A DNA stretch of 64,000 nt from positions 124,001 to 188,000 of the forward strand of contig NZ_JAHBZK010000006.1 of the NCBI RefSeq assembly GCF_019635465.1, in the 5' to 3' direction. Position numbers and translations under genes: made by a program. The notes beneath the pieces were generated by a model. That model had not been told where the DNA came from, searched no databases, and saw only the letters and a list, made by a program, of their open reading frames with translations. This stretch comes from Hydrogenophaga sp. (GTDB taxonomy: Bacteria > Pseudomonadota > Gammaproteobacteria > Burkholderiales > Burkholderiaceae_C). The first letter of the stretch is position 1. Each line of letters starts with the position of its first letter. This document shows positions 1 to 64,000 of the stretch, one piece after another.

Positions 1-887
1 TAGAGGCGCTCATAGACCGTCTTGCCTCTCAGTGCAAACAGGTTGCGCGCGTCGCTGAAGTTCTCGGCGTGGCCGACGAACAGCGTGCCGTTCGGGCGCA
101 TGACGCGGTGGATGCGTTCCAGCACCGCGCGCTGCGTCTGCGCATCGAAATAGATCATCACGTTGCGGCAGAACACCACGTCGAAGGTGTCGCGCAGCGG
201 CAGGTCGTGAATCAGGTTGACCGACTGGAAGCTCATGTGCTTCTGCAGCTCGGGCTTGACGCGCATGTAGCCGGCGTTGGCGCCCTTGCCGCGCAGGAAG
301 AAACGTTGCAGCCGCTCGGCCGACAGGCCCTTGTTGCCATCGGTCTTGTAGACACCGCGCTGCGCGGTGGCCAGCACCTTGGTGTCGATGTCGCTGTTGA
401 CGATCTCGTAGTTGCCATTGGCACCCAATATTTCGGCGCAGGTCATGGCGATCGAGTAGGGCTCCTCGCCGGTGGAAGCGGCGGAGCACCAGATGCGCCA
501 GGCGTGACCGGGTTTGGCGCGCAGCAACTGGGCCAGGGCGTCGAAGTGGTGCGACTCGCGAAAGAACGCGGTGAGGTTGGTGGTCAGCGCGTTGATGAAC
601 TCCTGCCACTCGGCGCCGTCGTGGCGTTCGAGCCAGTCCAGGTAGCTCTTGAAGCTGCCGTGACCGGTCTCGCGCAGGCGGCGCGAGACGCGGCTGTAGA
701 CCATGGCGTGCTTGCCGTCGTGCAGGCTGATGCCGGCCTTCTTGTAGATCAGCGCCTTGATGCGCGTGAAGTCGTCGTCGGACCAGACGAATTCGCGTCC
801 TTCGGCCACCGGGCCGTCGTCGGCCGGCAGCGGCATGCGGGGCGGCACCTGGACGGCGGGTCGGCGAGGCGTGGCGGACGTGAGCAT
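1..887 (-). CDS. cheR: Chemotaxis protein methyltransferase CheR (3' end at window edge)
   Basis: CheR transfers methyl groups from S-adenosylmethionine to glutamates of chemoreceptors, giving adaptation. From the ATG at 887 the protein starts MLTSATPRRP. It carries a CheR all-alpha N-terminal domain (RIKALIYKKAGISLHDGKHA) followed by the SAM-binding fold, with FFRESHHF, the glycine-poor loop region CSAASTGEEPYSIAM and the CRNVMIYFD motif. The reading frame is open for 295 codons to position 3, and the next codon begins TA, so the stop may lie exactly at the edge; 295 residues is a normal CheR length. A GAGG about 10 nt upstream supports the start. It is the last gene seen in the operon cheZ-like, cheY, cheA, cheR. 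Confidence 0.95.
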   Translation of the reverse strand, partial: MLTSATPRRPAVQVPPRMPLPADDGPVAEGREFVWSDDDFTRIKALIYKKAGISLHDGKHAMVYSRVSRRLRETGHGSFKSYLDWLERHDGAEWQEFINALTTNLTAFFRESHHFDALAQLLRAKPGHAWRIWCSAASTGEEPYSIAMTCAEILGANGNYEIVNSDIDTKVLATAQRGVYKTDGNKGLSAERLQRFFLRGKGANAGYMRVKPELQKHMSFQSVNLIHDLPLRDTFDVVFCRNVMIYFDAQTQRAVLERIHRVMRPNGTLFVGHAENFSDARNLFALRGKTVYERL

Positions 888-932
888 GGCGATCGAACCT
901 CGAAGAGTCGGGCCGGAGTGCCGGCCCTGCAA

Positions 933-3062
933 TCAGTGCCTGGAGCGGCGAACCAGAGACGAGGTGTCGAGGATCAGTGCGACCTTGCCGTCGCCCAGGA
1001 TCGTGGCACCGGAGATGTTGGACACCTTGCGGTAGTTGCTCTCCAGGTTCTTGATCACCACCTGCTGCTGGCCGAGCAGTTCATCGACCATGAGCGAGAC
1101 GCGTTGGCCTTCGGCTTCGATCACGACCATGATCGGGCTGCCGGCACCGTGCTCGAAGCGCGGCACGTGGAACACCTGCTCAAGCTCGATCACCGGCATG
1201 TATTCCTCGCGCACCTTCACCACGCGGGCGCCTTGCGCCATGGTGTTGATGTCGGCGGCCTTGATCTGGAACGATTCGATGACGCTGGCCAGCGGGAGGA
1301 TGTAGACCTCGTCGGCGACGCGCACCGACATGCCGTCCATGATGGCCAGCGTGAGCGGCAGGCGCACCGAGACGCGCATGCCGTAGCCCTCGGCGGAGTC
1401 GATCTCGACCGTGCCACCGAGTGCGGTGATGTTCTTCTTGACCACGTCCATGCCGACGCCGCGGCCCGACACGTCGGTGACCTGGTCGGCGGTGGAGAAG
1501 CCGGGCGCGAAGATCAGGTTCCAGACCTCGGCGTCGCTGAGCGAGTCCGGCGCGTCGATGCCTTTTTCGCGGGCCTTGGTCAGCAGCTTCTCGCGCGACA
1601 GGCCCTTGCCGTCGTCGCGCACCTCGATGAGGATGCTGCCGCCCTGGTGGGTGGCCGACAGGGTGATGGTGCCGGTCTCGTTCTTGCCCTTGGCGCGGCG
1701 CTCGTTCGGCATCTCGATGCCGTGGTCGCAGCTGTTGCGGATCAGGTGCGTCAGCGGGTCGGTGATCTTCTCGACCAGACCCTTGTCGAGTTCGGTGGAC
1801 TCGCCCTGCGTGACCAGCTCGACCTTCTTGCCGAGTTTGGCGGCCAGGTCGCGCAGCATGCGCGGGAAGCGGTTGAACACCACCGACATCGGAATCATGC
1901 GGATCGACATCACGGCTTCCTGCAGGTCGCGCGTGTTGCGGTCGAGGTCCGCCAGGCCGGCCAGCAGCGGCTGGTTGGCGTTGTTGTTGTCGAGCTCGCG
2001 GCTCTTTTGCGCCAGCATGGCCTGGGTGATGACCAGTTCGCCGACGAGGTTGATGAGCTGGTCGACCTTGCTCACCGACACACGCAGCGTGCTGGACTCC
2101 ATGCCGGCGCTGGCCGCGGCGGCGGCCGCCTTGGCGTCCACGGTGGGCTTGGCTTCTTTGCGGGCCGGGGTGCCCGGGCTGCCGGGCAGGCCGGGCGAGC
2201 CCTCGAAGAAGCCGTAGTCCTTGCCCTCGGTGGCTGGCGGCATCGGCACCTTGCCGTGCACCACGTCGCCGGCGGCGTGGATCTGGATCTGCTCCTTGCT
2301 CACGTGGAATGTGAACAGGTCCAGCAGTTCGTTGTCGGTGGCAGCGGTGCGGGCGCGGAAGACGCGCTTGCCCGGCTGGTCGCAGGTCAAGGCCGTGACG
2401 GTGCCCAGGCCCGGAATGTCGCGGAACAGCTCGGCGATGCCGTCGGCCTGCGCGGGGTTGTCGATCGGGCCGATGTGGATGTCGATCTCGCGCTCGACCT
2501 TGGCGTTCTTGCCAGCGGGTGCGGCAGCGGGCGCAGCCACCGGTGCGGCCTCGGCAACCGGTGCGGGTGCGGGGGCTTCGACCACAGGCGCAGGAGCAGG
2601 GGCCTCTGCGGGTGCGGCGGCGACGGCGTCGGGCACGTCCTCGCTGTTGGCCAGTGCATAGATGCGGGCCACCAGGTTGCCGGTGTCGGGCGGGGTGCTG
2701 CTGCGACCCTGGTGCACGGCGAGCTGGCCGCGCAGGGCGTCGCTGGACTCGAGCAGCACGTCGACCATGGCGGTGGTGGGTTTGAGTTCGTGGCGGCGCA
2801 GCTTGTCCAGCAGCGACTCGGCCTGGTGCGTGAGCTCGGCCACGTCGGCAAAGCCGAAGGTGGCGGCACCGCCCTTGATGGAGTGCGCGCAACGGAAGAT
2901 CGCGTTGAGCTCTTCGTCCTCGGCGGCTTCCACGTCCAGCGCGAGCAGCATCTGCTCCATCTGGTCGAGGTTTTCACCCGCCTCTTCAAAGAAGATCTGG
3001 AAGAACTGGCTCAGATCGATGTCGTTGCCGAGGTGTTGACCCTCGTTCATCATGTCGCCCAT
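933..3062 (-). CDS. cheA: Chemotaxis histidine kinase CheA
   Basis: CheA (709 aa) is the kinase that couples chemoreceptors to CheY. Domains in order: an HPt domain with phosphorylated His60 in AHSIKGGA, an Ala/Pro linker (about residues 150-180), a regulator-binding region, a second Gly-Pro-rich linker (GSPGLPGSPGTP), the dimerisation helix, the HATPase domain with N box (HLIRNSCDHGIE), G1 (DDGKGLS) and G2 (GRGVGMDVV), and a C-terminal CheW-like domain. It lies 34 bp after cheY and 45 bp before cheR in the same orientation. No cheW or cheB is visible; they may lie beyond the left edge. Confidence 0.97.
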   Translation of the reverse strand: MGDMMNEGQHLGNDIDLSQFFQIFFEEAGENLDQMEQMLLALDVEAAEDEELNAIFRCAHSIKGGAATFGFADVAELTHQAESLLDKLRRHELKPTTAMVDVLLESSDALRGQLAVHQGRSSTPPDTGNLVARIYALANSEDVPDAVAAAPAEAPAPAPVVEAPAPAPVAEAAPVAAPAAAPAGKNAKVEREIDIHIGPIDNPAQADGIAELFRDIPGLGTVTALTCDQPGKRVFRARTAATDNELLDLFTFHVSKEQIQIHAAGDVVHGKVPMPPATEGKDYGFFEGSPGLPGSPGTPARKEAKPTVDAKAAAAAASAGMESSTLRVSVSKVDQLINLVGELVITQAMLAQKSRELDNNNANQPLLAGLADLDRNTRDLQEAVMSIRMIPMSVVFNRFPRMLRDLAAKLGKKVELVTQGESTELDKGLVEKITDPLTHLIRNSCDHGIEMPNERRAKGKNETGTITLSATHQGGSILIEVRDDGKGLSREKLLTKAREKGIDAPDSLSDAEVWNLIFAPGFSTADQVTDVSGRGVGMDVVKKNITALGGTVEIDSAEGYGMRVSVRLPLTLAIMDGMSVRVADEVYILPLASVIESFQIKAADINTMAQGARVVKVREEYMPVIELEQVFHVPRFEHGAGSPIMVVIEAEGQRVSLMVDELLGQQQVVIKNLESNYRKVSNISGATILGDGKVALILDTSSLVRRSRH

Positions 3063-3096
3063 GTGTCGGCTCCTGGAATGCTTGGTCGTGGGGGGC

Positions 3097-3459
3097 TCAG
3101 CGAATGACCTTGTTGATCACTTCGATCAAACGGCCCGGATCGAATGGCTTGACCAGCCAGCCGGTGGCGCCCGCGGCGCGGCCGGCCTGCTTCATGGCAT
3201 CGCTCGACTCGGTGGTCAGCACCAGGATGGGCGTGTTCTTGAACTTGGGGTGATCGCGCAGCTTGCGCGTCAGCCCCAGGCCGTCCAGGTTGGGCATGTT
3301 CTGGTCGGTCAGCACCAGATCGATGGAATGTGTCTGGGCCTTGTCCCAGGCATCCATGCCATCGACGGCCTCCACCACGTGGAAGCCAGCACCCGTCAGG
3401 GTGAATGAAACCATTTTTCTCATGGACGCCGAATCGTCGACGGCAAGGATGGATCGCAT
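3097..3459 (-). CDS. cheY: CheY-type single-domain response regulator (first copy)
   Basis: A 120-aa receiver domain and nothing else. Acidic pocket Asp8-Asp9, phospho-acceptor Asp52 in LVLTDQN, conserved Thr82/Thr83 and Lys104 (LVKPF) are all present, so it should be phosphorylated by the neighbouring CheA. It differs clearly from the second CheY at 32606 and may have a different target. It lies between a short CheZ-like gene and cheA. A possible sigma-28 promoter sits at 3483-3509. Confidence 0.93.
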   Translation of the reverse strand: MRSILAVDDSASMRKMVSFTLTGAGFHVVEAVDGMDAWDKAQTHSIDLVLTDQNMPNLDGLGLTRKLRDHPKFKNTPILVLTTESSDAMKQAGRAAGATGWLVKPFDPGRLIEVINKVIR

Positions 3460-3482
3460 GGGTCTCTCCGTTCTTCGGGGTG

Positions 3483-3509
3483 ATATCGACGCCCGGCGGC
3501 GGTTCTTGA
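3483..3509 (-). promoter_or_regulatory. Possible sigma-28 promoter of cheY-cheA-cheR
   Basis: Read on the minus strand, TCAAGAAC, exactly 11 nt, then GTCGATAT. Compared with the FliA consensus TAAAGTTT-N11-GCCGATAA, the -10 is good (6/8) and the -35 is weak (4/8, but it keeps the AAG core). It lies 24 bp upstream of the cheY ATG, in the gap between the CheZ-like gene and cheY. Confidence 0.4.
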
Positions 3510-3515
3510 ACAGGC

Positions 3516-3959
3516 TTAAAAAAGCTCGACGGAACCGGCGTCCATCTCGCTCTGGGTGACGGGGCTGGGCCGCTCTGGCATGGGGTCCAGGTTGAGCGGC
3601 ACTTCGTCTTCTTCGGGGGCCATGGCCTGCTCGGCCAGACGCCAGGCACAGCCTTTGAGCATCTTTCCGGTGTGCACCAGCAACTGGGTGGCCATGTCGT
3701 GAAACTGCAGCTCCGTCACGGCCTGGTGCAGGCCCTCACGGATGCGGCCGAGGTCGTCGCCGCTGACGCTGGCCAGCTTGGCCAGGTCGCGGTTGGCATT
3801 GCCGAAACGCTCCAGCAGGTTGCCGGTGGCGTGGTCCAGCAGGCCTTCCAGGCGCTGCAGGTCGGTCATGGCCATGAGCAGTGAGTCCTGCAGGTCGGCC
3901 ACCAGCGACACGGGCAGCGTGACCGAAGGCGCAGTCGGCAGCGGTGTGGTGGGCTCCAT
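3516..3959 (-). CDS. Short CheZ-like protein phosphatase
   Basis: A 147-aa, mostly helical protein. Residues 84-100 read ELQFHDMATQLLVHTGK, which contains the D-x-x-x-Q catalytic signature of CheZ (Asp88, Gln92) in the right helical setting; the canonical CheZ at 33009 has the same block as QDFHDLTGQ. Proteins of this family use the Gln to position water for dephosphorylating CheY-P. It is shorter than CheZ (about 200 aa) and lacks its long N-terminal helix. It lies just upstream of cheY-cheA, suggesting it serves the first CheY. The acidic C-terminus (EEDEV) may be a CheY-binding tail. A GCCGAGAA element at 3991-3998 (minus) could be a sigma-28 -10, but no good -35 is seen. Confidence 0.6.
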   Translation of the reverse strand: MEPTTPLPTAPSVTLPVSLVADLQDSLLMAMTDLQRLEGLLDHATGNLLERFGNANRDLAKLASVSGDDLGRIREGLHQAVTELQFHDMATQLLVHTGKMLKGCAWRLAEQAMAPEEDEVPLNLDPMPERPSPVTQSEMDAGSVELF

Positions 3960-4062
3960 ATGGTCAGGGCTACGGGTTGGGGTACTAGAATTCTCGGCAG
4001 GGTCGCCCTCGGGCTATCGACCGAAAACGGCCCGAATTCAGGCCCTAATCCCCATCCATCCG

Positions 4063-5202
4063 ATGACCGGTCCCGGTTCCGAGACTGAACAGCGCCCCGT
4101 TCGAATCCTTCACCTGGAGGACTCGCGGGTGGACCACGCGCTGGTGAAGTTCGCGCTGCAGCGCAGCCAGTTGCCCAACGAAATCACCCTGGTGGACTCG
4201 CTGGACGACTTTCGCCGTGAACTGCAGAGCGGGCAGCACGACATCGTGCTGGCCGACTACCACCTGCCCGGGTTTTCGGGCATCGACGCCTGGGAGGTCG
4301 CGCGCGAGCTGGATATCGATATCCCGTTCGTGATCCTGTCGGGCGCCATCGGCGAGACCGCCGCCGTGGACGCCATGCACCGTGGTGTGAGCGACTATCT
4401 GCTCAAGGACAGCATGCACCGCCTGGCCCACGTGGTGCAGCGCGCACTCGAGGTGAGCGAGACCCGCAAGGCCAAGGACCGCGCCGACAGCGAGCTGGGC
4501 GAGTCACGCCAACGCCTGGCCGAACTCGCCGAGCACTTGCAGACCAGCATCGAGCAGGAGCGCGCCGACATTGCGCGCGAGATCCACGACGACATCGGCG
4601 GCGCGCTGGCCGCCGTCAAGCTCGACCTGGCCTGGGTGGGCCGGCGTGCCGCCGACGCGGAGATGCAGCGCCACGTGACCTCGGCCATGGAGATGCTGCA
4701 GCACGCCCTGGGGGCCAGCCAGCGCATCATGATGAACCTGCGCCCGCCCATCCTCGACCAGGGCCTGGTGGCGGCGGTGCAGTGGCTGGCCAACGCCTTC
4801 GAGCGCCGCACGGGCCTGCGCGTGGCGGTGAGGCGCAGCTCGGAGCGCATCGAGGTGCTGCGCGAGGTGCAACTGGTGGCCTACCGTACCGCGCAGGAAG
4901 CGCTCACCAACATCAGCAAACACGCCCAGGGCGCCTCGCAGGTCGAAATCGACCTCAACGACGGCGAGGGCGTGCTCACCCTGGAGGTGAGCGACAACGG
5001 TCCCGGCATGAGCACCGGGGCCCTGCGAAAAACGAAGTCGTTCGGCCTGCTGGGTCTGCGCGAGCGGGCACAGAAGGTGGGCGGCTGGCTCGACGTGAGT
5101 TCCAGCTCGCGCGGCACGTCGGTGATCCTGTCGGTGCCGCTGCCGCGCACCGCCGAGGTCCCCGCCCCCAAGGAAGCCCATGATCAAGGTGATTTTGTGT
5201 GA
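4063..5202 (+). CDS. Hybrid sensor: receiver domain fused to HisKA_3 histidine kinase
   Basis: A 379-aa cytoplasmic protein. Residues 10-125 are a receiver domain (Asp65 in VLADYH, Lys115). A coiled linker leads to a HisKA_3 dimerisation domain with His175 in AREIHDDIGG and an HATPase with DNGPGMS and GLLGLRERA, the NarX/DesK type. The reading frame is open further upstream, but the ATG at 4063 is chosen because the receiver fold begins there. There is no membrane segment or sensor domain, so it probably takes its signal from another kinase through Asp65. It overlaps the next gene by 23 bp, so the two form a pair. Confidence 0.88.
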   Translation: MTGPGSETEQRPVRILHLEDSRVDHALVKFALQRSQLPNEITLVDSLDDFRRELQSGQHDIVLADYHLPGFSGIDAWEVARELDIDIPFVILSGAIGETAAVDAMHRGVSDYLLKDSMHRLAHVVQRALEVSETRKAKDRADSELGESRQRLAELAEHLQTSIEQERADIAREIHDDIGGALAAVKLDLAWVGRRAADAEMQRHVTSAMEMLQHALGASQRIMMNLRPPILDQGLVAAVQWLANAFERRTGLRVAVRRSSERIEVLREVQLVAYRTAQEALTNISKHAQGASQVEIDLNDGEGVLTLEVSDNGPGMSTGALRKTKSFGLLGLRERAQKVGGWLDVSSSSRGTSVILSVPLPRTAEVPAPKEAHDQGDFV

Positions 5203-5809
5203 CGACCACGCCGTGGTTCGCCGCGGCATCCGCGACACGATCAGTGAAGCGGTGGACATCCAGGTCGTCGGCGAAGCCGGCAGCTACCCCGAATTGCGCG
5301 AGCTCATGCGCAAGACGGTGTGCGATGTGCTGGTGCTGGACCTGAACATGCCTGGTCGCGGTGGCCTGGAAGTGCTGGCCGCCCTCAAGGACGAGGGCTC
5401 CACGGTCAAGGTGCTGGTGGTGTCCATGTACCCGGAAGACCAGTACGCCATCCGTTGCCTGCGCGCGGGCGCGCGTGGCTATGTGAACAAGGCGGGCGAC
5501 CCGGCCGAGCTGGTGGGCGCCATCCGCGTGGTGCAGCAGGGGCGCAAGTTCGTCACCCCCGAGGTGGCGCAGATGCTGGTCGACACCCTGAGCGCGCCCG
5601 AGACCGAGGAACTGCACGCCAGCCTGTCCGAGCGCGAACTGCAGACCCTGCAGAAGATCGCCTCGGGCAGGAAGCTCTCGGACATCGCCGAGGAACTCAT
5701 GCTCAGCCCCAAGACAGTGAGCGTCTACCGCGCACGCGTGCTGGAGAAGCTTCACCTTTCCAACAACGCCGAACTCACGGTGTACGCGATTCGCAACGGC
5801 CTGGTGTGA
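5180..5809 (+). CDS. NarL/FixJ-family response regulator
   Basis: A 209-aa regulator. The receiver has Asp8-Asp9 and phospho-acceptor Asp54 (LVLDLNMPG); the C-terminal LuxR-type helix-turn-helix runs from LSEREL to LHLSNNAELTVYAI. It overlaps the upstream kinase gene by 23 bp and is the obvious phosphorylation partner. Targets cannot be told from the sequence. Confidence 0.92.
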   Translation: MIKVILCDDHAVVRRGIRDTISEAVDIQVVGEAGSYPELRELMRKTVCDVLVLDLNMPGRGGLEVLAALKDEGSTVKVLVVSMYPEDQYAIRCLRAGARGYVNKAGDPAELVGAIRVVQQGRKFVTPEVAQMLVDTLSAPETEELHASLSERELQTLQKIASGRKLSDIAEELMLSPKTVSVYRARVLEKLHLSNNAELTVYAIRNGLV

Positions 5810-5821
5810 GGCCAGGCCGGC

Positions 5822-6541
5822 TCAGGCGCTGGCCACTTGGGTCGACGCCACGCGCTGCGTGAAGCGCAAGGGCACGCCGCGGCGCGCACCGAACCACAGG
5901 CGAAGGCCCACAGCCACCCCCAGCACCAGCAGGTGCATGGCGGCGCTCACCTCCCGGCTGGCCTCGGGTGCCATGGCCCAGCGGTAGAAGGTGAATGCGA
6001 ACGTGCCGTGCACGGCGGTGAACAGGCTGCAGACACAGGTGATGTGCCAGTTGAGCCACCAGTTGGGCAGCAACGGGGCGCGCAACCAGGCAAACCGCAC
6101 CATCAGCGCGCCATGGAACAGACCCACCCACGACAAGACCGTGGGCACCGGGTCGCCCGAAGCCAGGCCTGCGGCCAGCACCACGGCCCCGAGTGCCAGC
6201 AGCAGTGGCCCCAGCACCTTGAAGTGCAGGCCGCGAAAGCGCGCTGGCTGCTCGCGCCAGCGGATGGCCGTCCAGGCCAGCATCGTCACGGTGGCCAGGC
6301 ACAGCGACAGGTAGGTGAACTGCACCACCCGCGCCGGGTTGAACGGCCCGGCCTGCAGAAAAAGCAGCGGCCCGACCGACAAGGCGACCGCCAGCAGGCT
6401 GATGAAGAACGGGCGGCCCCAGCGCTTGTGGCGCTCGCTGCCCTTGCGGCTCAGCAAGGCCCCCCAGAATGTCAGCAGACCCACCGATCCCAGCAGAATG
6501 TGGACCCACATCGCTTGCTCATGTGTCATGGCGCGCTCCAT
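5822..6541 (-). CDS. Seven-helix membrane protein of unknown function (DUF2306-like)
   Basis: A 239-aa protein with about seven hydrophobic segments and conserved-looking His residues near membrane edges (WVHILLGSVGLLTFWGALL, NWHITCVCSLF, AVHGTFAF). The pattern resembles DUF2306-type membrane proteins, but I am not certain of the family. An alternative ATG is at 6529 (MTHEQAM). It is divergent from a TetR gene across a 96-bp gap with a perfect palindrome, so it is probably the main TetR target. Confidence 0.75.
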   Translation of the reverse strand: MERAMTHEQAMWVHILLGSVGLLTFWGALLSRKGSERHKRWGRPFFISLLAVALSVGPLLFLQAGPFNPARVVQFTYLSLCLATVTMLAWTAIRWREQPARFRGLHFKVLGPLLLALGAVVLAAGLASGDPVPTVLSWVGLFHGALMVRFAWLRAPLLPNWWLNWHITCVCSLFTAVHGTFAFTFYRWAMAPEASREVSAAMHLLVLGVAVGLRLWFGARRGVPLRFTQRVASTQVASA

Positions 6542-6548
6542 TGAAAAG

Positions 6549-6566
6549 GGTTAACGTGCGTAAAGC
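6549..6566. promoter_or_regulatory. Degenerate second TetR operator
   Basis: GGTTAACGTGCGTAAAGC matches 13 of 18 positions of the core of the perfect palindrome at 6576-6595. The two centres are 28 bp apart, close to an integral number of DNA turns, as expected if two dimers bind the same face of the DNA. Confidence 0.45.
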
Positions 6567-6575
6567 TATCACGCA

Positions 6576-6595
6576 AGGTTTACGCTTGTAAACCT
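6576..6595. promoter_or_regulatory. Palindromic operator, probably for the TetR regulator
   Basis: AGGTTTAC-gctt-GTAAACCT is a perfect inverted repeat with 8-bp arms and a 4-bp centre, located between the divergent membrane-protein and TetR genes. Autoregulated TetR systems typically have such a site. It is AT-rich compared with its surroundings. Confidence 0.8.
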
Positions 6596-6637
6596 CCGTT
6601 CGTCCAACCCCTTGTCCGCCAACAACCCAGACCCTGC

Positions 6638-7243
6638 ATGGCCAGATCGATTTCCGAAGACACCCGCAATGCCCTGCTGGAAGCCGCTTGGCAGCGCATG
6701 CGCGAGCCCGGTGGCATCGGCGCGGGCATGGCCGAGCTCGCGGCGGCGGCGGGCGTGTCGCGCCAGGCCTTGTTCTATGCCTTCGGCAGCCGCCCGGGCC
6801 TGCTGGTCGCCATGGTGCGCCACCGTGACCAGCAGACCGACCATGTGCGGCGCCTGGGCGAGATCGCCCGTGGCGGTGGCGCCGACGCCGACACCTTGCG
6901 CGCCTACACCGACGTCTGGATCGACTACCTGCCCATCGTCTACCCCGTGGCCTACCAGTTGGAGACCGGCGCCGACACCGACCCCGACATCGCGCTGGCC
7001 TGGAACGACCGCTTCGTGAACCTGGGCGTGCGGCGGGGCTACGAACTGATCCTGGGCCGCATGGCGGCGGCGCGCTCGCTGCCTGCGGGCGCCGACACCG
7101 CGTGGCTGGCCGACCTGTGCCTGTCGCTGGTGGTCCCCAGCGCCTGGCACCTGCTGGTCACGCAATGCCTGTGGACGCCCGAACGTTTTCGCCAATCCAG
7201 ACACCAGTTCATCCAGGCGGCCATCGCTGCCCCCATGCCATGA
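6638..7243 (+). CDS. TetR-family transcriptional regulator
   Basis: A 201-aa protein. The N-terminal helix-turn-helix is typical of TetR (TRNALLEAAWQRM, then GMAELAAAAGVSRQALFYAFGSR), followed by a helical ligand-binding and dimerisation domain. It is divergent from the membrane-protein gene and probably represses it and itself through the 6576-6595 palindrome. Its stop overlaps the start of the lipoprotein gene (ATGA at 7240-7243), so those two are cotranscribed. The ligand is unknown. Confidence 0.9.
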   Translation: MARSISEDTRNALLEAAWQRMREPGGIGAGMAELAAAAGVSRQALFYAFGSRPGLLVAMVRHRDQQTDHVRRLGEIARGGGADADTLRAYTDVWIDYLPIVYPVAYQLETGADTDPDIALAWNDRFVNLGVRRGYELILGRMAAARSLPAGADTAWLADLCLSLVVPSAWHLLVTQCLWTPERFRQSRHQFIQAAIAAPMP

Positions 7244-7689
7244 GTCCCTCCCCATCTGTCGTGCGTCGCAGGCTGCTGCCCTGGCTGCTCATGTCGCTCC
7301 TCTTGCTCGGCGCCTGCTCGCGCAGCGACCCCGAACAGGAGCTGTTGAAGACGGCGCAGGCCCTGCAGACCGCCATCGAAGCGCGCAACACCGGCGACGT
7401 GATGGCGCTGGTGGACGAGCACTTTCGCGGCGGCGGCGGTCTGGACCCGACGTCCACCCGCCGTATGCTCACCGGCATGTTTCTGCGCTACCAAACCATC
7501 AAGGTGGTGGCGCTCGCGCCCAGCGTGCGCATCGACCCGGCCGCGCCCACGCTGGGGTACATCGAATCGCCGGTGGTGGTGACCGGCGCCCAGGGCCTGA
7601 TTCCCGAGCGGGCCGAACCCTACACCGTGCGCACCGAATGGCGCCTGGTGGCCGGCGACTGGAAGCTCAGCGACCTGCGCTGGGAGTAA
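7240..7689 (+). CDS. Small lipoprotein, possibly NTF2/SnoaL-like fold
   Basis: 149 aa. Signal peptide RRRLLPWLLMSLLLLGAC with lipobox LGAC, lipidated Cys26. The mature part (EQELLKTAQALQTAIEARNTGDVMALVDEHF, then beta strands ending EWRLVAGDWKLSDLRWE) looks like a small alpha+beta barrel of the NTF2/SnoaL type. The ATG at 7240 overlaps the TetR stop by ATGA, so a role connected with that regulon is likely. The function is unknown. Confidence 0.75.
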   Translation: MSPSPSVVRRRLLPWLLMSLLLLGACSRSDPEQELLKTAQALQTAIEARNTGDVMALVDEHFRGGGGLDPTSTRRMLTGMFLRYQTIKVVALAPSVRIDPAAPTLGYIESPVVVTGAQGLIPERAEPYTVRTEWRLVAGDWKLSDLRWE

Positions 7690-7769
7690 GAGCGGCGTCA
7701 GGCTGGGTGCCGCCTGTCGTCGGCTACTCGCCGTCTGTGACCGGTAGCACGCTTACAAGGATCCTCGGC

Positions 7770-7796
7770 TTCAGGGCAAGTCCCGGGCGCCGATAG
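7770..7796 (+). promoter_or_regulatory. Possible sigma-28 promoter of the chemoreceptor gene
   Basis: GCCGATAG at 7789-7796 is a near-perfect FliA -10 element. The -35 at the right distance (N11) is TTCAGGGC, which fits poorly. It is 119 bp upstream of the chemoreceptor ATG. A sigma-28 promoter would be expected for a chemoreceptor. Confidence 0.4.
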
Positions 7797-7915
7797 CCGT
7801 TCGGTGAGCGGGCGCGCCTGAGGGCATGCCGGCGGCTTGCACACGTTGCCGCTCGCCGCATGCGGCAACGTCCAGCTTTGCCCTCTGCGGTGATGCACCC
7901 AAACCATCACACAAC

Positions 7916-9466
7916 ATGAAGCAACTGGCCCAATTCAAGATCGGTACGCGCCTGACCCTCGGGTTCGGGCTCCTGATCGCGCTGATGATGACCCTGGCCG
8001 TCGTCGGTTACACCCGTACCAAATCCATCGCCAACGACATCGAGCTGATCGTGCACGATCGCTTCGTCAATGTGTCGTTGGCACACCGCATCGAAAACGA
8101 AGTCAACAAGCAGCTGCGCGCCATGCGCACGGCCATGATCGCCCGCGATGCGGCGGTGATCGAGCAGGAATTGCACAAGATGGAGGCCTCGGCCCCGGTC
8201 GCTGCCGATGCGGTGCGCCAGCTGGAGGCCTCGGTTCACAGCCCGCAGGGGCGCGAGTCCCTGGCTGCGCTGGAAACCGCGCGTCAGCGCTTCCGCGAAG
8301 AAGAAGCGCGTGTGGTGAGCATGATCCGCGCGGGCCGGCACGATGAAGCCCGCAACGAACTGCTGCAGATCGTCCTGCCGTTGCAGACCACCTACCTCAA
8401 CGCCATCGAAGCCTTCGGTGAATCGCAGGTCAAACAGATGGAGCAGTTTGGCGCCGAGGCCGCGGCCATGGCGCGCCAGGCCGAAATGTTGGCGGTGGTG
8501 CTGGCGATCACGGCATTGGCGCTGGCGCTGGTGGTGGCCACCGTGCTCACCCGCTCGATCACTGTTCCCATCCACAAGGCCGTTCGCGTGGCGCGCACCG
8601 TGGCCGGCGGCGACCTCACCTCACGCATCGAGCCCCGGGGCCGGGACGAGCTGGCCGAGCTGCTGGGTGCGCTGCGCGACATGAACGAAGGTCTGGTGCG
8701 CATCGTGCGCGAAGTCCGCGACTGCAGCGATTCCATCGCCACCGGCTCGCACCAGATTGCGGTCGGCGGGGTCGACCTGTCGCAGCGCACCGAAGAGCAG
8801 GCCTCCAGCGTGCAACAGACCGCGGCATCGATGGAGCAGATCTCCACCTCGGTTCGCCACAGCGCCGACACCTCACGCACCGCCACCGAACTGGCCCGCA
8901 ACGCCAGCGCCGTGGCCGCGGACGGCGGGCAGGCCATGGCGGGCGTGGTGTCCACCATGGGCGCCATCACCGACAGCTCGCGCCGCATCGCCGACATCAC
9001 CAGCGTGATCGACGGCATTGCGTTCCAGACCAACATCCTGGCGCTCAACGCAGCGGTGGAAGCCGCACGTGCCGGCGAGCATGGCCGCGGCTTCGCGGTG
9101 GTCGCAGGCGAGGTGCGAACCCTGGCCCAGCGCGCCGCCACCGCTGCCAAGGACATCAAGGGCCTGATCGGCGAGAGCCTCGACCGCGTCGAGGCCGGCT
9201 CCCAGCAGGTGGAGCAGGCCGGCGCGACCATGGGCGACATCGTGGCCCAGGCCGGCAAGGTGTCGGAACTCATTGGCGAACTGGGCGCAGGCTTTGAAGA
9301 GCAGTCGCGCGGCATTGGCCAGGTCAACGACGCGGTGGGCCAGATGGACCAGGTGACGCAGCAGAACGCAGCGTTGGTGGAAGAGTCGGCCGCCGCTGCC
9401 GAGAGCCTGCGCCTGCAGGCCAGCCGCCTGACCGAGCTGGTCGGCACCTTCCGCCTCGCGGCCTGA
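7916..9466 (+). CDS. Methyl-accepting chemotaxis protein
   Basis: A 516-aa chemoreceptor. TM1 is about residues 11-31, followed by a helical four-helix-bundle type periplasmic domain of about 160 residues, TM2 about 190-212, a HAMP domain ([21 protein letters not shown]), and the cytoplasmic signalling domain with the conserved hairpin tip ([19 protein letters not shown]). No C-terminal NWETF-type CheR-tethering pentapeptide. The frame is open upstream to 7826, but the ATG at 7916 gives the correct cytoplasmic start. The ligand is unknown. It is convergent with fliR (22-bp gap). Confidence 0.95.
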
Positions 9467-9488
9467 ACGGCCGGTCCTTGGCCGACGG

Positions 9489-10253
9489 TCAGCCGGTGAA
9501 CAGCGCCGTCGCCACGCGCAACAGCGCGGTGATGGGCGTGTCCAGCATCGGCAGCGTGAAGGCAATGCCGATGAGGCCGGCCGACAGCGTGATCGGAAAA
9601 CCGATGGCAAAGGCGTTCATCTGCGGCGCGATGCGCGAGACGAAGCCCAGCACCACGTTGATGAAGATCAGCATGCCGATCAGGGGCAGCGCGATCCACA
9701 GGCCGTAGCGAAACACCACCGTCCCCAGCTCGTGCAGGCGCATGGTGTTGATGGCGTCGAGCGCGCCGCCGCCAATGGGAAAGGTGGTGAAGCTGGCCAC
9801 CACCGCCTGCAGCAGCATCAGGTGGCCACCCATCACGACGAAGAGCAGCATGGTGGTGTTGCCGAAGAAGCGCCCCACGGTGCTGGTCTGTGCGCCCGTG
9901 GTCGGGTCGAAGAAGCCGGCAAAGTTCAGCCCCATCTGCAGGCCCACCAGTTCGCCCGCCAGTTCAACCGCGGCGAACACGATGCGCACCGCCAGCCCGA
10001 TGGCCAGGCCGACGATGACCTGCTGCAGCAGCACCTCCAGTGCGCCCGCGTCGTTGAGGCCCACCACCGGTTGCGTGCCCAGCGTGGCCTGCGCGCACAC
10101 CGCGATCAGAAAGGCCAGCGCCACGCGCGAGCGCATCGGCACCGAGCGCGCCGAGAAGATCGGGGCGCTGGAGAACACCGCCAGGATGCGCACGAACGGC
10201 CACAGCACGGGCGACACCCATGCCATGAGTTGCGCTTCGGTAAAGGTGATCAT
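9489..10253 (-). CDS. fliR: Flagellar type III export gate protein FliR
   Basis: 254 aa, about six membrane segments. Forms the export gate with FliP and FliQ at the centre of the MS ring. Recognisable by FSSAPIFSARSVPMRSRVALAF near the N-terminus and GLQMGLNFAGFFDPTTGAQ in the middle. Last gene of the fliLMNOPQR operon. Confidence 0.97.
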   Translation of the reverse strand: MITFTEAQLMAWVSPVLWPFVRILAVFSSAPIFSARSVPMRSRVALAFLIAVCAQATLGTQPVVGLNDAGALEVLLQQVIVGLAIGLAVRIVFAAVELAGELVGLQMGLNFAGFFDPTTGAQTSTVGRFFGNTTMLLFVVMGGHLMLLQAVVASFTTFPIGGGALDAINTMRLHELGTVVFRYGLWIALPLIGMLIFINVVLGFVSRIAPQMNAFAIGFPITLSAGLIGIAFTLPMLDTPITALLRVATALFTG

Positions 10254-10272
10254 GCGCGGGTGCCGCGCGCCG

Positions 10273-10542
10273 TCAGACGGCGTACTGCGGGATCGACAGG
10301 ATGGTCGTGCGGATGAAATCGACCAGCGTGGTCAGCATCCAGGGCCCGGCGATGGCGAACACCGCGATGGCGGCCACCAGCTTGGGCACGAAGGCCAGTG
10401 TCTGCTCGTGAATCTGCGTGATGGCCTGGATCAGGCTGACCACCAGGCCGACGCCAAGCACGGTGAGCAACACCGGCGCGGCCACCGACAGCAGCAGGAA
10501 GAGCGCGTTCTGGCCAAAGGTGAGGGCGGCTTGGGGTTCCAT
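10273..10542 (-). CDS. fliQ: Flagellar type III export gate protein FliQ
   Basis: 89 aa with two membrane helices (residues about 13-37 and 50-75), the usual FliQ length. The block QAITQIHEQTLAFVPKL is characteristic of the family. Separated from fliP by 7 bp and from fliR by 19 bp. Confidence 0.97.
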   Translation of the reverse strand: MEPQAALTFGQNALFLLLSVAAPVLLTVLGVGLVVSLIQAITQIHEQTLAFVPKLVAAIAVFAIAGPWMLTTLVDFIRTTILSIPQYAV

Positions 10543-10549
10543 GACGGTC

Positions 10550-11368
10550 CTACTGGGCGAAGCTGGCCGCTAAAGAGCCAATGAGGATGTTCCAGCCGTC
10601 CGCAAGCACGAACAGCATCAGCTTGAAGGGCAGGGCCACCAGCACCGGCGAGAGCATCATCATCCCGAGCGACATCAGCACGCTGGCCACCACCATGTCG
10701 ATGACCAGGAAGGGGATGAAGATCATGAAGCCGATCTGGAAGGCGGTCTTGAGTTCGCTGGTCACGAAGGCAGGCACCAGCACCCGGAACGGCGCCTTCT
10801 CGGCGGTGACGTCGGCCGGCAGCTTGGCCAGGTTGGCGAACAGCTCGAAGTCGGACTGACGCGTCTGCTTGAGCATGAAGCTGCGCATCGGCGCTTCGGC
10901 GCGTTCCAGCGCTTGGTCGAAGCTGATCTCGTTGCGCGAATAGGGGGCGTAGGCGTTGCTGTAGACCTGGTCCAGCGTCGGACCCATCACGAACAGCGTG
11001 AGGAACAAGGACAGACCCACGACCACCTGGTTGGGCGGGGCCGACTGCGTGCCCAGCGCCTGGCGCATGAGCGAGAGCACGATGACGATGCGGGTGAAGC
11101 CCGTCATCAGCAGCAGCACCGCCGGCAGGAACGACAGCGCGGTGAAGAACAGCAGCGTCTGGATCGGCACCGAATAGCTGGTGCTGCCCGAACCCTGACC
11201 CACCACCAGCGGCAGCGAGGGGCCTTGCGGCGTGGGCAGCGGTGCGTTCTGCGCCCAGGCGCCGATGGACAACAGGCCCAGCGCCAGGAACAGCGCGAGC
11301 GCGCGCAGCACGGCGCTGTCGATGCACCAATCAGCGCGACGATCGGCGCGACGGTCAGCGCGGCGCAT
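10550..11368 (-). CDS. fliP: Flagellar type III export gate protein FliP
   Basis: 272 aa. Cleavable signal peptide ([18 protein letters not shown]) followed by four membrane segments. Family blocks include [32 protein letters not shown] and [23 protein letters not shown]. The ATG at 11368 overlaps the end of fliO by 14 bp. The first 14 residues are three RADR/RADW repeats encoded by 12-bp DNA repeats, an unusual extension ahead of the signal peptide. Confidence 0.97.
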
Positions 11369-11720
11369 CGTTCGGGCCCTTCACCAGTTGTTGCGCAAGA
11401 CGGGCCGCGAAGCCACCGGCGGCCACCGGTGCGGCGGGCGCGGCGGTGTCCGCGGGCAGTGCGAGTTGGTGCAGCGTGTTGACGCTACCGGGCGCCACAC
11501 CCAGCACCAGGCAGGTGGCGTCTGCACCCTGGCCCACCTGCAGCGTGACGACACGCTGTTGCGGCCCCAGCGAAACGCTGGACAGCACCTTGAGCGCCGG
11601 GCCCTGCTGACCGGGCACACCCGGCAGACCCGGCATGCGACCGCGCGCCCACTTCAAGGCCCAGGCAATGCCCACCATCAAGGCGAGCAGCACCAGCGCG
11701 GGCCAGGCGTTCTGCAACAT
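11355..11720 (-). CDS. fliO: Flagellar biosynthesis protein FliO
   Basis: 121 aa. One membrane helix near the N-terminus ([19 protein letters not shown]), then a cytoplasmic domain with the FliO pattern [21 protein letters not shown]. FliO helps assemble the FliP ring. It overlaps fliP by 14 bp and is separated from fliN by a copy of the intergenic repeat (11775-11855). Confidence 0.93.
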
Positions 11721-11774
11721 TCAATCGCTCCCTGCTTCTCTTGATGTGTTGGGTGGTGTGCGGGGCTTCGTCCA

Positions 11775-11855
11775 GAGACACCGCGGAACTGGCTTTGCCA
11801 GGCCGCTGGTGTCGCCCCCTCCCAGGGGGGTGGCGCGAAGCGACGCGGGGGGTCG
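11775..11855 (+). repeat. Intergenic structured repeat, copy 1
   Basis: An 80-bp element between fliN and fliO. It has nested stems: outer GACACC/GGTGTC, inner CTGGC-ttt-GCCAG, then CCCCCT/AGGGGG and a short CGCGAAGCG stem. The same layout occurs at 18184, 31451, 33621 and 37038, in both orientations. Confidence 0.85.
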
Positions 11856-12287
11856 TTATTTCCTGCTCAGGCGCTTCATGCGCTCCGAGGGGGTCACGAT
11901 GTCGGTCAGGCGGATGCCGAACTTGTCGTTGACCACCACCACCTCGCCTTGCGCGATGAGGTAGCCGTTGACCAGCACGTCCATGGGCTCACCGGCCAGC
12001 GCGTCGAGTTCGACGATGGAGCCCTGGGCCAGCTGCAGGATGTACTTGATCGGCACGCGCGTGCGGCCCAGTTCCACGGAGAGCTGCACCGGGATGTCCA
12101 GCACCATCTGGATGTCTTGCGACGGGGCGCCGGCACTGCCCGCGCCGCCCGCGCCGGCATGCACCGGCGTGTGGTCGGCGTCGAAGGCGGGCGCGCCCTC
12201 GTTGGGGTCGACGGTGGCGGACTGCTCTTCGAGGGCTTGCGCCCATTCGTCGGCGATGGCGTCCTGGTTCGGTGCGTCGGTAGACAT
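11856..12287 (-). CDS. fliN: Flagellar motor switch protein FliN
   Basis: 143 aa. C-terminal SpoA domain of the C-ring (about residues 60-140) with VQLSVELGRTRVPIKYILQLAQGSIVELD and GYLIAQGEVVVVNDKFGIRLTDIV. The N-terminal 55 residues are acidic and Gly/Ala-rich. FliN forms the base of the switch with FliM and binds FliH. 37 bp after fliM. Confidence 0.97.
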   Translation of the reverse strand: MSTDAPNQDAIADEWAQALEEQSATVDPNEGAPAFDADHTPVHAGAGGAGSAGAPSQDIQMVLDIPVQLSVELGRTRVPIKYILQLAQGSIVELDALAGEPMDVLVNGYLIAQGEVVVVNDKFGIRLTDIVTPSERMKRLSRK

Positions 12288-12324
12288 GGTCGTTTCTCCT
12301 GGAGAAAGCGTTCGTGTGTTGGGG

Positions 12325-13329
12325 TCAGAGGTCGGGGTTGTTGCCCAACCAGTTCAGGTCGGCGCCGCGCAGGCTGCGGTCAACACGCAGGGCGTACTTG
12401 CCCTTGTGCGTGCCGTACTGGCATTCAAAGACGGGCACCCCGTCGACGTGCGTGGTGATGGTGGGCGCGCGGTCGAGCTCGATGAAGTCGCCGACCTGCA
12501 TGGCCAGCAGCTGCTCCACCGTGGCCTCGGTCTTGGCGAGTTCGGCCACCATGGTCACTTCGGCGGCCTGGATCTCGTGGCTGAGCAGCTTGACCCAGCG
12601 GCGGTCGACCTCGATGGCGTCGCCCTGCACGCTGGAATACAGCACGTCGCGGATCGGCTCCAGCGTGGCGTAGGGAATGCAGATGTGCAGCGAGCCGGTG
12701 AGGTCGCCGATCTCCAGCGTGAAGCTGGTGGAGACCACGATCTCGCTCGGCGTGGCGATGGTGGCGAACTGCGGCTGCATCTCCGAGCGCTGGTAGGCCA
12801 GTTCGATCGGGTAGACGCCGCGCCAGGCTTTCTTGTATTCCTCGGCGATGACCTCGACCAGGCGGTTGATCACGCGTTGCTCGGTGGGCGAGAAATCGCG
12901 GCCTTCGATGCGGGTGTGGAACTTGCCGTTGCCGCCGAACAGGCTGTCGATCACGCCGAACAGCAGCGTGGGCTCGCACACCACCAGGCCGTTGCCGCGC
13001 AGCGGGCGGATGGCCATGATGTTGAAGTTGGTGGGCACCACCAGCTCGCGCAGGAAGGCGCTGTACTTTTGCACCTGCACGCCGCCGACCGAGATCTCCG
13101 GGCTGCGGCGGATGAAGTTGAACAGGCCGAGGCGCAGGTTGCGCGAGAAGCGCTCGTTGACGATCTCCATCGTGGGCATGCGCCCACGAACAATGCGTTC
13201 CTGGCTGGAGAGGTTGTAGTTGCGGATGCCGCCTTCGGGCACCTCGTCCTTGGCGAGCTTCTGGCTCTCGCCCGTCACGCCTTCCAGGAGGGCGTCGACT
13301 TCTTCCTGTGAGAGAAACGAATCGGACAT
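12325..13329 (-). CDS. fliM: Flagellar motor switch protein FliM
   Basis: 334 aa. The N-terminal EIDALL-type CheY-binding segment reads LSQEEVDALLEGV; then the FliM middle domain (RIVRGRMPTMEIVNERFSRNLRLGLFNFIRR) and the C-terminal SpoA domain (VDRRWVKLLSHEIQAAEVTMVAELAKTEATVEQLLAMQVGDFIEL). CheY-P binds here to switch rotation. 24 bp after fliL. Confidence 0.98.
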   Translation of the reverse strand: MSDSFLSQEEVDALLEGVTGESQKLAKDEVPEGGIRNYNLSSQERIVRGRMPTMEIVNERFSRNLRLGLFNFIRRSPEISVGGVQVQKYSAFLRELVVPTNFNIMAIRPLRGNGLVVCEPTLLFGVIDSLFGGNGKFHTRIEGRDFSPTEQRVINRLVEVIAEEYKKAWRGVYPIELAYQRSEMQPQFATIATPSEIVVSTSFTLEIGDLTGSLHICIPYATLEPIRDVLYSSVQGDAIEVDRRWVKLLSHEIQAAEVTMVAELAKTEATVEQLLAMQVGDFIELDRAPTITTHVDGVPVFECQYGTHKGKYALRVDRSLRGADLNWLGNNPDL

Positions 13330-13353
13330 GGCCTCGTTACCTCGTGTGCGTTG

Positions 13354-13932
13354 TCACTGCACGATGAAGCTGGAGAAGAGCACGGCCTGCACCGGGTTGG
13401 GCGGTGTACGGCGCTTCTTCTTTTTCTTGCCGTCTTCTTCGTCCGCGTGCGGATCGTCCACCTCGTAGCCCATGGTCTCGGAGACGGCGGCAATGATGTC
13501 CTTGTTGAGCTTTTCCTTGCCCTCGCCACTGAGCACCTCTTCGCTGGTGCGCTTGGACAGCAGCATCAGCACCTGGCTGCGCACGCTGGGCATGAAGGCT
13601 TTGACGGCGTCGCCGGTGGCGGCGTCCTGCAACTGCAGTGTCAGACCGATCTGGATGTAGCGGTTGCCACCGGGGTCGGCCAGGTTGACCACCATGTTCT
13701 CCAGCGGCAGGAAGGTGGGCGCGTGCTTGGGGTCGACGTGCTTGACCTCGGCGGGGTGGTCTTCCTCGTCGGCGTATTCGTCGTCGGCGGTGTTCTTCTT
13801 CAGGATGAACAGCGCACCGCCCGCGCCGGCGATGGCCAGCACCAGCACGCCGATGATCACGAACAGCAGCTTCTTGCCCTTCTTCTTCGGGGCGGCATCG
13901 GCGGTATCGGCGGTGGCGGCAGCGGCGGACAT
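13354..13932 (-). CDS. fliL: Flagellar basal body-associated protein FliL
   Basis: 192 aa. Ala-rich start, basic stretch KKKGKK, one membrane helix (LLFVIIGVLVLAIAGAGGALFIL), then the periplasmic stomatin-like FliL domain (PLENMVVNLADPGGNRYIQIGLTLQL). FliL supports stator function. A Lys/Arg-rich segment (EEDGKKKKKRRTPP) precedes the final strand. First gene of the fliLMNOPQR operon; an FlhDC-like operator is at 14016-14044 and a -10 at 13984-13989. Confidence 0.95.
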   Translation of the reverse strand: MSAAAATADTADAAPKKKGKKLLFVIIGVLVLAIAGAGGALFILKKNTADDEYADEEDHPAEVKHVDPKHAPTFLPLENMVVNLADPGGNRYIQIGLTLQLQDAATGDAVKAFMPSVRSQVLMLLSKRTSEEVLSGEGKEKLNKDIIAAVSETMGYEVDDPHADEEDGKKKKKRRTPPNPVQAVLFSSFIVQ

Positions 13933-13983
13933 GGGCTTCCCCTATCGGTGGCGCACGCCCACATGGCGTGCAACATGAAAGGG

Positions 13984-13989
13984 ATTGTG
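13984..13989 (-). promoter_or_regulatory. -10 hexamer of the fliL operon
   Basis: CACAAT on the minus strand, 51 bp upstream of the fliL ATG. Its centre is 43.5 bp from the centre of the palindrome at 14016-14044, the same spacing as at fliE, fliF, flgA, flgB and flgF. Confidence 0.55.
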
Positions 13990-14015
13990 GGAGTCACCCC
14001 CCACCGCCGTTCGCT

Positions 14016-14044
14016 GGAAAAGCGCGGGAAAACGCGCTTATTCC
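14016..14044. promoter_or_regulatory. FlhD4C2-like operator upstream of fliL
   Basis: Inverted repeat GGAAAAGCGC-N8-GCGCTTATTCC. Both half-sites fit GRAAWAGSSG. It lies between the fliK stop and fliL. A longer perfect 10-bp palindrome (AGCGCGGGAA/TTCCCGCGCT, 14021-14050) overlaps it. Confidence 0.6.
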
Positions 14045-14060
14045 CGCGCTCGGAACGCGC

Positions 14061-15410
14061 TCAGATGAAGAGGTCCAGCCCGCCGCTGGTGGCCGATCGG
14101 GCGGCCGGTGCCCGGGGCGCCGGGGTGGCGGCCGGGCTTTCGTCGGCGCCGCGGCGGATGGTCGGTGCCGGTTGGGCGACAGACGCGTCGCGCTGGCGTT
14201 CCTGTTGCTGCTGGGCACCCACCGACACCTCGCCGAGTTGCAGGCCGCCTTGCTGCAGCCGCTCGCCGAGCGCGGCCTGCGCCTGCTCGCGCAGGGCGTC
14301 GCGGGTGCCGGCGTCGTCGGTGCGGATGTCCAGGCGCAGTTCGTCGCCGCGCAGGGCGAGCTGGATGTCGATGGCCTGGGCGGCTTCCTCGCCCACGCGC
14401 AGGCTGGCGTGGCGCAGGCCGTGTGCGCCGGCCCAGTGCTGCACGTCCACGCTGTCGGGGTCGTTGACGTTGGCGTTGTAGGGGTCGTTGGACGGGTTGC
14501 TGTCGTCGTGCGCGCCAGCGCCGTGCTGTGACCCGCCGCTGTCGCTGCCCATGCCGCCGGACAGATCGCCAGAGAGGTCGCCCGACAGGCCGCCCGATGA
14601 CGTGCCATCACTGCTGGCGCTGACCGCGCCGAGGGCGCTGTGCCGGGCTTCGCCCGGTCGCAGCTCCTCGCCTTGTCGCACCTCGTCGGCCATGGCCTGG
14701 GCACGGGCCGCCATGGCGGCGCCATGCGGGCTGGTGGTGGTCTGCGCGAAGCGGGCGTCCATGGTCACGGTGCTGCGCACCGAGGTCGCCACCGGGGCGG
14801 CGTCACTGCTTGGGGCACCGCGCGTCCAGCGCATGGCGGGCAGGTCGTTGGCGCCGGCAACGCCGCGTGGGGTCGCGGAGGCGGCGGCACCGGGGGCGGC
14901 GGTCTGGGCCGCGCGGGTGGCCGCGACCTGCCAGCTCACGCTGTTGCCGCGCACCGGCGTGGCCGGGGTGCTGTTGGCCAGGGCATCGGGGGCCTTGGCG
15001 GTGGGGGTGTCCGTTCGCGGTTCGTCGTGCGCCAGGTCCAGCGCCTGGGCGTCGGTGGCGGGCACGTCCTTGGCGTCTTTGCCTGCCTTGGTAACAGTTG
15101 TGGGGTCGCTCGGCGTCGCGTCCGATGTGGGCTTGGTCAGACCGGGGGCCTGCCACATCAACAGGGCGGCCAGTGGGTTGTCGGTCGGGGCGCTGGCGTC
15201 GTCGTCCTGGGCATCGGTGCTGGCGAGCACGGTGTCACCGGGCTCCGAGCCGTCCACCGGCGCGGCATCGGCCGCCAGGGCCAGCAGGGTCGAGAACAGG
15301 TCGGCCGGCCCCTGCCGCTTCTCGTGCGGGTTGGCCTGGGCAGGGCGGGCCTGGCCGGCGGCGTTGGCGTGGCTGGGCGCGCTGGAGGAGGGGGTGGCGG
15401 ACGTGGTCAT
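14061..15410 (-). CDS. fliK: Flagellar hook-length control protein FliK
   Basis: 449 aa. Low-complexity Ala/Thr/Asp-rich N-terminal two thirds with a short Gly-Ser-Asp repeat (SGGLSGDLSGDLSGG), then the C-terminal Flg_hook domain (about residues 330-405: HASLRVGEEAAQAIDIQLALRG, with GDELRLDIRTDDAGTRDAL) that switches export specificity. The protein ends GGLDLFI. The ATG overlaps the fliJ stop (ATGA). Last gene of the fliFGHIJK operon. Confidence 0.93.
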   Translation of the reverse strand: MTTSATPSSSAPSHANAAGQARPAQANPHEKRQGPADLFSTLLALAADAAPVDGSEPGDTVLASTDAQDDDASAPTDNPLAALLMWQAPGLTKPTSDATPSDPTTVTKAGKDAKDVPATDAQALDLAHDEPRTDTPTAKAPDALANSTPATPVRGNSVSWQVAATRAAQTAAPGAAASATPRGVAGANDLPAMRWTRGAPSSDAAPVATSVRSTVTMDARFAQTTTSPHGAAMAARAQAMADEVRQGEELRPGEARHSALGAVSASSDGTSSGGLSGDLSGDLSGGMGSDSGGSQHGAGAHDDSNPSNDPYNANVNDPDSVDVQHWAGAHGLRHASLRVGEEAAQAIDIQLALRGDELRLDIRTDDAGTRDALREQAQAALGERLQQGGLQLGEVSVGAQQQQERQRDASVAQPAPTIRRGADESPAATPAPRAPAARSATSGGLDLFI

Positions 15411-15883
15411 GAGGACATCGGTTGAAAACTGCTGTCGTTGTCGAGACGGCGGCGGTGGGCGTTCTGGGCCATCTCGTCGGTGTGCTTCTGGTCGCGCCGT
15501 TGCAGCTGCTGCAGCCAGGTCTGCATCTGGCGCGCGGCGACCTTGCGCAGGCTGGCCAGTTCGCGCTCGGCTTCGATCACGATGCTTTGTGCCTGTTCGA
15601 CCTGCTGCACGCGCTCACTCAGCACGTTGTGCTGGAAGGCGATGGCGTGGTCGAGCTTGGCCATGAACTGGCGGTGGTGCATGAGCAGCGCCACGTCGAC
15701 ACCGCTGGCACCACGCTCGCTCCAGCGGCGCTCGGCCTCGCCCACATAGCCGGTGAGCTGGTCCATCTGGGCCTGCGCCTGCTGGTGCTCGCCGCGCAGG
15801 CGCGCGAGCTGACCCAGGGCTTCGTCGCGCCGGCGCTCGGCCAGCTCGATGACTTTGTTCAGTTGCTGGGCCGGCGCGCTCAT
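15407..15883 (-). CDS. fliJ: Flagellar export chaperone FliJ
   Basis: 158 aa, almost entirely coiled coil, the form expected of the FliJ stalk inside the FliI ring. It overlaps both fliI (15880-15883) and fliK (15407-15410) by ATGA, implying translational coupling. Confidence 0.93.
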
Positions 15884-17385
15884 GCATTGCCCTCATAGGG
15901 GTTGTGCTGCGTGCGGCCGCCGCGCGTGGACGACTGCGGCTGGGCGTGGCCGCTGCCGGGCTGGCCGGGCTTGTCCTCCTTGAGGGCGGTCTGCAGCGCA
16001 CGCAGGCTGTCGCTCAATGGGGCAGCTTCGTTCATGTCCTGCATCAGGAAACGTTGCAAGGCGGGATAGAGCACGATGGCGCGATCGGTCTCCGGGTCGC
16101 TGCCGGCCACGTAGGCACCGAGCTGGATCAGGTCGCGGCTCTTCTGGTAGCGCGAGTAGTTCGCGCGGAACTTGCGGGCCAGCTCCAGGTGACGGGGGCC
16201 GGCGACGTTGTGCATCACCCGCGAGGCCGAAGCCTCGACGTCGATGGCGGGGTAGTGACCCGATTCGGCCAGCGCCCGCGACAGCACGATGTGGCCGTCC
16301 AGGATGGCGCGCGCGGCGTCGGCGATCGGGTCCTGCTGGTCGTCGCCTTCGCTGAGCACGGTGTAGAACGCGGTGATCGAGCCACGGCCGTTGAGCCCGT
16401 TGCCGCTGCGCTCGACCAGCTGCGGCAGCTTGGCGAAACACGATGGCGGGTAGCCTTTGGTGGCGGGCGGCTCGCCAATGGCCAGGGCGATTTCACGCTG
16501 CGCCATGGCGTAGCGGGTGAGCGAATCCATCAGCAGCAGCACGTGCAGGCCTTCGTCGCGAAAGCTCTCGGCCACGGCGGTGGCGTAGCTGGCGCCCTGC
16601 ATGCGCACCAGCGGCGGCGCGTCGGCGGGGGCGGCCACCACCACCGAGCGGCGCCGGCCTTCCTCGCCCAGGATGTCTTCGATGAATTCCTTGACCTCGC
16701 GGCCGCGTTCACCGATCAGGCCGACCACGATGACATCGGCCTTGGTGTAGCGCGCCATCATGCCCAGCAGCACGCTCTTGCCCACGCCGGAGCCGGCGAA
16801 CAGGCCCAGCCGTTGACCGCGGCCGACGGTGAGCAAAGCGTTGATCGAGCGCACACCGGTGTCCAGCGATTCGCGCACCGGGTCGCGGTCCATGGCGTTG
16901 AGCGGCGCGCGCTCCAGCGGCGCCACGCGCACATTGCGCAGCGGTCCCTGGTGGTCCAGCGGCTGGCCGTGGGCGTCGACCACGCGGCCGAGCAGCCCGC
17001 GCCCCATGGGCAGGCTGAGCACGCTGCGGTCGGATGGCGAGGGCGGCGGGTTGGCGTGGCCCACGCGCGGCACGGTGCGGTAGGGCGGCAGCGGCGTCAC
17101 GCTGGCGCCGCTGGCCAGGCCATGCACGTCGCCGGCCGGCATGAGAAAGGCGCGGTCCTTGGAAAAGCCCACCACCTCGGCCAGCACCGGCGCCTTGTGG
17201 CCGTTGTCGATCAGGCATTGCGAGCCCACCGGCACACGCAGGCCCACGGCCTCGAGCACCAGGCCGGCGAGTTTGGTCAGTGTGCCGCGCACCTCCAGCG
17301 GCGTGGCGACCTTGGCGCTGGTGCGCAGGTCGTCCATGAAATGGCCCCAGCGGCTGGGGGTGTCGTCGAAGGTGCTGTCGGGCAT
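15880..17385 (-). CDS. fliI: Flagellum-specific ATPase FliI
   Basis: 501 aa from the ATG at 17385. The open frame goes further upstream, but this start gives the normal FliI N-terminus. Walker A GSGVGKS (residues 198-204), the signature [19 protein letters not shown], Walker [12 protein letters not shown]. FliI powers chaperone release and export together with FliH and FliJ. The start is 47 bp after fliH. Confidence 0.97.
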
Positions 17386-17432
17386 GTCCGTGGGGCGTTT
17401 GGCGTTGGGCGTTGTGCGTAAGTCGTCCGAGA

Positions 17433-18131
17433 TCAAACCTCGGCGTCGGCGGGGTTGAAGGGCGTGTTCAGGCCCAGGTTGCCGATGGCGCGCAGCCAGC
17501 GTTTCTCGACCGTGGCGTCGACCGAGTTGGTGCGCGCCTCGACCAGGCAACCGCCCGGGGTGATCGTCGGGTCGGCCTCGAATTCCGGTGGGTTGTCGCC
17601 CAGGGTCTCGAGCAGGGCGCCCTTCATCAACGCCAGATCGGCCGGGTGCATGCGCACGGTGGCGGGCGCACCGTCGTCGATCAGCTGGCCCAGCGCCTCG
17701 TGCACCACGGGCAGCAGGTGCATGGGTTGTTGCGAAAGTTCCTGGCGCAGCACCTGGCGCGCCAGGTCGCAGGCCAGCTCAAGGATGTGGCGCGAGATTT
17801 CCTGCTCGTTGTGCTTGAGGTGATCGCGGGTGTTGCGCAGCAGCTGCGCCATGCGCACCGCGGTCTCTTCGGCGGTGCGGCGCATGGTGGCCTCCATGGC
17901 GTCGCGCACCGATTGGGCGCCGGCGTCGTGGCCGTGCTGGAAGCCTTCGTTGTAGGCACTCTGGCGCACGTCGTCCATGTGCGCGGCCGCCGCGGAGAGC
18001 GTCTCTTCGGTCGGCAGACTGGGCGTGTTGTCGCTGCCGTCGACGGCGGCGAACTGCCAGGCCGCCACGCCGTCGATCTCCTCGCGCGGGATGAAGCGCG
18101 AGTACGGGTCGTTCTTGGGTCGCTGACTCAT
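17433..18131 (-). CDS. fliH: Flagellar assembly protein FliH
   Basis: 232 aa from the ATG at 18131, chosen over one at 18149 because GGGAG lies about 10 nt upstream. It begins [18 protein letters not shown]; the Trp/aromatic-rich N-terminus docks on FliN and FlhA. A central coiled coil follows and a C-terminal V/A-ATPase stator-like domain ([26 protein letters not shown]). FliH regulates FliI. Confidence 0.94.
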
Positions 18132-18183
18132 TGAGGGATCTCCCGCCAATCACCTGAGCAGATGGAGGGCATGGGTCGAAGCG

Positions 18184-18262
18184 AGGGACACCGCGGAACC
18201 GGCTTTGCCGGGCCGCTGGTGTCGCCCCCTTGAGGGGGTCGCGCGAAGCGCGGCGGGGGTGC
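18184..18262 (+). repeat. Intergenic structured repeat, copy 2
   Basis: Between fliG and fliH. Outer stem GACACC/GGTGTC, inner stem CCGGC-ttt-GCCGG (CTGGC/GCCAG in copy 1, a compensatory change), then CCCCCTTGAGGGGG and CGCGCGAAGCGCG. Confidence 0.85.
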
Positions 18263-18267
18263 GTTCT

Positions 18268-19272
18268 TCATACGAAGGCCTCTTCCTCGCCGCCGCCGCC
18301 GATCATGATCTGGCCTTCGTCGGAGAGGCGGCGCACCACCTTGAGGATGTCCTTTTGCTGCGTCTCCACCTCGGACAGGCGGATCGGGCCGCGGGCGTCC
18401 AGGTCTTCGCGCAGGGCTTCGGCGGCGCGGGTGGACATGTTGTTGAACACCAGTTCGCGCAACTCGGCACTGGCGCCCTTGAGGGCCACCACCAGCTGGT
18501 CGGTGGCCACTTCCTTGAGGATGAGCTGCATGGCCTTGCCGTCGAGCTTGAGCAGGTCCTCGAAGATGAACATCTTGTCCATGATCTTCTGGGCCAGCTC
18601 GGCGTCGTGATCGCGGATCGCCTCGATGACCGAGCTTTCGATCTGCGTGCCCATCATGTTGATGATCTCGGCGGCGGTCTTCACGCCACCCATCGAGGCC
18701 TTGCGGATCTTGTCGCCGCCGGCCAGCACCTTGTAGAGCACCTCGTTGAGGTCCTTGAGGGCGGTCGGCTGGATGCCTTCGAGCGTGGCGATGCGCAGCA
18801 TCACCTCGTTGCGGCCACGATCGGTGAAGTGCTTGAGCACCGAGGACGATTGCTCGGACTCCAGGTGCACCAGGATGGCGGCCACGATCTGCGGGTGTTC
18901 GTTGCGCAGCAATTCGGCGATGGACAGCGGGTCCATCCATTTCAGGCTCTCGATGCCGGAGACGTCGCCACCCTGCAGGATGCGGTCGATCAGCAGCGCG
19001 GCCTTGTCGTCGCCCAGTGCGCGCTTGAGCACCGAACGCACGTAGTTGTCGGTGTCGGACACCAGCAGGCTTTGCGACGAGGCGGTGCTGGTGAAGCGCA
19101 GCATCACCTGATCGACGCGGTCGTGCGACACCGCACGGGTGCGCGCGATGGTCTCGCCCAGCTTCTGCACTTCCTTGGGGCTGAGGTGCTTGAACACCTC
19201 GGCCGCTTCCTCTTCGCCCAGCGACATGAGGAAGATCGCGGCGTCCTGTACGCCCTGGTCATCCATGCTCAT
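18268..19272 (-). CDS. fliG: Flagellar motor switch protein FliG
   Basis: 334 aa. Three FliG domains: N-terminal (AAIFLMSLGEEEAAEVFKHLSPKEVQKLGE) that holds FliF, middle with the EHPQI motif (LLRNEHPQIVAAILVHLE), and C-terminal torque helix region (MFIFEDLLKLDGKAMQLILKEVATDQLVVALKGA). Interacts with MotA. 21 bp after fliF. Confidence 0.98.
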   Translation of the reverse strand: MSMDDQGVQDAAIFLMSLGEEEAAEVFKHLSPKEVQKLGETIARTRAVSHDRVDQVMLRFTSTASSQSLLVSDTDNYVRSVLKRALGDDKAALLIDRILQGGDVSGIESLKWMDPLSIAELLRNEHPQIVAAILVHLESEQSSSVLKHFTDRGRNEVMLRIATLEGIQPTALKDLNEVLYKVLAGGDKIRKASMGGVKTAAEIINMMGTQIESSVIEAIRDHDAELAQKIMDKMFIFEDLLKLDGKAMQLILKEVATDQLVVALKGASAELRELVFNNMSTRAAEALREDLDARGPIRLSEVETQQKDILKVVRRLSDEGQIMIGGGGEEEAFV

Positions 19273-19293
19273 GGTCGTTCTCTCCCTGGGGCG

Positions 19294-20976
19294 TCAAGCG
19301 GCGGCTTCGCCGTTGACCCAGCCCTTGACGATGTTGGCCACGGCGGCCGGGTTTTCCAGTGCCAGGCGCTTGGCGTCGGCAATGCGTTTCTGTTCGGGTG
19401 AATCCTCGGCCGGCGTGGGCTGCGGCAGCCCCGGGCGCTCCGGTTCCTCGTTGAGGATGGCGTTGAGCGGCGTGACCTCGCGCACCGGGGCCGGCGGCGC
19501 CTTGAGCAGCTTGAGCACCGGACGCACCATGCCCATGAAGACGACCAGGCCCAGCACCACCATGCCGGCTGGGAAGGCCATGCTGCGCGCCAGGTCGAGC
19601 GTGTCGGCCTGTTGCCAGAAGGGCACCGCCTCTGGCTCGGGCAGCTTGACCTCGTTGAAGGCGGCGTTGACCAGGTTGACCGAGTCGCCGCGCGTCTGGT
19701 TGAAGCCGATGGTTTCGCGCACCAGCGCGGTCATCTGTTCGAGCTGTGCGGGCGGAATCGGGTTGGTGATCGCCTTGCCGTTCTTGTCGATGACGGTCTT
19801 GTGGTTGACCACCACCGCCGCGCTGATGCGGCGCACGTTGCCCGTGGCTTCGCGCACCACGCGCACGGTCTTGTCGACCTCGTAGTTCACCACCGACTCG
19901 CGTCGGCTGGCGCCGGGCTTGTCGGTGCCGCCCTGGCCGCTCACGCCGACCGGCGCGGCCGAGCCGTTGATGGGCGACTGGCCGGTGGCGGGCGGCTGGT
20001 TGCTGACCGCACCGGGCACGCCGGCCGGCTGGGCGCTGGCGCCCGAGCTGTCTTCGATGAGTTGCTGACTGCGCACCGCGCTGGGCTCGTTGCCCTGGTT
20101 GGGGCGGTGCTGCTCGGAGGTCATCTCGGCCTGCGAGAAGTCGATGTCGGCGCTGACCTGGGCCTTCACGTTGCCCACGCCCACCAGGGGTTCGAGGATG
20201 TCCAGGATGCGGCGGGTGTAGGTCTGCTCCAGCTGCTGGGTGTACTGCAGCTTCTGCACGTCGGCGGCGGCGTTGTCCTGGCCATCGGGCGGGTTGGACA
20301 GTAGCTTGCCCTGGTCGTCGACCACGCTGACCGCCTTGACGTTCATCTCGGGCACGCTGCTGGCCACCAGGTGCACGATGCCGGCCACCTGGGCGCGGTC
20401 GAGCGAGCGGCCGGGGTAGAGCGTGAGCAGCACCGAGGCGCTGGGTTTCTGTTGTTCGCGGAAGAAGCCGTTCTGGTTGGGCAGCGCCAAGTGCACGCGC
20501 GCGGCCTGCACCGAGGCCAGCGACTGGATCGAACGCGTCAACTCGCCTTCGAGGCCCCGCTGGAAGGTCAGTCGCTCCTGGAACTGGGTCATGCCGAAGC
20601 GGTTGTTCTCCATCAGCTCGAAGCCGCTGACCGAACCCTTGGGCAGGCCTTGCGAGGCCAGACGCAAGCGGGTGTCATGCACCTTGTCGGCCGGCACCAT
20701 GATGGCGCCGCCGCCTTCCGAGTACTTGTAGGGCACGTTCATCTGTGAGAGCTGCGCCACGATGGCACCGCCGTCCTTGTCGCCCAGGTTGGTGTAGAGC
20801 ACGCGCCAGTCGGGCTGGCGGCCCATGAAGAAGAAGGCCAGCGCGATGCCCAGCAGGGCCAGCGCGCCCAGCCCCAGCTTGACCTTCTGGCCGGCGTCCA
20901 GGCGGGCGAAACCGTCCATCAGCGCGTTGGTGCGCACGGGCTGGATATCGAGTTCGGCAACGGCGGTGGTGCTCAT
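19294..20976 (-). CDS. fliF: Flagellar MS-ring protein FliF
   Basis: 560 aa from the ATG at 20976; an in-frame GTG at 20997 is an alternative. Two membrane segments (GLGALALLGIALAFFFMG; MAFPAGMVVLGLVVFMGMV), the YscJ-type ring-building motifs between them (WRVLYTNLGDKDGGAIVAQL), and a C-terminal FliG-binding tail (RIADAKRLALENPAAVANIVKGWVNG). First gene of the fliFGHIJK operon, divergent from fliE. Confidence 0.97.
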   Translation of the reverse strand: MSTTAVAELDIQPVRTNALMDGFARLDAGQKVKLGLGALALLGIALAFFFMGRQPDWRVLYTNLGDKDGGAIVAQLSQMNVPYKYSEGGGAIMVPADKVHDTRLRLASQGLPKGSVSGFELMENNRFGMTQFQERLTFQRGLEGELTRSIQSLASVQAARVHLALPNQNGFFREQQKPSASVLLTLYPGRSLDRAQVAGIVHLVASSVPEMNVKAVSVVDDQGKLLSNPPDGQDNAAADVQKLQYTQQLEQTYTRRILDILEPLVGVGNVKAQVSADIDFSQAEMTSEQHRPNQGNEPSAVRSQQLIEDSSGASAQPAGVPGAVSNQPPATGQSPINGSAAPVGVSGQGGTDKPGASRRESVVNYEVDKTVRVVREATGNVRRISAAVVVNHKTVIDKNGKAITNPIPPAQLEQMTALVRETIGFNQTRGDSVNLVNAAFNEVKLPEPEAVPFWQQADTLDLARSMAFPAGMVVLGLVVFMGMVRPVLKLLKAPPAPVREVTPLNAILNEEPERPGLPQPTPAEDSPEQKRIADAKRLALENPAAVANIVKGWVNGEAAA

Positions 20977-21019
20977 GGTGGTTTGGTCAGAGGGCACGGA
21001 GGGCCCCCGAATGCGAACG

Positions 21020-21025
21020 AGTATC
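21020..21025 (-). promoter_or_regulatory. -10 hexamer of the fliF operon
   Basis: GATACT on the minus strand, 43 bp upstream of the fliF ATG and 43.5 bp (centre to centre) from the palindrome at 21052-21080. Confidence 0.5.
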
Positions 21026-21051
21026 CCGGCCCCCCCGAACGTTCATTCCCG

Positions 21052-21080
21052 AAAAAAGGCGCTGTTATGGCCCTTTATTT
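21052..21080. promoter_or_regulatory. FlhD4C2-like operator between fliF and fliE
   Basis: Half-sites AAAAAAGGCG (21052-21061) and, on the other strand, AAATAAAGGG (21071-21080), with a 9-bp centre. The site sits symmetrically between two divergent -10 hexamers, each 43.5 bp from its centre. Confidence 0.6.
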
Positions 21081-21106
21081 CCCGCCCGGGCTGCCGAGGG
21101 GGTCCC

Positions 21107-21112
21107 TACGAT
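21107..21112 (+). promoter_or_regulatory. -10 hexamer of fliE
   Basis: TACGAT, 38 bp upstream of the fliE ATG and 43.5 bp from the centre of the FlhDC-like palindrome at 21052-21080. Confidence 0.5.
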
Positions 21113-21150
21113 CGGGCCCTGTCTGAGCTTGCCGACCCCAGGAGCCCCCC

Positions 21151-21471
21151 ATGGACATGCGCCTCTCCCCCCTGACCAGCCAGAGCCTTGCCAACACCGG
21201 CGCGCTCAAGCGCCCTGCCGCGGGCACGGCCGCTGCGGGCGGCACCGGCGCGGCCTTCGCCGACAACCTCAAGTCGGCGCTCAATTCGGTCAGCCAGGCC
21301 CAGAACAAGGCCAGCGAGATGCAGACCCAGGTCCAGTTGGGCAACCCCAATGTCAGTCTGGAAGAAACCATGATCGCCATGCAAAAGGCGCAAATCGGCT
21401 TCCAGAGCGCGCTGCACGTGCGCAACCGGCTGGTGCAGGCCTACACGGATGTGATGAACATGTCGGTCTGA
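21151..21471 (+). CDS. fliE: Flagellar hook-basal body protein FliE
   Basis: 106 aa, usual FliE length. Ends with the conserved block LEETMIAMQKAQIGFQSALHVRNRLVQAYTDVMNMSV. FliE joins the MS ring and export gate to the rod. A second ATG is at 21157. Monocistronic, divergent from fliF. Confidence 0.96.
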   Translation: MDMRLSPLTSQSLANTGALKRPAAGTAAAGGTGAAFADNLKSALNSVSQAQNKASEMQTQVQLGNPNVSLEETMIAMQKAQIGFQSALHVRNRLVQAYTDVMNMSV

Positions 21472-21587
21472 TGGCCGCGCTCATCCGGTCGCCAGAACAG
21501 GCCGTGGTTTCACACGCTTTTCGCGGTTTGCAGGGGTGCACGCGTTCCTAGCATGTGCTTCATCCGTCAACCAGAAGGAGGCAAAAG

Positions 21588-21941
21588 ATGGATCTGGAAA
21601 GTTCGGTCGCCAAGCATGGCGAGTGGAAGATGAAGTTGCGTGGTGCGATCAATCGCCAGGAGACGCTGGATGCCACCTCGATTGGTAGCGATCACCGGTG
21701 CGAGCTGGGTCAGTGGTTGCATGGAGACGCCAGGAAACAGTACGGCTCGCTCAAGAGCTATGCCACCTGTGTGGCCCGCCACGCCGAATTTCACGCCGAA
21801 GCCGGCAAGGTCGCCAAGGCCATCAACGCCAAACGCTTTGGAGAGGCCGAGACGATGATTGGCGCGGGCTCGGCCTACGCCCAGGCGTCCAGCGCCGCCA
21901 GCGTGGCGATCCTTGCGCTCAAGAAAGAAGCGCGCATGTGA
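21588..21941 (+). CDS. Free-standing CZB (chemoreceptor zinc-binding) domain protein
   Basis: 117 aa consisting only of a CZB domain. Likely zinc ligands: His10 (AKHGEWK), Cys39 in the signature CELGQWLHGDARKQYG, and His residues of CVARHAEFH. Such domains sense zinc (and in some cases hypochlorite) on the C-termini of chemoreceptors and diguanylate cyclases; here there is no attached output domain. A perfect AGAAGGAGG lies 8 nt before the ATG at 21588. Its partner must be another protein, plausibly a chemoreceptor. Confidence 0.8.
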   Translation: MDLESSVAKHGEWKMKLRGAINRQETLDATSIGSDHRCELGQWLHGDARKQYGSLKSYATCVARHAEFHAEAGKVAKAINAKRFGEAETMIGAGSAYAQASSAASVAILALKKEARM

Positions 21942-22112
21942 CCCATCGGGCCGCTCGGCGCCGCCCTGGCGCCGCGTGCGGCCGGAATCACGGTGACCCG
22001 GCCTTACGGCCGAGGACGCCGGTGCAGCCTGGAACCCAGGCGGGTGTGCGGCTCACTCAGGCCGCGAGCGCCGATGCATTGAACGAATGGGTCGGCCGAC
22101 GCCTGACCCCTG

Positions 22113-22580
22113 ATGCACCTCCCCGACCTTGAAGCCTGCCTGCAGCAGGCCGCCCAGCAATCGTGCGTGTTGGCCGTGCTGCGCCACCCCGAGCACGAGG
22201 GCATGTGGACCATCGCGCTCGACGGGGCGACGGCCCTGCACGCCGAATGGGACGCCCCCAAGGGGTGGTTGCGCCTGTGGGCCGAGCTGGGTCCGCTGGC
22301 CGACCGCCAGCGCCTGGGATCGGTGCAGTCGCTGATTGCGCGCTACGCCGCTGCGGTGGAGCGTTCGCGCATCGGCCTGGGGCCCGGAAACACCTACGAG
22401 CTGTACAGCCACTGGCGCGTCGACCTGCGTTGCCCGGAACACCTGGCGGCGCTGTTTGACGAACTGGCGCCGGTGGTGGCCACCTGGCGGGAGATTCTGG
22501 CCAGGCCACCTGGCGTTCGCCCACCGCCGGCCTCGGTCGACCATGGGCTGACCGACATGCGGCAGCGTTTCATGGTGTGA
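22113..22580 (+). CDS. Possible CesT-like type III chaperone, paralogue 1
   Basis: 155 aa, acidic, alpha/beta. Pattern: N-terminal helix (DLEACLQQAAQQ), strand with W...LDG, LRLWAELGPL strand-turn, helix LIARYAAAV, then Y.LY.HWRVDL and a C-terminal helix. This secondary-structure order and the L-x-L-x-AELG motif resemble CesT/Tir-type secretion chaperones, but no family can be asserted. About 40 percent identical by eye to the next gene, so it is a tandem duplication. Inside a flagellar gene block but with no known flagellar equivalent. Confidence 0.55.
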   Translation: MHLPDLEACLQQAAQQSCVLAVLRHPEHEGMWTIALDGATALHAEWDAPKGWLRLWAELGPLADRQRLGSVQSLIARYAAAVERSRIGLGPGNTYELYSHWRVDLRCPEHLAALFDELAPVVATWREILARPPGVRPPPASVDHGLTDMRQRFMV

Positions 22581-22684
22581 GTTCGCCAGGCAGGGAACCC
22601 GGGCGCCCCCGGTGCCACTCAGAGCGCAATCACCTGCGCCAGCAACCGGCCGGCACCGGTGTCGAACCCTTCAGCAGACCCAGC

Positions 22685-23146
22685 ATGTCTCCCTCCGATC
22701 TCGAACCTTGCCTGCGACGCGCGGCCCAGTTGTCGGGTGCCCGCGCGCTGGTGCCCGCCGCCGTCGCTGGTGGCGCCTGGGCGGCCCTGTTCGACGACGC
22801 GTCGGCGCTGAAGCTCAGCTGGCAACCCGGGGCGGAGCAACTGGCGCTGTCGGCCGAGATCGGCCAGATGGCCGATGGGCCCGGGCGCGATGTGGTGCAT
22901 GGTCTGCTGGCACGGTTTTCGGCGGCCTTCGACCCCTTGCGCATCGGCTTCGACGCCGACGACGTCTACAAGCTCTACGCCCACTGGGACATCGACCTGC
23001 ACCACCCTGAGGCGCTGGCGGCCCTGATGGACGAGCTCAGGCGCCTGTCGCTGCAGTGGCAACTGGTTCTGGCGCAACCGCCCCGCGTTGAGTCTGCGTC
23101 CGACGGCCAGGGCGCTGCTCAGGCGCAGGCCTATCTGTATTTGTGA
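22685..23146 (+). CDS. Possible CesT-like type III chaperone, paralogue 2
   Basis: 153 aa from the ATG at 22685. It shares with the preceding gene DLE.CL..AAQ.S at the start, the central L.L.AE.G..AD motif, RIG, Y.LY.HW..DL, PE.LAAL.DEL and W...LA.PP.V near the end. The C-terminal 20 residues are Ala/Gln-rich and differ. Chaperones of this fold act as dimers, so the pair could form a heterodimer. 105 bp downstream of paralogue 1 and 26 bp upstream of the small gene at 23173. Confidence 0.55.
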   Translation: MSPSDLEPCLRRAAQLSGARALVPAAVAGGAWAALFDDASALKLSWQPGAEQLALSAEIGQMADGPGRDVVHGLLARFSAAFDPLRIGFDADDVYKLYAHWDIDLHHPEALAALMDELRRLSLQWQLVLAQPPRVESASDGQGAAQAQAYLYL

Positions 23147-23172
23147 TCCCTTTGAGTCTCCGGAGCTTCACC

Positions 23173-23415
23173 ATGTCCCGCATTGCTTACCAGCGTCCCG
23201 TGGTCAATACAGGCTACAAGGCCACCTCGACAAAGCTGGCGCAATCCCAGTTCCACAGCGACGGCGAGGTTCACCCGGACCCTCCTCAAGACGTCGTCTA
23301 CGTCAAACAAGGTGCCTCACTCGAAGGGCTCCACCTGCACCCGGCGGCAGAGCCGCTGACGCAGCGCCAGGAGACTGCGCAGAAGACGCTGGCGAGCCTT
23401 TTTGCACGGCGCTGA
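23173..23415 (+). CDS. Small protein of unknown function (80 aa)
   Basis: An 80-aa hydrophilic protein without a signal peptide, membrane segment or recognised motif. The N-terminal half is rich in Ser/Thr/Gln and looks disordered; the C-terminus (TQRQETAQKTLASLFARR) looks like an amphipathic helix. GGAG lies about 9 nt before the ATG at 23173. It directly follows the two chaperone-like genes, so it could be their client, for example a substrate of the flagellar export apparatus. That is inference only. Confidence 0.55.
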   Translation: MSRIAYQRPVVNTGYKATSTKLAQSQFHSDGEVHPDPPQDVVYVKQGASLEGLHLHPAAEPLTQRQETAQKTLASLFARR

Positions 23416-23579
23416 GACCCGACAACTGCAGGGCGCACTGGCGCACTGGCGTGGTCGCCAGCCGCCTTGAAACCGTCGGTCGGTGCGGGCGGCCCCGCCC
23501 GGCCGCTTGGGCGTTGCATCCCGCGGGGGCATGGACAGAATGGGTGGGCTCATACCTCCATCTGTACAAGCCCCTGCCC

Positions 23580-24095
23580 ATGTCGGTCTTCATCCGCTTC
23601 GAGCGCCCGGTCGACGTCGACGCCATCCACGCGTTGACCGCGTCGGCCTTTCGAGACGCCCCGCACAGTGGGCAGACCGAGCCCTTCATCGTGGACGGCC
23701 TGCGCAATGACCACGCGCTGACCCTGTCCATGGTGGCCGACGATTCGGGCGAACTGGTGGGGCATGTGGCGGTGTCACCCGTCCGGCTGGGCGACGGCAA
23801 TGCCCGGTGGTACGGATTGGGTCCGGTCTCAGTGGCACCGGATCGCCAGGGCGAAGGCCTGGGCAGCCGCCTGGTGCGCGCTGCCCTGACCCGCCTTAAG
23901 GAAGACGGCGCAGCGGGCTGCGTGGTGCTGGGCGAGCCCGCGTACTACGCCCGCTTCGGCTTTCGCGTTGGCCTGGGGCCGGTGCTGCCGGGCGTCCCGC
24001 CGGCGTACTTCATGGCGCTGCCGTTTGGTCAGGCAGTGCCCGCCGGTGAGGTGAGCTACCACCCGGCGTTCGCTGCCGGCGCGCCCGTGACCTGA
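23580..24095 (+). CDS. GNAT-family N-acetyltransferase (YhbS-like)
   Basis: 171 aa from the ATG at 23580. Acetyl-CoA binding motif A is GLGPVSVAPDRQGEGLGSRLVRAAL (R-x-G-E-G-L-G), followed by GCVVLGEPAYYARFGFR, typical of the YhbS group. The substrate is unknown. The longer open frame upstream is not supported by coding-type sequence. Confidence 0.88.
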   Translation: MSVFIRFERPVDVDAIHALTASAFRDAPHSGQTEPFIVDGLRNDHALTLSMVADDSGELVGHVAVSPVRLGDGNARWYGLGPVSVAPDRQGEGLGSRLVRAALTRLKEDGAAGCVVLGEPAYYARFGFRVGLGPVLPGVPPAYFMALPFGQAVPAGEVSYHPAFAAGAPVT

Positions 24096-24185
24096 GCTGC
24101 GCTGAACGCCGGAGCCTTCGGCAGGGTCTGGCCAGTGTCTCGCGCGGCGACCACAATGGCCGTCCACCGCCACCGGAGACTGCCC

Positions 24186-24692
24186 ATGGATGCCGACACC
24201 CTGCGATCGCTGCAGGCGCCCCTGAAGGCGCGCTACAAGACCTCACCCGAACAGGCGCGCATCACGCTAAAGGCCGAGGGCCGCATGGGCGAGGGCATCA
24301 GTTGCAACGTGCAGACCGGCCAGGCCCTGGTGGCGGCCGGCCTTCACCCCGCCACCGGTGGCAGCGGCTTGCAGGCTTGTTCGGGCGACATGCTGCTGCA
24401 GGCCCTGGTGGCCTGTGCGGGTGTCACGCTCAATGCGGTGGCCACCGCCCTGGGCATTGCGCTGCGCGACGCGCGGGTCGAGGCCGAGGGTGACCTGGAC
24501 TTTCGCGGCACCCTGGGCGTGGACAAGGCAGCGCCCGTGGGCTTCGATGCGATCCGGCTGCGTTTCGTGATCGACAGCGACGCCGACGACGAGCAGCGTG
24601 CCACGCTGTTGCGCCTGACCGAGCGCTACTGTGTCGTCTTTCAGACCCTGGCCCATCCACCGGTGCTCAGCGCCACCCTGACCTCGCCATGA
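24186..24692 (+). CDS. OsmC/Ohr-family peroxiredoxin-like protein
   Basis: 168 aa. Two conserved cysteines in the right places: the first in ALVACAGVTLNAVA, the second in ERYCVVFQTL. These reduce organic hydroperoxides in OsmC/Ohr proteins. The ATG at 24186 is preferred over an upstream frame extension. It overlaps the next gene by ATGA (24689-24692). Confidence 0.87.
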   Translation: MDADTLRSLQAPLKARYKTSPEQARITLKAEGRMGEGISCNVQTGQALVAAGLHPATGGSGLQACSGDMLLQALVACAGVTLNAVATALGIALRDARVEAEGDLDFRGTLGVDKAAPVGFDAIRLRFVIDSDADDEQRATLLRLTERYCVVFQTLAHPPVLSATLTSP

Positions 24693-25231
24693 CACCGCCG
24701 ACCGCCACCACCCTGACAGCCGCTGCCCTGGTGCCCTTGCTCGCCTGGCGGGTGCACAGCCGCTTTCGGCGCGCGGTGGGTCGCCAGCGCCTGAGCCGAT
24801 ACCGCGCACCCATCACGTTCACCATCTATGCCCTGCTGCTGTCGGCGGTGGTGCGTGCCTGCTGGGCGCAACCGACCCCGTTGCTGGCGCTGAGCGCCAG
24901 TCTGCTGGCCGGCGCGGGCCTGGCTCGGCTGGCCTTTGCGCGCACGCAGTTCGAGGCCACCCGCCAGGGCCTGTTCTATGTGCCGCATGCGCCCATTGGG
25001 CTGGCCTTGGCCAGCCTGTTCCTGCTGCGCCTGCTGTGGCGGCTGGTCGAGGTGTTCTGGCTTGCGCCGCAAGCGCCCCACCACTGGAGCGACTTTGTGC
25101 AAAGCCCACTGACCCTGGGCAGCCTGGGCCTGGTTGCCGGCTACCAGGTGGCCTACACGGCGGGCCTTGCGCATTGGCGCTGGCGCGTGCTGCGCGCCAG
25201 GCGGCGGCGCGAGCAGAGTGGTGCGGACTGA
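24689..25231 (+). CDS. Integral membrane protein of unknown function
   Basis: 180 aa with about four hydrophobic segments and Arg-rich ends (RVHSRFRRAVGRQRLSRYR at the start, RARRRREQ at the end). It overlaps the OsmC-like gene by ATGA, so the two are probably cotranslated. The arrangement faintly resembles CcdC/DUF1453 proteins, but I cannot confirm this. Confidence 0.65.
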   Translation: MTPPTATTLTAAALVPLLAWRVHSRFRRAVGRQRLSRYRAPITFTIYALLLSAVVRACWAQPTPLLALSASLLAGAGLARLAFARTQFEATRQGLFYVPHAPIGLALASLFLLRLLWRLVEVFWLAPQAPHHWSDFVQSPLTLGSLGLVAGYQVAYTAGLAHWRWRVLRARRRREQSGAD

Positions 25232-25278
25232 GCGGGCAGTGGGTCGCCGTGTCGGTGCAACCGCCCCCGGTGGCCTGT

Positions 25279-25659
25279 TCAATGCGGCGGATGCCGGGGC
25301 GCGAACTGGCCCGGATCGTAAAAAAACTGCTCGCGCAGGATGAGGTCGCCCCGCCATTGCTGGTAGGCCAGTTCCTCCAGCTCGCGCACCGAGCCATCGG
25401 GCAGCTCGAAACGGAATCGCCAGCGGATCACCACGTGGTCACCATTGACGAAGACCGGCCCCACACACCACGACTGCACCGAGCGTGTGGCGGCCATGGC
25501 CCTGGCTTCGTGCGCCACCAGGGCGTCACGGCCAACGCGCGGCGGCAGCGTGTTCTCCTGCATGGAGGCGTCAGGGGCGTAGAAGGTCTCGATGGCTTCT
25601 ACGTGGGCGTTGCTTTCGACGCAGGCGATGAAACGCTGCAAGGCGGTGTCACTGGGCAT
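25279..25659 (-). CDS. SnoaL/NTF2-like protein
   Basis: 126 aa from the ATG at 25659. The pattern RFIACVESNAHVEAIETFYAPDASMQEN followed by VIRWRFRFELPDGSVRELEELAYQQWRGDLILREQFFYDP is a SnoaL-like polyketide-cyclase/NTF2 fold. Probably a small enzyme or ligand binder; the substrate is unknown. Confidence 0.75.
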   Translation of the reverse strand: MPSDTALQRFIACVESNAHVEAIETFYAPDASMQENTLPPRVGRDALVAHEARAMAATRSVQSWCVGPVFVNGDHVVIRWRFRFELPDGSVRELEELAYQQWRGDLILREQFFYDPGQFAPRHPPH

Positions 25660-25727
25660 GGGGTCAAGCGGGCGGGTGGCGAAGCGGCCATTGTCAGCAC
25701 GTGGCCATGACCCGGTGCCGCCCCATG

Positions 25728-25754
25728 ACAAACGGCCCCGTAGGGCCGCTTGTT
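25728..25754 (-). terminator. Hairpin downstream of fliT
   Basis: AACGGCCC-cgta-GGGCCGCTT with flanking ACAA/TTGT forms a 10-12 bp stem with one mismatch, 17 bp after the fliT stop. The T-run on the minus strand is poor (GTTTG), so termination efficiency is uncertain. Confidence 0.5.
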
Positions 25755-25770
25755 ATTGTGTGTACAGCGC

Positions 25771-26079
25771 TCAGTGCGTGGGTGCCGGGCTGGACTTGTC
25801 GAAGATGCTGGCCAGGTCGTTGAGCCAGGGTTCGGCCAGGCAGCGGATCTCGGCGTCGGTGCGCAGGATGCGCTGCATGATCTTCGCCTTCTCCTTGCGC
25901 TCGTCGGCGGCGAGATCGCTGTCGCGCGACTTGAAGCGCAGTTGCGCGATCAGGACGGCGCACGCGCCTTCGAGGCGGACCACCTGGTCCCAGTCCTCGG
26001 CCTGAGCGGCGGCGAGCATCTGCTCGCTCGTGCGCTCGATGGCCTTGTAGTAGTCGATGAGCTGGTGCGCCATGTTCAT
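25771..26079 (-). CDS. fliT: Flagellar export chaperone FliT
   Basis: 102 aa from the ATG at 26079, which overlaps the fliS stop by ATGA. All-helical (LIDYYKAIERTSEQMLAAAQAEDWDQVVRLEGACAVLIAQL), the FliT pattern. FliT is the FliD chaperone and in enterobacteria also restrains FlhDC. Last gene of fliCDST. Confidence 0.85.
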   Translation of the reverse strand: MNMAHQLIDYYKAIERTSEQMLAAAQAEDWDQVVRLEGACAVLIAQLRFKSRDSDLAADERKEKAKIMQRILRTDAEIRCLAEPWLNDLASIFDKSSPAPTH

Positions 26080-26486
26080 GCTCCCGCCAGCGCCTCTTCG
26101 CGAATCTGTTGCCACGAAGCCGACACCGGCTCGATCAGCGCCACCACTTCGGCCAGCAGCTTGCTGTCGTTGTTGAGATTGGCCAGCGTCAGGCGGTGGG
26201 CGCAGTAGGTGTAGAGCATGCGCAGGTTCACCGCGAGCTCGCCACCGCGTGCTTCGTCCACGCCGGCCAGCAGGCCTTCGTCGAGGATGCGCAGGGCCTT
26301 GCCGATCTGTTCGCCCTTGGTGGACAGCTCGCCACGCTCCAACGCGATCTGCGCCTTGCTCAGCGATTGCAGCAGGCCGTCGAAGAGCAGTGAGATGAGG
26401 TGGTGGCGGTCGGAAGCCTGGACATCGGTTTCCACCGCGACACGGCGGTAGGCGCTGGCGGCTCGGGTGCTGACGGAGGTGAACAT
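26076..26486 (-). CDS. fliS: Flagellin export chaperone FliS
   Basis: 136 aa from the ATG at 26486. AYRRVAVETDVQASDRHHLISLLFDGLLQSLSKAQIALERGELSTKGEQIGKALRILDEGL is the FliS signature. Binds the C-terminal tail of flagellin. An upstream in-frame extension to 26603 overlaps fliD and is not needed. AAGGAA precedes the ATG. Confidence 0.95.
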   Translation of the reverse strand: MFTSVSTRAASAYRRVAVETDVQASDRHHLISLLFDGLLQSLSKAQIALERGELSTKGEQIGKALRILDEGLLAGVDEARGGELAVNLRMLYTYCAHRLTLANLNNDSKLLAEVVALIEPVSASWQQIREEALAGA

Positions 26487-26584
26487 GGCGTCGGTTCCTT
26501 GCATCTGATACCTGTCTGTATCGGCAACCGCCTGCGGGACTGTAGGCGGCGCGTCGACGGTGATGCGCGGTTTCAACGATGCGT

Positions 26585-28006
26585 TCACGAGCTGGAGCTC
26601 CACAGCGCGAGCTGCTGCGAAACGAAGCTGCCCAGGGCGCTGTATTGCGCCACCGTGGTGTCGAGCGAGGAGAACTGTGCCAGCAGACGCGTCTGGGCGC
26701 GATCGGCGCGGTCGTTCACGCGATCCTGCTCGTCCTGGTTGCGCGTCTTCTGCTTGGCCAGGGCATCGGTCTTTGTCGAGATCTGACCATCGCTGGCGAG
26801 CAATCCGTCGGTGAAGGCCTTGACCTTGACGCCAAAGCCGCGCAGCGTGGCGTCGGCGTTGTCGGCGGTGAACAGGCTTTGCAGGCCTTCGAGGTTGCCG
26901 TTGATGGCCTCATCGAGTTTGGTGGTGTCGATCTTGAGCTTGGCACCCGTGCTGCTCTCGGTCGAGATGCCAACGTCAAGCAGACGCGAGAACGGCGTGC
27001 TGCCGGTCACCGAACGCATCATCGAGCGCAGTGCGTTCTGCAGGCCCACGGTGGTGCCGTCGCCTTGCAGAGGACCGGCCGTCTTGCTGTCGGCGTCGTA
27101 CTTCACCGCGTTGCTCAGCGTGTCGTTGATGGTGTTGTACGCATCGACGAAGGCCTGCAGCCGCTTCTTGATTTCTTCGGTGTCCGTCTTGACTTCAAGC
27201 TCCACCGGTTCGGTCGTCACCTGGCTGAGCGTGATCGTCAGCCCGGGCAAGGTGTCGGTGAGCTTGTTGCTGGCCGAGGTAATGGCCACGTTGTTGATGG
27301 TGGCCTGGGCGTTGAGAGCGCCCTGGGTGAGTGACATGCCACCGGTGGCGGTACCGGGGTCGTAGGCCAGGCGCGACAGACCGCTGGCGTCGGCGTTGTT
27401 GCCGTCGTCGTCGCTGACCTGGATGCGAAATGCCTGCTCTTCGCCGGTGTCTTTGGATCGCACCAGCAGCCGTTCGCCGCTGGCGTCGCGCAGCACGGTG
27501 GCCGTCACACCAGCGCCGGCCTGGTTGATCTTGCCGGCGATGGTGCTGAGCGTGTCGCTGGCGCCGACGCTGACGTTGACTGGCGAGCCATTGCCGGTGA
27601 AGGTACCGCCCGACCAGCCACCGACCTCGATGCTGAGCGTGCCGCTGCCCATGGGCGTGTCGTTGGCCACGGCCACCGACGCTGTCGATTGCGCCTTGGC
27701 CAGCTGCTGCACCTCGATCGACAGACCGCCAGGGGCGGCGGTGGTGCCGGCCGTCACGCTGACGGCGCTGGTGTTGGACGAGGTCGCGGTGTAGACACCC
27801 CAGGCCGAGGTGGTGGACAGCTTGGCCGCCGCATCACCGAGCGCAGCGAACTGGCTCTTGATGGTGCTGTAGGTGGAGATGCGCGTCGTGATGGCGCTGG
27901 CCTGCGTCTGCAGGTTGGTCAGCGGCGCGCGCTCGAGCGCGACGAGCTGCGAGACGATGCTCTGCACGTCGATGCCGCTGCCAATGCCAGGAGAGGAGAT
28001 GGCCAT
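26585..28006 (-). CDS. fliD: Flagellar filament cap protein FliD
   Basis: 473 aa. N-terminal SPGIGSGIDVQSIVSQLVALERAPLTNLQTQASAIT is the FliD_N domain; the C-terminal domain (GPLQGDGTTVGLQNALRSMM, then LAQFSSLDTTVAQYSALGSFVSQQLALW) is FliD_C. The cap inserts flagellin at the filament tip. 154 bp downstream of fliC. Confidence 0.97.
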   Translation of the reverse strand: MAISSPGIGSGIDVQSIVSQLVALERAPLTNLQTQASAITTRISTYSTIKSQFAALGDAAAKLSTTSAWGVYTATSSNTSAVSVTAGTTAAPGGLSIEVQQLAKAQSTASVAVANDTPMGSGTLSIEVGGWSGGTFTGNGSPVNVSVGASDTLSTIAGKINQAGAGVTATVLRDASGERLLVRSKDTGEEQAFRIQVSDDDGNNADASGLSRLAYDPGTATGGMSLTQGALNAQATINNVAITSASNKLTDTLPGLTITLSQVTTEPVELEVKTDTEEIKKRLQAFVDAYNTINDTLSNAVKYDADSKTAGPLQGDGTTVGLQNALRSMMRSVTGSTPFSRLLDVGISTESSTGAKLKIDTTKLDEAINGNLEGLQSLFTADNADATLRGFGVKVKAFTDGLLASDGQISTKTDALAKQKTRNQDEQDRVNDRADRAQTRLLAQFSSLDTTVAQYSALGSFVSQQLALWSSSS

Positions 28007-28105
28007 GATCGATCAGCCTTTCACACGATGGACACAGCGCACTCGGTGGAAGACGCTGTGTGCATCCTGCGATGCACGAAACGGCGGGAGCGCTTTCGCG
28101 CCGCC

Positions 28106-28140
28106 GCCGCCTCGGGAGCGGCCACCCCGGTGGGGATGGC
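28106..28140 (-). terminator. Strong hairpin between fliC and fliD
   Basis: Minus strand: GCGGCCATCCCC-acc-GGGGTGGCCGC forms an 11-bp stem with one bulged base, about 20 bp after the fliC stop. There is no T-run, so it may protect the abundant fliC mRNA end or attenuate rather than terminate. Confidence 0.45.
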
Positions 28141-28160
28141 CGCCGTACCGCCTGCCGCGA

Positions 28161-28952
28161 TCAGCGCAGCAGGGCCAGCACGTTCTGGGGAACCTGGTTG
28201 GCCTGGGCCACCATGGCGGTACCCGCTTGCGTGAGCACCTGGGTACGCGACAGGTTGGAGGTTTCCTGGGCGAAGTCGGCGTCCATGATCCGGCCACGGG
28301 CAGCGGCCTGGTTCTCGGAAGCGATACGCAGGTTGCTCACCACCGATTCAAAACGGTTCTGCACGGCACCCAGCGTGGCGCGCGAGGTGTTGGCCGTGTC
28401 CAGCGCGGTGTCGATGGCGCCCAGGGCGGTCGTTGCGTTGGCAGCGGTCGTCACGTCACCAGCGATGGTCACAGCGGCGGTCGAGGCCACGGCGATGGTG
28501 TCGCCGCTGTTGGCGCCAACCTGGAAGGTGTACGAAGCGCCGAACACGTTGGCACCGTTGAAGCGGGTGCTGGAGCCCAGGCGGGTCACTTCAGCGGTCA
28601 GTTGCTGGAATTCGGCGTTGAGGTTGGCGCGGTCGCCGGTGCCGTTGGTGCCGTTGGCTGCCTGCACGGCCAGGTCACGCATACGCAGCAGGGCGTCGCT
28701 GACCTTGCCCAGGGCGCCGTCGGCGGTCTGTGCGAAGGAGATGGCGTCGTTGGCGTTGCGGATGGCCACGTTCATGCCACGCTCTTGAGCGCTCATGCGG
28801 GTGGCGATCGACAGGCCAGCGGCGTCGTCTTTCGAGCTGTTCACACGCAGGCCGGAAGACAGGCGCTGCATCGAGGTGGCCAGCGAGCCCTGGTTGGTGG
28901 CCAGGTTGCGCTGAGCGTTCAGGGACATCACGTTGGTGTTGATGGCGGTCAT
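28161..28952 (-). CDS. fliC: Flagellin FliC
   Basis: 263 aa, short for a flagellin. N-terminal D0/D1 (INTNVMSLNAQRNLATNQGSLATSMQRLSSGLRVNSSKDDAAGLSIATRM) and C-terminal D1/D0 (VVSNLRIASENQAAARGRIMDADFAQETSNL) are complete; only a minimal variable region (about residues 130-190) remains. Transcribed from a sigma-28 promoter at 29139-29165 with a leader of about 180 nt. AGGAG precedes the ATG. Confidence 0.98.
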   Translation of the reverse strand: MTAINTNVMSLNAQRNLATNQGSLATSMQRLSSGLRVNSSKDDAAGLSIATRMSAQERGMNVAIRNANDAISFAQTADGALGKVSDALLRMRDLAVQAANGTNGTGDRANLNAEFQQLTAEVTRLGSSTRFNGANVFGASYTFQVGANSGDTIAVASTAAVTIAGDVTTAANATTALGAIDTALDTANTSRATLGAVQNRFESVVSNLRIASENQAAARGRIMDADFAQETSNLSRTQVLTQAGTAMVAQANQVPQNVLALLR

Positions 28953-29006
28953 GACTAACTCCTAAAAGAGATTGAGGATGCAATCCGGCATTGCTGCCAA
29001 TCAGTT

Positions 29007-29024
29007 GCCGGCGAAGCCGCCGGC
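29007..29024 (-). promoter_or_regulatory. Perfect hairpin in the fliC 5' leader
   Basis: GCCGGCG-GCTT-CGCCGGC on the fliC mRNA strand: a perfect 7-bp GC stem with a 4-nt loop, about 55 nt before the fliC start. It could stabilise the mRNA or hold a regulatory fold in the long leader. Confidence 0.5.
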
Positions 29025-29138
29025 GGCCTTGACCGGAGCGCCTGCCTTTGCGTCGGTGCAACCGCTTTGTCGGTCACTGCCTCTGCGCTGGCCCTTGCTA
29101 GCCGGACGACGAACCCCTTTTGAAGTTCGTTGAGTCCA

Positions 29139-29165
29139 ATTTCGGAGGGGTGTGGAAATTCTTTA
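29139..29165 (-). promoter_or_regulatory. Sigma-28 promoter of fliC
   Basis: Minus strand: TAAAGAAT, 11 nt, TCCGAAAT, compared with TAAAGTTT-N11-GCCGATAA. The -35 matches at 6/8 with the invariant TAAAG, and the spacing is exact. Lies about 190 bp before the fliC ATG. Confidence 0.75.
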
Positions 29166-29213
29166 GCCCTTCGCACAACCCAAATGCTTGATAAGGCCTG
29201 TGCGCACCCCCCA

Positions 29214-29248
29214 GTTCCGGTGCCCCTGCTGTATCGGCAGGGCGGAAC
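29214..29248. promoter_or_regulatory. Inverted repeat upstream of flhDC
   Basis: Arms GTTCCG-(gtgc)-CCCTGC and GCAGGGCGGAAC pair over 12 bp with a 4-nt bulge, around TGTATCG. It lies about 230 bp before flhD. It may bind a regulator of the master operon or form a leader RNA structure. Confidence 0.4.
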
Positions 29249-29479
29249 CTTCCCTACGAACCGTTGATCGCGCCAGCGCGCCCGTACGCGCGTAGGAAGG
29301 CATTTATGAGAACCAAAGATGTAGGCGCTGCGCTGACAAACGCTACCGGTTCTCCCGACACGTTGCACAGCGTTTTACCGATTCAAGTTTCTTCACCGCT
29401 CGACACAATTCCTCACATCGGGTCTCGCAAAGCCTTCTGGCAGCAAAACCCCCCACCTGAGGATGTGAAGGAGCAAGTG

Positions 29480-29821
29480 ATGGACAGCGAACAACTTCTG
29501 GCCGAGATCCGCGAAGCCAACCTGACGTACCTGATGCTGGCGCAGAACCTGATCCGCAAGGATCGCGCCGAAGCCCTGTTCCGACTGGGCCTGACCGAAG
29601 AAGCCGCCGACCTGCTCGGCATGCTGTCGACGGCTCAGCTGCTCAAGATCGCCTCCAGCAACATGCTGCTGTGCCGCTTCCGTGTGGACGACGACCTGGT
29701 GTGGAACCTGTTGACCAGCCACAACGTGAAGAAGGTCGACAACAGCACCACGACCCAGCTGCACGCCAGCATCCTCATGGCCGGCCGTTACGCCGAGTCC
29801 ATGGCCGCTACCGCCCACTGA
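29480..29821 (+). CDS. flhD: Flagellar master regulator subunit FlhD
   Basis: 113 aa from the ATG at 29480, with AAGGAG about 7 nt upstream. MDSEQLLAEIREANLTYLMLAQNLIRKDRAEALFRLGL matches FlhD throughout. FlhD with FlhC forms the D4C2 activator of class II flagellar operons. The frame continues upstream without a stop to an ATG at 29306 that has its own AGGAAGG, so a 171-aa form is possible but its extra 58 residues are unlike FlhD. Confidence 0.96.
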   Translation: MDSEQLLAEIREANLTYLMLAQNLIRKDRAEALFRLGLTEEAADLLGMLSTAQLLKIASSNMLLCRFRVDDDLVWNLLTSHNVKKVDNSTTTQLHASILMAGRYAESMAATAH

Positions 29822-29851
29822 TCTCTTCCTCTACCGCGCAGGAGCCCCACC

Positions 29852-30391
29852 ATGGCCGCAGGCAAAAGCATCCTCAACGAATCGCGTGACATCGAGCGCG
29901 CGGTGGCCTTGATCCAGCTGGGCGCACGCCTGCAGGTGCTGGAGTACGAGACCAGCCTTTCCTATGAGCGCCTGCTTCGCCTGTACAAGGAAGTTGCCGG
30001 CAAGAGCCCGTCGAAAGGCCAGTTGCCCTTCTCGACCGACTGGTTCCTGACCTGGCAGCCCAACATCCACGCCTCGCTGTTCCTCAACATCCACGAGTAC
30101 CTGTCCAAATCGACCGAACTCGAAGAAATCGACGCCGTCATCAAGGCCTTCCGCCTGTACAGCGAACAGATGACGGCCAGCGCCATCGAGCCCCTGCTGT
30201 CCATCACCCGCGCCTGGCGCCTGGTGAAGTTCGTGGACAACGGCATGCTCACGCTGACCAAATGCTCTTGCTGCGGTGGCCAGTTCGTCACCGAGCCCTA
30301 TGAAAACGCCCGCCACTTCGTCTGTGGCCTGTGCCAGCCGCCGGCACGCGCCGGCAAGGGCTCCAGCGCCAACTCGCTGCGCCTGCACTGA
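29852..30391 (+). CDS. flhC: Flagellar master regulator subunit FlhC
   Basis: 179 aa. Zinc site from Cys138/Cys141 (KCSCCGG) and Cys158/Cys161 (CGLC). The DNA-binding subunit of FlhD4C2. 30 bp after flhD and followed by a rho-independent terminator. Confidence 0.97.
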   Translation: MAAGKSILNESRDIERAVALIQLGARLQVLEYETSLSYERLLRLYKEVAGKSPSKGQLPFSTDWFLTWQPNIHASLFLNIHEYLSKSTELEEIDAVIKAFRLYSEQMTASAIEPLLSITRAWRLVKFVDNGMLTLTKCSCCGGQFVTEPYENARHFVCGLCQPPARAGKGSSANSLRLH

Positions 30392-30418
30392 CAGCAATCA
30401 CCCTCGCCTCAAAGCGTG

Positions 30419-30446
30419 AAAAGGGCCCCTACAGGGGGCCTTTTTT
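30419..30446 (+). terminator. Rho-independent terminator of flhDC
   Basis: AAGGGCCCCT-ACA-GGGGGCCTT hairpin followed by TTTTTT at 30441-30446, 28 bp after the flhC stop. It separates flhDC from motA, so motA needs its own promoter. Confidence 0.85.
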
Positions 30447-30480
30447 CGTTTCTTGGCGGTCTTCATCCCACCTAGAGTTG

Positions 30481-30488
30481 GCCGATAA
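30481..30488 (+). promoter_or_regulatory. Sigma-28 -10 element upstream of motA
   Basis: A perfect GCCGATAA, 60 bp upstream of motA and just after the flhDC terminator. The -35 at N11 is TTCATCCC, far from TAAAGTTT, so activity is uncertain. Confidence 0.5.
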
Positions 30489-30548
30489 GTTCTGCAATGA
30501 CCCCGGCGGGATGTCCCGTCAGGCCCACCCATTCCACCAACCAAGAAC

Positions 30549-31412
30549 ATGTTCGTCATCATCGGTTTCCTGGTATCGATGGCCTGCATCTTCGGGGTGT
30601 TCATCGCCCACGGGGGCAACATCAGCGTGGTGTTGCACGCGCTGCCGTTCGAGATCACCACCATCCTCGGCGCTGCCCTGGGTGCCTTCATCATCAACAA
30701 CCAGATGAAGGTGGTGAAGGCCTCCTTCAAAGGCATGGCCGGCTGCTTCAAGGGCAGCCATTTCACCAAGGATCGCTACATGCAGATCCTGGCACTCCTG
30801 TACGACCTGCTGCAAAAGGCCCGCAAGGAAGGCCTGATGGCGATCGAACAGGATGTCGAAAACCCCGACCAATCGCCGGTCTTCAAGAAGTACCCGACGA
30901 TCGCTGGCGATCACCACGTTGTCGAGTTCATCACCGACTACCTGCGCATGATGGTCTCGGGCAACCTCAACGCCCACGAGATCGAGTCCCTGATGGACAA
31001 CGAAATCGAGACCCACCACCAGGAAGCGCACGCGCCGGTGGCGGCCATCGCCCGCCTGGCCGGTGGCCTGCCGGCCTTCGGCATCGTGGCCGCCGTGCTG
31101 GGTGTGGTCAACACCATGGGTTCGGTCGGCCAACCACCAGCGGTGCTGGGCGGCATGATCGGCTCGGCCCTGGTCGGTACCTTCCTTGGCATCTTGCTGG
31201 CCTATGGTGTGTTCGAACCCATCGGCGGCCTGATGGACCAGAAGGTCGAAGAGGCGGGCAAAGAACTCATCTGCATCAAGACCACCTTGCTGGCCAGCAT
31301 GCAGGGTTACGCACCGGCCACTGCGGTCGAGTTCGGCCGCAAGGTGCTGTTCAGCGACGTGCGCCCGTCGTTCTCCGAGCTGGAGAACCACGTGAAGGGC
31401 AAGAAAGCATGA
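30549..31412 (+). CDS. motA: Flagellar stator protein MotA
   Basis: 287 aa. Four membrane helices: two near the N-terminus (about 2-20 and 30-50) and two after residue 168 (GLPAFGIVAAVLGVVNTM; LVGTFLGILLAYGVFEPI). The large cytoplasmic loop contains charged residues that act on FliG. Forms a proton channel with MotB. Separated from motB by a repeat copy. Confidence 0.97.
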   Translation: MFVIIGFLVSMACIFGVFIAHGGNISVVLHALPFEITTILGAALGAFIINNQMKVVKASFKGMAGCFKGSHFTKDRYMQILALLYDLLQKARKEGLMAIEQDVENPDQSPVFKKYPTIAGDHHVVEFITDYLRMMVSGNLNAHEIESLMDNEIETHHQEAHAPVAAIARLAGGLPAFGIVAAVLGVVNTMGSVGQPPAVLGGMIGSALVGTFLGILLAYGVFEPIGGLMDQKVEEAGKELICIKTTLLASMQGYAPATAVEFGRKVLFSDVRPSFSELENHVKGKKA

Positions 31413-31450
31413 TCACAACGCAGACCTTTCTGCGTGCCAGGGGCTCCCGT

Positions 31451-31538
31451 CACGGGGCGCCGCGGAACTGGCTTTGCCAGGCCGCTGGCGCCGTCCCCCC
31501 TCAGGGGGGATCGCGCGCAGCGCTGCAGGGGGGTGTCT
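31451..31538 (+). repeat. Intergenic structured repeat, copy 3
   Basis: Between motA and motB. The outer stem is GGCGCC/GGCGCC in place of GACACC/GGTGTC; inner stem CTGGC-ttt-GCCAG; then CCCCCCTCAGGGGGG. Changes occur on both sides of the stem, so pairing is kept. Confidence 0.85.
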
Positions 31539-31540
31539 AA

Positions 31541-32581
31541 ATGGCGGGCAACGGCAAGGCGCTTCAGCCCATCATCGTCAAGCGCATCAAGAAGGGCGGT
31601 CACGCGGCCCATGGTGGTGCGTGGAAGATTGCCTACGCCGACTTCGTGACGGCCATGATGGCCTTCTTTCTGTTGATGTGGCTGCTCGGCTCCACCGCCA
31701 AGGGCGAGCTCGAAGGCATTGCCAGCTATTTCTCCAACCCGGTGAAGGTGTCGCTGATGGGCGGCAACGGCTCGGGCAACAGCAACAGCATCATTCCCGG
31801 CGGCGGTCGCGACCTCTCGTCGGCCTTTGGTCAGCGCGATTCGGGCGACACCGAGCGCACCACCAAGGAGCTGGGGGCGCAGATGTCGCGCGCCGACATG
31901 GCCCGCAAGGAACAGGAGCGCATCGACGCGCTCGAGAGCAAGATCAACGCGCTGATCGCCGGCAACGAGAAGCTGGGCGAATACCGCTCGCAGATCCGCA
32001 TGATCAAGACGCCCGACGGCCTGCAGATCCTCATCGTGGACGCGCAGAACCGGCCGATGTTCGACACCGGCAGTGCGCTGCTCAAGCCTTACATGCAGGA
32101 CATCCTGCGCACCATCGGCGGCAGCCTGGGCGATGTGGAGAACCGCATCGCCATCACCGGCCACACCGACGCACTGCCGTTTGGCAACGGCGATCGGGGT
32201 TACAGCAACTGGGAGCTGTCGGCCGAGCGTGCCAATGCCTCGCGCCGCGAACTGGTGGCCGGCGGCCTGCCCGACGACAAGCTGCGACGGGTGGAGGGCC
32301 TGGCGGCCAGCGTGCCCTTGCTGCCCGACAAACCCTATGACCCGTCGAACCGCCGCATCAGCATCCTGATCATGTCGCGCGACTACGAAGACCGCATGTT
32401 CCCGCCCGCCCTGCCAGCTGCGCCGGTGCCTGGCGCGGAGCCCGGCGTGCCCGACACACCGGCCGCTGCTGCGCCAGCTGCCACGGAGGGGCCGGTTTCC
32501 ATCGTCCCGCCCCTACAGATTTCCGCCAACCTGACGAAACCCCCTGAGACGAGCCACGACCACGGCGGCTCGAAACATTGA
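31541..32581 (+). CDS. motB: Flagellar stator protein MotB
   Basis: 346 aa. Single membrane helix with the essential proton-carrying Asp34 in AYADFVTAMMAFFLLMWLL, plug region, then OmpA-like peptidoglycan-binding domain (ITGHTDALPF, SNWELSAERANASRRELVAGGL). A Pro/Ala-rich tail of about 60 residues follows. No clear Shine-Dalgarno: the start follows the repeat element by 2 bp. Confidence 0.97.
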   Translation: MAGNGKALQPIIVKRIKKGGHAAHGGAWKIAYADFVTAMMAFFLLMWLLGSTAKGELEGIASYFSNPVKVSLMGGNGSGNSNSIIPGGGRDLSSAFGQRDSGDTERTTKELGAQMSRADMARKEQERIDALESKINALIAGNEKLGEYRSQIRMIKTPDGLQILIVDAQNRPMFDTGSALLKPYMQDILRTIGGSLGDVENRIAITGHTDALPFGNGDRGYSNWELSAERANASRRELVAGGLPDDKLRRVEGLAASVPLLPDKPYDPSNRRISILIMSRDYEDRMFPPALPAAPVPGAEPGVPDTPAAAAPAATEGPVSIVPPLQISANLTKPPETSHDHGGSKH

Positions 32582-32605
32582 CCCAACCCTCCCGCGGAGG
32601 CAGCC

Positions 32606-32992
32606 ATGTCCACGCCGATGAAATTCCTGATCGTTGACGATTTCTCCACCATGCGCCGCATCGTGCGCAACCTGCTCAAGGAGATCGGTCACGCCGACGC
32701 CGACGAGGCCGAAGACGGCGCCATTGCCCTGGGCAAGCTCAAGGCGGGCAACTTCAACTTCGTCGTCACCGACATCAACATGCCGAACATGAACGGCTTC
32801 GAGTTGCTGGCGGCGATCAAGCAGGACGAGAAGCTCAAGCACCTGCCGGTGCTCATGGTCACGGCCGAAGCCCGCAAGGAAGACATCGTGCTGGCGGCGC
32901 AGAACGGCGCGGCGGGCTACATCGTCAAGCCGTTCACCAAGGCCACCCTCGAAGAGAAGCTCGCCAACATCTTCAAGAAACTGGGCCTGTGA
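32606..32992 (+). CDS. cheY: Chemotaxis response regulator CheY (second copy)
   Basis: 128 aa. Very close to enterobacterial CheY ([22 protein letters not shown]). Asp11-Asp12, phospho-acceptor Asp56 ([11 protein letters not shown]), Thr86, Lys108. The usual partner of the cheZ gene 16 bp downstream and the likely switch-binding CheY. Confidence 0.97.
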
Positions 32993-33008
32993 GCCGGAGG
33001 CGTCGATC

Positions 33009-33620
33009 ATGAGCGACAACAACGAAGCCTCGACCAGCAGTCCGGACATGTTCCGCAAGCTGGGTGGCATCACGCGCCAGCTGCACGACGCGCTCAAGGA
33101 GCTGGGCTATGCCGACAAGCTCCAGGGCACAGTCGAACAACTGCCCGATGCGCAAAGCCGCCTGTCCTACATCGCCCGCCTGACGGGTGAAGCCGCCGAG
33201 AAGGTGCTCAGCCAGGTGGAAGAGGGCAAGCGCGAACAGGAACAGCTCGCCCAGCGCGGCCGCGAACTGGCCGACACCATCAAGCGCGTGCCCGCGCTGG
33301 CCAAGGCCATGCCCGAGCTGCTGGAGTGGTCCAACGACGTGGTGAGCCTGGCCGAGAAGACCGACACCCGCCTGACCGAAATCATGATGGCGCAGGACTT
33401 CCACGACCTCACCGGCCAGGTGATCAAGCGCGTGGTGGACCTTGCCGGCACGATAGAAGAACAGCTGCTGGCGCTGCTGCTCGAGTCCGCGCCGTCCGGC
33501 CAACCCGGCCAGGACAAGGCGTTTGAACTGGCCGGCCCGGTGGTCGATGCCGTCGGCCGCACCGATGTGGTGACCGACCAGCAAGGCGTGGACGACCTGC
33601 TGGCGAGTCTGGGCTTCTGA
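33009..33620 (+). CDS. cheZ: CheY-P phosphatase CheZ
   Basis: 203 aa. Long helical hairpin with the catalytic Asp133-x-x-x-Gln137 in QDFHDLTGQVIKRVVDL. The C-terminal CheY-binding peptide is DQQGVDDLLASLGF. Follows cheY directly. Confidence 0.96.
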   Translation: MSDNNEASTSSPDMFRKLGGITRQLHDALKELGYADKLQGTVEQLPDAQSRLSYIARLTGEAAEKVLSQVEEGKREQEQLAQRGRELADTIKRVPALAKAMPELLEWSNDVVSLAEKTDTRLTEIMMAQDFHDLTGQVIKRVVDLAGTIEEQLLALLLESAPSGQPGQDKAFELAGPVVDAVGRTDVVTDQQGVDDLLASLGF

Positions 33621-33705
33621 CCCCGCGGCGCCTCGCGCCTCCACCTTGAAAAGGGGGTCACACCAGCGGCCCGGCAGAGCCGGTTCCGTGGTGTCCCTGG
33701 TGGTG
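33621..33705 (-). repeat. Intergenic structured repeat, copy 4
   Basis: Between cheZ and flhB, in the opposite orientation to copies 1-3. Read on the minus strand: CACC/GGTG outer stem, CCGGC-tct-GCCGG inner stem, then a diverged CCCCCTTTTCAAGGTGG and GGCGCGAGGCGCC stem. The most degenerate copy. Confidence 0.75.
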
Positions 33706-33718
33706 GGAATGTGCTGGC

Positions 33719-33748
33719 GGAATAGGCCGGTTTCCCCCCGCCTTATCG
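33719..33748. promoter_or_regulatory. FlhD4C2-like operator upstream of flhB
   Basis: Half-sites GGAATAGGCC (33719-33728) and, on the other strand, CGATAAGGCG (33739-33748), with a 10-bp centre. Both carry the A..A core positions and AAGG/TAGG block shared by the other four sites. Confidence 0.6.
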
Positions 33749-33773
33749 CCCTTTAGTTTTTCCGCTCGCTTTC

Positions 33774-33779
33774 CACAAT
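33774..33779 (+). promoter_or_regulatory. -10 hexamer of the flhBAF operon
   Basis: CACAAT within TTTCCACAATC, 26 bp before the flhB ATG and 43 bp from the centre of the palindrome at 33719-33748. The same CCACAATC block occurs before flgF and fliL. Confidence 0.55.
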
Positions 33780-33805
33780 CAGGCTCACTTACCCGAGCCT
33801 GATCC

Positions 33806-34960
33806 ATGGATTCGTCCAGCCAAGACAAAAACCTGCCAGCCACCGCGCAGCGCCTGAAGAAGGCGCGCGACGACGGCCAGGTTGCGCGCTCCAAAGACCT
33901 GACCCACCTCACGGTGCTGGGCGGGGGCATGGCGGCGCTGTTTGCACTGGCCCCGCTGGGCTTTTCGCGCATGCGCGAGGCACTGGCCCTGCAGCTGCAC
34001 TTCGACAACGCCAGCGTGCGCACGCCCGAGCTGATGCTGCAGCGCCTGGTGGATACGGCCGGTATGGGCCTGATCCTGGTGCTGCCCCTGGGCCTGCTGA
34101 TGGCAGTGCTGGTGGTGACCTCCATCGTGGCTGCGGGCGGCTACGCCTTCAGCACCAAACCGATCGAGCCCAAGCTGGACAACCTCAGTCCGCTCAGCGG
34201 GCTCAAGCGCCTGTTTTCGCGCCAGCAACTGGTCGAGACCGCCAAGCTGCTGGTCATCACCGCCGTCATCCTGTTGGTGGCGGCCCAGTTTCTGAGCAGC
34301 CACGCCGAAGCGTTTTCCACCCTGCTGATGCGCCCGCTCGAAGCCGGCATCGGCCAGCTCGCGCAATGGCTCATGCTGGGCGTGGGCCTGTTGCTGCTGG
34401 TGGTGGGCGTGGTGGCTGCCATCGATCTGCCGACGCAGCGCGCCCTGCACAAGCACAAGCTGCGCATGTCGCACGATGAAGTGCGCCGCGAGCACAAGGA
34501 AGCCGAAGGCGACCCGCACGTCAAAGGCAAGCGTCGCCAACGCCAGCGCCAGCTTGCGCAGCGCAACAGCATTCGCGCCGTGCCCAAGGCCGACCTGGTG
34601 GTGATGAACCCGACCCACTATGCCGTCGCCCTGCGCTACGACGAAGCCACCATGGCCGCGCCGCGCGTGATCGCCAAGGGCGCCGACCTCATCGCCTTGA
34701 AGATCCGCGACGTGGCCAAGGCCAACGCCGTGCCGGTGCTGCAGTCGCCCATGCTGGCGCGTGCGCTCTACGCCAACGCCGAGATCGACCAGGAAATCCC
34801 CGGCGCGCTCTTCACCGCCGTGGCCCAGGTGCTGGCCTGGGTCTATCAGCTCAAGGCCGCCATGCGGGGCGAGGGCGTCATGCCCGCCGATCCGCTGCCG
34901 CAGGTGCCGCCCGAGCTTGATCCGCATTTCAAGAAACCCGCTCAGGAGTCTGAGGAATGA
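33806..34960 (+). CDS. flhB: Flagellar export specificity switch protein FlhB
   Basis: 384 aa. Four membrane helices in the first 210 residues and a cytoplasmic domain with the autocleavage site Asn268-Pro-Thr-His (VVMNPTHYAVALRY). Cleavage allows the switch from hook to filament export, with FliK. The stop overlaps the flhA ATG (ATGA). Confidence 0.98.
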   Translation: MDSSSQDKNLPATAQRLKKARDDGQVARSKDLTHLTVLGGGMAALFALAPLGFSRMREALALQLHFDNASVRTPELMLQRLVDTAGMGLILVLPLGLLMAVLVVTSIVAAGGYAFSTKPIEPKLDNLSPLSGLKRLFSRQQLVETAKLLVITAVILLVAAQFLSSHAEAFSTLLMRPLEAGIGQLAQWLMLGVGLLLLVVGVVAAIDLPTQRALHKHKLRMSHDEVRREHKEAEGDPHVKGKRRQRQRQLAQRNSIRAVPKADLVVMNPTHYAVALRYDEATMAAPRVIAKGADLIALKIRDVAKANAVPVLQSPMLARALYANAEIDQEIPGALFTAVAQVLAWVYQLKAAMRGEGVMPADPLPQVPPELDPHFKKPAQESEE

Positions 34961-37029
34961 ACTTCTTGCAGCAATGGCTCAAGCGCAATGGCGCCGTCGC
35001 CGGGGCGCTGGCCGCCCCCATGCTCGTGATGACGGTGCTGGCCATGATGGTGCTGCCGCTGCCGCCCTGGCTGCTGGACACCTTCTTCACGCTCAACATC
35101 GCGCTGGCGCTGATGGTGATGATGGTGGCCGCGCACATGAAGCGCCCGCTGGACTTCTCGGTCTTCCCGACCGTGCTGCTGCTGACCACCTTGTTGCGCC
35201 TGTCGCTCAACGTGGCCTCCACCCGTGTGGTGCTGCTCGAAGGCCACACCGGCCCGGGCGCGGCCGGCGCTGTGATCGAGTCCTTCGGTCACTTCCTCAT
35301 CGGCGGCAACTTCGCCGTCGGCCTGATCGTCTTCATCATCCTGGTGGTCATCAACTTCGTGGTGATCACCAAGGGCTCCGAGCGCATTGCCGAGGTGTCG
35401 GCGCGCTTCACCCTGGACGCCATGCCCGGCAAGCAGATGGCCATCGACGCCGACCTGGGCGCGGGCCTGATCGACGAGAAAGAGGCCAAGCGCCGCCGCG
35501 CCGAGGTGGGCGAAGAGGCCGAGTTTTTCGGCTCCATGGACGGTGCCTCCAAGTTCGTGCGCGGTGACGCTGTCGCCGGCATCCTGATCCTGATCATCAA
35601 CATCATTGGCGGCTTTGCCATCGGCATGGCGCAGCACGGCCTGTCGGCCGGACAGGCCGCCGACAACTACATCCTGCTGGCCGTCGGCGACGCGCTGGTG
35701 GCGCAGATTCCCGGCCTGCTGATCTCGGTTGCGGCCGCCATGGTGGTCTCGCGCGTGGGCAAGGACGAGGACGTGGCCGGCATGGTCGCGCGCCAGATGT
35801 TCATCTCGTGGCGCGTGATGGCGATTGCCGCCTCGGTGCTGTTCCTGCTGGGCGTGATCCCGGGCATGCCGCACATCTTCTTCCTGATGTTCGCGGCACT
35901 GCTGGGTGGCCTGGCCTGGTGGCGCCGCCAGCAGGATCTGGCGCCCAAGCCGGTCGAGAACGCACCCGCCACGCCCGCCAACGACGGCGAGGCCACCTGG
36001 GACGATCTGCAACCGGTGGACCTGCTCGGCCTCGAACTCGGCTACCGCCTGCTGTCGATGGTGGACAAGAACCGCCAGGGCGACCTGCTCACCCGCATCA
36101 AGGGTGTACGCAAAAAGTTCGCACAGGACGTCGGCTTCCTGCCCCCAGCCGTGCATGTGCGCGACAACCTCGAGCTGCGCCCCAGCGCCTACCGCATCAC
36201 CCTGCGTGGCGTGGTGGTGGGCGAGGGCGAAGTCCACCCCGGCCTATGGCTGGCGATCGACCCGGGCGGCACCGGTGTGCCCCTCATCGGCACCCCCACC
36301 ACCGACCCCGCGTTCGGCCTGCCCGCGCACTGGATCGACGAGCGCCAGAAGGAAAACGCGCAAATGGCCGGTTTCACGGTGGTTGATTCCGAGACTGTGC
36401 TGGCGACCCATCTTTCACACTTGATGCAAGTCCAGGCGGCCAAGTTGCTGAGCCGGACCGAGACCCAGGAACTGGTCGAACACGTGACCCGCCTGGCCCC
36501 CAAGCTGATCGAAGAAGTCGTGCCCAAGATGATCTCCGTCGCTGCGTTCCAGAAGGTGCTGCAACTGCTCCTCGAAGAGGGCGTGCACGTGCGAGACATC
36601 CGCACCATCATCGAATCGATCGCGGAACACGCTTCCCAGATCACCGAACCCATCGAGCTGGCGCGCCGCGTACGCACCGCGCTGGCGCCGGCCATCGTGC
36701 AGCAGATCTACGGCCCGGTGAAAGAGCTCGAAGTCATCGCCATCGAGCCCGGCCTGGAGCGCCTGCTGATGCAGGCCCTGACCGGCAACAACGCCGGCGC
36801 GCTGGACCCCGGCGTGGCCGAGATGCTGAGCAAGTCCGCCACCGACATCGCCAACCAGCAGGAAGAAAAAGGCGTGCCCGCCTGCCTGCTGGTGCCCGAC
36901 GCCATCCGCAGCGCCATGGCGCGCCTGCTGCGCCGCGCCGCGCCGCGCCTGCAGGTGCTCGCGCACAGCGAGATCCCCGAAACCCACCTTATCCGCATCG
37001 GCCCGATCCTGGGTCAGCTGGCGGCGTAG
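34957..37029 (+). CDS. flhA: Flagellar export gate protein FlhA
   Basis: 690 aa. Eight membrane segments in the first half with the FHIPEP-type loop (RFTLDAMPGKQMAIDADLGAGLIDEKEAKRRRAEV), then the large cytoplasmic nonamer domain that binds chaperone-substrate complexes (LLEEGVHVRDIRTIIESIAEHA). Overlaps flhB by 4 bp; followed by a repeat copy and flhF. Confidence 0.98.
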   Translation: MNFLQQWLKRNGAVAGALAAPMLVMTVLAMMVLPLPPWLLDTFFTLNIALALMVMMVAAHMKRPLDFSVFPTVLLLTTLLRLSLNVASTRVVLLEGHTGPGAAGAVIESFGHFLIGGNFAVGLIVFIILVVINFVVITKGSERIAEVSARFTLDAMPGKQMAIDADLGAGLIDEKEAKRRRAEVGEEAEFFGSMDGASKFVRGDAVAGILILIINIIGGFAIGMAQHGLSAGQAADNYILLAVGDALVAQIPGLLISVAAAMVVSRVGKDEDVAGMVARQMFISWRVMAIAASVLFLLGVIPGMPHIFFLMFAALLGGLAWWRRQQDLAPKPVENAPATPANDGEATWDDLQPVDLLGLELGYRLLSMVDKNRQGDLLTRIKGVRKKFAQDVGFLPPAVHVRDNLELRPSAYRITLRGVVVGEGEVHPGLWLAIDPGGTGVPLIGTPTTDPAFGLPAHWIDERQKENAQMAGFTVVDSETVLATHLSHLMQVQAAKLLSRTETQELVEHVTRLAPKLIEEVVPKMISVAAFQKVLQLLLEEGVHVRDIRTIIESIAEHASQITEPIELARRVRTALAPAIVQQIYGPVKELEVIAIEPGLERLLMQALTGNNAGALDPGVAEMLSKSATDIANQQEEKGVPACLLVPDAIRSAMARLLRRAAPRLQVLAHSEIPETHLIRIGPILGQLAA

Positions 37030-37037
37030 ATATGAAA

Positions 37038-37117
37038 CACCCCCGCCTCGCTTCGCTCGACCCCCTCAAGGGGGCGTCACCTGAGGCCCGGCAAAGCCGG
37101 TTCCTCGGTGACTCCCG
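37038..37117 (-). repeat. Intergenic structured repeat, copy 5
   Basis: Between flhA and flhF. Read on the minus strand the outer stem is GTCACC/GGTGAC (again compensated), inner stem CCGGC-ttt-GCCGG, then CCCCCTTGAGGGGG and TCGAGCGAAGCGAGG. Confidence 0.85.
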
Positions 37118-37177
37118 GTTTGACCTCGGCGCGCATGCGTCACTGAATTCTTGAACGCTTTTTCTGGGAACGTCAGC

Positions 37178-38647
37178 ATGAACATCCAACGCTTCATCGC
37201 CCCCACCTCGCGCGAGGCCATGTCCAAGGCGCGCCGTCAGTTTGGCGACAGTGCCGTGATCCTCTCCACGCGCCAGACGCCCGAAGGCTTCGAGGTCATG
37301 GTGGCCGCCGAGGAAAGCCTGGCGTCCATGACGCAGGGCGCGCCCGCATCGGCCGCGTCCGCCGCTGCGGCCAAGCCGGTGGAAGCGCCGCGCCAGGCGC
37401 CGTTTGCCAACACGCAATCGACCATCGCCAGCGACACCGAAGCCATGGCGATGAGCACGCTGTCGTTCCAGGAATATGTGCGTGAGCGCATGCTGCGCAA
37501 GCGCCGCGAACAACTCGACGGCGGCTCGCCCGAGGCAGCGGCCGAGGCCGCGCCCGCCCGCGAACCCGAGCCCATTGCCGTGCCGGTGCAGCGCTTCAAC
37601 GAGCCGGAGCAGATCCGCACGCCGCGCGCCACGCCGCAGCCCATCCGCACGCGTGAGAACGCCTTCGCCGATTCGGAGCCGCGCTTTGCCGTGCAGGAAG
37701 AGCAGCGCATGTCGCTGGAGCTGAACGCGCTCAAGGACATGATCGAAGAGCGTTTCAACACCCTGGCCTGGCTGGGTTCGAGCAAGAGCAACCCGATCCA
37801 GTCGAGCCTGATGCACAAGCTCATCCGCGCCGGCTACTCGCCCGCGCTCTCGCGCGCCGTGCTCGAGCGCCTGCCGGTTGAAGCTGGCGCCGGCGAATCG
37901 CTGCGTTGGCTGATGGACGCCATTCAGCGCAACCTGCGCGTGGCCCAACCGGGTGCCGGCCTGGCCGACGAGGGCGGTGTGGTCGCCCTGGTGGGTGCCA
38001 CCGGTGTGGGCAAGACCACCACCGCCGCCAAGCTGGCCGCGCAATGCGTCAAACAATACGGCGCCAACAGCGTCGGTCTGGTCACCCTCGACAGCTACCG
38101 CGTCTCGGGCTACGAGCAGCTGCGCTCCTTCGGCCGCATGTTGGGCGTGGTGGCGCACCTGGCGCACGACCGCGCCGCGCTCAAGGACATGCTCGGCCTG
38201 CTGGCCGGCAAACGCCTGGTCATCATCGACACCGCCGGCCTGGGCCAGCGCGACCAGCGCGTGCAGGACATGCTCGACGTGCTGGAGATGCCCAGCCTCA
38301 AGAAGGTGCTGGTGCTCAACGCCGGCACCCAGGGCGACACCCTGGACGAGACGCTTTCCGCCTTCAAGGCCGACAAGCTGCACGGCGTGGTGCTGTCCAA
38401 GGTGGACGAAGCCGTCAAGCTCGGCCCCGCCATCGACGCCCTGATTCGTCACCACGTGACGGTGCGCGGTGTGGCCAACGGCCAGCGCGTGCCCGAAGAC
38501 TGGCACCACCCCGATGCCGGCTCGCTGGTCAAGCTGAGCATGGGCTCGAGCAGCAAGTCGGCCTTCGACCCCAGCACCGCCGACATGGGCTTCTACTTCG
38601 CCCAGTCGGCCGGCCGCAGCGGCACCTTCGGTGGCCTGCATGTTTGA
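37178..38647 (+). CDS. flhF: SRP-type GTPase FlhF (polar flagellum placement)
   Basis: 489 aa from the ATG at 37178. N-terminal B domain with basic residues, a Glu/Pro/Ala-rich linker, then the NG GTPase domain: G1 GATGVGKTTT (273-282), G3-like IIDTAGLGQRD, G4-like LSKVDEAVKLG. FlhF marks the pole where the flagellum is built. Overlaps the flhG-like gene by 8 bp. Confidence 0.96.
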   Translation: MNIQRFIAPTSREAMSKARRQFGDSAVILSTRQTPEGFEVMVAAEESLASMTQGAPASAASAAAAKPVEAPRQAPFANTQSTIASDTEAMAMSTLSFQEYVRERMLRKRREQLDGGSPEAAAEAAPAREPEPIAVPVQRFNEPEQIRTPRATPQPIRTRENAFADSEPRFAVQEEQRMSLELNALKDMIEERFNTLAWLGSSKSNPIQSSLMHKLIRAGYSPALSRAVLERLPVEAGAGESLRWLMDAIQRNLRVAQPGAGLADEGGVVALVGATGVGKTTTAAKLAAQCVKQYGANSVGLVTLDSYRVSGYEQLRSFGRMLGVVAHLAHDRAALKDMLGLLAGKRLVIIDTAGLGQRDQRVQDMLDVLEMPSLKKVLVLNAGTQGDTLDETLSAFKADKLHGVVLSKVDEAVKLGPAIDALIRHHVTVRGVANGQRVPEDWHHPDAGSLVKLSMGSSSKSAFDPSTADMGFYFAQSAGRSGTFGGLHV

Positions 38648-39392
38648 GTTCGGCCTTGACCAGGCCGCCGGCCTGCGCCTGGACATGCAGGCGCGCGACG
38701 GCAGCCCGGCCCTCATGCCCCTGGCCAGCCCGGCCCAGCCGTCGCACGGCTTTGAGTGGCTGTGCCGGCTGGCGATGGACCTGGCCGACGCCGGTCAGCG
38801 CGTCGTCGTCATCGACGGCTGCGCCACCGAACGCGGCGAGCGCGGTGGCCTGTGCCACGCGCTGGCCGACACCAGCGAAACGCAACTGGGCGCCGCGGCA
38901 CAGCGCGGCGAGTGGCAGGTGATGCCCGGCGCGCGCGGCCTGCAGACCCTGGTGGGCACCGCCGCCGCCGGTGGCGCCGACACGGCGGTCTCGCGCCTGT
39001 TTGCACCGTTCGCGCACGGCGCGCTGGTGTTGCTGTACGCGCCGGCGCAAGCCCTGGCCTCGCTCCTGTCGGGCATCAGCGCGCGCGTGCTGGTGCCGGT
39101 GATCGACCAGCCGCAGGCCAGCATCGATGCCTATGGCGCCCTGAAATGGCTGCACGGCGCGGGCCTGTGCCCGGTGCTGGCGCCGCTGTCGGCACCGCAG
39201 CAGATTCTCTCCAACGTGGTCGACACCGCGCAGCGTCACCTGGGCCTTCGCGTGCCCGTGTGGGCGCAGCCGGCCTGGTCGCAGCGCGTGCCCGATGGCG
39301 CGCTGGTGCGCGCCGACACGCCCCCGTTCTCACCTCACCGTTCACCCGCCCGCGGCGTTTACGCCGGGGCCGCTCACCCCCTCTGGAGCTGA
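38640..39392 (+). CDS. flhG: FlhG/FleN-like protein without a P-loop
   Basis: 250 aa in the exact position of flhG, between flhF and fliA. The N-terminus has DQAAGLR (residues 7-13), the motif by which FlhG stimulates FlhF GTPase. In FlhG/MinD the next block is the deviant Walker A (KGGVGKT); here the aligned stretch is ASPAQPSHGFEW (29-40), with no lysine or GKT, although the following helix and strand (LAMDLADAGQRVVVIDG) still align. The MinD A' aspartate is also not followed by the usual sequence. ATP binding is therefore probably lost. Confidence 0.75.
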   Translation: MFEFGLDQAAGLRLDMQARDGSPALMPLASPAQPSHGFEWLCRLAMDLADAGQRVVVIDGCATERGERGGLCHALADTSETQLGAAAQRGEWQVMPGARGLQTLVGTAAAGGADTAVSRLFAPFAHGALVLLYAPAQALASLLSGISARVLVPVIDQPQASIDAYGALKWLHGAGLCPVLAPLSAPQQILSNVVDTAQRHLGLRVPVWAQPAWSQRVPDGALVRADTPPFSPHRSPARGVYAGAAHPLWS

Positions 39393-39394
39393 CG

Positions 39395-40111
39395 ATGTAC
39401 ACCGCCAAAGGCACGCTCGAACGCGATGACCAGCTGAAGAAATACAGCCCGCTGGTTCGTCGTCTGGCGCACCACATGATCGCCAAGCTGCCCCCGAGTG
39501 TCGAGATCGACGACCTGATCCAGGTCGGCATGATCGGCCTCACCGAAGCCATTGCGCGCTACGAGCCCTCGCAGGGCGTGCAGTTCGAGACCTTCGCCAG
39601 CCAGCGCATCCGCGGCGCGATGATCGACGAGCTGCGCGACGGCGACTGGATGAGCCGCGGCTCGCGCAAGAGCCAGAAGGACATCGAGCAGGCCGTGCAC
39701 CGTCTGCAGCAGAAGCTGCACCGCGTGCCCAAGGAGAGCGAGATCGCCGCCGAGATGGGCCTGACCCTGGCCGACTACCAGTCGCTGCTGGCCAAGGTGC
39801 GCGGCACCCAGCTCGTGTACCTGGAAGACATCAGCGGCGGCAGCGACGACGAAGACAGCTTTCTGGACCGCCACATGGGCGACCACGAGGCCGACCCCTC
39901 GTCGATGCTGCAGGACCAGCGCATGCGCATGGCCCTGGTCGAGGCGATCAAGACCTTGCCCGACCGCGAGCAGCACATCATGAGCATGTACTACGAGCAC
40001 GACATGAACCTCAAGGAAATCGCCGCCGTGCTCGGCGTGACCGAATCGCGCGTGTGCCAGCTGCACAGCCAGTCGATTGCGCGCCTGCGCACCAAGCTGC
40101 GCGAACACTGA
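39395..40111 (+). CDS. fliA: Flagellar sigma factor FliA (sigma-28)
   Basis: 238 aa. Region 2 (LVRRLAHHMIAKLPPSVEIDDLIQVGMIGLTEAIARYE; FETFASQRIRGAMIDELRDGDW), region 3 (SRGSRKSQKDIEQAV) and region 4 helix-turn-helix (LKEIAAVLGVTESRVCQLHSQ). Starts 2 bp after the flhG-like stop, GGAG upstream. Drives fliC and flgM through the sigma-28 promoters in this window. Confidence 0.98.
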   Translation: MYTAKGTLERDDQLKKYSPLVRRLAHHMIAKLPPSVEIDDLIQVGMIGLTEAIARYEPSQGVQFETFASQRIRGAMIDELRDGDWMSRGSRKSQKDIEQAVHRLQQKLHRVPKESEIAAEMGLTLADYQSLLAKVRGTQLVYLEDISGGSDDEDSFLDRHMGDHEADPSSMLQDQRMRMALVEAIKTLPDREQHIMSMYYEHDMNLKEIAAVLGVTESRVCQLHSQSIARLRTKLREH

Positions 40112-40115
40112 CCCC

Positions 40116-41168
40116 ATGAGCCGCGGGCCCCACAGCGTCGCGCTGGTGATGATCGCGCGCAACGAGGCGCGCGGCATCCAGCGCGCGCTGGCCAGCGTGC
40201 GCCCCTTTGTGGACCGCCTGCTGGTGCTCGACACCGGCTCCACCGACGACACCGTGGCCCTGGCCCGCCAGGCCGGCGCCGACGTGCACCGCTTCGACTG
40301 GTGCGACGACTTCTCGGCCGCGCGCAACCGAGCGCTCGACCTGGCCGATGCCGACTGGCACCTGATCGTCGACGCGGACGAATGGCTGATCGAGGGCGGT
40401 GAACAGGTGGCCGCTCTGCGCCACCAGGCACCCGATCACCTCGGACAACTCGGCATCCGCAGCGAATTCGGCGCAGACTCTCAGGTGCATGTGTCCTGGC
40501 TCACCCGCGTGCTGCCACGCGGCGTGCGCTACAGCGGTCGCATCCACGAACAACCCGACTCCGACCTGCCGCGCGTGCGCCTGGGCATCACTCTGGGCCA
40601 CGACGGCTACACCCCGGCGCAGCTGGCGCTCAAGCGCGGGCGCAACCGCACGTTGTTGTTGGCCGAGCGCGACGCCCACCCCGACGACCCCCACGTCTGG
40701 CTGCACCTGGGCAAAGACCACGAAACCTACGGCGAACACGCCGAGGCCGCCGCCTGCTACCGACAGGCCTGGCAGCGCAGCCCGCAGGGCGCACCCTGGC
40801 GCCACGACCTGATCGTGCGCCTGCTGCACTGCCTGGGCCAGAGCGGCGCACTCGACGAAGCCCTGGTGCTGGCCGGCAACGCCATGGACGAATGGGACGG
40901 CTCGCCCGACTACCACTTCGTGCTCGGCAACCTGCTGCTCAACTGGGCCACCCGCCACCCCGAGCAGGCCATGGATCAAGGCCTGCCCATGGCGCGCGCC
41001 GCCTGGGAGCGCTGCCTGCAGATCGGCGAACGCCCCGACCTCGACGGCTCGGTCAGCGGCCGCGGCAGCCACCTCGCGGCGCACAACCTCGCCGTCATCC
41101 ACGACGGCCTGGGGCAGGCCGATCAGGCAGCGCACTACCGGCAATTGGCGGTGCAGTTGCGCACTTGA
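40116..41168 (+). CDS. Family 2 glycosyltransferase with TPR-like C-terminus
   Basis: 350 aa. GT-A fold: MIARNEARGIQRALASV at the start, DTGSTDDTV, and the nucleotide-sugar DxD Asp86-Ala-Asp88 (IVDADEW). The C-terminal half has helical TPR-type repeats (HLGKDHETYGEHAEAAACYRQAW). It begins 4 bp after the fliA stop, so it is likely cotranscribed with the flagellar genes; a flagellin-glycosylating role is possible but not shown. Confidence 0.85.
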   Translation: MSRGPHSVALVMIARNEARGIQRALASVRPFVDRLLVLDTGSTDDTVALARQAGADVHRFDWCDDFSAARNRALDLADADWHLIVDADEWLIEGGEQVAALRHQAPDHLGQLGIRSEFGADSQVHVSWLTRVLPRGVRYSGRIHEQPDSDLPRVRLGITLGHDGYTPAQLALKRGRNRTLLLAERDAHPDDPHVWLHLGKDHETYGEHAEAAACYRQAWQRSPQGAPWRHDLIVRLLHCLGQSGALDEALVLAGNAMDEWDGSPDYHFVLGNLLLNWATRHPEQAMDQGLPMARAAWERCLQIGERPDLDGSVSGRGSHLAAHNLAVIHDGLGQADQAAHYRQLAVQLRT

Positions 41169-41342
41169 GCGCGGCATTCGCCGGTTGCTCAGCTGTGGGT
41201 GAGACCACCCGCATCCCTTTTGATGAGGCTAGGATGGCCACCACCGGCCAGGAGCGGGCGGTAACCACTCATGTTCCGGCTGCTTCGACGGCTGAGGCCC
41301 TAGCTGTCGCGCGGCTCGTCCAACCATTGCAAGGAGTGCGGT

Positions 41343-41786
41343 TTGAACCTCTCAGACTTCGATGATCGTCGCGAACTTGAAGCGGCATGTCATTGCGGTG
41401 CGGTGCGCTTTCGACTGGTTCTGACAGATGGTCTGCGAAGTGCACGGCGATGCAACTGCTCGTACTGCAGCATGCGCGGCGCCGTGGCAGTGTCTACCGA
41501 TCTGGAGAACCTGCAGGTTGTTCAAGGCGCTGAAAAGCTGACGCTCTACCAGTTCAACACCGGCCAGGCCAAGCACTACTTCTGCTCGGTGTGTGGCATT
41601 TACACGTTCCATTCGCGACGCTCCACTCCGACCCAATATGGCGTCAATGCATCGTGCATTGAGGGCCTGAGCCCCTTCGACTTCGCAGACGTTCCAGTGT
41701 TGGAAGGGCGAAGTCATCCAAAGGACCGGGGCGGCGGCCCCCTGACCGCTGGGTGGCTAAGCTACCGCGCCAACGAGCGCACGTAG
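41343..41786 (+). CDS. GFA-family (glutathione-dependent formaldehyde-activating-like) protein
   Basis: 147 aa. Zinc-binding cysteines CHCGAVRF, CNCSYC and CSVCGIYTFH are in the GFA arrangement. No in-frame ATG precedes the first conserved Cys; the TTG at 41343 has AAGGAG 8 nt upstream and is taken as the start. The 174 bp before it hold no recognised gene. Confidence 0.85.
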   Translation: MNLSDFDDRRELEAACHCGAVRFRLVLTDGLRSARRCNCSYCSMRGAVAVSTDLENLQVVQGAEKLTLYQFNTGQAKHYFCSVCGIYTFHSRRSTPTQYGVNASCIEGLSPFDFADVPVLEGRSHPKDRGGGPLTAGWLSYRANERT

Positions 41787-41863
41787 CCAAACGAACATAC
41801 TGGCAACGGCCGTCCGCATTCATCCCGTGGCTATGCTCGCTGCTCCAAGGAGCGCAGCCGCCC

Positions 41864-42256
41864 ATGACCCCCTTCACCACCCAACCCCTGCCAGCCGACC
41901 CCACCGTCACCGCGCCCGACGGCTCAGACGTGCGCGTGCTGTGCGCGCTGGCGGGGGGCAGCATGGCGCATTTCTCGCTGGCGCCGGGCCGGGTCACGCA
42001 GGCCGTGGTACACCGCACGGTGGAGGAGATCTGGTACGTGATCTCGGGCGAGGGCGAGATGTGGCGTCGGCAAGGCGACAAGGAAGACACCGTGGCGCTG
42101 CGTGCCGGCTTGAGCCTGACCATTCCGGTGGGCACGCACTTTCAGTTTCGCGCCATGGGCGACCAGGCCCTGTGTGCGGTGGCCATCACCATGCCGCCCT
42201 GGCCTGGCATGGACGAGGCGGTGCCCGTCGAAGGCACCTGGACCCCGACGGCTTGA
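41864..42256 (+). CDS. Cupin-domain protein
   Basis: 130 aa. Single cupin barrel: motif 1 around VVHRTVEEIWYVISGEGEMW (His and Glu metal ligands) and motif 2 around LTIPVGTHFQFRA (His). Likely a small metal-dependent enzyme or sensor; the substrate is unknown. The ATG at 41864 is preceded by AAGGAG at about 13 nt. Confidence 0.82.
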   Translation: MTPFTTQPLPADPTVTAPDGSDVRVLCALAGGSMAHFSLAPGRVTQAVVHRTVEEIWYVISGEGEMWRRQGDKEDTVALRAGLSLTIPVGTHFQFRAMGDQALCAVAITMPPWPGMDEAVPVEGTWTPTA

Positions 42257-42302
42257 AGCCTGGGCGCGCTCAAGGCAAGCCTTTGCGGCGCGACAATCGC
42301 GG

Positions 42303-42332
42303 CCCAACGCCCAACGCCCAACGCCCAACGCC
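42303..42332 (+). repeat. Four tandem 7-bp repeats abutting a start codon
   Basis: The unit GCCCAAC is repeated four times in direct tandem and ends immediately before the ATG at 42333. It occupies the place of the Shine-Dalgarno sequence of the lipoprotein gene. Confidence 0.8.
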
Positions 42333-43112
42333 ATGACCTCGATGCCATTGCCCGCCCTGCGCCTCGCCGCTGTCCTCGCTGTCGCCGCCGCCATGGGTGG
42401 CTGTGCGACTCCGGTCGACACCCGGACCATCGTGTCCGACAGCCCGTCCTACCTCAACGACAACTTCACGCCGATGCAGCTGAGCGCAGCCGTGCGGTCC
42501 CAGGTCGAGAAGGGCGAGCCGATGGCGCCGCGGTTTCGCCGCATCGAATTCCGCCACTCGGTGGTCGTCGAGGGCCAGGGCAATCGCTACGAGGTCCAGG
42601 CGAATACCACGCTGACCAACCTGGGCAACGGCTATGTGCAGCAGCGCACCGAATACGCGCGCAACGACCTGGCCTACCGCGTCAACCTGGCCCTGTCCTT
42701 TGCGGGCATCCACCTGCTCAGGTCGCAGACCACCTTCCTGGAGCGCGCCAGCGCGCAACAGCCCTTGGAGATCAAGGAGCTGATCCGCTTCGACCGCGGC
42801 CTGGGCAACCCCAAGCCCGGGCAGAGCTATGTGATGGAGGCCCGCCTGGGCACAGCGCCGCAGCTCATGGGCTTCACCTACGAGAAACGCACCTGCACCG
42901 CCGGGCAGCCCGTGCCGGCCTCGGTGTTGATGCTCGAGCTGCAGGGCACCGCCATACCGCTGGAATGCGTCAAGACGGGCGAGAACGGTGTGGTCATCAA
43001 CAAGATGAAGTTCGTCTGGCTGCCTGACTTGGGCGTGGGGTTTCAGACCGACTACGTGAGCGCGCGCGAAACCAGCCTGTACACCCTGCATTCGATCAAC
43101 GTGACCCGCTGA
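42333..43112 (+). CDS. Lipoprotein of unknown function
   Basis: 259 aa. Signal peptide RLAAVLAVAAAMGGC with lipobox MGGC, lipidated Cys24. The mature protein is beta-rich with two further Cys residues (CTAG, LECVK) that could form a disulfide. I do not recognise the family. Four 7-bp tandem repeats end at the ATG. 13 bp before the next gene. Confidence 0.75.
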   Translation: MTSMPLPALRLAAVLAVAAAMGGCATPVDTRTIVSDSPSYLNDNFTPMQLSAAVRSQVEKGEPMAPRFRRIEFRHSVVVEGQGNRYEVQANTTLTNLGNGYVQQRTEYARNDLAYRVNLALSFAGIHLLRSQTTFLERASAQQPLEIKELIRFDRGLGNPKPGQSYVMEARLGTAPQLMGFTYEKRTCTAGQPVPASVLMLELQGTAIPLECVKTGENGVVINKMKFVWLPDLGVGFQTDYVSARETSLYTLHSINVTR

Positions 43113-43125
43113 CCGCACCGCTGCC

Positions 43126-43536
43126 ATGTCTTTGTTGTTTGTCTACGGCTCCCTCAAGCAGGACTATCCCAACCACCCGGTCAACCGCGGTCGCCGCGTG
43201 CCGGGCGAGTACCGCACCGCGCAGGCCTACCCCATGCACCTGATCGACTCGGTGCTGCCCTGCCTGTTTCTGCAACCCGGGCAGGGGCTGCCGGTCAGTG
43301 GGCAGCTGTTCGAAGTGAATGCCGACGCGCTGGCGGCAATGGATGCGCTGGAGCGGGTGGGTGAACCCGGTGGCTACCAGCGCGTCACCATCGACGTGGT
43401 GGCCTCGGACGGCAGCGGTGCGTTGACGCCGGCCTTTGCTTACGTCCAGGATGCCGCCTTGTTGCAGCGCGGCGGCCCACACCCGGGGCCGCTGGCCGAC
43501 TACACGCCCGAACACGCCCGCGCCCTGCGCTGGTGA
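43126..43536 (+). CDS. Gamma-glutamylcyclotransferase (AIG2/GGCT)-like protein
   Basis: 136 aa. VYGSLKQDYPNHP at the N-terminus is the GGCT-fold phosphate-binding signature (YGSL), and the catalytic Glu is probably in ALERVGEPGGYQR. Acts on gamma-glutamyl compounds in this family; the substrate is not defined. Confidence 0.87.
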   Translation: MSLLFVYGSLKQDYPNHPVNRGRRVPGEYRTAQAYPMHLIDSVLPCLFLQPGQGLPVSGQLFEVNADALAAMDALERVGEPGGYQRVTIDVVASDGSGALTPAFAYVQDAALLQRGGPHPGPLADYTPEHARALRW

Positions 43537-43565
43537 GCCCGCCCGGGGCCAACCCTGCACGCCCT

Positions 43566-43985
43566 ATGCACGCCTTTCGCCCCATCACCCTCGACCACCT
43601 CGTGCTGCGCGTGGTGGACCTCGATCGCATGCTGGCCTTCTACTGCGACGTGCTGGGCTGCACGATCGAGCGCCGCCGCGACGACATCGGTCTGGTGCAG
43701 TTGCGTGCCGGCGATGCGCTGATCGACCTGGTGCCGGTGGATGGGGAACTGGGTCGCGCCGGTGGTGCCGCACCGGGCAGCGAGGGCCGCAACCTGGACC
43801 ACTTCTGTTTGCGCGTGGTGCCCTTTGACGCGCGGGCCATCCGGGACCACCTGGCGCGCCACGGCCACGCCGCCGGGCCGGTGGAACAGCGCTTCGGCGC
43901 CGAGGGCGAGGGCCCTTCCATCTATGTGAGCGATCCTGAGGGCAATGTGGTGGAGCTCAAGGGGCCGCCGCAGGCTCAGGTCTGA
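43566..43985 (+). CDS. VOC (glyoxalase/dioxygenase) superfamily protein
   Basis: 139 aa. Paired beta-alpha-beta-beta-beta modules: LDHLVLRVVDLDRMLAFYCDVLGCTIE and LDHFCLRVVPFDARAIRDHLARHG, ending YVSDPEGNVVELKG. Metal ligands His (LDHLVL, LDHF) and Glu (VVELKG). The reaction is unknown. Confidence 0.88.
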   Translation: MHAFRPITLDHLVLRVVDLDRMLAFYCDVLGCTIERRRDDIGLVQLRAGDALIDLVPVDGELGRAGGAAPGSEGRNLDHFCLRVVPFDARAIRDHLARHGHAAGPVEQRFGAEGEGPSIYVSDPEGNVVELKGPPQAQV

Positions 43986-44129
43986 GCGCTGGGGTCGGCA
44001 TTCCCGTTCTCGAAGCGATCAGTCGACAGTTGGGGTGCGCGACCTTTGTCCTATGTCATGGGCCTGGCGTGACGCGTGGTCATGATGGGTGCAACCCGTC
44101 TGTTCAACCACCCGCCCATGGAGACCACG

Positions 44130-44480
44130 ATGAAGAACTTCCCCGCGAACTACGAGGAACTCAACACCTGGATGGAGAAGCTGGGGATGGCCGTCCCCGA
44201 TGTCATGCAGGGATTTGGCGCCCTGCATGACGCCAGCCTCAAGTCCGGGGCCTTGACCAGCAAGACCAAGGAGTTGATCGCGCTGGGCATTGCCATCACG
44301 GTGCGCTGCGATGGCTGCATCTCCTACCACGTGCACGACGCGCTCGAGGCCGGTGCCAGCAAGGATGAGGTCGCTGAGACGGTGGGCGTCGCCATCATGA
44401 TGGGCGGCGGTCCATCGGTGGTCTACGGGATTGAGGCGATGCAGGCGCTGGAGCAGTTCCTGCAGCAAAAGGCCCGCTAA
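44130..44480 (+). CDS. Carboxymuconolactone decarboxylase/AhpD-like protein
   Basis: 116 aa. The CxxC-type active site is RCDGCISYHVHDALEAGAS, the AhpD signature (C-x-x-C-x-x-x-H). Probably an alkylhydroperoxidase-type disulfide reductase. The ATG at 44130 is chosen for its GGAG 10 nt upstream; alternatives are at 44118 and 44076 (GTG). Confidence 0.87.
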   Translation: MKNFPANYEELNTWMEKLGMAVPDVMQGFGALHDASLKSGALTSKTKELIALGIAITVRCDGCISYHVHDALEAGASKDEVAETVGVAIMMGGGPSVVYGIEAMQALEQFLQQKAR

Positions 44481-44532
44481 ATCGCCAGACCGCTCGGGCC
44501 CGGCGCTGCCCGAATGTGGGCTTGGGGCTGCC

Positions 44533-44877
44533 TCAGGGGCGCTGGTAGCGCGCCGCGCCCACCTTGCCCAGTTGCTGGTAGGTGGGTTTTTGCAGGTGGT
44601 CGGGCAGCAGGCTGCCGAGGGCGCGGTCGTTGAGCGCGGCAGCGCGCAGGGTGGCGGCGCGCAATTGGGCAAATCGTTGGGCGGCCGACTGCAGGGCCTC
44701 GGCGTCGGCGCCGCGCAGCGCCAGCGTGCTGGGCGCGGCTTTCAGCGTGGCCTGCACGGCCGCGCTGGCGCGTTCCACGGCGGGCGCATCGGCCTGCAGC
44801 AGGGCGCGCTCCAGCCCGTCCAGTTGCCCGTGCAGGTGGGCAATCCAGGTGTGTGCGGGCTGGGTGTTCTGGGTCAT
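44533..44877 (-). CDS. flgN: Flagellar export chaperone FlgN
   Basis: 114 aa, all-helical, in the usual place after flgM. Sequence similarity to FlgN is low, as is usual, but size, fold and position fit. FlgN delivers FlgK and FlgL to the export gate. 14 bp after flgM. Confidence 0.82.
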   Translation of the reverse strand: MTQNTQPAHTWIAHLHGQLDGLERALLQADAPAVERASAAVQATLKAAPSTLALRGADAEALQSAAQRFAQLRAATLRAAALNDRALGSLLPDHLQKPTYQQLGKVGAARYQRP

Positions 44878-44891
44878 GGTGGTGTGCGCGT

Positions 44892-45209
44892 TCAGGCGCG
44901 GCCGGCGTTGAGCATTTCGGCCGCGTTGGCCAGCAGCTTGTCGGCGATCGCCTCGGGGTTGACCTTGAACGAGCCGTCGGCAATGGCCTGCTTCATGGCG
45001 GCCACTTTCTCGGCGTTGAACTCTTCGCCGCCGCCGGAAGAACCGACGTTGGCAGACGACGACAAGGTGACCGTCACACCCGGTTGCGGCGAACCGCCGG
45101 CCGGCTTGGCAGCGGCCTCGGCGGCCGCGACGGGTTGCGGGGCCGCCTTTTGGGGGCCACCGGCCACGCTGCCGATGTAGGAATCCGATGCTGAAGAATC
45201 GACTTTCAT
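44892..45209 (-). CDS. flgM: Anti-sigma-28 factor FlgM
   Basis: 105 aa. Disordered Ser/Ala/Pro-rich N-terminal half, then the FliA-binding helices (NAEKVAAMKQAIADGSFKVNPEAIADKLLANAAEML). FlgM is exported when the hook is complete, freeing FliA. Own sigma-28 promoter at 45250-45276. GGAG precedes the ATG, with a hairpin just upstream. Confidence 0.94.
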   Translation of the reverse strand: MKVDSSASDSYIGSVAGGPQKAAPQPVAAAEAAAKPAGGSPQPGVTVTLSSSANVGSSGGGEEFNAEKVAAMKQAIADGSFKVNPEAIADKLLANAAEMLNAGRA

Positions 45210-45221
45210 GTCACGCTCCGC

Positions 45222-45237
45222 GCCCTGTTTTCAGGGC
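45222..45237 (-). promoter_or_regulatory. Hairpin in the flgM leader
   Basis: GCCCTG-AAAA-CAGGGC: a perfect 6-bp stem with a 4-nt loop that ends about 12 nt before the flgM ATG, next to the Shine-Dalgarno sequence. It could limit or time FlgM synthesis. Confidence 0.55.
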
Positions 45238-45249
45238 AATGTCGTTGTC

Positions 45250-45276
45250 GTATCGGTCTTGATCTCCAGAACTTTA
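45250..45276 (-). promoter_or_regulatory. Sigma-28 promoter of flgM
   Basis: Minus strand: TAAAGTTC, 11 nt, ACCGATAC, compared with TAAAGTTT-N11-GCCGATAA: 7/8 and 6/8 matches with exact spacing. The best sigma-28 promoter in the window, about 40 bp before flgM. Confidence 0.85.
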
Positions 45277-45322
45277 GGGTTTTAGTGCCTTTTTTCTACC
45301 GCTCGTCGCTCAAGGATGCTCT

Positions 45323-46048
45323 TCACAGCGGCAGTTCGACGGTCTGGTCGGCCCGCACGGTGCCGCTGACCACCTTGCCGTTGGGCAGGCGCACCCGGGC
45401 GGCTTGACCCACGTGGCCGGCGCTCAGCGCCTGGCCCACCACCGATACGGCAAAGCCGCGGCCGTTGGCGCTCACTTTCACTGGCGTTCCCGCATCAAAG
45501 GCCTGCGGGGCGCGCACCATGTTCTCGCGGATGACCTGGCCCGGGGTCAGTGCATAGGCGGCCTGCTGACCCACCCAGCGCTCGGGCGCGGCCAGCACCA
45601 TGGACGGGTGGGCCGCCCAATCCACTTCGGCGCGATCGGCCATGGCTTGAGTCAGGGTTTCACCGGCCGGCACGGGCGCCTTGAGCACCCAGGCCGGCCC
45701 GAAGGCCTGCACCGTCACCGGGATGTAGACGCTCCAGCGTGTGGGGCCGTCGACGCAGCGCAGACCCACACGGCTGCGGCCCCAGAGGCGGCCACCGGGC
45801 GGCAGAAAGGGTTCGATGCCATTGCAAGGGGCCAGCCGCAGGCGGCTGTCGAGCGAGCCCATCACCACCTCGGCGCGCAGCGGCATGCCGGCCTGCTCGG
45901 CCAGGGCCTGTTCGACCGTGGGTTGCAGAAAGTCGCGCGCGAGCTTTTCCAGGCCGTCGGCATCGCTGGCGCGCGCGCTGGCGGCGGCGGCCAGCAGCAC
46001 CAGGGCAAAGCTCACGGTCAGCAGCAGGCGAAGGGCAGGGCGGTTCAT
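45323..46048 (-). CDS. flgA: Flagellar P-ring assembly chaperone FlgA
   Basis: 241 aa from the ATG at 46048. Signal peptide (LLLTVSFALVLLAAAASARA), a domain with disulfide-forming Cys (LAPCNG, LRCVDG), and the C-terminal SAF-type domain (VIRENMVRAPQAFDAGTPVKVSANGRGFAVSVVGQAL). Helps FlgI assemble the P ring. Divergent from flgB. Confidence 0.94.
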   Translation of the reverse strand: MNRPALRLLLTVSFALVLLAAAASARASDADGLEKLARDFLQPTVEQALAEQAGMPLRAEVVMGSLDSRLRLAPCNGIEPFLPPGGRLWGRSRVGLRCVDGPTRWSVYIPVTVQAFGPAWVLKAPVPAGETLTQAMADRAEVDWAAHPSMVLAAPERWVGQQAAYALTPGQVIRENMVRAPQAFDAGTPVKVSANGRGFAVSVVGQALSAGHVGQAARVRLPNGKVVSGTVRADQTVELPL

Positions 46049-46087
46049 GGGGCGCACTCCGGCGTGGGTGGACGAATTCAGGCAATC

Positions 46088-46093
46088 ACTCTA
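46088..46093 (-). promoter_or_regulatory. -10 hexamer of flgA
   Basis: TAGAGT on the minus strand, 39 bp upstream of the flgA ATG and 43.5 bp from the centre of the palindrome at 46120-46148. Confidence 0.5.
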
Positions 46094-46119
46094 GGGGTCG
46101 GGCGTCCAGCCAAAGCCGC

Positions 46120-46148
46120 GAAATACCGGGTCCGCATGCCGCTGTTTC
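46120..46148. promoter_or_regulatory. FlhD4C2-like operator between flgA and flgB
   Basis: Half-sites GAAATACCGG (46120-46129) and, on the other strand, GAAACAGCGG (46139-46148), with a 9-bp centre. The symmetry extends outward: CAAAGCCG on the left and CGGCTTTTG on the right. It sits symmetrically between the two divergent -10 hexamers. Confidence 0.65.
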
Positions 46149-46160
46149 CGGCTTTTGCCG

Positions 46161-46180
46161 CCCTCAAGTCTTTTGACAAT
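46161..46180 (+). promoter_or_regulatory. Promoter of flgBCDE
   Basis: A 20-bp block beginning CCCTCAAG and ending with the -10 GACAAT (46175-46180); 16 of 20 positions are identical to the block upstream of flgF at 50252-50271. The -10 centre is 43.5 bp from the FlhDC-like palindrome. Confidence 0.6.
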
Positions 46181-46245
46181 GCCCGCAAGTCCCGGTCCCG
46201 AGCGCTTGTTCGGACCGGCCCCACCCACCCACCTGCGAGGTGACC

Positions 46246-46647
46246 ATGCTTGACCAGATGACCGACCGGCTGGATTTCCATGCCAAGGCGTTGGTGCTGC
46301 GCTCGCAGCGCCAGCAGGTGATCGCCAGCAACATCGCCAACGCCGACACCCCGGGCTATGTGGCGCGCGACTTCGACTTCGCCAGCGCACTCAAGAACGC
46401 CACCGGCACGGGCACCGGCAATGCCGTCACCACCGACCCACGCCACTTCAGCAGCGTCGGCGCACCTCCCGGTGGCGACCCCAAGCTGGGCTACGCGGTG
46501 CAGACCCAGCCCGCGCAGGACGGCAACTCGGTCGACCTCGACCGCGAGCGTGCTTCGTTCGTGGACAACACCATCCGCTACGAATCCACGCTGCGTTTCA
46601 TCAATGGTCACGTCAAGACCATGCTGAGCGCGATCACGGGTCAGTGA
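46246..46647 (+). CDS. flgB: Flagellar rod protein FlgB
   Basis: 133 aa from the ATG at 46246. Rod-type N-terminal motif LVLRSQRQQVIASNIANADTPGYVARDFDF. GAGG precedes the ATG; an in-frame GTG is at 46240. First gene of flgBCDE. Confidence 0.97.
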   Translation: MLDQMTDRLDFHAKALVLRSQRQQVIASNIANADTPGYVARDFDFASALKNATGTGTGNAVTTDPRHFSSVGAPPGGDPKLGYAVQTQPAQDGNSVDLDRERASFVDNTIRYESTLRFINGHVKTMLSAITGQ

Positions 46648-46667
46648 TCGCCTGAAAGGACTCTGCC

Positions 46668-47072
46668 ATGTCGATGTTCCAGATCTTCAATGTCAGCGGC
46701 AGCGCGATCAGCGCGCAGCAACAGCGCCTGAACGTGGTGGCCTCCAACCTGGCCAACGCCGATGCGGTGGCCGGCCCCGACGGCCAGGCCTACAAGGCGC
46801 GCCACATCCACTTCCAGACCCAGAGCATGGGCGGCCCCGGCAGCGCCGGCGTGAAGGTGCAGACCATCACCGAAAGCGATGCCCCGGGCCGGCGCGTGTT
46901 CGAGCCCCAGCACCCCAACGCCGACGTCGACGGCTATGTGACGCACTCCAACGTGAACCCGGTGGAGGAGATGGTCAACATGATTTCGGCCTCGCGCTCG
47001 TACCAGAACAACGTCGAGGTGATGAACACCGCCAAGACGCTGATGCTCAAGACGCTGCAGATGGGTCAGTAA
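46668..47072 (+). CDS. flgC: Flagellar rod protein FlgC
   Basis: 134 aa. N-terminal motif SAISAQQQRLNVVASNLANADA and C-terminal SNVNPVEEMVNMISASRSYQNNVEVMNTAK are the conserved helices of axial proteins. 20 bp after flgB, AAAGGA before the ATG. Confidence 0.97.
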   Translation: MSMFQIFNVSGSAISAQQQRLNVVASNLANADAVAGPDGQAYKARHIHFQTQSMGGPGSAGVKVQTITESDAPGRRVFEPQHPNADVDGYVTHSNVNPVEEMVNMISASRSYQNNVEVMNTAKTLMLKTLQMGQ

Positions 47073-47112
47073 TCGCCGTCGCCCACGCAGACCCCGACAA
47101 GGACGCACGCAC

Positions 47113-47778
47113 ATGATGTTCTCCAACCCCCTGGACCTGTCCAACCTCGGCACCACCGTGGGCAGCTCCACTGCGCAGCAGGCCACCACGGCGACCAACG
47201 CCGAGGCCACGCAGGACCGGTTCCTCAAGTTGCTGGTGGCCCAGCTCAACAACCAGGACCCGATGAATCCGATGGACAACGCGCAGATGACGACGCAGAT
47301 GACGCAGATCAACACGGTCGCCGGCATCGAGTCGCTCAACGCCACGCTCAAGGGCATGGCCGCGCAGTTCACCGCCATGCAGACGCTGCAGGGCGTGTCG
47401 CTCATTGGCCGCGAGGCGCTGGTGGCGGGCAACAACTTCGGCTTCGATGGCGCCTACGGCAAGGCCGCGTTCCGCATCGACGAGTCGGCCGCGAGCGTGC
47501 AGGTCGACGTGGTCGGCACCAACGGCGAGATCCTCGACACCCTGGACTTCGGCGCCCTGACCGCTGGCCAGCATTCGTTCAACTGGGACGGCACCGGCAT
47601 CGACCCCACCCAGGTGGCTGGCTACCGCGTGCGCGCATCCAACGGTGGCTCGCCCGTCGAAGCCACCACCTTTGGCCGCTACACCGTCACCTCGGTCGGC
47701 AGCAGCGACGGCGTCACCACCCTGAAGCTGCAGGACGGACGCTCGCTGAGCTACGACCAGATCGACACCTTCATGTAA
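47113..47778 (+). CDS. flgD: Flagellar hook cap protein FlgD
   Basis: 221 aa. N-terminal export segment QDRFLKLLVAQLNNQDPMNPMDNAQMTTQMTQIN, then the tudor-like and FnIII-like domains (GQHSFNWDGTGIDPTQVAGYRVRASN). Scaffold for hook assembly, lost on completion. Confidence 0.96.
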   Translation: MMFSNPLDLSNLGTTVGSSTAQQATTATNAEATQDRFLKLLVAQLNNQDPMNPMDNAQMTTQMTQINTVAGIESLNATLKGMAAQFTAMQTLQGVSLIGREALVAGNNFGFDGAYGKAAFRIDESAASVQVDVVGTNGEILDTLDFGALTAGQHSFNWDGTGIDPTQVAGYRVRASNGGSPVEATTFGRYTVTSVGSSDGVTTLKLQDGRSLSYDQIDTFM

Positions 47779-47808
47779 CCCACCGATTTCGCCCAGCAAG
47801 GAAACACC

Positions 47809-49017
47809 ATGGCATTCCAGCAAGGACTCTCCGGCCTCAACAGCGCGAGCAAGAACCTCGACGTGATCGGTCACAACATCGCCAACGGCAACACGGTGGG
47901 CATGAAGTCATCGCGCACCGAATTTGCCGAGGTCTACGCCAGCTCGGTCAACGCCGCTGGCGGCGTCAACCAGGGCATCGGCGTGTCGGTGGCAGCGGTG
48001 ACGCAGGCCTTCACCCAGGGCAACATCACCATCACCGGCAGCGACCTGGACATCGCCATCAACGGCGCCGGTTTCTTCGAGCTGACCAACCCGGACGGCA
48101 CGCTGTCGTACTCGCGCGCCGGCATGTTCAAGCTCGACCGCGAAGGCAACATCGTCAACAACGACGGCAGCCAGCTCATGGGCTACCCCACCGACGCCGA
48201 CGGCAACCGCCTGAGCTACAACACCGTGGCCCTGACGCTGCCCACCGCCAGCCCGATCCCGGCGCAGCAGACCAGCACCATCACGGCCGAGTTCAACCTC
48301 GACGCGCGCGCGCCGATCTGGAACTCGGTCACGCCCAACACCCCGCTGACGACCTACGGCACCTCGCTGGTGGCCTTTGACCAGCAGGGCATCGAGGTGC
48401 CGGTGACGATGGCTTTCCGCAAGGTGGCCAACAACAGCTGGGAGGTCTACACCGGCGTCAACGGCGCCGACCCGGCCCTGTCCACGCCGTTCACCGTCAA
48501 CTTCCTGCCCGATGGCTCGCTCGACACCGCGACCACCACCATTCCGCCGCTGGCACTGAGCTCAGTCAACGGGGCCTTCAACGCCACCATCGACTTCAGC
48601 AACATCTCGCAGTTCGGCACCGCCTTTGGCGTGACCATGCTCGACCAGGACGGCTATCGCCCGGGCCAGTTCGTGGGTCTGAAGATCGGTGAAGACGGCG
48701 TGGTGACCGGCCAGTACTCCAACGGCGAGACGCGCGCCGCCGGCCAGGTGGCCCTGGTGAACTTCCGCAACGCACAGGGCCTGCAACCCATGGGCGGTGG
48801 CAGCTGGTCGGCCACCTTCGCCTCCGGCGACCCGGTGCGTGGCGAACCCGGCACCGGCAACTACGGCTCGCTGCGTGCCGGCGCGCTGGAAGACTCCAAC
48901 GTCGACATCACGGCCGAGCTGGTCAACATGATGACCGCGCAGCGCGCCTACCAGGCCAACGCACAGACCATCAAGACGCAGGACCAGGTGCTGAGCACGC
49001 TGCTCAACATGCGCTGA
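47809..49017 (+). CDS. flgE: Flagellar hook protein FlgE
   Basis: 402 aa. N-terminal GLSGLNSASKNLDVIGHNIANGNTVGMK, central D1/D2 domains and C-terminal LEDSNVDITAELVNMMTAQRAYQANAQTIKTQDQVL. AAGGAA precedes the ATG. Followed by an unrelated gene rather than flgF. Confidence 0.97.
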   Translation: MAFQQGLSGLNSASKNLDVIGHNIANGNTVGMKSSRTEFAEVYASSVNAAGGVNQGIGVSVAAVTQAFTQGNITITGSDLDIAINGAGFFELTNPDGTLSYSRAGMFKLDREGNIVNNDGSQLMGYPTDADGNRLSYNTVALTLPTASPIPAQQTSTITAEFNLDARAPIWNSVTPNTPLTTYGTSLVAFDQQGIEVPVTMAFRKVANNSWEVYTGVNGADPALSTPFTVNFLPDGSLDTATTTIPPLALSSVNGAFNATIDFSNISQFGTAFGVTMLDQDGYRPGQFVGLKIGEDGVVTGQYSNGETRAAGQVALVNFRNAQGLQPMGGGSWSATFASGDPVRGEPGTGNYGSLRAGALEDSNVDITAELVNMMTAQRAYQANAQTIKTQDQVLSTLLNMR

Positions 49018-49123
49018 GGATTTCATGGGGCGTGAGCTGAAATAGCGCCGAGGGGGTAGTGCGGGCGAGGGCTGGGCTACCTAGCATCTCGCGGGTTTTC
49101 AACCCGCCCCGAGTGCTGCGCCC

Positions 49124-50167
49124 ATGTCATCTGCCAACGATTCCTGGTCCTTTCACAACCTGTCCGACGACCTTGCTCCTGCGCGCGCGGCGGGAGCACG
49201 CGTGTTCGCCACCCGCGATCGCTCGGACCACATCCACTCCATCACGGTCTGCTTCGCCGGCACCAAACCCTCGCTGGACGCAGTGGATCGGGTGCTTCGC
49301 GAATGTGCCGCGCACGTGGCGGCGCAAGACAGCTCCTTTGACGTGTTCATCCGCGCAGAATGGGTGCCGCATGCCGATGCGCACCGCCGAGAAATCGAGC
49401 TCATCTATCCGTACGGCCAGGACTTCTTCCTGTGCTTCGACGCCAGGCTGCGTCAGATCGGCGTGCGTCAAAGGGGAGGCAAGCGCTTCGTGAAACCCTG
49501 GCCAGTCGACGACGTCGCCGCGGTGTGCCGCAAGGCCTACGCAGCGCACGACCCCTTGCCGCTGGAAGACTACCCCGACACCGACGATGACGACGACAGT
49601 TCGATGGGGGACTTGCGCTCGGAGGTCGTGCACTGGATCTGGTACGGCTACCACGCACTGTCCGACATCGACGCGGTGATCGTGGCGCGCGCCGAGGACG
49701 ATGAAGACATCGACCTCGACGAGATGCGTGCCTTCGCGGCGACCATTCTTGCCAGGAAGCGCGCGGCCGAAGCTACCTGGGCTGCCGAGACGGACAACGA
49801 TCGCCTGGCCGACGCGTTCTCAGACCTCATTCACGACGGCATCATGGCCGTGCAGTGGGCGGGCGACACCCTCGATGAAGGCTTCGACGTGGTCAACAGC
49901 CGCATTGAGGCAGAGGACCCCCGGGGCGAGCAGTACACCGGGGCCTGCTTCTTCCACAGCCAGGACATGGACCGCGCGCTCAACGAAGAAGGTCTGATGG
50001 TGGCTTTTGGCCACCTCCACAGCGATGAACCCGCTGACTACGTCGCCATCGGCCAGCGGGTCTGCGAGGCGCTCAGGCGGCATGGCCTGCGCCCGGAGTG
50101 GAACGGCACGGACCGCCAGCGCATCGGACTGCCCGGGTTTCGCTGGCAGCGCCGCACCCCGGACTGA
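49124..50167 (+). CDS. Protein of unknown function with DUF6891-like C-terminus
   Basis: 347 aa, acidic, no signal peptide or membrane helix. The C-terminal third (ACFFHSQDMDRALNEEGLMVAFGHL, then IGQRVCEALRRHGLRPEWNGTDRQRIGLPGFRWQRR) resembles DUF6891. The middle has an acidic run (DTDDDDDSS). It has no counterpart in ordinary flagellar operons, yet sits between flgE and flgF in the same orientation. I do not know its function. Confidence 0.7.
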   Translation: MSSANDSWSFHNLSDDLAPARAAGARVFATRDRSDHIHSITVCFAGTKPSLDAVDRVLRECAAHVAAQDSSFDVFIRAEWVPHADAHRREIELIYPYGQDFFLCFDARLRQIGVRQRGGKRFVKPWPVDDVAAVCRKAYAAHDPLPLEDYPDTDDDDDSSMGDLRSEVVHWIWYGYHALSDIDAVIVARAEDDEDIDLDEMRAFAATILARKRAAEATWAAETDNDRLADAFSDLIHDGIMAVQWAGDTLDEGFDVVNSRIEAEDPRGEQYTGACFFHSQDMDRALNEEGLMVAFGHLHSDEPADYVAIGQRVCEALRRHGLRPEWNGTDRQRIGLPGFRWQRRTPD

Positions 50168-50210
50168 CCCTGCCCCACCCCCCGCCACCTTGGCCGGGGT
50201 TTGAAGCGAG

Positions 50211-50239
50211 GAAATGCGCGGCAGCACCCCTGCTGTTCG
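50211..50239. promoter_or_regulatory. FlhD4C2-like operator upstream of flgF
   Basis: Half-sites GAAATGCGCG (50211-50220) and, on the other strand, CGAACAGCAG (50230-50239), with a 9-bp centre. Weaker than the other sites (one core A is G), but found by predicting its position from the 43.5-bp spacing to the -10. Confidence 0.5.
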
Positions 50240-50251
50240 GCGCATTGGCCA

Positions 50252-50271
50252 CCCTCAAGAATTTCCACAAT
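50252..50271 (+). promoter_or_regulatory. Promoter of flgFGHIJKL
   Basis: CCCTCAAGAATTTCCACAAT, with -10 CACAAT at 50266-50271. 16 of 20 positions match the flgB promoter block. 61 bp before the flgF start. Confidence 0.6.
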
Positions 50272-50332
50272 CCGTTCAACCCGTCGAAGTCAGCGCCGCT
50301 GACTGCGCCCCGGCGAGTGAAAGGACTTGTGC

Positions 50333-51067
50333 TTGGACCGCTTCATCTACACCGCCATGACCGGCGCCAGTGCCGCGGCGCACCGCCAGCAGGTGCTGAC
50401 GAACAACCTGGCCAACGTATCGACGCCGGGCTTTCGCGCTGAACTCTCCACCTTCCGTGCCGTGCCCATTCGCGGCGACGGCGCCAGCACCCGCGTGTTT
50501 GCGCTGGAGGCCACCGCCGGCCACCTGGACACGCCCGGCGCCATGCAGATCACCGGCCGCGCGCTGGACGTGGCCGCGCAAGGCAATGCCTGGTTCGCCG
50601 TGCAGGGCCTGGACGGTACCGAGGCCTACACCCGCGCCGGCAACCTCGAGGTCAACGCCGAGGGCACGCTGGTCAACGCCAACGGCCTGCCCATGCTGGG
50701 CGACGGCGGCCCGATCACGGTGCCGGCCAACGCGCAGGTGGACATCGGCGCCGACGGCTCGGTCAACGCCCGCGTCGGCAACGAACCCGGCCAGGTGGTC
50801 GGTCGCCTGAAGATGGTGGTGCCCGACGCAGACAACCCCATCAAGCGCAGCGACGACGGTCTGTTTCGCAGTCCGCAAGGCGATCCGCTGCCGGTCAGCG
50901 AGGTCGCGCGTCTGCAGGACGGCGCCATCGAAGGCTCCAACGTCAATCCGGTCGAGGCCATGGTCGGCATGATCGCCGCGGCCCGGCAGTTCGAAGTCCA
51001 GATGCGCATGCTGCAAAACGGCGAAGGCAACGACCGCAGCGCATCGCAATTGCTCAGCACCAGCTGA
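50333..51067 (+). CDS. flgF: Flagellar rod protein FlgF
   Basis: 244 aa. The start is a TTG at 50333, giving the family-typical N-terminus (M)DRFIYTAMTGASAAAHRQQVLTNNLANVSTPGF, with AAAGGA 7 nt upstream; a TTG at 50327 is too close to it. C-terminal EGSNVNPVEAMVGMIAAARQFEVQMRML. Confidence 0.96.
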   Translation: MDRFIYTAMTGASAAAHRQQVLTNNLANVSTPGFRAELSTFRAVPIRGDGASTRVFALEATAGHLDTPGAMQITGRALDVAAQGNAWFAVQGLDGTEAYTRAGNLEVNAEGTLVNANGLPMLGDGGPITVPANAQVDIGADGSVNARVGNEPGQVVGRLKMVVPDADNPIKRSDDGLFRSPQGDPLPVSEVARLQDGAIEGSNVNPVEAMVGMIAAARQFEVQMRMLQNGEGNDRSASQLLSTS

Positions 51068-51081
51068 TAGAGGGCATCACC

Positions 51082-51864
51082 ATGATCAACTCACTCATGA
51101 CCGCCGCGACCGGCATGACGGCGCAGCAGACCCAGCTCGACGTCATCTCGCACAACCTGGCCAACGTGGCCACCACCGGCTTCAAGAAGTCCAAGGCGGT
51201 GTTCGAGGACCTCATGTACCAGAACCTGCGGCAGGTGGGTGCCAACGCCACCGAGCAGGCCGAACTGCCCACCGGCTTGCAGGTCGGCCTCGGTGTGCGC
51301 ACCGTCGCCACCAGCCGCAGCTTCACGCAGGGCACGCCGCAGCAGTCCGGCAATTCGCTGGACGTGGCCATCAACGGCTCGGGCTTCTTCCAGATCGAGA
51401 TGCCCGACGGCACCACCGCCTACACGCGCGACGGCAGCTTTCAGGTCGACGCGCAAGGCCGCATGGTCACCAGCAGCGGCTACCCGCTCACCGCCGGTAT
51501 CACGCTGCCGGTGGAGACCGAAAGCGTCACCATCTCGTCGGACGGCATCGTCAGCGCCAAGTTGGCCGGGCAGACCCAGCCGCAGCAGGTGGGGCAGATC
51601 GAACTCGCCAACTTCATCAACCCGCCTGGCCTGGAGCCGCTGGGGCAGAACCTGTACCGCGAGAGCGTGGCCTCGGGCAACCCGATCAACGCCGCGCCCG
51701 GCAGCACCGGCATGGGTCGACTGATGCAGGGCTACACCGAAGCCTCCAACGTCAACGTGGTGCAGGAGCTGGTCGACATGATCCAGACCCAGCGCGCCTA
51801 CGAGATGAACTCCAAGGCCATCCAGACCTCGGACCAGATGCTGCAGCGTCTGTCACAGCTGTGA
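51082..51864 (+). CDS. flgG: Flagellar distal rod protein FlgG
   Basis: 260 aa, the usual length. MINSLMTAATGMTAQQTQLDVISHNLANVATTGFKKSKAVFEDLMYQN and C-terminal EASNVNVVQELVDMIQTQRAYEMNSKAIQTSDQMLQ. 14 bp after flgF. Confidence 0.98.
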   Translation: MINSLMTAATGMTAQQTQLDVISHNLANVATTGFKKSKAVFEDLMYQNLRQVGANATEQAELPTGLQVGLGVRTVATSRSFTQGTPQQSGNSLDVAINGSGFFQIEMPDGTTAYTRDGSFQVDAQGRMVTSSGYPLTAGITLPVETESVTISSDGIVSAKLAGQTQPQQVGQIELANFINPPGLEPLGQNLYRESVASGNPINAAPGSTGMGRLMQGYTEASNVNVVQELVDMIQTQRAYEMNSKAIQTSDQMLQRLSQL

Positions 51865-51872
51865 GGCTCGCC

Positions 51873-52553
51873 ATGATCCGCCTCGCCCTGTTTGCGCTGC
51901 TGGCGCTGCTGTTGAGCGGCTGCGAAACGCTGCAGAACCAGCCCAAGGTCGATCTGCAGCCGGCGCAGCCCGTGCAGTACGTGCAGAGCGATACCGCCGT
52001 CAACGGCGCCGCCACGCCCAGTGGGGGCCTGTTTCGCGCCGCCACCTACCGCCCGGCCATGGAAGACCCGCGTGCGCGCCTGCCCGGCGACACGGTGACG
52101 ATCCAGATCACCGAACGCGTGACCGCCACGCAAAGCTCCTCGGCCTCGATCGGCCGCAGCGCCGACGCCTCGGCCAGCATCTCCGCCATTCCGCTCTTCA
52201 AGGGCTCGTGGGGCAATGCCACGCTGGGTGCGCAGAGCGACAACAACTTCTCGGGCGACGGCAAGAACCAGTCGAACAACGCCTTCAACGGCTCCATCAC
52301 CGCCACGGTGCAGCAGGTGCTGCCCAACGGCCACCTGGTGGTGGTGGGTGAAAAGCAGATCGGCGTCAACGCCAACGTGGACGTGATGCGCTTCTCCGGC
52401 ACCATCAATCCGCGCGACATCCGCCCGGGCAACGTGGTGCCCTCGACGCAGGTCGCCAACGTGCGCGTGGAATCGCGTAACCGCGGCGCACAAGGCGAAG
52501 CCATGTCAATTGGCTGGCTGGCACGGTTCTTTTTGAGCGTTCTGCCCTTCTGA
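51873..52553 (+). CDS. flgH: Flagellar L-ring lipoprotein FlgH
   Basis: 226 aa from the ATG at 51873 (GAGG upstream; a GTG at 51861 overlaps the flgG stop). Lipoprotein signal LFALLALLLSGC, lipidated Cys17. Conserved DTVTIQITERVTATQSSSASIGRSA and LPNGHLVVVGEKQIGVN. Outer-membrane bushing. Confidence 0.97.
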   Translation: MIRLALFALLALLLSGCETLQNQPKVDLQPAQPVQYVQSDTAVNGAATPSGGLFRAATYRPAMEDPRARLPGDTVTIQITERVTATQSSSASIGRSADASASISAIPLFKGSWGNATLGAQSDNNFSGDGKNQSNNAFNGSITATVQQVLPNGHLVVVGEKQIGVNANVDVMRFSGTINPRDIRPGNVVPSTQVANVRVESRNRGAQGEAMSIGWLARFFLSVLPF

Positions 52554-52573
52554 ACCCGGTCACCATCGCCTGC

Positions 52574-53722
52574 ATGAACCGCTTGTTCCGTCCTGCCATG
52601 TGTATCGACCGATTCCGCCGCCACTTGATGCTCCTGTGTGCTGCCGTCGCAGCATTGCTGGTGCTGCCCGCCGCCGCGCAAAGCATCCGCGTGAAGGAAA
52701 TCGCGGCGGTGCAGGGCGTGCGCAGCAACCCCTTGACCGGCTATGGCCTGGTGGTGGGCCTGGACGGCACCGGTGACCAGACCACGCAGATGCCCTACAC
52801 CGGGCAGAGCCTGGCCAACTTTCTGCAGCAACACGGGCTGACCCTGCCCAGCGGCGCCAACCCGCAGCTCAAGAACGTGGCCGCCGTGCTGGTCACGGCC
52901 GAGCTGCCGCCGTTCGCTCGCCCGGGCCAGCCCATCGACGTGACCGTGTCCTCGATCGGCAACGCCAAGTCGCTGCGCGGCGGCACGCTGATCACCACGC
53001 CCATGCGCGGCGCCGACGGCGAGATCTATGCCTTGGCGCAAGGCAACCTGATGGTGGGTGGCGCCGGTGCCTCGGCCGGTGGCAGCAAGGTGCAGATCAA
53101 CCACCTGAGCGCTGGCCGCATTCCCGGTGGTGGTCAGGTCGAACGCGCGGTGCCGACACCGCTCAACGTGGGCGACACCGTCGACCTTGGCCTCGACAGC
53201 AACGATTTCCAGACCGCCAGTCGCGTGACTGCGGCCATCAACAAGGCCTTTGGCGGCAACGTTGCCAGCGCCATCGATGGCCGCGTGGTGCGCCTGCAGG
53301 CACCCACCGATCCCAGCGAGCGCGTGGCCTTTCTGGCGCGCGTCGAAGAGGTGCGCATCGAATCGAGCGTGCCCACCGCCAAGGTGGTCATCAACGCGCG
53401 CACCGGCTCCATCGTCATGAACCAGGCCGTCACGCTGGGACCGGTGGCCGTGGCGCACGGCAACCTGTCGGTCAGCATCAGCTCCACGCCCGTGGTCAGC
53501 CAGCCCAACGCCTTCTCGGGCGGCGAGACCGTGGTGCGCGAGCAGGCCAACATCCAGATCAGCCAGGACAAGGGTTCGCTCATCCAGATGGGCCCGGCCG
53601 CCAACCTGGCCGACGTCGTCAAGGCACTCAACGCATTGGGCGCCACGCCGCAAGACCTGCTGGCCATCCTGCAGGCCATCAAGGCCTCCGGCGCCTTGAA
53701 CGCCGACCTCGAGGTGATCTGA
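52574..53722 (+). CDS. flgI: Flagellar P-ring protein FlgI
   Basis: 382 aa. Signal peptide ending LPAAAQ, then SIRVKEIAAVQGVRSNPLTGYGLVVGLDGTGDQT and C-terminal NALGATPQDLLAILQAIKASGALNADLEVI. Periplasmic bushing around the rod. The stop shares one base with the flgJ start. Confidence 0.98.
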   Translation: MNRLFRPAMCIDRFRRHLMLLCAAVAALLVLPAAAQSIRVKEIAAVQGVRSNPLTGYGLVVGLDGTGDQTTQMPYTGQSLANFLQQHGLTLPSGANPQLKNVAAVLVTAELPPFARPGQPIDVTVSSIGNAKSLRGGTLITTPMRGADGEIYALAQGNLMVGGAGASAGGSKVQINHLSAGRIPGGGQVERAVPTPLNVGDTVDLGLDSNDFQTASRVTAAINKAFGGNVASAIDGRVVRLQAPTDPSERVAFLARVEEVRIESSVPTAKVVINARTGSIVMNQAVTLGPVAVAHGNLSVSISSTPVVSQPNAFSGGETVVREQANIQISQDKGSLIQMGPAANLADVVKALNALGATPQDLLAILQAIKASGALNADLEVI

Positions 53723-54558
53723 TGTCGGTCAACGCCTTTCAGCCCACCGGCCTGGCCGCCGACCCGACAGCGCTCAACGCGCTCAAAGGCGCTGGCAACG
53801 ACAAGGCCGCGCTGAAGGAGGCTGCCAAACAGTTCGAGGCGCTGTTCATGCGCGAGCTGCTCAAGAGCATGCGCGAGGCCACGGCCAAGAGCGGCCTGTT
53901 CGAGAGCGAGGGCGAGAACCTGGGCACCGATCTGCTCGACCAGCAGTTCTCGGTGCAGCTCTCGGGCCTGCCCGGTGGGCTGTCCGAAGCCATTCAGCGC
54001 CAGCTGGGCGGCAAGCTGAGCGATGGGGGCGCTGCCCTGCCGTCGTCGAGCACGCCCACCACCTTCGAGCGCATCCAGGGCTCGCAACGCCAGGCGGGCT
54101 TTGTCGAGAAACACGCGGCCGCTGCACAGGCAGTGTCGCGCGAGACCGGCATTCCGGCGGCCTTCATGCTGGGCCAGGCCGGGCATGAGAGCGGCTGGGG
54201 CCGCGGTGAGATCCGCAACAGCGACGGCACACCGGCGCACAACCTGTTCGGCATCAAGGCCACCGGCGGCTGGAGCGGCAAGGTGGCCGAAATCACCACC
54301 ACCGAATACGTCGACGGCGAGCCGCGCAAGGTCACGGCGAAGTTCCGCGCCTACGACTCCTACGAAGAATCCTTTCGCGACTACGCACGCCTGATCGGCA
54401 ACAGCCCGCGCTACGAAGGCGTGATGGATCAGCTGCACTCGGTGCAGGGCTTCGCCAAGGGGCTGCAGAACGCCGGCTACGCCACCGACCCGGCCTACGC
54501 GTCCAAGCTCAGCCGCGCGATCAACACCACGCTGTCCTTGCAGCGGGCCCAGGGCTGA
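53722..54558 (+). CDS. flgJ: Rod cap and peptidoglycan hydrolase FlgJ
   Basis: 278 aa. N-terminal rod-scaffold domain (KEAAKQFEALFMRELLKSMREAT) and C-terminal glucosaminidase domain with catalytic Glu156 (MLGQAGHESGWG). Opens a hole in the wall for the rod. Confidence 0.97.
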   Translation: MSVNAFQPTGLAADPTALNALKGAGNDKAALKEAAKQFEALFMRELLKSMREATAKSGLFESEGENLGTDLLDQQFSVQLSGLPGGLSEAIQRQLGGKLSDGGAALPSSSTPTTFERIQGSQRQAGFVEKHAAAAQAVSRETGIPAAFMLGQAGHESGWGRGEIRNSDGTPAHNLFGIKATGGWSGKVAEITTTEYVDGEPRKVTAKFRAYDSYEESFRDYARLIGNSPRYEGVMDQLHSVQGFAKGLQNAGYATDPAYASKLSRAINTTLSLQRAQG

Positions 54559-54570
54559 GGGAGCTGATCC

Positions 54571-56484
54571 ATGTCCTCACTGAACATCGCCACCCGCGCG
54601 CTGACCACCAACATGTCGGCGTTGCAGGTCATTGGCCACAACATCGCCAACGTCAACACCGAGGGCTATTCGCGCCAGACCATCCAGCTGCAGACCGCGG
54701 GTTACCAGTCCACCGGTGGTGGCTACTTCGGCAAAGGCGTCGAGATCGCCACGGTCACGCGCGCCTACAACGAACACCTGACCCGCGAAGCGCGGCTGAC
54801 GGCCTCGGCCGCGGCCGCCGACCAGGCCCGCCTGGAACGGCTGGAGCAGCTCGAATCGCTGTTCCCCATGGGCGAGCAAGGGTTGGGCACGGCGCTCAAC
54901 GACATGCTCAATTCGTGGAGCGACCTGGTGGCCGCACCCAGCAACTCCACCGCGCGTGTGGTGGTGCTCTCACGTGCCGACACGCTGGCCGCGCGCCTGC
55001 GCGACACGGCGGGTCAGATCGACCTGTTGCGCAGCAGCACGCAGCAGCAGGTGGGCGAAGAGGTCAACACGATCAACCGGATCGCGCAAGACCTGGCCAC
55101 CGTCAACCGCAAGATCATCGAAACCGCGGGCGGTTCACACACGCCCAACGACCTGTACGACCAGCGCGATCAGCTGCTGCGCGACCTGAGCCAGTACGTG
55201 CAGATCAGCATGGTGCCGGGCGAAGGGGGCACAGCCTCGGTGTTTGTGGGTGGCAGCCAGCCGCTGGTGCTGGGTACGCAGGCCGCCAAGCTGGCGGTCG
55301 AGCGCGATCCGATGGACACGTCCAGGATCAACGTGCTGTTTCAGCAAGGCGGCATGAGCACCACGCTGGACACCGCCAGCCTGGGCAGCGGCGAGTTGGT
55401 GGGCACGCTGCGCTTCCTCAACGAAGACCTGGCCTCGATCCAGAACCAGCTCGGCCGCATCGCGCTGGCCACCTCGACCATCGTCAACGAACAACACCGA
55501 CTGGGCGTGGACCTCACCGGCGCACAAGGCGGCGACTTCTTCACACCGTTTGCACCCGCCGCCGGCATCGCCTCGCCCGCCAACAGCGGCAACGCTGCGG
55601 TGAGCGCGGCCGTCACCAACCCCAATGCACTGGTCGCCTCCGACTACGAGCTGCGCGTCGAGGCCGCGGGCTTCAGCGTGGTGCGCCTGTCCGACGGCGC
55701 CACCACCAGCCTGGCCACGCTGCCGGCCGAGGTGGATGGCCTGACCTTCCAGATCGACAGCGGCGCGGCCAACACCGGCGACCGCTTCCGCATCCGCCCC
55801 TACGAGGCCGCCGCGCGCAACCTGCAGATGGCGATCAGCTCGCCGCAGAGCCTGGCCGTGGCCAGTCCGGTGCTGGTCACACCCGGCACGGCCAATTCGG
55901 GCAGCCTCGCCGTCGAGAACATCTACGCGGTCGATGCCTCGGCCAACCTGACCGACCCGGTCACCATCACCTTCAACGCCGACGGCACCTACAGCGCCAC
56001 CGGCCTGGGCCCGGGCAACCCGGCCCCCGACAACCCGGGCCCGCCCGCCAGCTACAACTTCACGCCCGGCAAGCCCATCGTGCTCAATGGCTGGAGCCTG
56101 ACCCTGCGCGGCAGCCCCACCGCGGGCGACACCTTCGACGTCGGCGCATCGCCCACCACCGCCATCTCGCAGAACGCGGGCAACGCCAACGCCATGCTGG
56201 CCTTGCGCGGCATCGCCACCTTCGATGGCGTGGCCTTGTCCGAAGGCTATGTGAGCTTGTTCTCCGATATCGGCACGCGGGTGCAGAGCGCCGAGTTCTC
56301 GGCCCAGTTCACGCAAAACATTGCGGCCACCGCCGAGCAGGCGCGCTCCAACGTGTCGGGCGTCAACCTGGACGAAGAGGCGGCGCGGCTGCTGCAGTTC
56401 CAGCAGGCCTACCAGGCTTCGGCGAAGTTCCTGCAGATCGCCCAGAGCACCTTCGACAGTCTGTTGCAGACCGTCGGTCGATGA
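54571..56484 (+). CDS. flgK: Hook-filament junction protein FlgK
   Basis: 637 aa. N-terminal IATRALTTNMSALQVIGHNIANVNTEGYSRQTIQLQT and C-terminal ARSNVSGVNLDEEAARLLQFQQAYQASAKFLQIAQSTFDSLLQ. Large variable middle (about 340-520) is typical. GGGAG precedes the ATG. Confidence 0.97.
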   Translation: MSSLNIATRALTTNMSALQVIGHNIANVNTEGYSRQTIQLQTAGYQSTGGGYFGKGVEIATVTRAYNEHLTREARLTASAAAADQARLERLEQLESLFPMGEQGLGTALNDMLNSWSDLVAAPSNSTARVVVLSRADTLAARLRDTAGQIDLLRSSTQQQVGEEVNTINRIAQDLATVNRKIIETAGGSHTPNDLYDQRDQLLRDLSQYVQISMVPGEGGTASVFVGGSQPLVLGTQAAKLAVERDPMDTSRINVLFQQGGMSTTLDTASLGSGELVGTLRFLNEDLASIQNQLGRIALATSTIVNEQHRLGVDLTGAQGGDFFTPFAPAAGIASPANSGNAAVSAAVTNPNALVASDYELRVEAAGFSVVRLSDGATTSLATLPAEVDGLTFQIDSGAANTGDRFRIRPYEAAARNLQMAISSPQSLAVASPVLVTPGTANSGSLAVENIYAVDASANLTDPVTITFNADGTYSATGLGPGNPAPDNPGPPASYNFTPGKPIVLNGWSLTLRGSPTAGDTFDVGASPTTAISQNAGNANAMLALRGIATFDGVALSEGYVSLFSDIGTRVQSAEFSAQFTQNIAATAEQARSNVSGVNLDEEAARLLQFQQAYQASAKFLQIAQSTFDSLLQTVGR

Positions 56485-56535
56485 CGCACCGAACCTGTGC
56501 ACATGATCGCGCCGCACCGCCGATGAAGGATTGAT

Positions 56536-57756
56536 ATGAGCTTTCGCATCGCCACCGCCAACCAGTTCGACCGCACCGTGTTCCAGCTCGGTGTGCGCCA
56601 GAGCGAACTCGCCACGCAGCAAGAGCGCCTGGCCACCGGCAAGCGCGTGATGAAGGCCAGCGACGACCCGGTGGCGGCCACACTGGCCGAAGCCTCGCGC
56701 AACCGCGCCTCGCGCCTGGAGGCCGATCTGCGTGCGCTGCAAGCCTCGCGCACCAGCCTGCAGCAGGCCGAGTCGGGGCTGGCCGAGTCCAGCGACCTGA
56801 TGATCAAGGTGCGCGAGCTGATGGTCTCGGCCGGCAACGGCTCCTACACCGACAGCGAGCGCGCCGATATTGCGCGCCAGCTTGAAGGCCTGCGCGAGCA
56901 ACTGCTGGCCGTGGCCAACCGCACCGACAGCAACGGCCGAACGCTGTATGGCGGCCTGGGTGGCGCGTCCGTGCCGTTCGTGGATCTCTACGGCCCCAGC
57001 GGCAGCGGCGTGACCTTTCAGGGTCTGCGTGGCCAGCCGGCGCCGGGCGACACCAGCCTGCCGCAGACGCTGGACGGCGAGGCCATCTGGATGAAGGTGC
57101 CGGCCGGCAACGGCAGCTTCACGCTCACCGTGCCCAACAACAACGGCGGCAACGTCAGTACCAGCGCGGGCGAGGTCATCGACGCCACCCTGACCACCGG
57201 CAACGACTACCGCATCGACTTCTCGGTGGTGGCTGGCACGACCCAGTACACGCTGACCAACGTCACCACCGGCACGCCGGTGGCGGGCCACGTCGGGGTG
57301 CCGTACCAGAACGGCGGCACCATCCAGTTCGACGGGGTGAGCATCACCCTCAACGGTGCGCCGGCCAACGGCGACCGCGTGGACATGACCGCCAACACCG
57401 GCCCGACCGACGTCTTCACCGTGGTGCAGAACGCCATCGACGCACTGCGCTTCGACGGCCCCGGCGAAGCGGGCTACCGACAACAGGAACTGGCGCGCGC
57501 CATGACCGAGATCGACAACGCCCACGACCGTGTGCTGCTGGCGCGGGGTCGTGTGGGCGAGTGGCTCAACCGCGCCGATGCGCAGGAGCAGCTCATGAGC
57601 GATCGACAGGTCGACCTTGAGGTGGAACAGTCCAACCTCACCGACCTCGACATGGTCAAGGGCATCTCCGACTTCCAGAAGCAACAGACCGCCCTGGAGG
57701 CCGCGATCAAGTCGTATGCCCAGGTGCAGCGCCTGTCGCTGTTCAACCAGATCTGA
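56536..57756 (+). CDS. flgL: Hook-filament junction protein FlgL
   Basis: 406 aa. N-terminal flagellin-like FRIATANQFDRTVFQLGVRQSELATQQERLATGKRVMKASDDPVAATL and C-terminal ESNLTDLDMVKGI-type helix (read as QSNLTDLDMVKGISDFQKQQTAL). GAAGGA before the ATG. Confidence 0.96.
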   Translation: MSFRIATANQFDRTVFQLGVRQSELATQQERLATGKRVMKASDDPVAATLAEASRNRASRLEADLRALQASRTSLQQAESGLAESSDLMIKVRELMVSAGNGSYTDSERADIARQLEGLREQLLAVANRTDSNGRTLYGGLGGASVPFVDLYGPSGSGVTFQGLRGQPAPGDTSLPQTLDGEAIWMKVPAGNGSFTLTVPNNNGGNVSTSAGEVIDATLTTGNDYRIDFSVVAGTTQYTLTNVTTGTPVAGHVGVPYQNGGTIQFDGVSITLNGAPANGDRVDMTANTGPTDVFTVVQNAIDALRFDGPGEAGYRQQELARAMTEIDNAHDRVLLARGRVGEWLNRADAQEQLMSDRQVDLEVEQSNLTDLDMVKGISDFQKQQTALEAAIKSYAQVQRLSLFNQI

Positions 57757-57765
57757 TTTCGCCAC

Positions 57766-58971
57766 ATGCTGCCGCCCGCCCACACCGTTCTGGACAGCGT
57801 TGCCATGGCGTATGTGCCGCTGTGGAACCGCGAGCGCGAGCTGGCGGGGGTGCGCCTGTGCGTGCGCGCCATCCACCCCGAGGGTGTGGACGCCAATCAC
57901 CTGCTGCGCGCCATCGGCGAGGACTGGCCCGAGGCTGCACCGCCTTTGCTGCTGTCGCTGCAGACGCCGCGGCTGCAACAGCAGGCGCTGGCCTGCCCGC
58001 CGATCCACAACACCTGGCTGGAAATGCCGGCTTCGCTGTTCACCTCGCAAGAGACACTGGCGCGCCTGTCCATTGCCCAGCGCAAGGGCCACCACCTGGT
58101 GCGCGCCGGTGCGCTGGCGAAGTTGCGAGGCCTGCCCACGCCGGGCGTCAACCACCGCAACCTGCTCAGCGTGGCCCCCGAAGACCGGTTCGATGCATTG
58201 CCCGGCCAGATGGTCGAGGGCATCACCACACAGGACGGGGTTCGCCATGCCCTTGACGCAGCGAACGTGTCGGCCGTGGCCGGCTGGCCGGTGGCGGATG
58301 TGCTGCGCAACCACCGTGGCGCGCCGCTGCAATACGACCGCCGGGTTGTGCACCAGGTGCTGGAAGTCATCGACGACGAGGAGTGCTCGATCGAATACCT
58401 GGAGCGGCTGGTGCGCCAGGACCCGGTGCTGGTCTACCGCATCCTCATGATGGTCAACTCGGCCGCGTACGGCTTGCGCCGCGAAGTCGGCTCGCTGCGC
58501 CACGCGCTGATGGTGCTGGGCTTTCGCGAACTGGGCCGCTGGCTGGTCGAGCAACTGCCCGAGATCGAACCCGACGCCGACCTGCAACCGGTGCGCTTCG
58601 GCATGGTGATGCGCTCGCGCCTGGCGCAGCACCTGCTGGCCAGTGGCTCCGACGACATCCTGCGGGCCGAGGTCTACAACACCGCACTCCTGGCCCAGCT
58701 CGACGTGATGCTGCACCAGCCCTTGTCGGAACTGCTAGGCAAGCTGCCCCTGCCCGCACGCATGACCGATGCCCTGCTGCGCCACGACGGGCCGTACTTC
58801 GGCCTGCTCGACCTGGCCCGCCATATGGGCGACCCGGACAAGCTCGACCGCATGGAAACGCTGTGCCAGCGCCATGAGATGACGCTGGAGCAGGTCAACC
58901 GCGCGCTGCTGCGCATGCTGGCCACCAGCCGGCTGCACGCCAGCCGGCGTTCGGAGCGGCTGACCTTCTGA
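57766..58971 (+). CDS. HDOD-domain protein with degenerate EAL N-terminus
   Basis: 401 aa. The N-terminal half has the outline of an EAL domain but lacks EAL and other catalytic residues; the C-terminal half is an HDOD domain ([71 protein letters not shown]). This is the YuxH/CdgJ architecture of proteins that influence motility through protein contacts. It begins 9 bp after flgL and probably belongs to the flgFGHIJKL transcript. Confidence 0.85.
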
Positions 58972-59009
58972 CACCGCTTGGGCGGCCGACTGGGCGTAGC
59001 ATCGCGCCC

Positions 59010-59729
59010 ATGCCCGAGTCCTCCAAACACTCCCGCGCCCTGGTGCTGTTTTCCGGCGGCCAGGATTCGACCACCTGCCTGGCGCAGGCGCTCACCCGCT
59101 TCGATCACGTCGAGACCGTCGGCTTCGACTACGGCCAGCGCCACCGCGTGGAGCTGGACGCGCGCCGGGTGGTGCGGCGCGAGCTGAGCGAACGCTTTCC
59201 CGCCTGGGCGGCCAAGCTGGGCGACGACCACACGCTGGACCTGTCGGTGCTGGGTGCGCTGTCAGAAACCTCGCTCACCCGCGACATGGCGTACCGCATG
59301 GAGGCCAATGGGCTGCCCAACACCTTCGTGCCGGGTCGCAACCTCGTGTTCCTCACCATGGCGGGCGCGCTGGCCTACCGGCGCGGCCTGTCTGTGATCG
59401 TGGCCGGCGTGTGCGAGACCGACTTCTCCGGTTACCCCGATTGCCGCGACGACACCATGAAGGCCATGCAACTGGCCTTGTCACTGGGCATGGATACGCG
59501 GCTGCTGATCGACACACCCCTGATGTGGATCGACAAGGCCGACACCTGGCGCCTGGCGCAGACCCTGGGGGGCGAGGCGCTGGTCGACCTGATCGTCGAG
59601 CACACCCACACCTGCTACCGCGGCGACCGCGAGCACCGCCACGACTGGGGCTGGGGCTGCGGCAAATGCCCGGCCTGCCTCTTGCGCGAGCGCGGCTGGG
59701 CGGCCTTTCGCAAGGGGGCGTGGAATTGA
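59010..59729 (+). CDS. queC: 7-cyano-7-deazaguanine (preQ0) synthase QueC
   Basis: 239 aa. ATP-pyrophosphatase loop SGGQDSTT (15-22), FDYGQRH, and the C-terminal zinc motif [14 protein letters not shown] with a fourth Cys (HTCYRG). Makes preQ0 for queuosine. No other que gene is in the window. Overlaps the following gene. Confidence 0.97.
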
Positions 59730-60208
59730 ACATCCGCCCCGACGATCTTCACGGCCTTGAAATTCAAACCCTGCTGCAGGAGCACCTGAGCCACATGCGG
59801 GCCATCTCGCCTCCCGACAGCGTGCACGCGCTCGACCTGGCGCGCCTGCGGCGGCCCGACATCCGCTTCTGGACGGCCTGGAACGGCAACGACCTGTTGG
59901 GCTGTGGTGCCCTCAAGCGCCTGGGTGAGCACGACGGCGAGATCAAGTCGATGCGCACCGCCGCGCGTCACCAGCGCCGCGGTGTGGGGCGCGCCGTGCT
60001 GAGCCACATCGTGGCCCACGCGCAGGCCGACGGCGTGCAACGCCTTTGGCTGGAGACCGGATCGACCGATCACTTCGCGCCGGCCCGTCGCCTGTACGCC
60101 GAGTACGGCTTTCAGCCTTGTGGCCCGTTTGCCGACTACCGCGAGGACCCGCACAGTGCGTTCATGCGGCTTGACCTCCGGCCTCTGACCCCGGCGAAAC
60201 ATGCGTGA
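59726..60208 (+). CDS. GNAT-family N-acetyltransferase
   Basis: 160 aa. Motif [27 protein letters not shown] (R-R-G-V-G-R), then [45 protein letters not shown], the PhnO/YafP-like group. Start is a TTG at 59726 overlapping the queC stop; an in-frame GTG at 59720 is possible. Confidence 0.87.
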
Positions 60209-60608
60209 CGATCGGGTGCGGTTCCTGATATTCGGCTTCCTGCCGGCCTTGAATGTGGTGGCCTTGTTCGTCGCCAGCATTTTTGTGGCCACCAGCGGGC
60301 GCAGCGGCTCGGGCGCCGCGCTGGCGGTGGTGTTGCTGTCGATCCTGGTGTCGCTGGCGGCGGTGGTCCACGCTGGCGTGCGGCGCGCGCGCGACCTGGG
60401 TTGGTCGGGCACCACCACCGTGGTGGTGATCGGCCTGTGCATCGTGGTGATGCCGCTGGTGCCCGTGCTGCTGCTGTGGTTGCTGCTCGCACCGGGGCAG
60501 CCCGCGACCGAAGTGCCGCAGCCGACCAGCCTCAACCGCTGGCTGGCGTGGGTGCTGGTGCTGGGTGCTCCCTGGATGCTGACCCTGGTGGCGCGCTCAC
60601 TGGGCTGA
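60201..60608 (+). CDS. Small membrane protein (DUF805-like)
   Basis: 135 aa with about four hydrophobic helices. GVRRARDLGWSGTT resembles the DUF805 signature (R-x-R-D-x-G-x-S). Overlaps the GNAT gene by 8 bp and is convergent with the ABC transporter gene (12-bp tail overlap). Confidence 0.7.
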   Translation: MRDDRVRFLIFGFLPALNVVALFVASIFVATSGRSGSGAALAVVLLSILVSLAAVVHAGVRRARDLGWSGTTTVVVIGLCIVVMPLVPVLLLWLLLAPGQPATEVPQPTSLNRWLAWVLVLGAPWMLTLVARSLG

Positions 60609-62381
60609 GTCGACCGCCTGCACCTGGTGGCGCGGACCGTTGGCTGCGCCCGGTACCAGGTCCCATTGCCGGGCGTGGAACGCGGCCACCGATGGGCGAT
60701 GCGCGATCGAGATCAGCGCGCCATTCTGTTCGCGCACGCGCTCGCGCAGACGCGCGTACAGCTCAGCCTCGGCCGACTCGTCCAGCGCACTGGTGGCCTC
60801 GTCCACGAACAGCCAGCGCGGCTGCTTGAGCAGCGCGCGGGCGATGGCCAGGCGCTGTTGTTCGCCGCCCGAGAGCTTCTGGCCCCAGGCATCGTGTTCG
60901 TCCAGCCGGTGCACAAGGTCGGGCAGCAAGGCGTCGCGCAGGGCCTGCTGCAGATCGGCGTCGCTGTGCGCATCGGCGGGCTGCGGGTAGGCGAGCGCGT
61001 CGCGCAGGCTGCCGTTGGGGAAGTAGGGCCGCTGCGGCAGGAACATGGCGCGCGTGCCGAAGTCGGTGGGCAGGCGCAATCGGCGCAGCACCCAGGGCCA
61101 GATGCCCGCCAGGCCACGGAACAGCGTGGACTTGCCGCTGCCCGACGGGCCCTTGAGCAGCACTGTGTCGCCGGGGGCCACGCGCAGGCCGTGCGCCGCC
61201 AGCAAGGGTGTGCCGCCGGGCAGCGCCAGCTCCAGGTCGTCGATGGCGATGGCGTCGTCGGCCGCGACCTCGCCGGCGTGCGTGGTGCGCTCGCTGGGCA
61301 GTGCGGCGAAGCTTTCCTCGAAGCTGGTGATCCGGTCGGTGGTGGCGCGCCAGGCGGCCAGGCTGCTGTAGTTGTCGACGAACCAGGAGAGCGAGTCCTG
61401 CACGCGCCCGAAGGCCGAGGCGATCTGCATCAGCTCACCCAGCTGGATGGCGCCGCTGAAAAAGCGGGGCGCGGCCACGATGAACGGGAACACCACGGCG
61501 GCCTGACCAAAGCCCGCGGTGAACCAGGTCAGGCGCTTTTGCGCGTTGATGAGCTTGAGGTAGTTGGCCAGCACATCGGCAAAGCGCAGGCCGAGCTGGC
61601 GGCGCTCCACCGGTTCGCCTTTGTCCAGCGCGATCGACTCGCTGTATTCGCGCACCCGCACCAGGTGGTGGCGGTAGTCGGCTTCGTAGCGCTGCTGCTG
61701 GAAGTTCAGCGCGATCTGCGGCCGCCCGATGTAGTGCGTGGCCACGCTGCCAAGCACACAGTAGATGACGGCCATCCAGACCATGAAGCCCGGGATGTCG
61801 TAGGACTGGCCCTGGAAGCTGAAGCCGAAGCTGCCGGACAGCGTCCAGAGAATGCCCACGAAGCTGACCAGCGTGACCACCGCGTTGAGCAGCCCCATGG
61901 ACAGACCCACGGTGTAGCTGGTGAAGAGGTTCATGTCCTCGGCCAGGCGCTGGTCGGGGTTGTCGGGTGGGGCGTTTTCGCCGCGGGCGTAGCGCGCCAG
62001 TTCCATCTGATAGAAGCGCTGGTTGCTCAGCCAGCGGTCCATGTAATGGCGTGTCATCCACGAGCGCCAGCGCATCTCAAGCAGTTGGGTCAGGTAGAAG
62101 CGGTAGACCGCGATGACGATGAAGCCGAAGGCCAGGTAGGTGAAGCGCCCCAGCTCGCGCCAGAAGACGGCGGCGTCCTTGTTCTGCAGCGCGTCGTAGA
62201 ACACCCGGTTCCACTCGTTGAGCAGCACCAGCATGTAGACCGCGGCCAGGTTGAGCACCACGATGGCGGCGAACAGGGTGCGCGCCTTCCATTTCTCGTC
62301 GGACGAGAAATAGGGGGTCGAGAGTCGCCAGGCCTTGCCGGCGAATTCGCGGAAGGCCTGGAGTTTGCTGGGTGGGTTCAT
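60597..62381 (-). CDS. SbmA/BacA-like ABC transporter (fused permease-ATPase, YddA type)
   Basis: 594 aa. Six membrane helices in the first 330 residues with the SbmA/BacA pattern (WRSWMTRHYMDRWLSNQRFYQ; NPDQRLAEDMNLF), then an ABC ATPase: Walker A GPSGSGKST, signature LSGGEQQRLAIARALL, Walker B WLFVDEATSALDE. Relatives import peptides or vitamin B12-like compounds. The start overlaps the 5'-nucleotidase stop (ATGA). Confidence 0.92.
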   Translation of the reverse strand: MNPPSKLQAFREFAGKAWRLSTPYFSSDEKWKARTLFAAIVVLNLAAVYMLVLLNEWNRVFYDALQNKDAAVFWRELGRFTYLAFGFIVIAVYRFYLTQLLEMRWRSWMTRHYMDRWLSNQRFYQMELARYARGENAPPDNPDQRLAEDMNLFTSYTVGLSMGLLNAVVTLVSFVGILWTLSGSFGFSFQGQSYDIPGFMVWMAVIYCVLGSVATHYIGRPQIALNFQQQRYEADYRHHLVRVREYSESIALDKGEPVERRQLGLRFADVLANYLKLINAQKRLTWFTAGFGQAAVVFPFIVAAPRFFSGAIQLGELMQIASAFGRVQDSLSWFVDNYSSLAAWRATTDRITSFEESFAALPSERTTHAGEVAADDAIAIDDLELALPGGTPLLAAHGLRVAPGDTVLLKGPSGSGKSTLFRGLAGIWPWVLRRLRLPTDFGTRAMFLPQRPYFPNGSLRDALAYPQPADAHSDADLQQALRDALLPDLVHRLDEHDAWGQKLSGGEQQRLAIARALLKQPRWLFVDEATSALDESAEAELYARLRERVREQNGALISIAHRPSVAAFHARQWDLVPGAANGPRHQVQAVDSAQ

Positions 62382-63289
62382 GGGTGGCCCTTGGGCTCGT
62401 TGGAGATGCCGGCGGCCACATGCCCGGCGGGCACGTGCTGCGCAGCGGCTTCGATGTGACCGGTCTGATCGTCGAAGAAGAAGTCTGGTTCAAATTCGCG
62501 CAGAAATTCGCCTTTGGGCAGGCCGCCCAGGAACATGGCCTCGTCGATCTCGATGTTCCAGTTCATGAGCGTGCGGATGGCGCGCTCGTGGGCGGGGGCG
62601 CTGCGTGCGGTCACCAGCGCGGTGCGCACGCGCATGCGCGGCGTGCCTTCCTGCTGCAGGCGGTGCAGGGCTTCCAGCAAGGGCTTGAACGGGCCGCCGG
62701 CCAGCGGCAGCGCGGCCTTGCTGGCCTCGTGCTCCTGGAAGGCGCTCAGCCCCTGGGCCTGGAATACGCGCTCGGCCTCGTCGGAGAACAGCACCGCATC
62801 GCCGTCGAAGGCGATGCGCACCTCGTGCGGGTGCTGGTCGCTGGCGCGCACCGAGGTCGGGTAGACCTGGGCCGCCGGCACGCCGGCATCGAGCGCGGCA
62901 CGCACGTCGGCCAGGTGGGCCGACAGAAACAGGTTGGCGCGCAGCGGGCGCAGGTAGCGCCAGGGCGACTGGCCGCGCGTGAAGCTGCCACGCTGGATGG
63001 GCAGCCCGTAGTGCTTGGCCGAGCGGAACACCCGCATGCCCGAGACGGGGTCGTTGCGCGAGAGGATCACCACCTCGACGCGTTGGGTGTCGGGGTCGTT
63101 GAAGGCCAGCAGCTTGTGCACCAGCGAAAAGGCCACGCCGGGGGCGGCGGGTTCGTCCAGGCGCTGCAACTGCAGCTGCATGTAGGCCTTGTCGTCGCCT
63201 TGCTCGAAGATGCGGTTTTCTTCTTCGAAGTCGAACAGCGCACGCGAAGAAATGGCGACAACAAGCTTGCCGTCCAGGGTCACAGCCAT
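62378..63289 (-). CDS. cN-I-type 5'-nucleotidase
   Basis: 303 aa. Matches the cytosolic 5'-nucleotidase I family: VVAISSRALFDFEEEN at the N-terminus, FSLVHKLLAFNDPD, VEVVILSRNDPVSGMRVFRSA, and the HAD-type FDGDAVLFSDEAERVF. Dephosphorylates nucleoside monophosphates, typically AMP. Its stop overlaps the start of the ABC transporter gene by ATGA; 4 bp separate it from gspF. Confidence 0.87.
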   Translation of the reverse strand: MAVTLDGKLVVAISSRALFDFEEENRIFEQGDDKAYMQLQLQRLDEPAAPGVAFSLVHKLLAFNDPDTQRVEVVILSRNDPVSGMRVFRSAKHYGLPIQRGSFTRGQSPWRYLRPLRANLFLSAHLADVRAALDAGVPAAQVYPTSVRASDQHPHEVRIAFDGDAVLFSDEAERVFQAQGLSAFQEHEASKAALPLAGGPFKPLLEALHRLQQEGTPRMRVRTALVTARSAPAHERAIRTLMNWNIEIDEAMFLGGLPKGEFLREFEPDFFFDDQTGHIEAAAQHVPAGHVAAGISNEPKGHP

Positions 63290-63293
63290 GGCG

Positions 63294-64000
63294 CTACTTC
63301 ACGAGGGTATTGAGCTGGATGATCGGCAGCAGCACCGCCAGCACGATGAGCATCACCACGATGCCCATGGCGACGATCAACAGCGGCTCGAGGATGGTGG
63401 CCAGCGACATGGCGCGGCGCTGCACCTCGGCAGCGAGTTGCTCGGCCGCGCGCTGCAGCATCTGCGGCAGCTGGCCGGTCTGTTCGCCCAGGCGGGCAAA
63501 CATGCTCAGCAGCGGCGGGAAGCGCTTCTTGGCCGACAGGGCCGAGGCCAGGGGCGCGCCTTCGCGCACACGCACCAGCGCATCGAGCGCGTCCTCGCGC
63601 AGGGCGCGGTTGTGCAGGGTTTCGGCCGCTGTCTGCAGGGCGCGCAGTATGGGCACGCCCGCACCGGCCAGCATGGCCAGGGTGGCGGCAAAGCGTGCGG
63701 CGTTGAAGCCCCGCGCCAGCCGGCCGATCACCGGCAGACCGAGCACGGCCGAATCGATGCGCAGGCGCACCGCGTCGCGCTTGCGCGCCAGCCAGAAGCC
63801 GACACCGCCCGCGACCAGCAGGATCAGCATCAGCCAGCCCCACTCCCGCACGAAGCCGCTGATGGCCATCATCACCACGGTCAGCCAGGGCAGGGCGCGT
63901 TTGCTGCCTTCAAACACGCCCGCCACCTGGGGCACCACGTAGCTCACCAGGAACACGACGATGGCGATGGCCACCAGGGTGACGATGGCTGGGTACAGGG
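63294..64000 (-). CDS. gspF: Type II secretion/pilus inner-membrane protein GspF (5' end missing)
   Basis: The C-terminal 235 residues of a GspF/PilC-family protein; the start lies beyond the window. Contains the second GspF domain (FNAARFAATLAMLAGAGVPILRALQTAAETLHN; MFARLGEQTGQLPQMLQRAAEQLAAEVQRRAMSLATILEPLLIVAMGIVV) and two or three membrane helices. Likely part of a gsp operon continuing to the right. GspF is preferred over PilC because it ends LLPIIQLNTLVK. Confidence 0.92.
   Translation of the reverse strand, partial: LYPAIVTLVAIAIVVFLVSYVVPQVAGVFEGSKRALPWLTVVMMAISGFVREWGWLMLILLVAGGVGFWLARKRDAVRLRIDSAVLGLPVIGRLARGFNAARFAATLAMLAGAGVPILRALQTAAETLHNRALREDALDALVRVREGAPLASALSAKKRFPPLLSMFARLGEQTGQLPQMLQRAAEQLAAEVQRRAMSLATILEPLLIVAMGIVVMLIVLAVLLPIIQLNTLVK

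Follow-up and report, generated by a model that had tools for sequence, protein, structure and literature searches.

The window analysed here, a 64,000-nucleotide stretch of a Hydrogenophaga sp. genome, carries flagellar genes whose products FliG, FliF, FliE, FlhB, FlhA, FlgA, FlgB and FlgF are identified by NCBIfam, with FliL scoring 126.1 bits, slightly below the curated cut-off of 131. FlhD and FlhC are both encoded in the window. The flhC gene (29852..30391, + strand) matches Pfam PF05280 and, at 1.7e-60, the solved FlhC structure 2AVU. The flhD gene (29264..29821, + strand, ORF as listed) matches PF05247, and since the FlhD domain occupies residues 73-177 of the listed ORF the true start is probably located later.

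The five palindromes that a sequence-only reading had placed in front of seven flagellar promoters are all present at their positions and are centred on 14030.0, 21066.0, 33733.5, 46134.0 and 50225.0. The half-site proposed for them, GRAAWAGSSG, is loose: of the 20 positions in each palindrome, 2, 4, 3, 2 and 5 do not match it at fliL, fliF/fliE, flhB, flgA/flgB and flgF. Judged by this half-site alone, the flgF site is hard to tell from dozens of further places elsewhere in the window, and it becomes distinct only with a wider, 42-bp model. The predicted FlhDC boxes are located at 14010..14050 (fliL; centre 14030.0), 33713..33754 (flhB; centre 33733.5) and, with centres as given by the 42-bp model, at 21046..21087 (fliF/fliE; 21066.5), 46113..46154 (flgA/flgB; 46133.5) and 50204..50245 (flgF; 50224.5). 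Each lies upstream of an early flagellar operon, and its spacing to a sigma70-type -10 hexamer is fixed. Relative to the palindrome centres given first, this hexamer at 43.5 bp is CACAAT for fliL (13984..13989, - strand), GATACT for fliF (21020..21025, -), TACGAT for fliE (21107..21112, +), TAGAGT for flgA (46088..46093, -), GACAAT for flgB (46175..46180, +) and CACAAT for flgF (50266..50271, +), and at 43.0 bp is CACAAT for flhB (33774..33779, +). All seven hexamers are thus where they had been predicted, at 43-43.5 bp.

An unsupervised motif learned from 145 upstream regions of relatives, trained only on genomes other than that of the window, has its best matches in the window's genome at all five sites. 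In the final leave-one-gene-out run, which used 230-bp regions and more restarts and kept flgF regions out of all training, the box motif was recovered in four of the five folds; in the remaining fold, flgB, EM settled on another motif. An earlier run with 400-bp regions and 10 restarts had shown the box consensus clearly in the flgF fold alone among the five, with partial or shifted versions for flhB and fliL. Among sets of 30 loci, each including the one in the window, 16 fliL, 26 fliF/fliE and 27 flhB loci score above the 99% level of shuffled sequence when the gene in question is left out. The half-site width was preset to 16, and a gap of 10 takes a weight of 0.88-0.91 in the four folds which find the box; this agrees with the definition of an FlhD4C2 box as a palindrome of 42-44 bp composed of two 16-bp inverted repeats and a 10-12 bp spacer. 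Measured against the conserved half-site bases of such boxes (A1, A2, G4 and AAATA), the motif learned from the 145 regions has A1 at 0.54, A2 at only 0.33 and G4 at 0.55, followed by G at position 8 (0.76), A9 (0.79), A10 (0.63) and A12 (0.69). The working matrix used for the scans comes from the flgF fold, which was trained on the flgB, fliF, flhB and fliL regions of relatives without the window's genome and G114. Across the genomes of the family, loci divide into box-positive and box-negative ones.

When the working matrix from relatives is combined with a -10 at 42.5-44.5 bp, the total scores in the window are 32.6 for flgA/flgB, 30.3 for flgF, 29.2 for fliL, 29.1 for flhB and 22.8 for fliF/fliE. 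Three sites absent from the sequence-only reading reach 29.7 (between flhC and motA), 24.4 (fliC/flhD) and 21.5 (after fliE), and a site within a coding region at 4.0 kb of the window has a total of 20.0. In 20 Markov-resampled windows the best total per window lies between 4.9 and 19.0. Real DNA sets a stricter standard, with 44 unlisted matches at a total of at least 12 in 472 kb of flagellar-cluster DNA and with 32 of 5774 random windows reaching 14 and 26 reaching 17. Some of the high-scoring random windows have their maxima on the flgA strand, 0.9-1.5 kb upstream of flgB, which means that random windows of real DNA are not clean negatives, and some of all these matches are probably real operators. 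Isolated matrix matches near 12-20 are nevertheless untrustworthy.

The phasing is shared by relatives, in which the best -10 on the downstream side falls at 42.5-45 bp in 87 of 103 scored sites, about 6 being expected if positions were uniform. As proposed, the divergent sites are phased in both directions, with the hexamer at 42-45 bp on the flgA side in 27 of 28 and on the fliE side in 29 of 29 cases, and no phasing peak is found on the silent upstream sides of flhB (26) or fliL (20). The hexamers were scored with a generic sigma70 -10 matrix; at flhB and flgF it favoured hexamers elsewhere, 23 and 35 bp away, and the phased ones were chosen because relatives keep that position. Chance as the source of the palindromes was rejected on the phasing together with the window totals. 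Motif, phasing and conservation can be read directly from the DNA, and together with the E. coli architecture and the presence of flhDC in the window they support the proposal that these would be class II promoters activated by FlhD4C2.

The sites listed by the sequence-only reading are all confirmed in the sequence, five boxes with seven phased hexamers, and the list is incomplete, as it missed motA and fliC in the window and a gene for a receiver-TPR protein elsewhere. The latter, added by a genome-wide scan, is unlinked to the flagellar window; its promoter is matched by a promoter model built without the window's genome (R1) in nine of ten genomes and by the phased matrix at 30 of 30 loci. 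Among the matches listed for R1 in the window's genome the best are, in that order, flhB, the receiver-TPR gene, fliL, flgF and fliE. The box after fliE is a weaker candidate (21488..21529), with TAGCAT 43 bp downstream; it precedes a small CZB-domain ORF (21555-21941) that is found behind fliE only in the window's genome out of 28 loci.

The fliC/flhD box (29183..29224; centre 29203.5) is phased towards fliC, the flagellin gene (28161..28952, - strand; Pfam Flagellin_N 7.1e-43, Flagellin_C 1.5e-25). The hexamer at 43 bp is AAGAAT (29158..29163, -), contained in CTAAAGAAT, which also fits a sigma28 -35 of fliC. R1 scores this site weakly (E 0.008 on the window), and 10 distant loci had made it seem unconserved, a view overturned by congeneric loci: of those of at least 300 bases, 15 of 19 show the fliC-side phasing, fliC itself being observed beside the box in the window and in G122 only, as the other loci end too soon.

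The box of motA (30549..31412, + strand; Pfam MotA_N 4.9e-33) occupies 30411..30452 and overlaps a terminator-like hairpin after flhC. It is followed at 44 bp by the hexamer TAGAGT (30473..30478, +) and then by a sigma28-like GCCGATAA at 30481-30488. The palindrome could be nothing other than the rho-independent terminator of flhDC, whose GC-rich hairpin and A and T tracts would resemble the box by chance; the hairpin of the window is strong and ends in a T run, its inner arms are perfect beyond what an operator needs, and the R1 score is weak (E 0.011-0.068 on the window). We consider this unlikely, given that a box scoring 19.0-27.4 with TAGAGT, TAAAGT or GATAGT at 43-44 bp is present at 30 of 30 congeneric loci, several of which (e.g. 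G114) have no long T run after the stem, and that R1 does find motA on the correct strand in G137, G151, G122 and G128.

The sigma28-like sequences raise the question of whether several promoters are hybrids, read both by sigma28 and by sigma70 together with FlhDC. The sigma28 consensus is TAAAGTTT-N11-GCCGATAA. A CTCAAG element is present in the flgB promoter (46163..46168, + strand) and in that of flgF (50254..50259, +), where it is a feature in common with flgB promoters, and the more general T[CA]AAG, which would be a sigma28 -35, is found near this place in 58 of 76 flgB and all seven flgF promoters, and in a single one of 184 promoters from five further classes. At fliC, 16 rows (15 with high scores, plus G155) have by eye CT[CA]AAGAA and CCGAAA spaced as for sigma28, the AAGAA lying 43-44 bp from the box, and at motA 28 of 30 rows show, again by eye, a CGAT following the hexamer. 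The E. coli fliL promoter likewise has CTCAAG starting 12 bases before its -10 hexamer, as flgB and flgF do here, and then GCCGATAA behind its box. In this it is matched by motA and not by flgB and flgF, which lack the full consensus though they contain the -35-like T[CA]AAG: no sigma28 -10 was found in the flgB promoters (on average 3.26 of 8 matches versus 2.94 when displaced, n=46) and, by eye, none behind the CTCAAG of flgF. The case for hybrid promoters is evenly balanced.

The flgF operator differs from the others in its distribution. Conservation of the half-sites in relatives had been put forward as a test of the whole set, and the palindromic motif does recur at the other sites, whereas the flgF half-sites are absent in most relatives because this operator is a lineage-specific addition; flgF would fail such a test although it is real. 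The operator is found in seven of 55 congeneric genomes, all of which have a flgE-flgF gap of 248-2038 bp, and in none of the 47 with a gap of at most 165 bp; G150, with a gap of 247 bp, has no operator. In the window the gap contains a DUF6891 gene (49124..50167, + strand; Pfam PF21831, 3.6e-48), a position which it also takes in relatives. A tree places six of the carriers together with one genome lacking both operator and insert (G155) in a clade with support of 1.0, and G169 carries the operator outside this main clade, which calls for either another gain or a transfer. The flgF cores have their nearest counterparts among flgB cores (mean identity 0.52-0.56, best 0.74-0.88) and more distant from other promoter classes (mean 0.30-0.39, best up to 0.53). 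This similarity and the association with the split junction are plain from alignment, and since no promoters but those of flgB have a core like that of flgF, the flgF operator is likely to derive from a duplication of the flgB promoter and to restart the split operon. Within the same genome the cores of flgB and flgF share an identity of no more than 0.62-0.79, so the copy would not be recent.

This second copy would have been acquired in a sub-clade with accessory DNA between flgE and flgF, and its likely job would be to keep flgF and the downstream genes expressed as class II beyond the insert. The gain could also have served timing and not rescue. The order of events may have been the reverse, with the promoter duplicated first and the new transcription-unit boundary then tolerating accessory genes without any rescue. 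The cargo does vary among carriers (one or two copies of DUF6891, in G122 a lipoprotein-like ORF, in G169 a remnant), and G124 retains the promoter in a 248-bp gap without a DUF6891 match or an ORF above 82 codons. None of the 55 genomes has an operator at a short junction, however, and in G155 insert and operator are missing alike, which leaves the reverse order a real but somewhat doubtful possibility. We lean slightly towards a joint reading in which the flgE-flgF junction is an accessory slot where a duplicated, phased promoter restarts flgF, the cargo (DUF6891, a lipoprotein or nothing) changes and the promoter stays, and in which motA, fliC and the receiver-TPR gene are directly under FlhDC, with the motA and fliC boxes fused to sigma28-type elements.

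Taken as a whole, it is very probable that the boxes are E. coli-type operators for FlhD4C2, in a regulon extended by motA, fliC and the receiver-TPR gene and with flgF as a second copy of the flgB promoter. FlhD4C2 would bind two inverted 16-bp half-sites (roughly a-a-n-g-c-n-n-G-A-A-w-A-G) separated by an N10 spacer and would recruit RNA polymerase to a promoter whose -10, of the type ACAAT, AATAAT, TACAGT or TACGAT, lies 43-44 bp from the operator centre, and transcription would begin just downstream of that hexamer. At flgA/flgB and fliE/fliF the symmetric operator would serve both directions. That some other regulator occupies the palindromes is conceivable in so far as we infer the binding of FlhDC, and is highly improbable in view of an architecture of 42 bp, targets and phasing which match E. 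coli boxes and of FlhDC being encoded in the cluster itself.

A literature search of open-licence PMC papers found no binding-site study of FlhDC for Comamonadaceae, and the present model supplies binding site and phasing for this group, tested across genera. The split at flgF is a natural case in which a broken operon also holds its own promoter in a second copy; living relatives show intermediate states and others that look reverted. With the unlinked receiver-TPR gene, flagellar control gains a specific new candidate.

The kind of system is already known and the operators are E. coli-like. The FlhDC box of E. coli consists of two inverted 16-bp half-sites with an N10 spacer (PMC9962212). 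This architecture and the targets flgA/flgB, fliE/fliF, flhB and fliL are common to both systems (PMC9962212, PMC4183435), as is the -10 distance, and according to an E. coli ChIP-seq study the presence of a box is not enough to ensure binding in vivo (PMC4183435). With the matrix from relatives the E. coli K-12 sites score 11.5-17.7, the best box is at gap 10 in five of five regions, and phased hexamers are readable at six of seven promoters. The half-site core here is mostly GAAwAG, with a G in place of the first A of E. coli AAATA (register by our own alignment). Besides 2AVU, the FlhC of the window matches 8J56 at 2.1e-59, which we take to be the Cupriavidus necator FlhDC studied with promoter DNA. 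In contrast to E. coli, the window scan found no box directly before the sigma-factor gene at 38756, and motA, fliC, flgF and the receiver-TPR gene are predicted to be additional members of the regulon. As motA and fliC are class III genes in E. coli, their boxes suggest that the flagellar hierarchy is flatter here. The geometry is identical to that of E. coli, so the 43-44 bp rule should be usable for the wide prediction of class II promoters.

The five palindromes and the seven -10 hexamers (fliL, fliF, fliE, flhB, flgA, flgB and flgF) described in the sequence-only reading are present on re-reading of the window; the finding is real and the interpretation of the palindromes as putative FlhDC operators is sound. 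This kind of finding is already well known, and the new content lies in a flgF promoter within a split operon, boxes at motA and fliC and a receiver-TPR gene as candidate target. No FlhDC-box study for Comamonadaceae was found in the open-licence literature, which is no proof that none exists. The 10-base half-site is real but forms only the inner part of a longer, 42 bp box with two inverted 16-bp half-sites, and the flgF site, with 5/20 mismatches to it, is inconspicuous by the half-site alone. All seven listed promoters stand; motA, fliC and the receiver-TPR gene were overlooked. The genome (G000) comprises 3.9 Mb in 29 contigs with the window at C26:124001-188000, and its closest named relative by FlhA among the matches listed is Hydrogenophaga sp. 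Bin_25_3 (86% identity; next rows at most 79%). Profiles name FliL (slightly below cut-off), FliG, FliF, FliE, FlhB, FlhA, FlgA, FlgB, FlgF, FlhD, FlhC, CheZ, MotA, MotB, FlgM, FliD, flagellin, a receiver domain, DUF6891, an SRP54-type GTPase and a sigma-70-family sigma factor in the window.

The box model was learned from a sample of 120 family genomes, 88 with FlgB, of which the 45 best by FlgB provided 30 loci apiece for flgB, fliF, flhB, flgF and fliL. A palindromic-motif EM search with random starts over 145 regions, G000 excluded and the best of 12 runs kept, yields the consensus a..gc..GAAaAgggg with a spacer of mostly 10-11 bp, whose top match in each of five G000 regions is the palindrome already described. 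Leave-one-gene-out training, which excluded G000 and the relative G114, recovers the box in all of the five folds except that of flgB, which converged on another motif. At the threshold used, the shuffle 99% level, the box is kept in relatives at fliF (26/30 loci, G000 included), flhB (27/30) and fliL (16/30) but not at flgF, where the single locus of 30, and the only one in the family sample, is G000 itself. Among relatives' sites with an operator score of at least 12 (103/116, 13 dropped) the best -10 between 22 and 75 bp from the centre falls at 42.5-45 bp in 87/103, with about six expected if uniform. Divergent boxes carry a -10 at 43-44 bp on the flgA side in 27/28 relatives and at 42-45 bp on the fliE side in 29/29; the upstream sides of flhB (n=26) and fliL (n=20) show no phasing peak.

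The putative motA box (30411-30452) with its phased TAGAGT (30473-30478) is kept in all 30 congeneric loci, the best 30 of 52 genomes with MotA; the box scores 19.0-27.4 there and the phased hexamer is TAGAGT, TAAAGT or GATAGT. In G000 it doubles as a terminator-like hairpin after flhC, so that a single sequence may both terminate flhDC transcription and start that of motA, and a sigma28-like GCCGATAA follows the hexamer. A 74-position promoter model, R1, scores this site weakly in G000 but matches at motA in G137, G151, G122 and G128. Between fliC and flhD a further putative box (29183-29224) is phased towards fliC. Nineteen of the 30 congeneric motA loci have at least 300 bases before the FlhD domain (ten are too short or misplaced, one lacks FlhD), and 15 of these hold the box with AAGAAT at 43-44 bp towards fliC (totals 21.6-30.2). 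In G155 the box is weaker and the hexamer reads AAGAAA (10.8), and G151, G163 and G173 have no box there despite sufficient length. Since CT[CA]AAGAAT spans the AAGAAT and CCGAAA follows at sigma28 spacing, the fliC promoter looks like a hybrid. The fliC upstream reads CTAAAGAATTTCCACA (29151-29166, minus strand) and the flgF promoter CTCAAGAATTTCCACA (50254-50269, plus strand), the former lying 8 bp farther from its own box.

Within the genus flgF is found at threshold in 55/67 genomes, seven of which carry the operator (scores 10.8-22.6; flgE-flgF gaps 248-2038 bp). It is absent from 47 with gaps of 22-165 bp (scores at most 5.3) and from G150 with a gap of 247 bp. In G000, G128 and G151 this gap is occupied by one DUF6891 gene, in G127 by two, in G169 by a decayed copy and in G122 by a 259-codon ORF that is lipoprotein-like by eye; that of G124 contains no DUF6891 match and no ORF above 82 codons. 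DUF6891 matches occur in 12/67 congeneric genomes, each with a copy no farther than about 17 kb from flgF on its contig (L233-L246): five lie between flgE and flgF (one of them decayed; window copy 49124-50167) and seven 12-17 kb off. DUF6891 appears to be a recurring passenger of flagellar clusters. A FastTree of FlgC-FlgG unites six carriers and G155, which has a 28 bp gap without operator or insert, in one clade (support 1.0) and places G169 elsewhere, implying that the operator was gained once in the main clade and apparently lost again in G155, and that G169 acquired it by a second gain or by transfer.

Over the 34 bases that follow the flgF box, the core is nearest to those of flgB promoters (mean identity 0.52-0.56, best 0.74-0.88, versus means of 0.30-0.39 and a best of up to 0.53 for other classes), and T[CA]AAG is common to 58/76 flgB and 7/7 flgF promoters versus 1/184 others (flgA 0/76, fliF 0/30, fliE 0/30, flhB 0/27, fliL 1/21). 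These likenesses make a duplicated flgB promoter the best reading of the flgF promoter. The duplication would not be recent, because flgB and flgF cores of the same genome are only 0.62-0.79 identical. A search of 48900-50400 for terminator-like sites gave none, so flgF may also be transcribed by read-through from flgB; for the flgF promoter itself we infer a restart role.

R1 was built from 88 promoters of relatives, none of G000, and ten genomes were searched. Its top matches among those listed in G000 are flhB (5.3e-7), C24:60948 (7.8e-7) and fliL (1.3e-6), then flgF (5.0e-4) and fliE (1.0e-3). The C24 match, on a contig other than that of the window, precedes a 557-residue gene with Pfam Response_reg and TPR domains, which is absent from every training set. 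By position comparison of the matches listed, R1 precedes this gene in at least 9/10 genomes (G000, G124, G155, G165, G128, G151, G137, G134 and G114; E up to 0.10), G122 having no such match among those listed. A phased match precedes it in all 30 loci fetched from the 53 congeneric genomes with the gene (joint box and -10 score 14.2-30.3; at most 6.0 in 300 resampled controls). A second receiver-TPR gene lies about 2-2.5 kb from motA, within the flagellar cluster, in two genomes (G165:C1:185545-187149 and G136:C125:22682-24289). Other R1 matches in congeners front chemoreceptor-like genes (G122 C36, G124 1.381 Mb) and a ClpS-like small ORF (G124 1.312 Mb), named from the translations (L416, L420, L422).

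Real flagellar-cluster DNA is a harsher background than resampled windows: 20 of the latter peak at totals of 4.9-19.0, and random 260-bp windows of the former reach 14 or more in 32/5774 and 17 or more in 26/5774. Outside flgA/B and flgF, 472 kb of such DNA holds 44 matches of at least 12; the highest, at 32.6, lies past flgA on its strand in G127. Single matches at 12-20 are therefore leads only, as are the window candidates at 21508 and 4036, and the cases described above rest on conservation. Past flgA, on its strand and 0.9-1.5 kb upstream of flgB, an extra phased FlhDC-like box is present in five congeners (G127, G137, G160, G183 and G152; L276-L329). It possibly fronts flgM or genes inserted there and may represent a second type of new junction box.

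In a wider sample, 80 named FlhA loci give 72 usable flhB upstream regions (six lack FlhB, two are too short). A joint score of at least 15 is attained by 39 of these, spread over Comamonadaceae, Burkholderia, Cupriavidus, Janthinobacterium, Nitrosomonas, Thiobacillus and two Halomonadaceae loci; three Chromatiaceae loci and one Pseudomonas locus, all that were scored of each, fall below 0. Seven of the ten loci holding FlhC reach 15 and three score 10.6-14.0. In E. coli K-12 the best box has a gap of 10 in 5/5 regions read, and the hexamers 19 bases past the box are, by eye, GATAAT (fliA, fliL), AATAAT (fliF), CATCAT (flhB), TACAAT (flgA) and TAGGCT (fliE), with no clear phased hexamer at flgB. 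The relatives' motif is taken as the FlhDC box because it agrees with the E. coli consensus, AAYGSSNNAAATAGCG-N10-12 followed by its inverse, as given in PMC9962212, from which it differs in that G commonly replaces the first A of AAATA.
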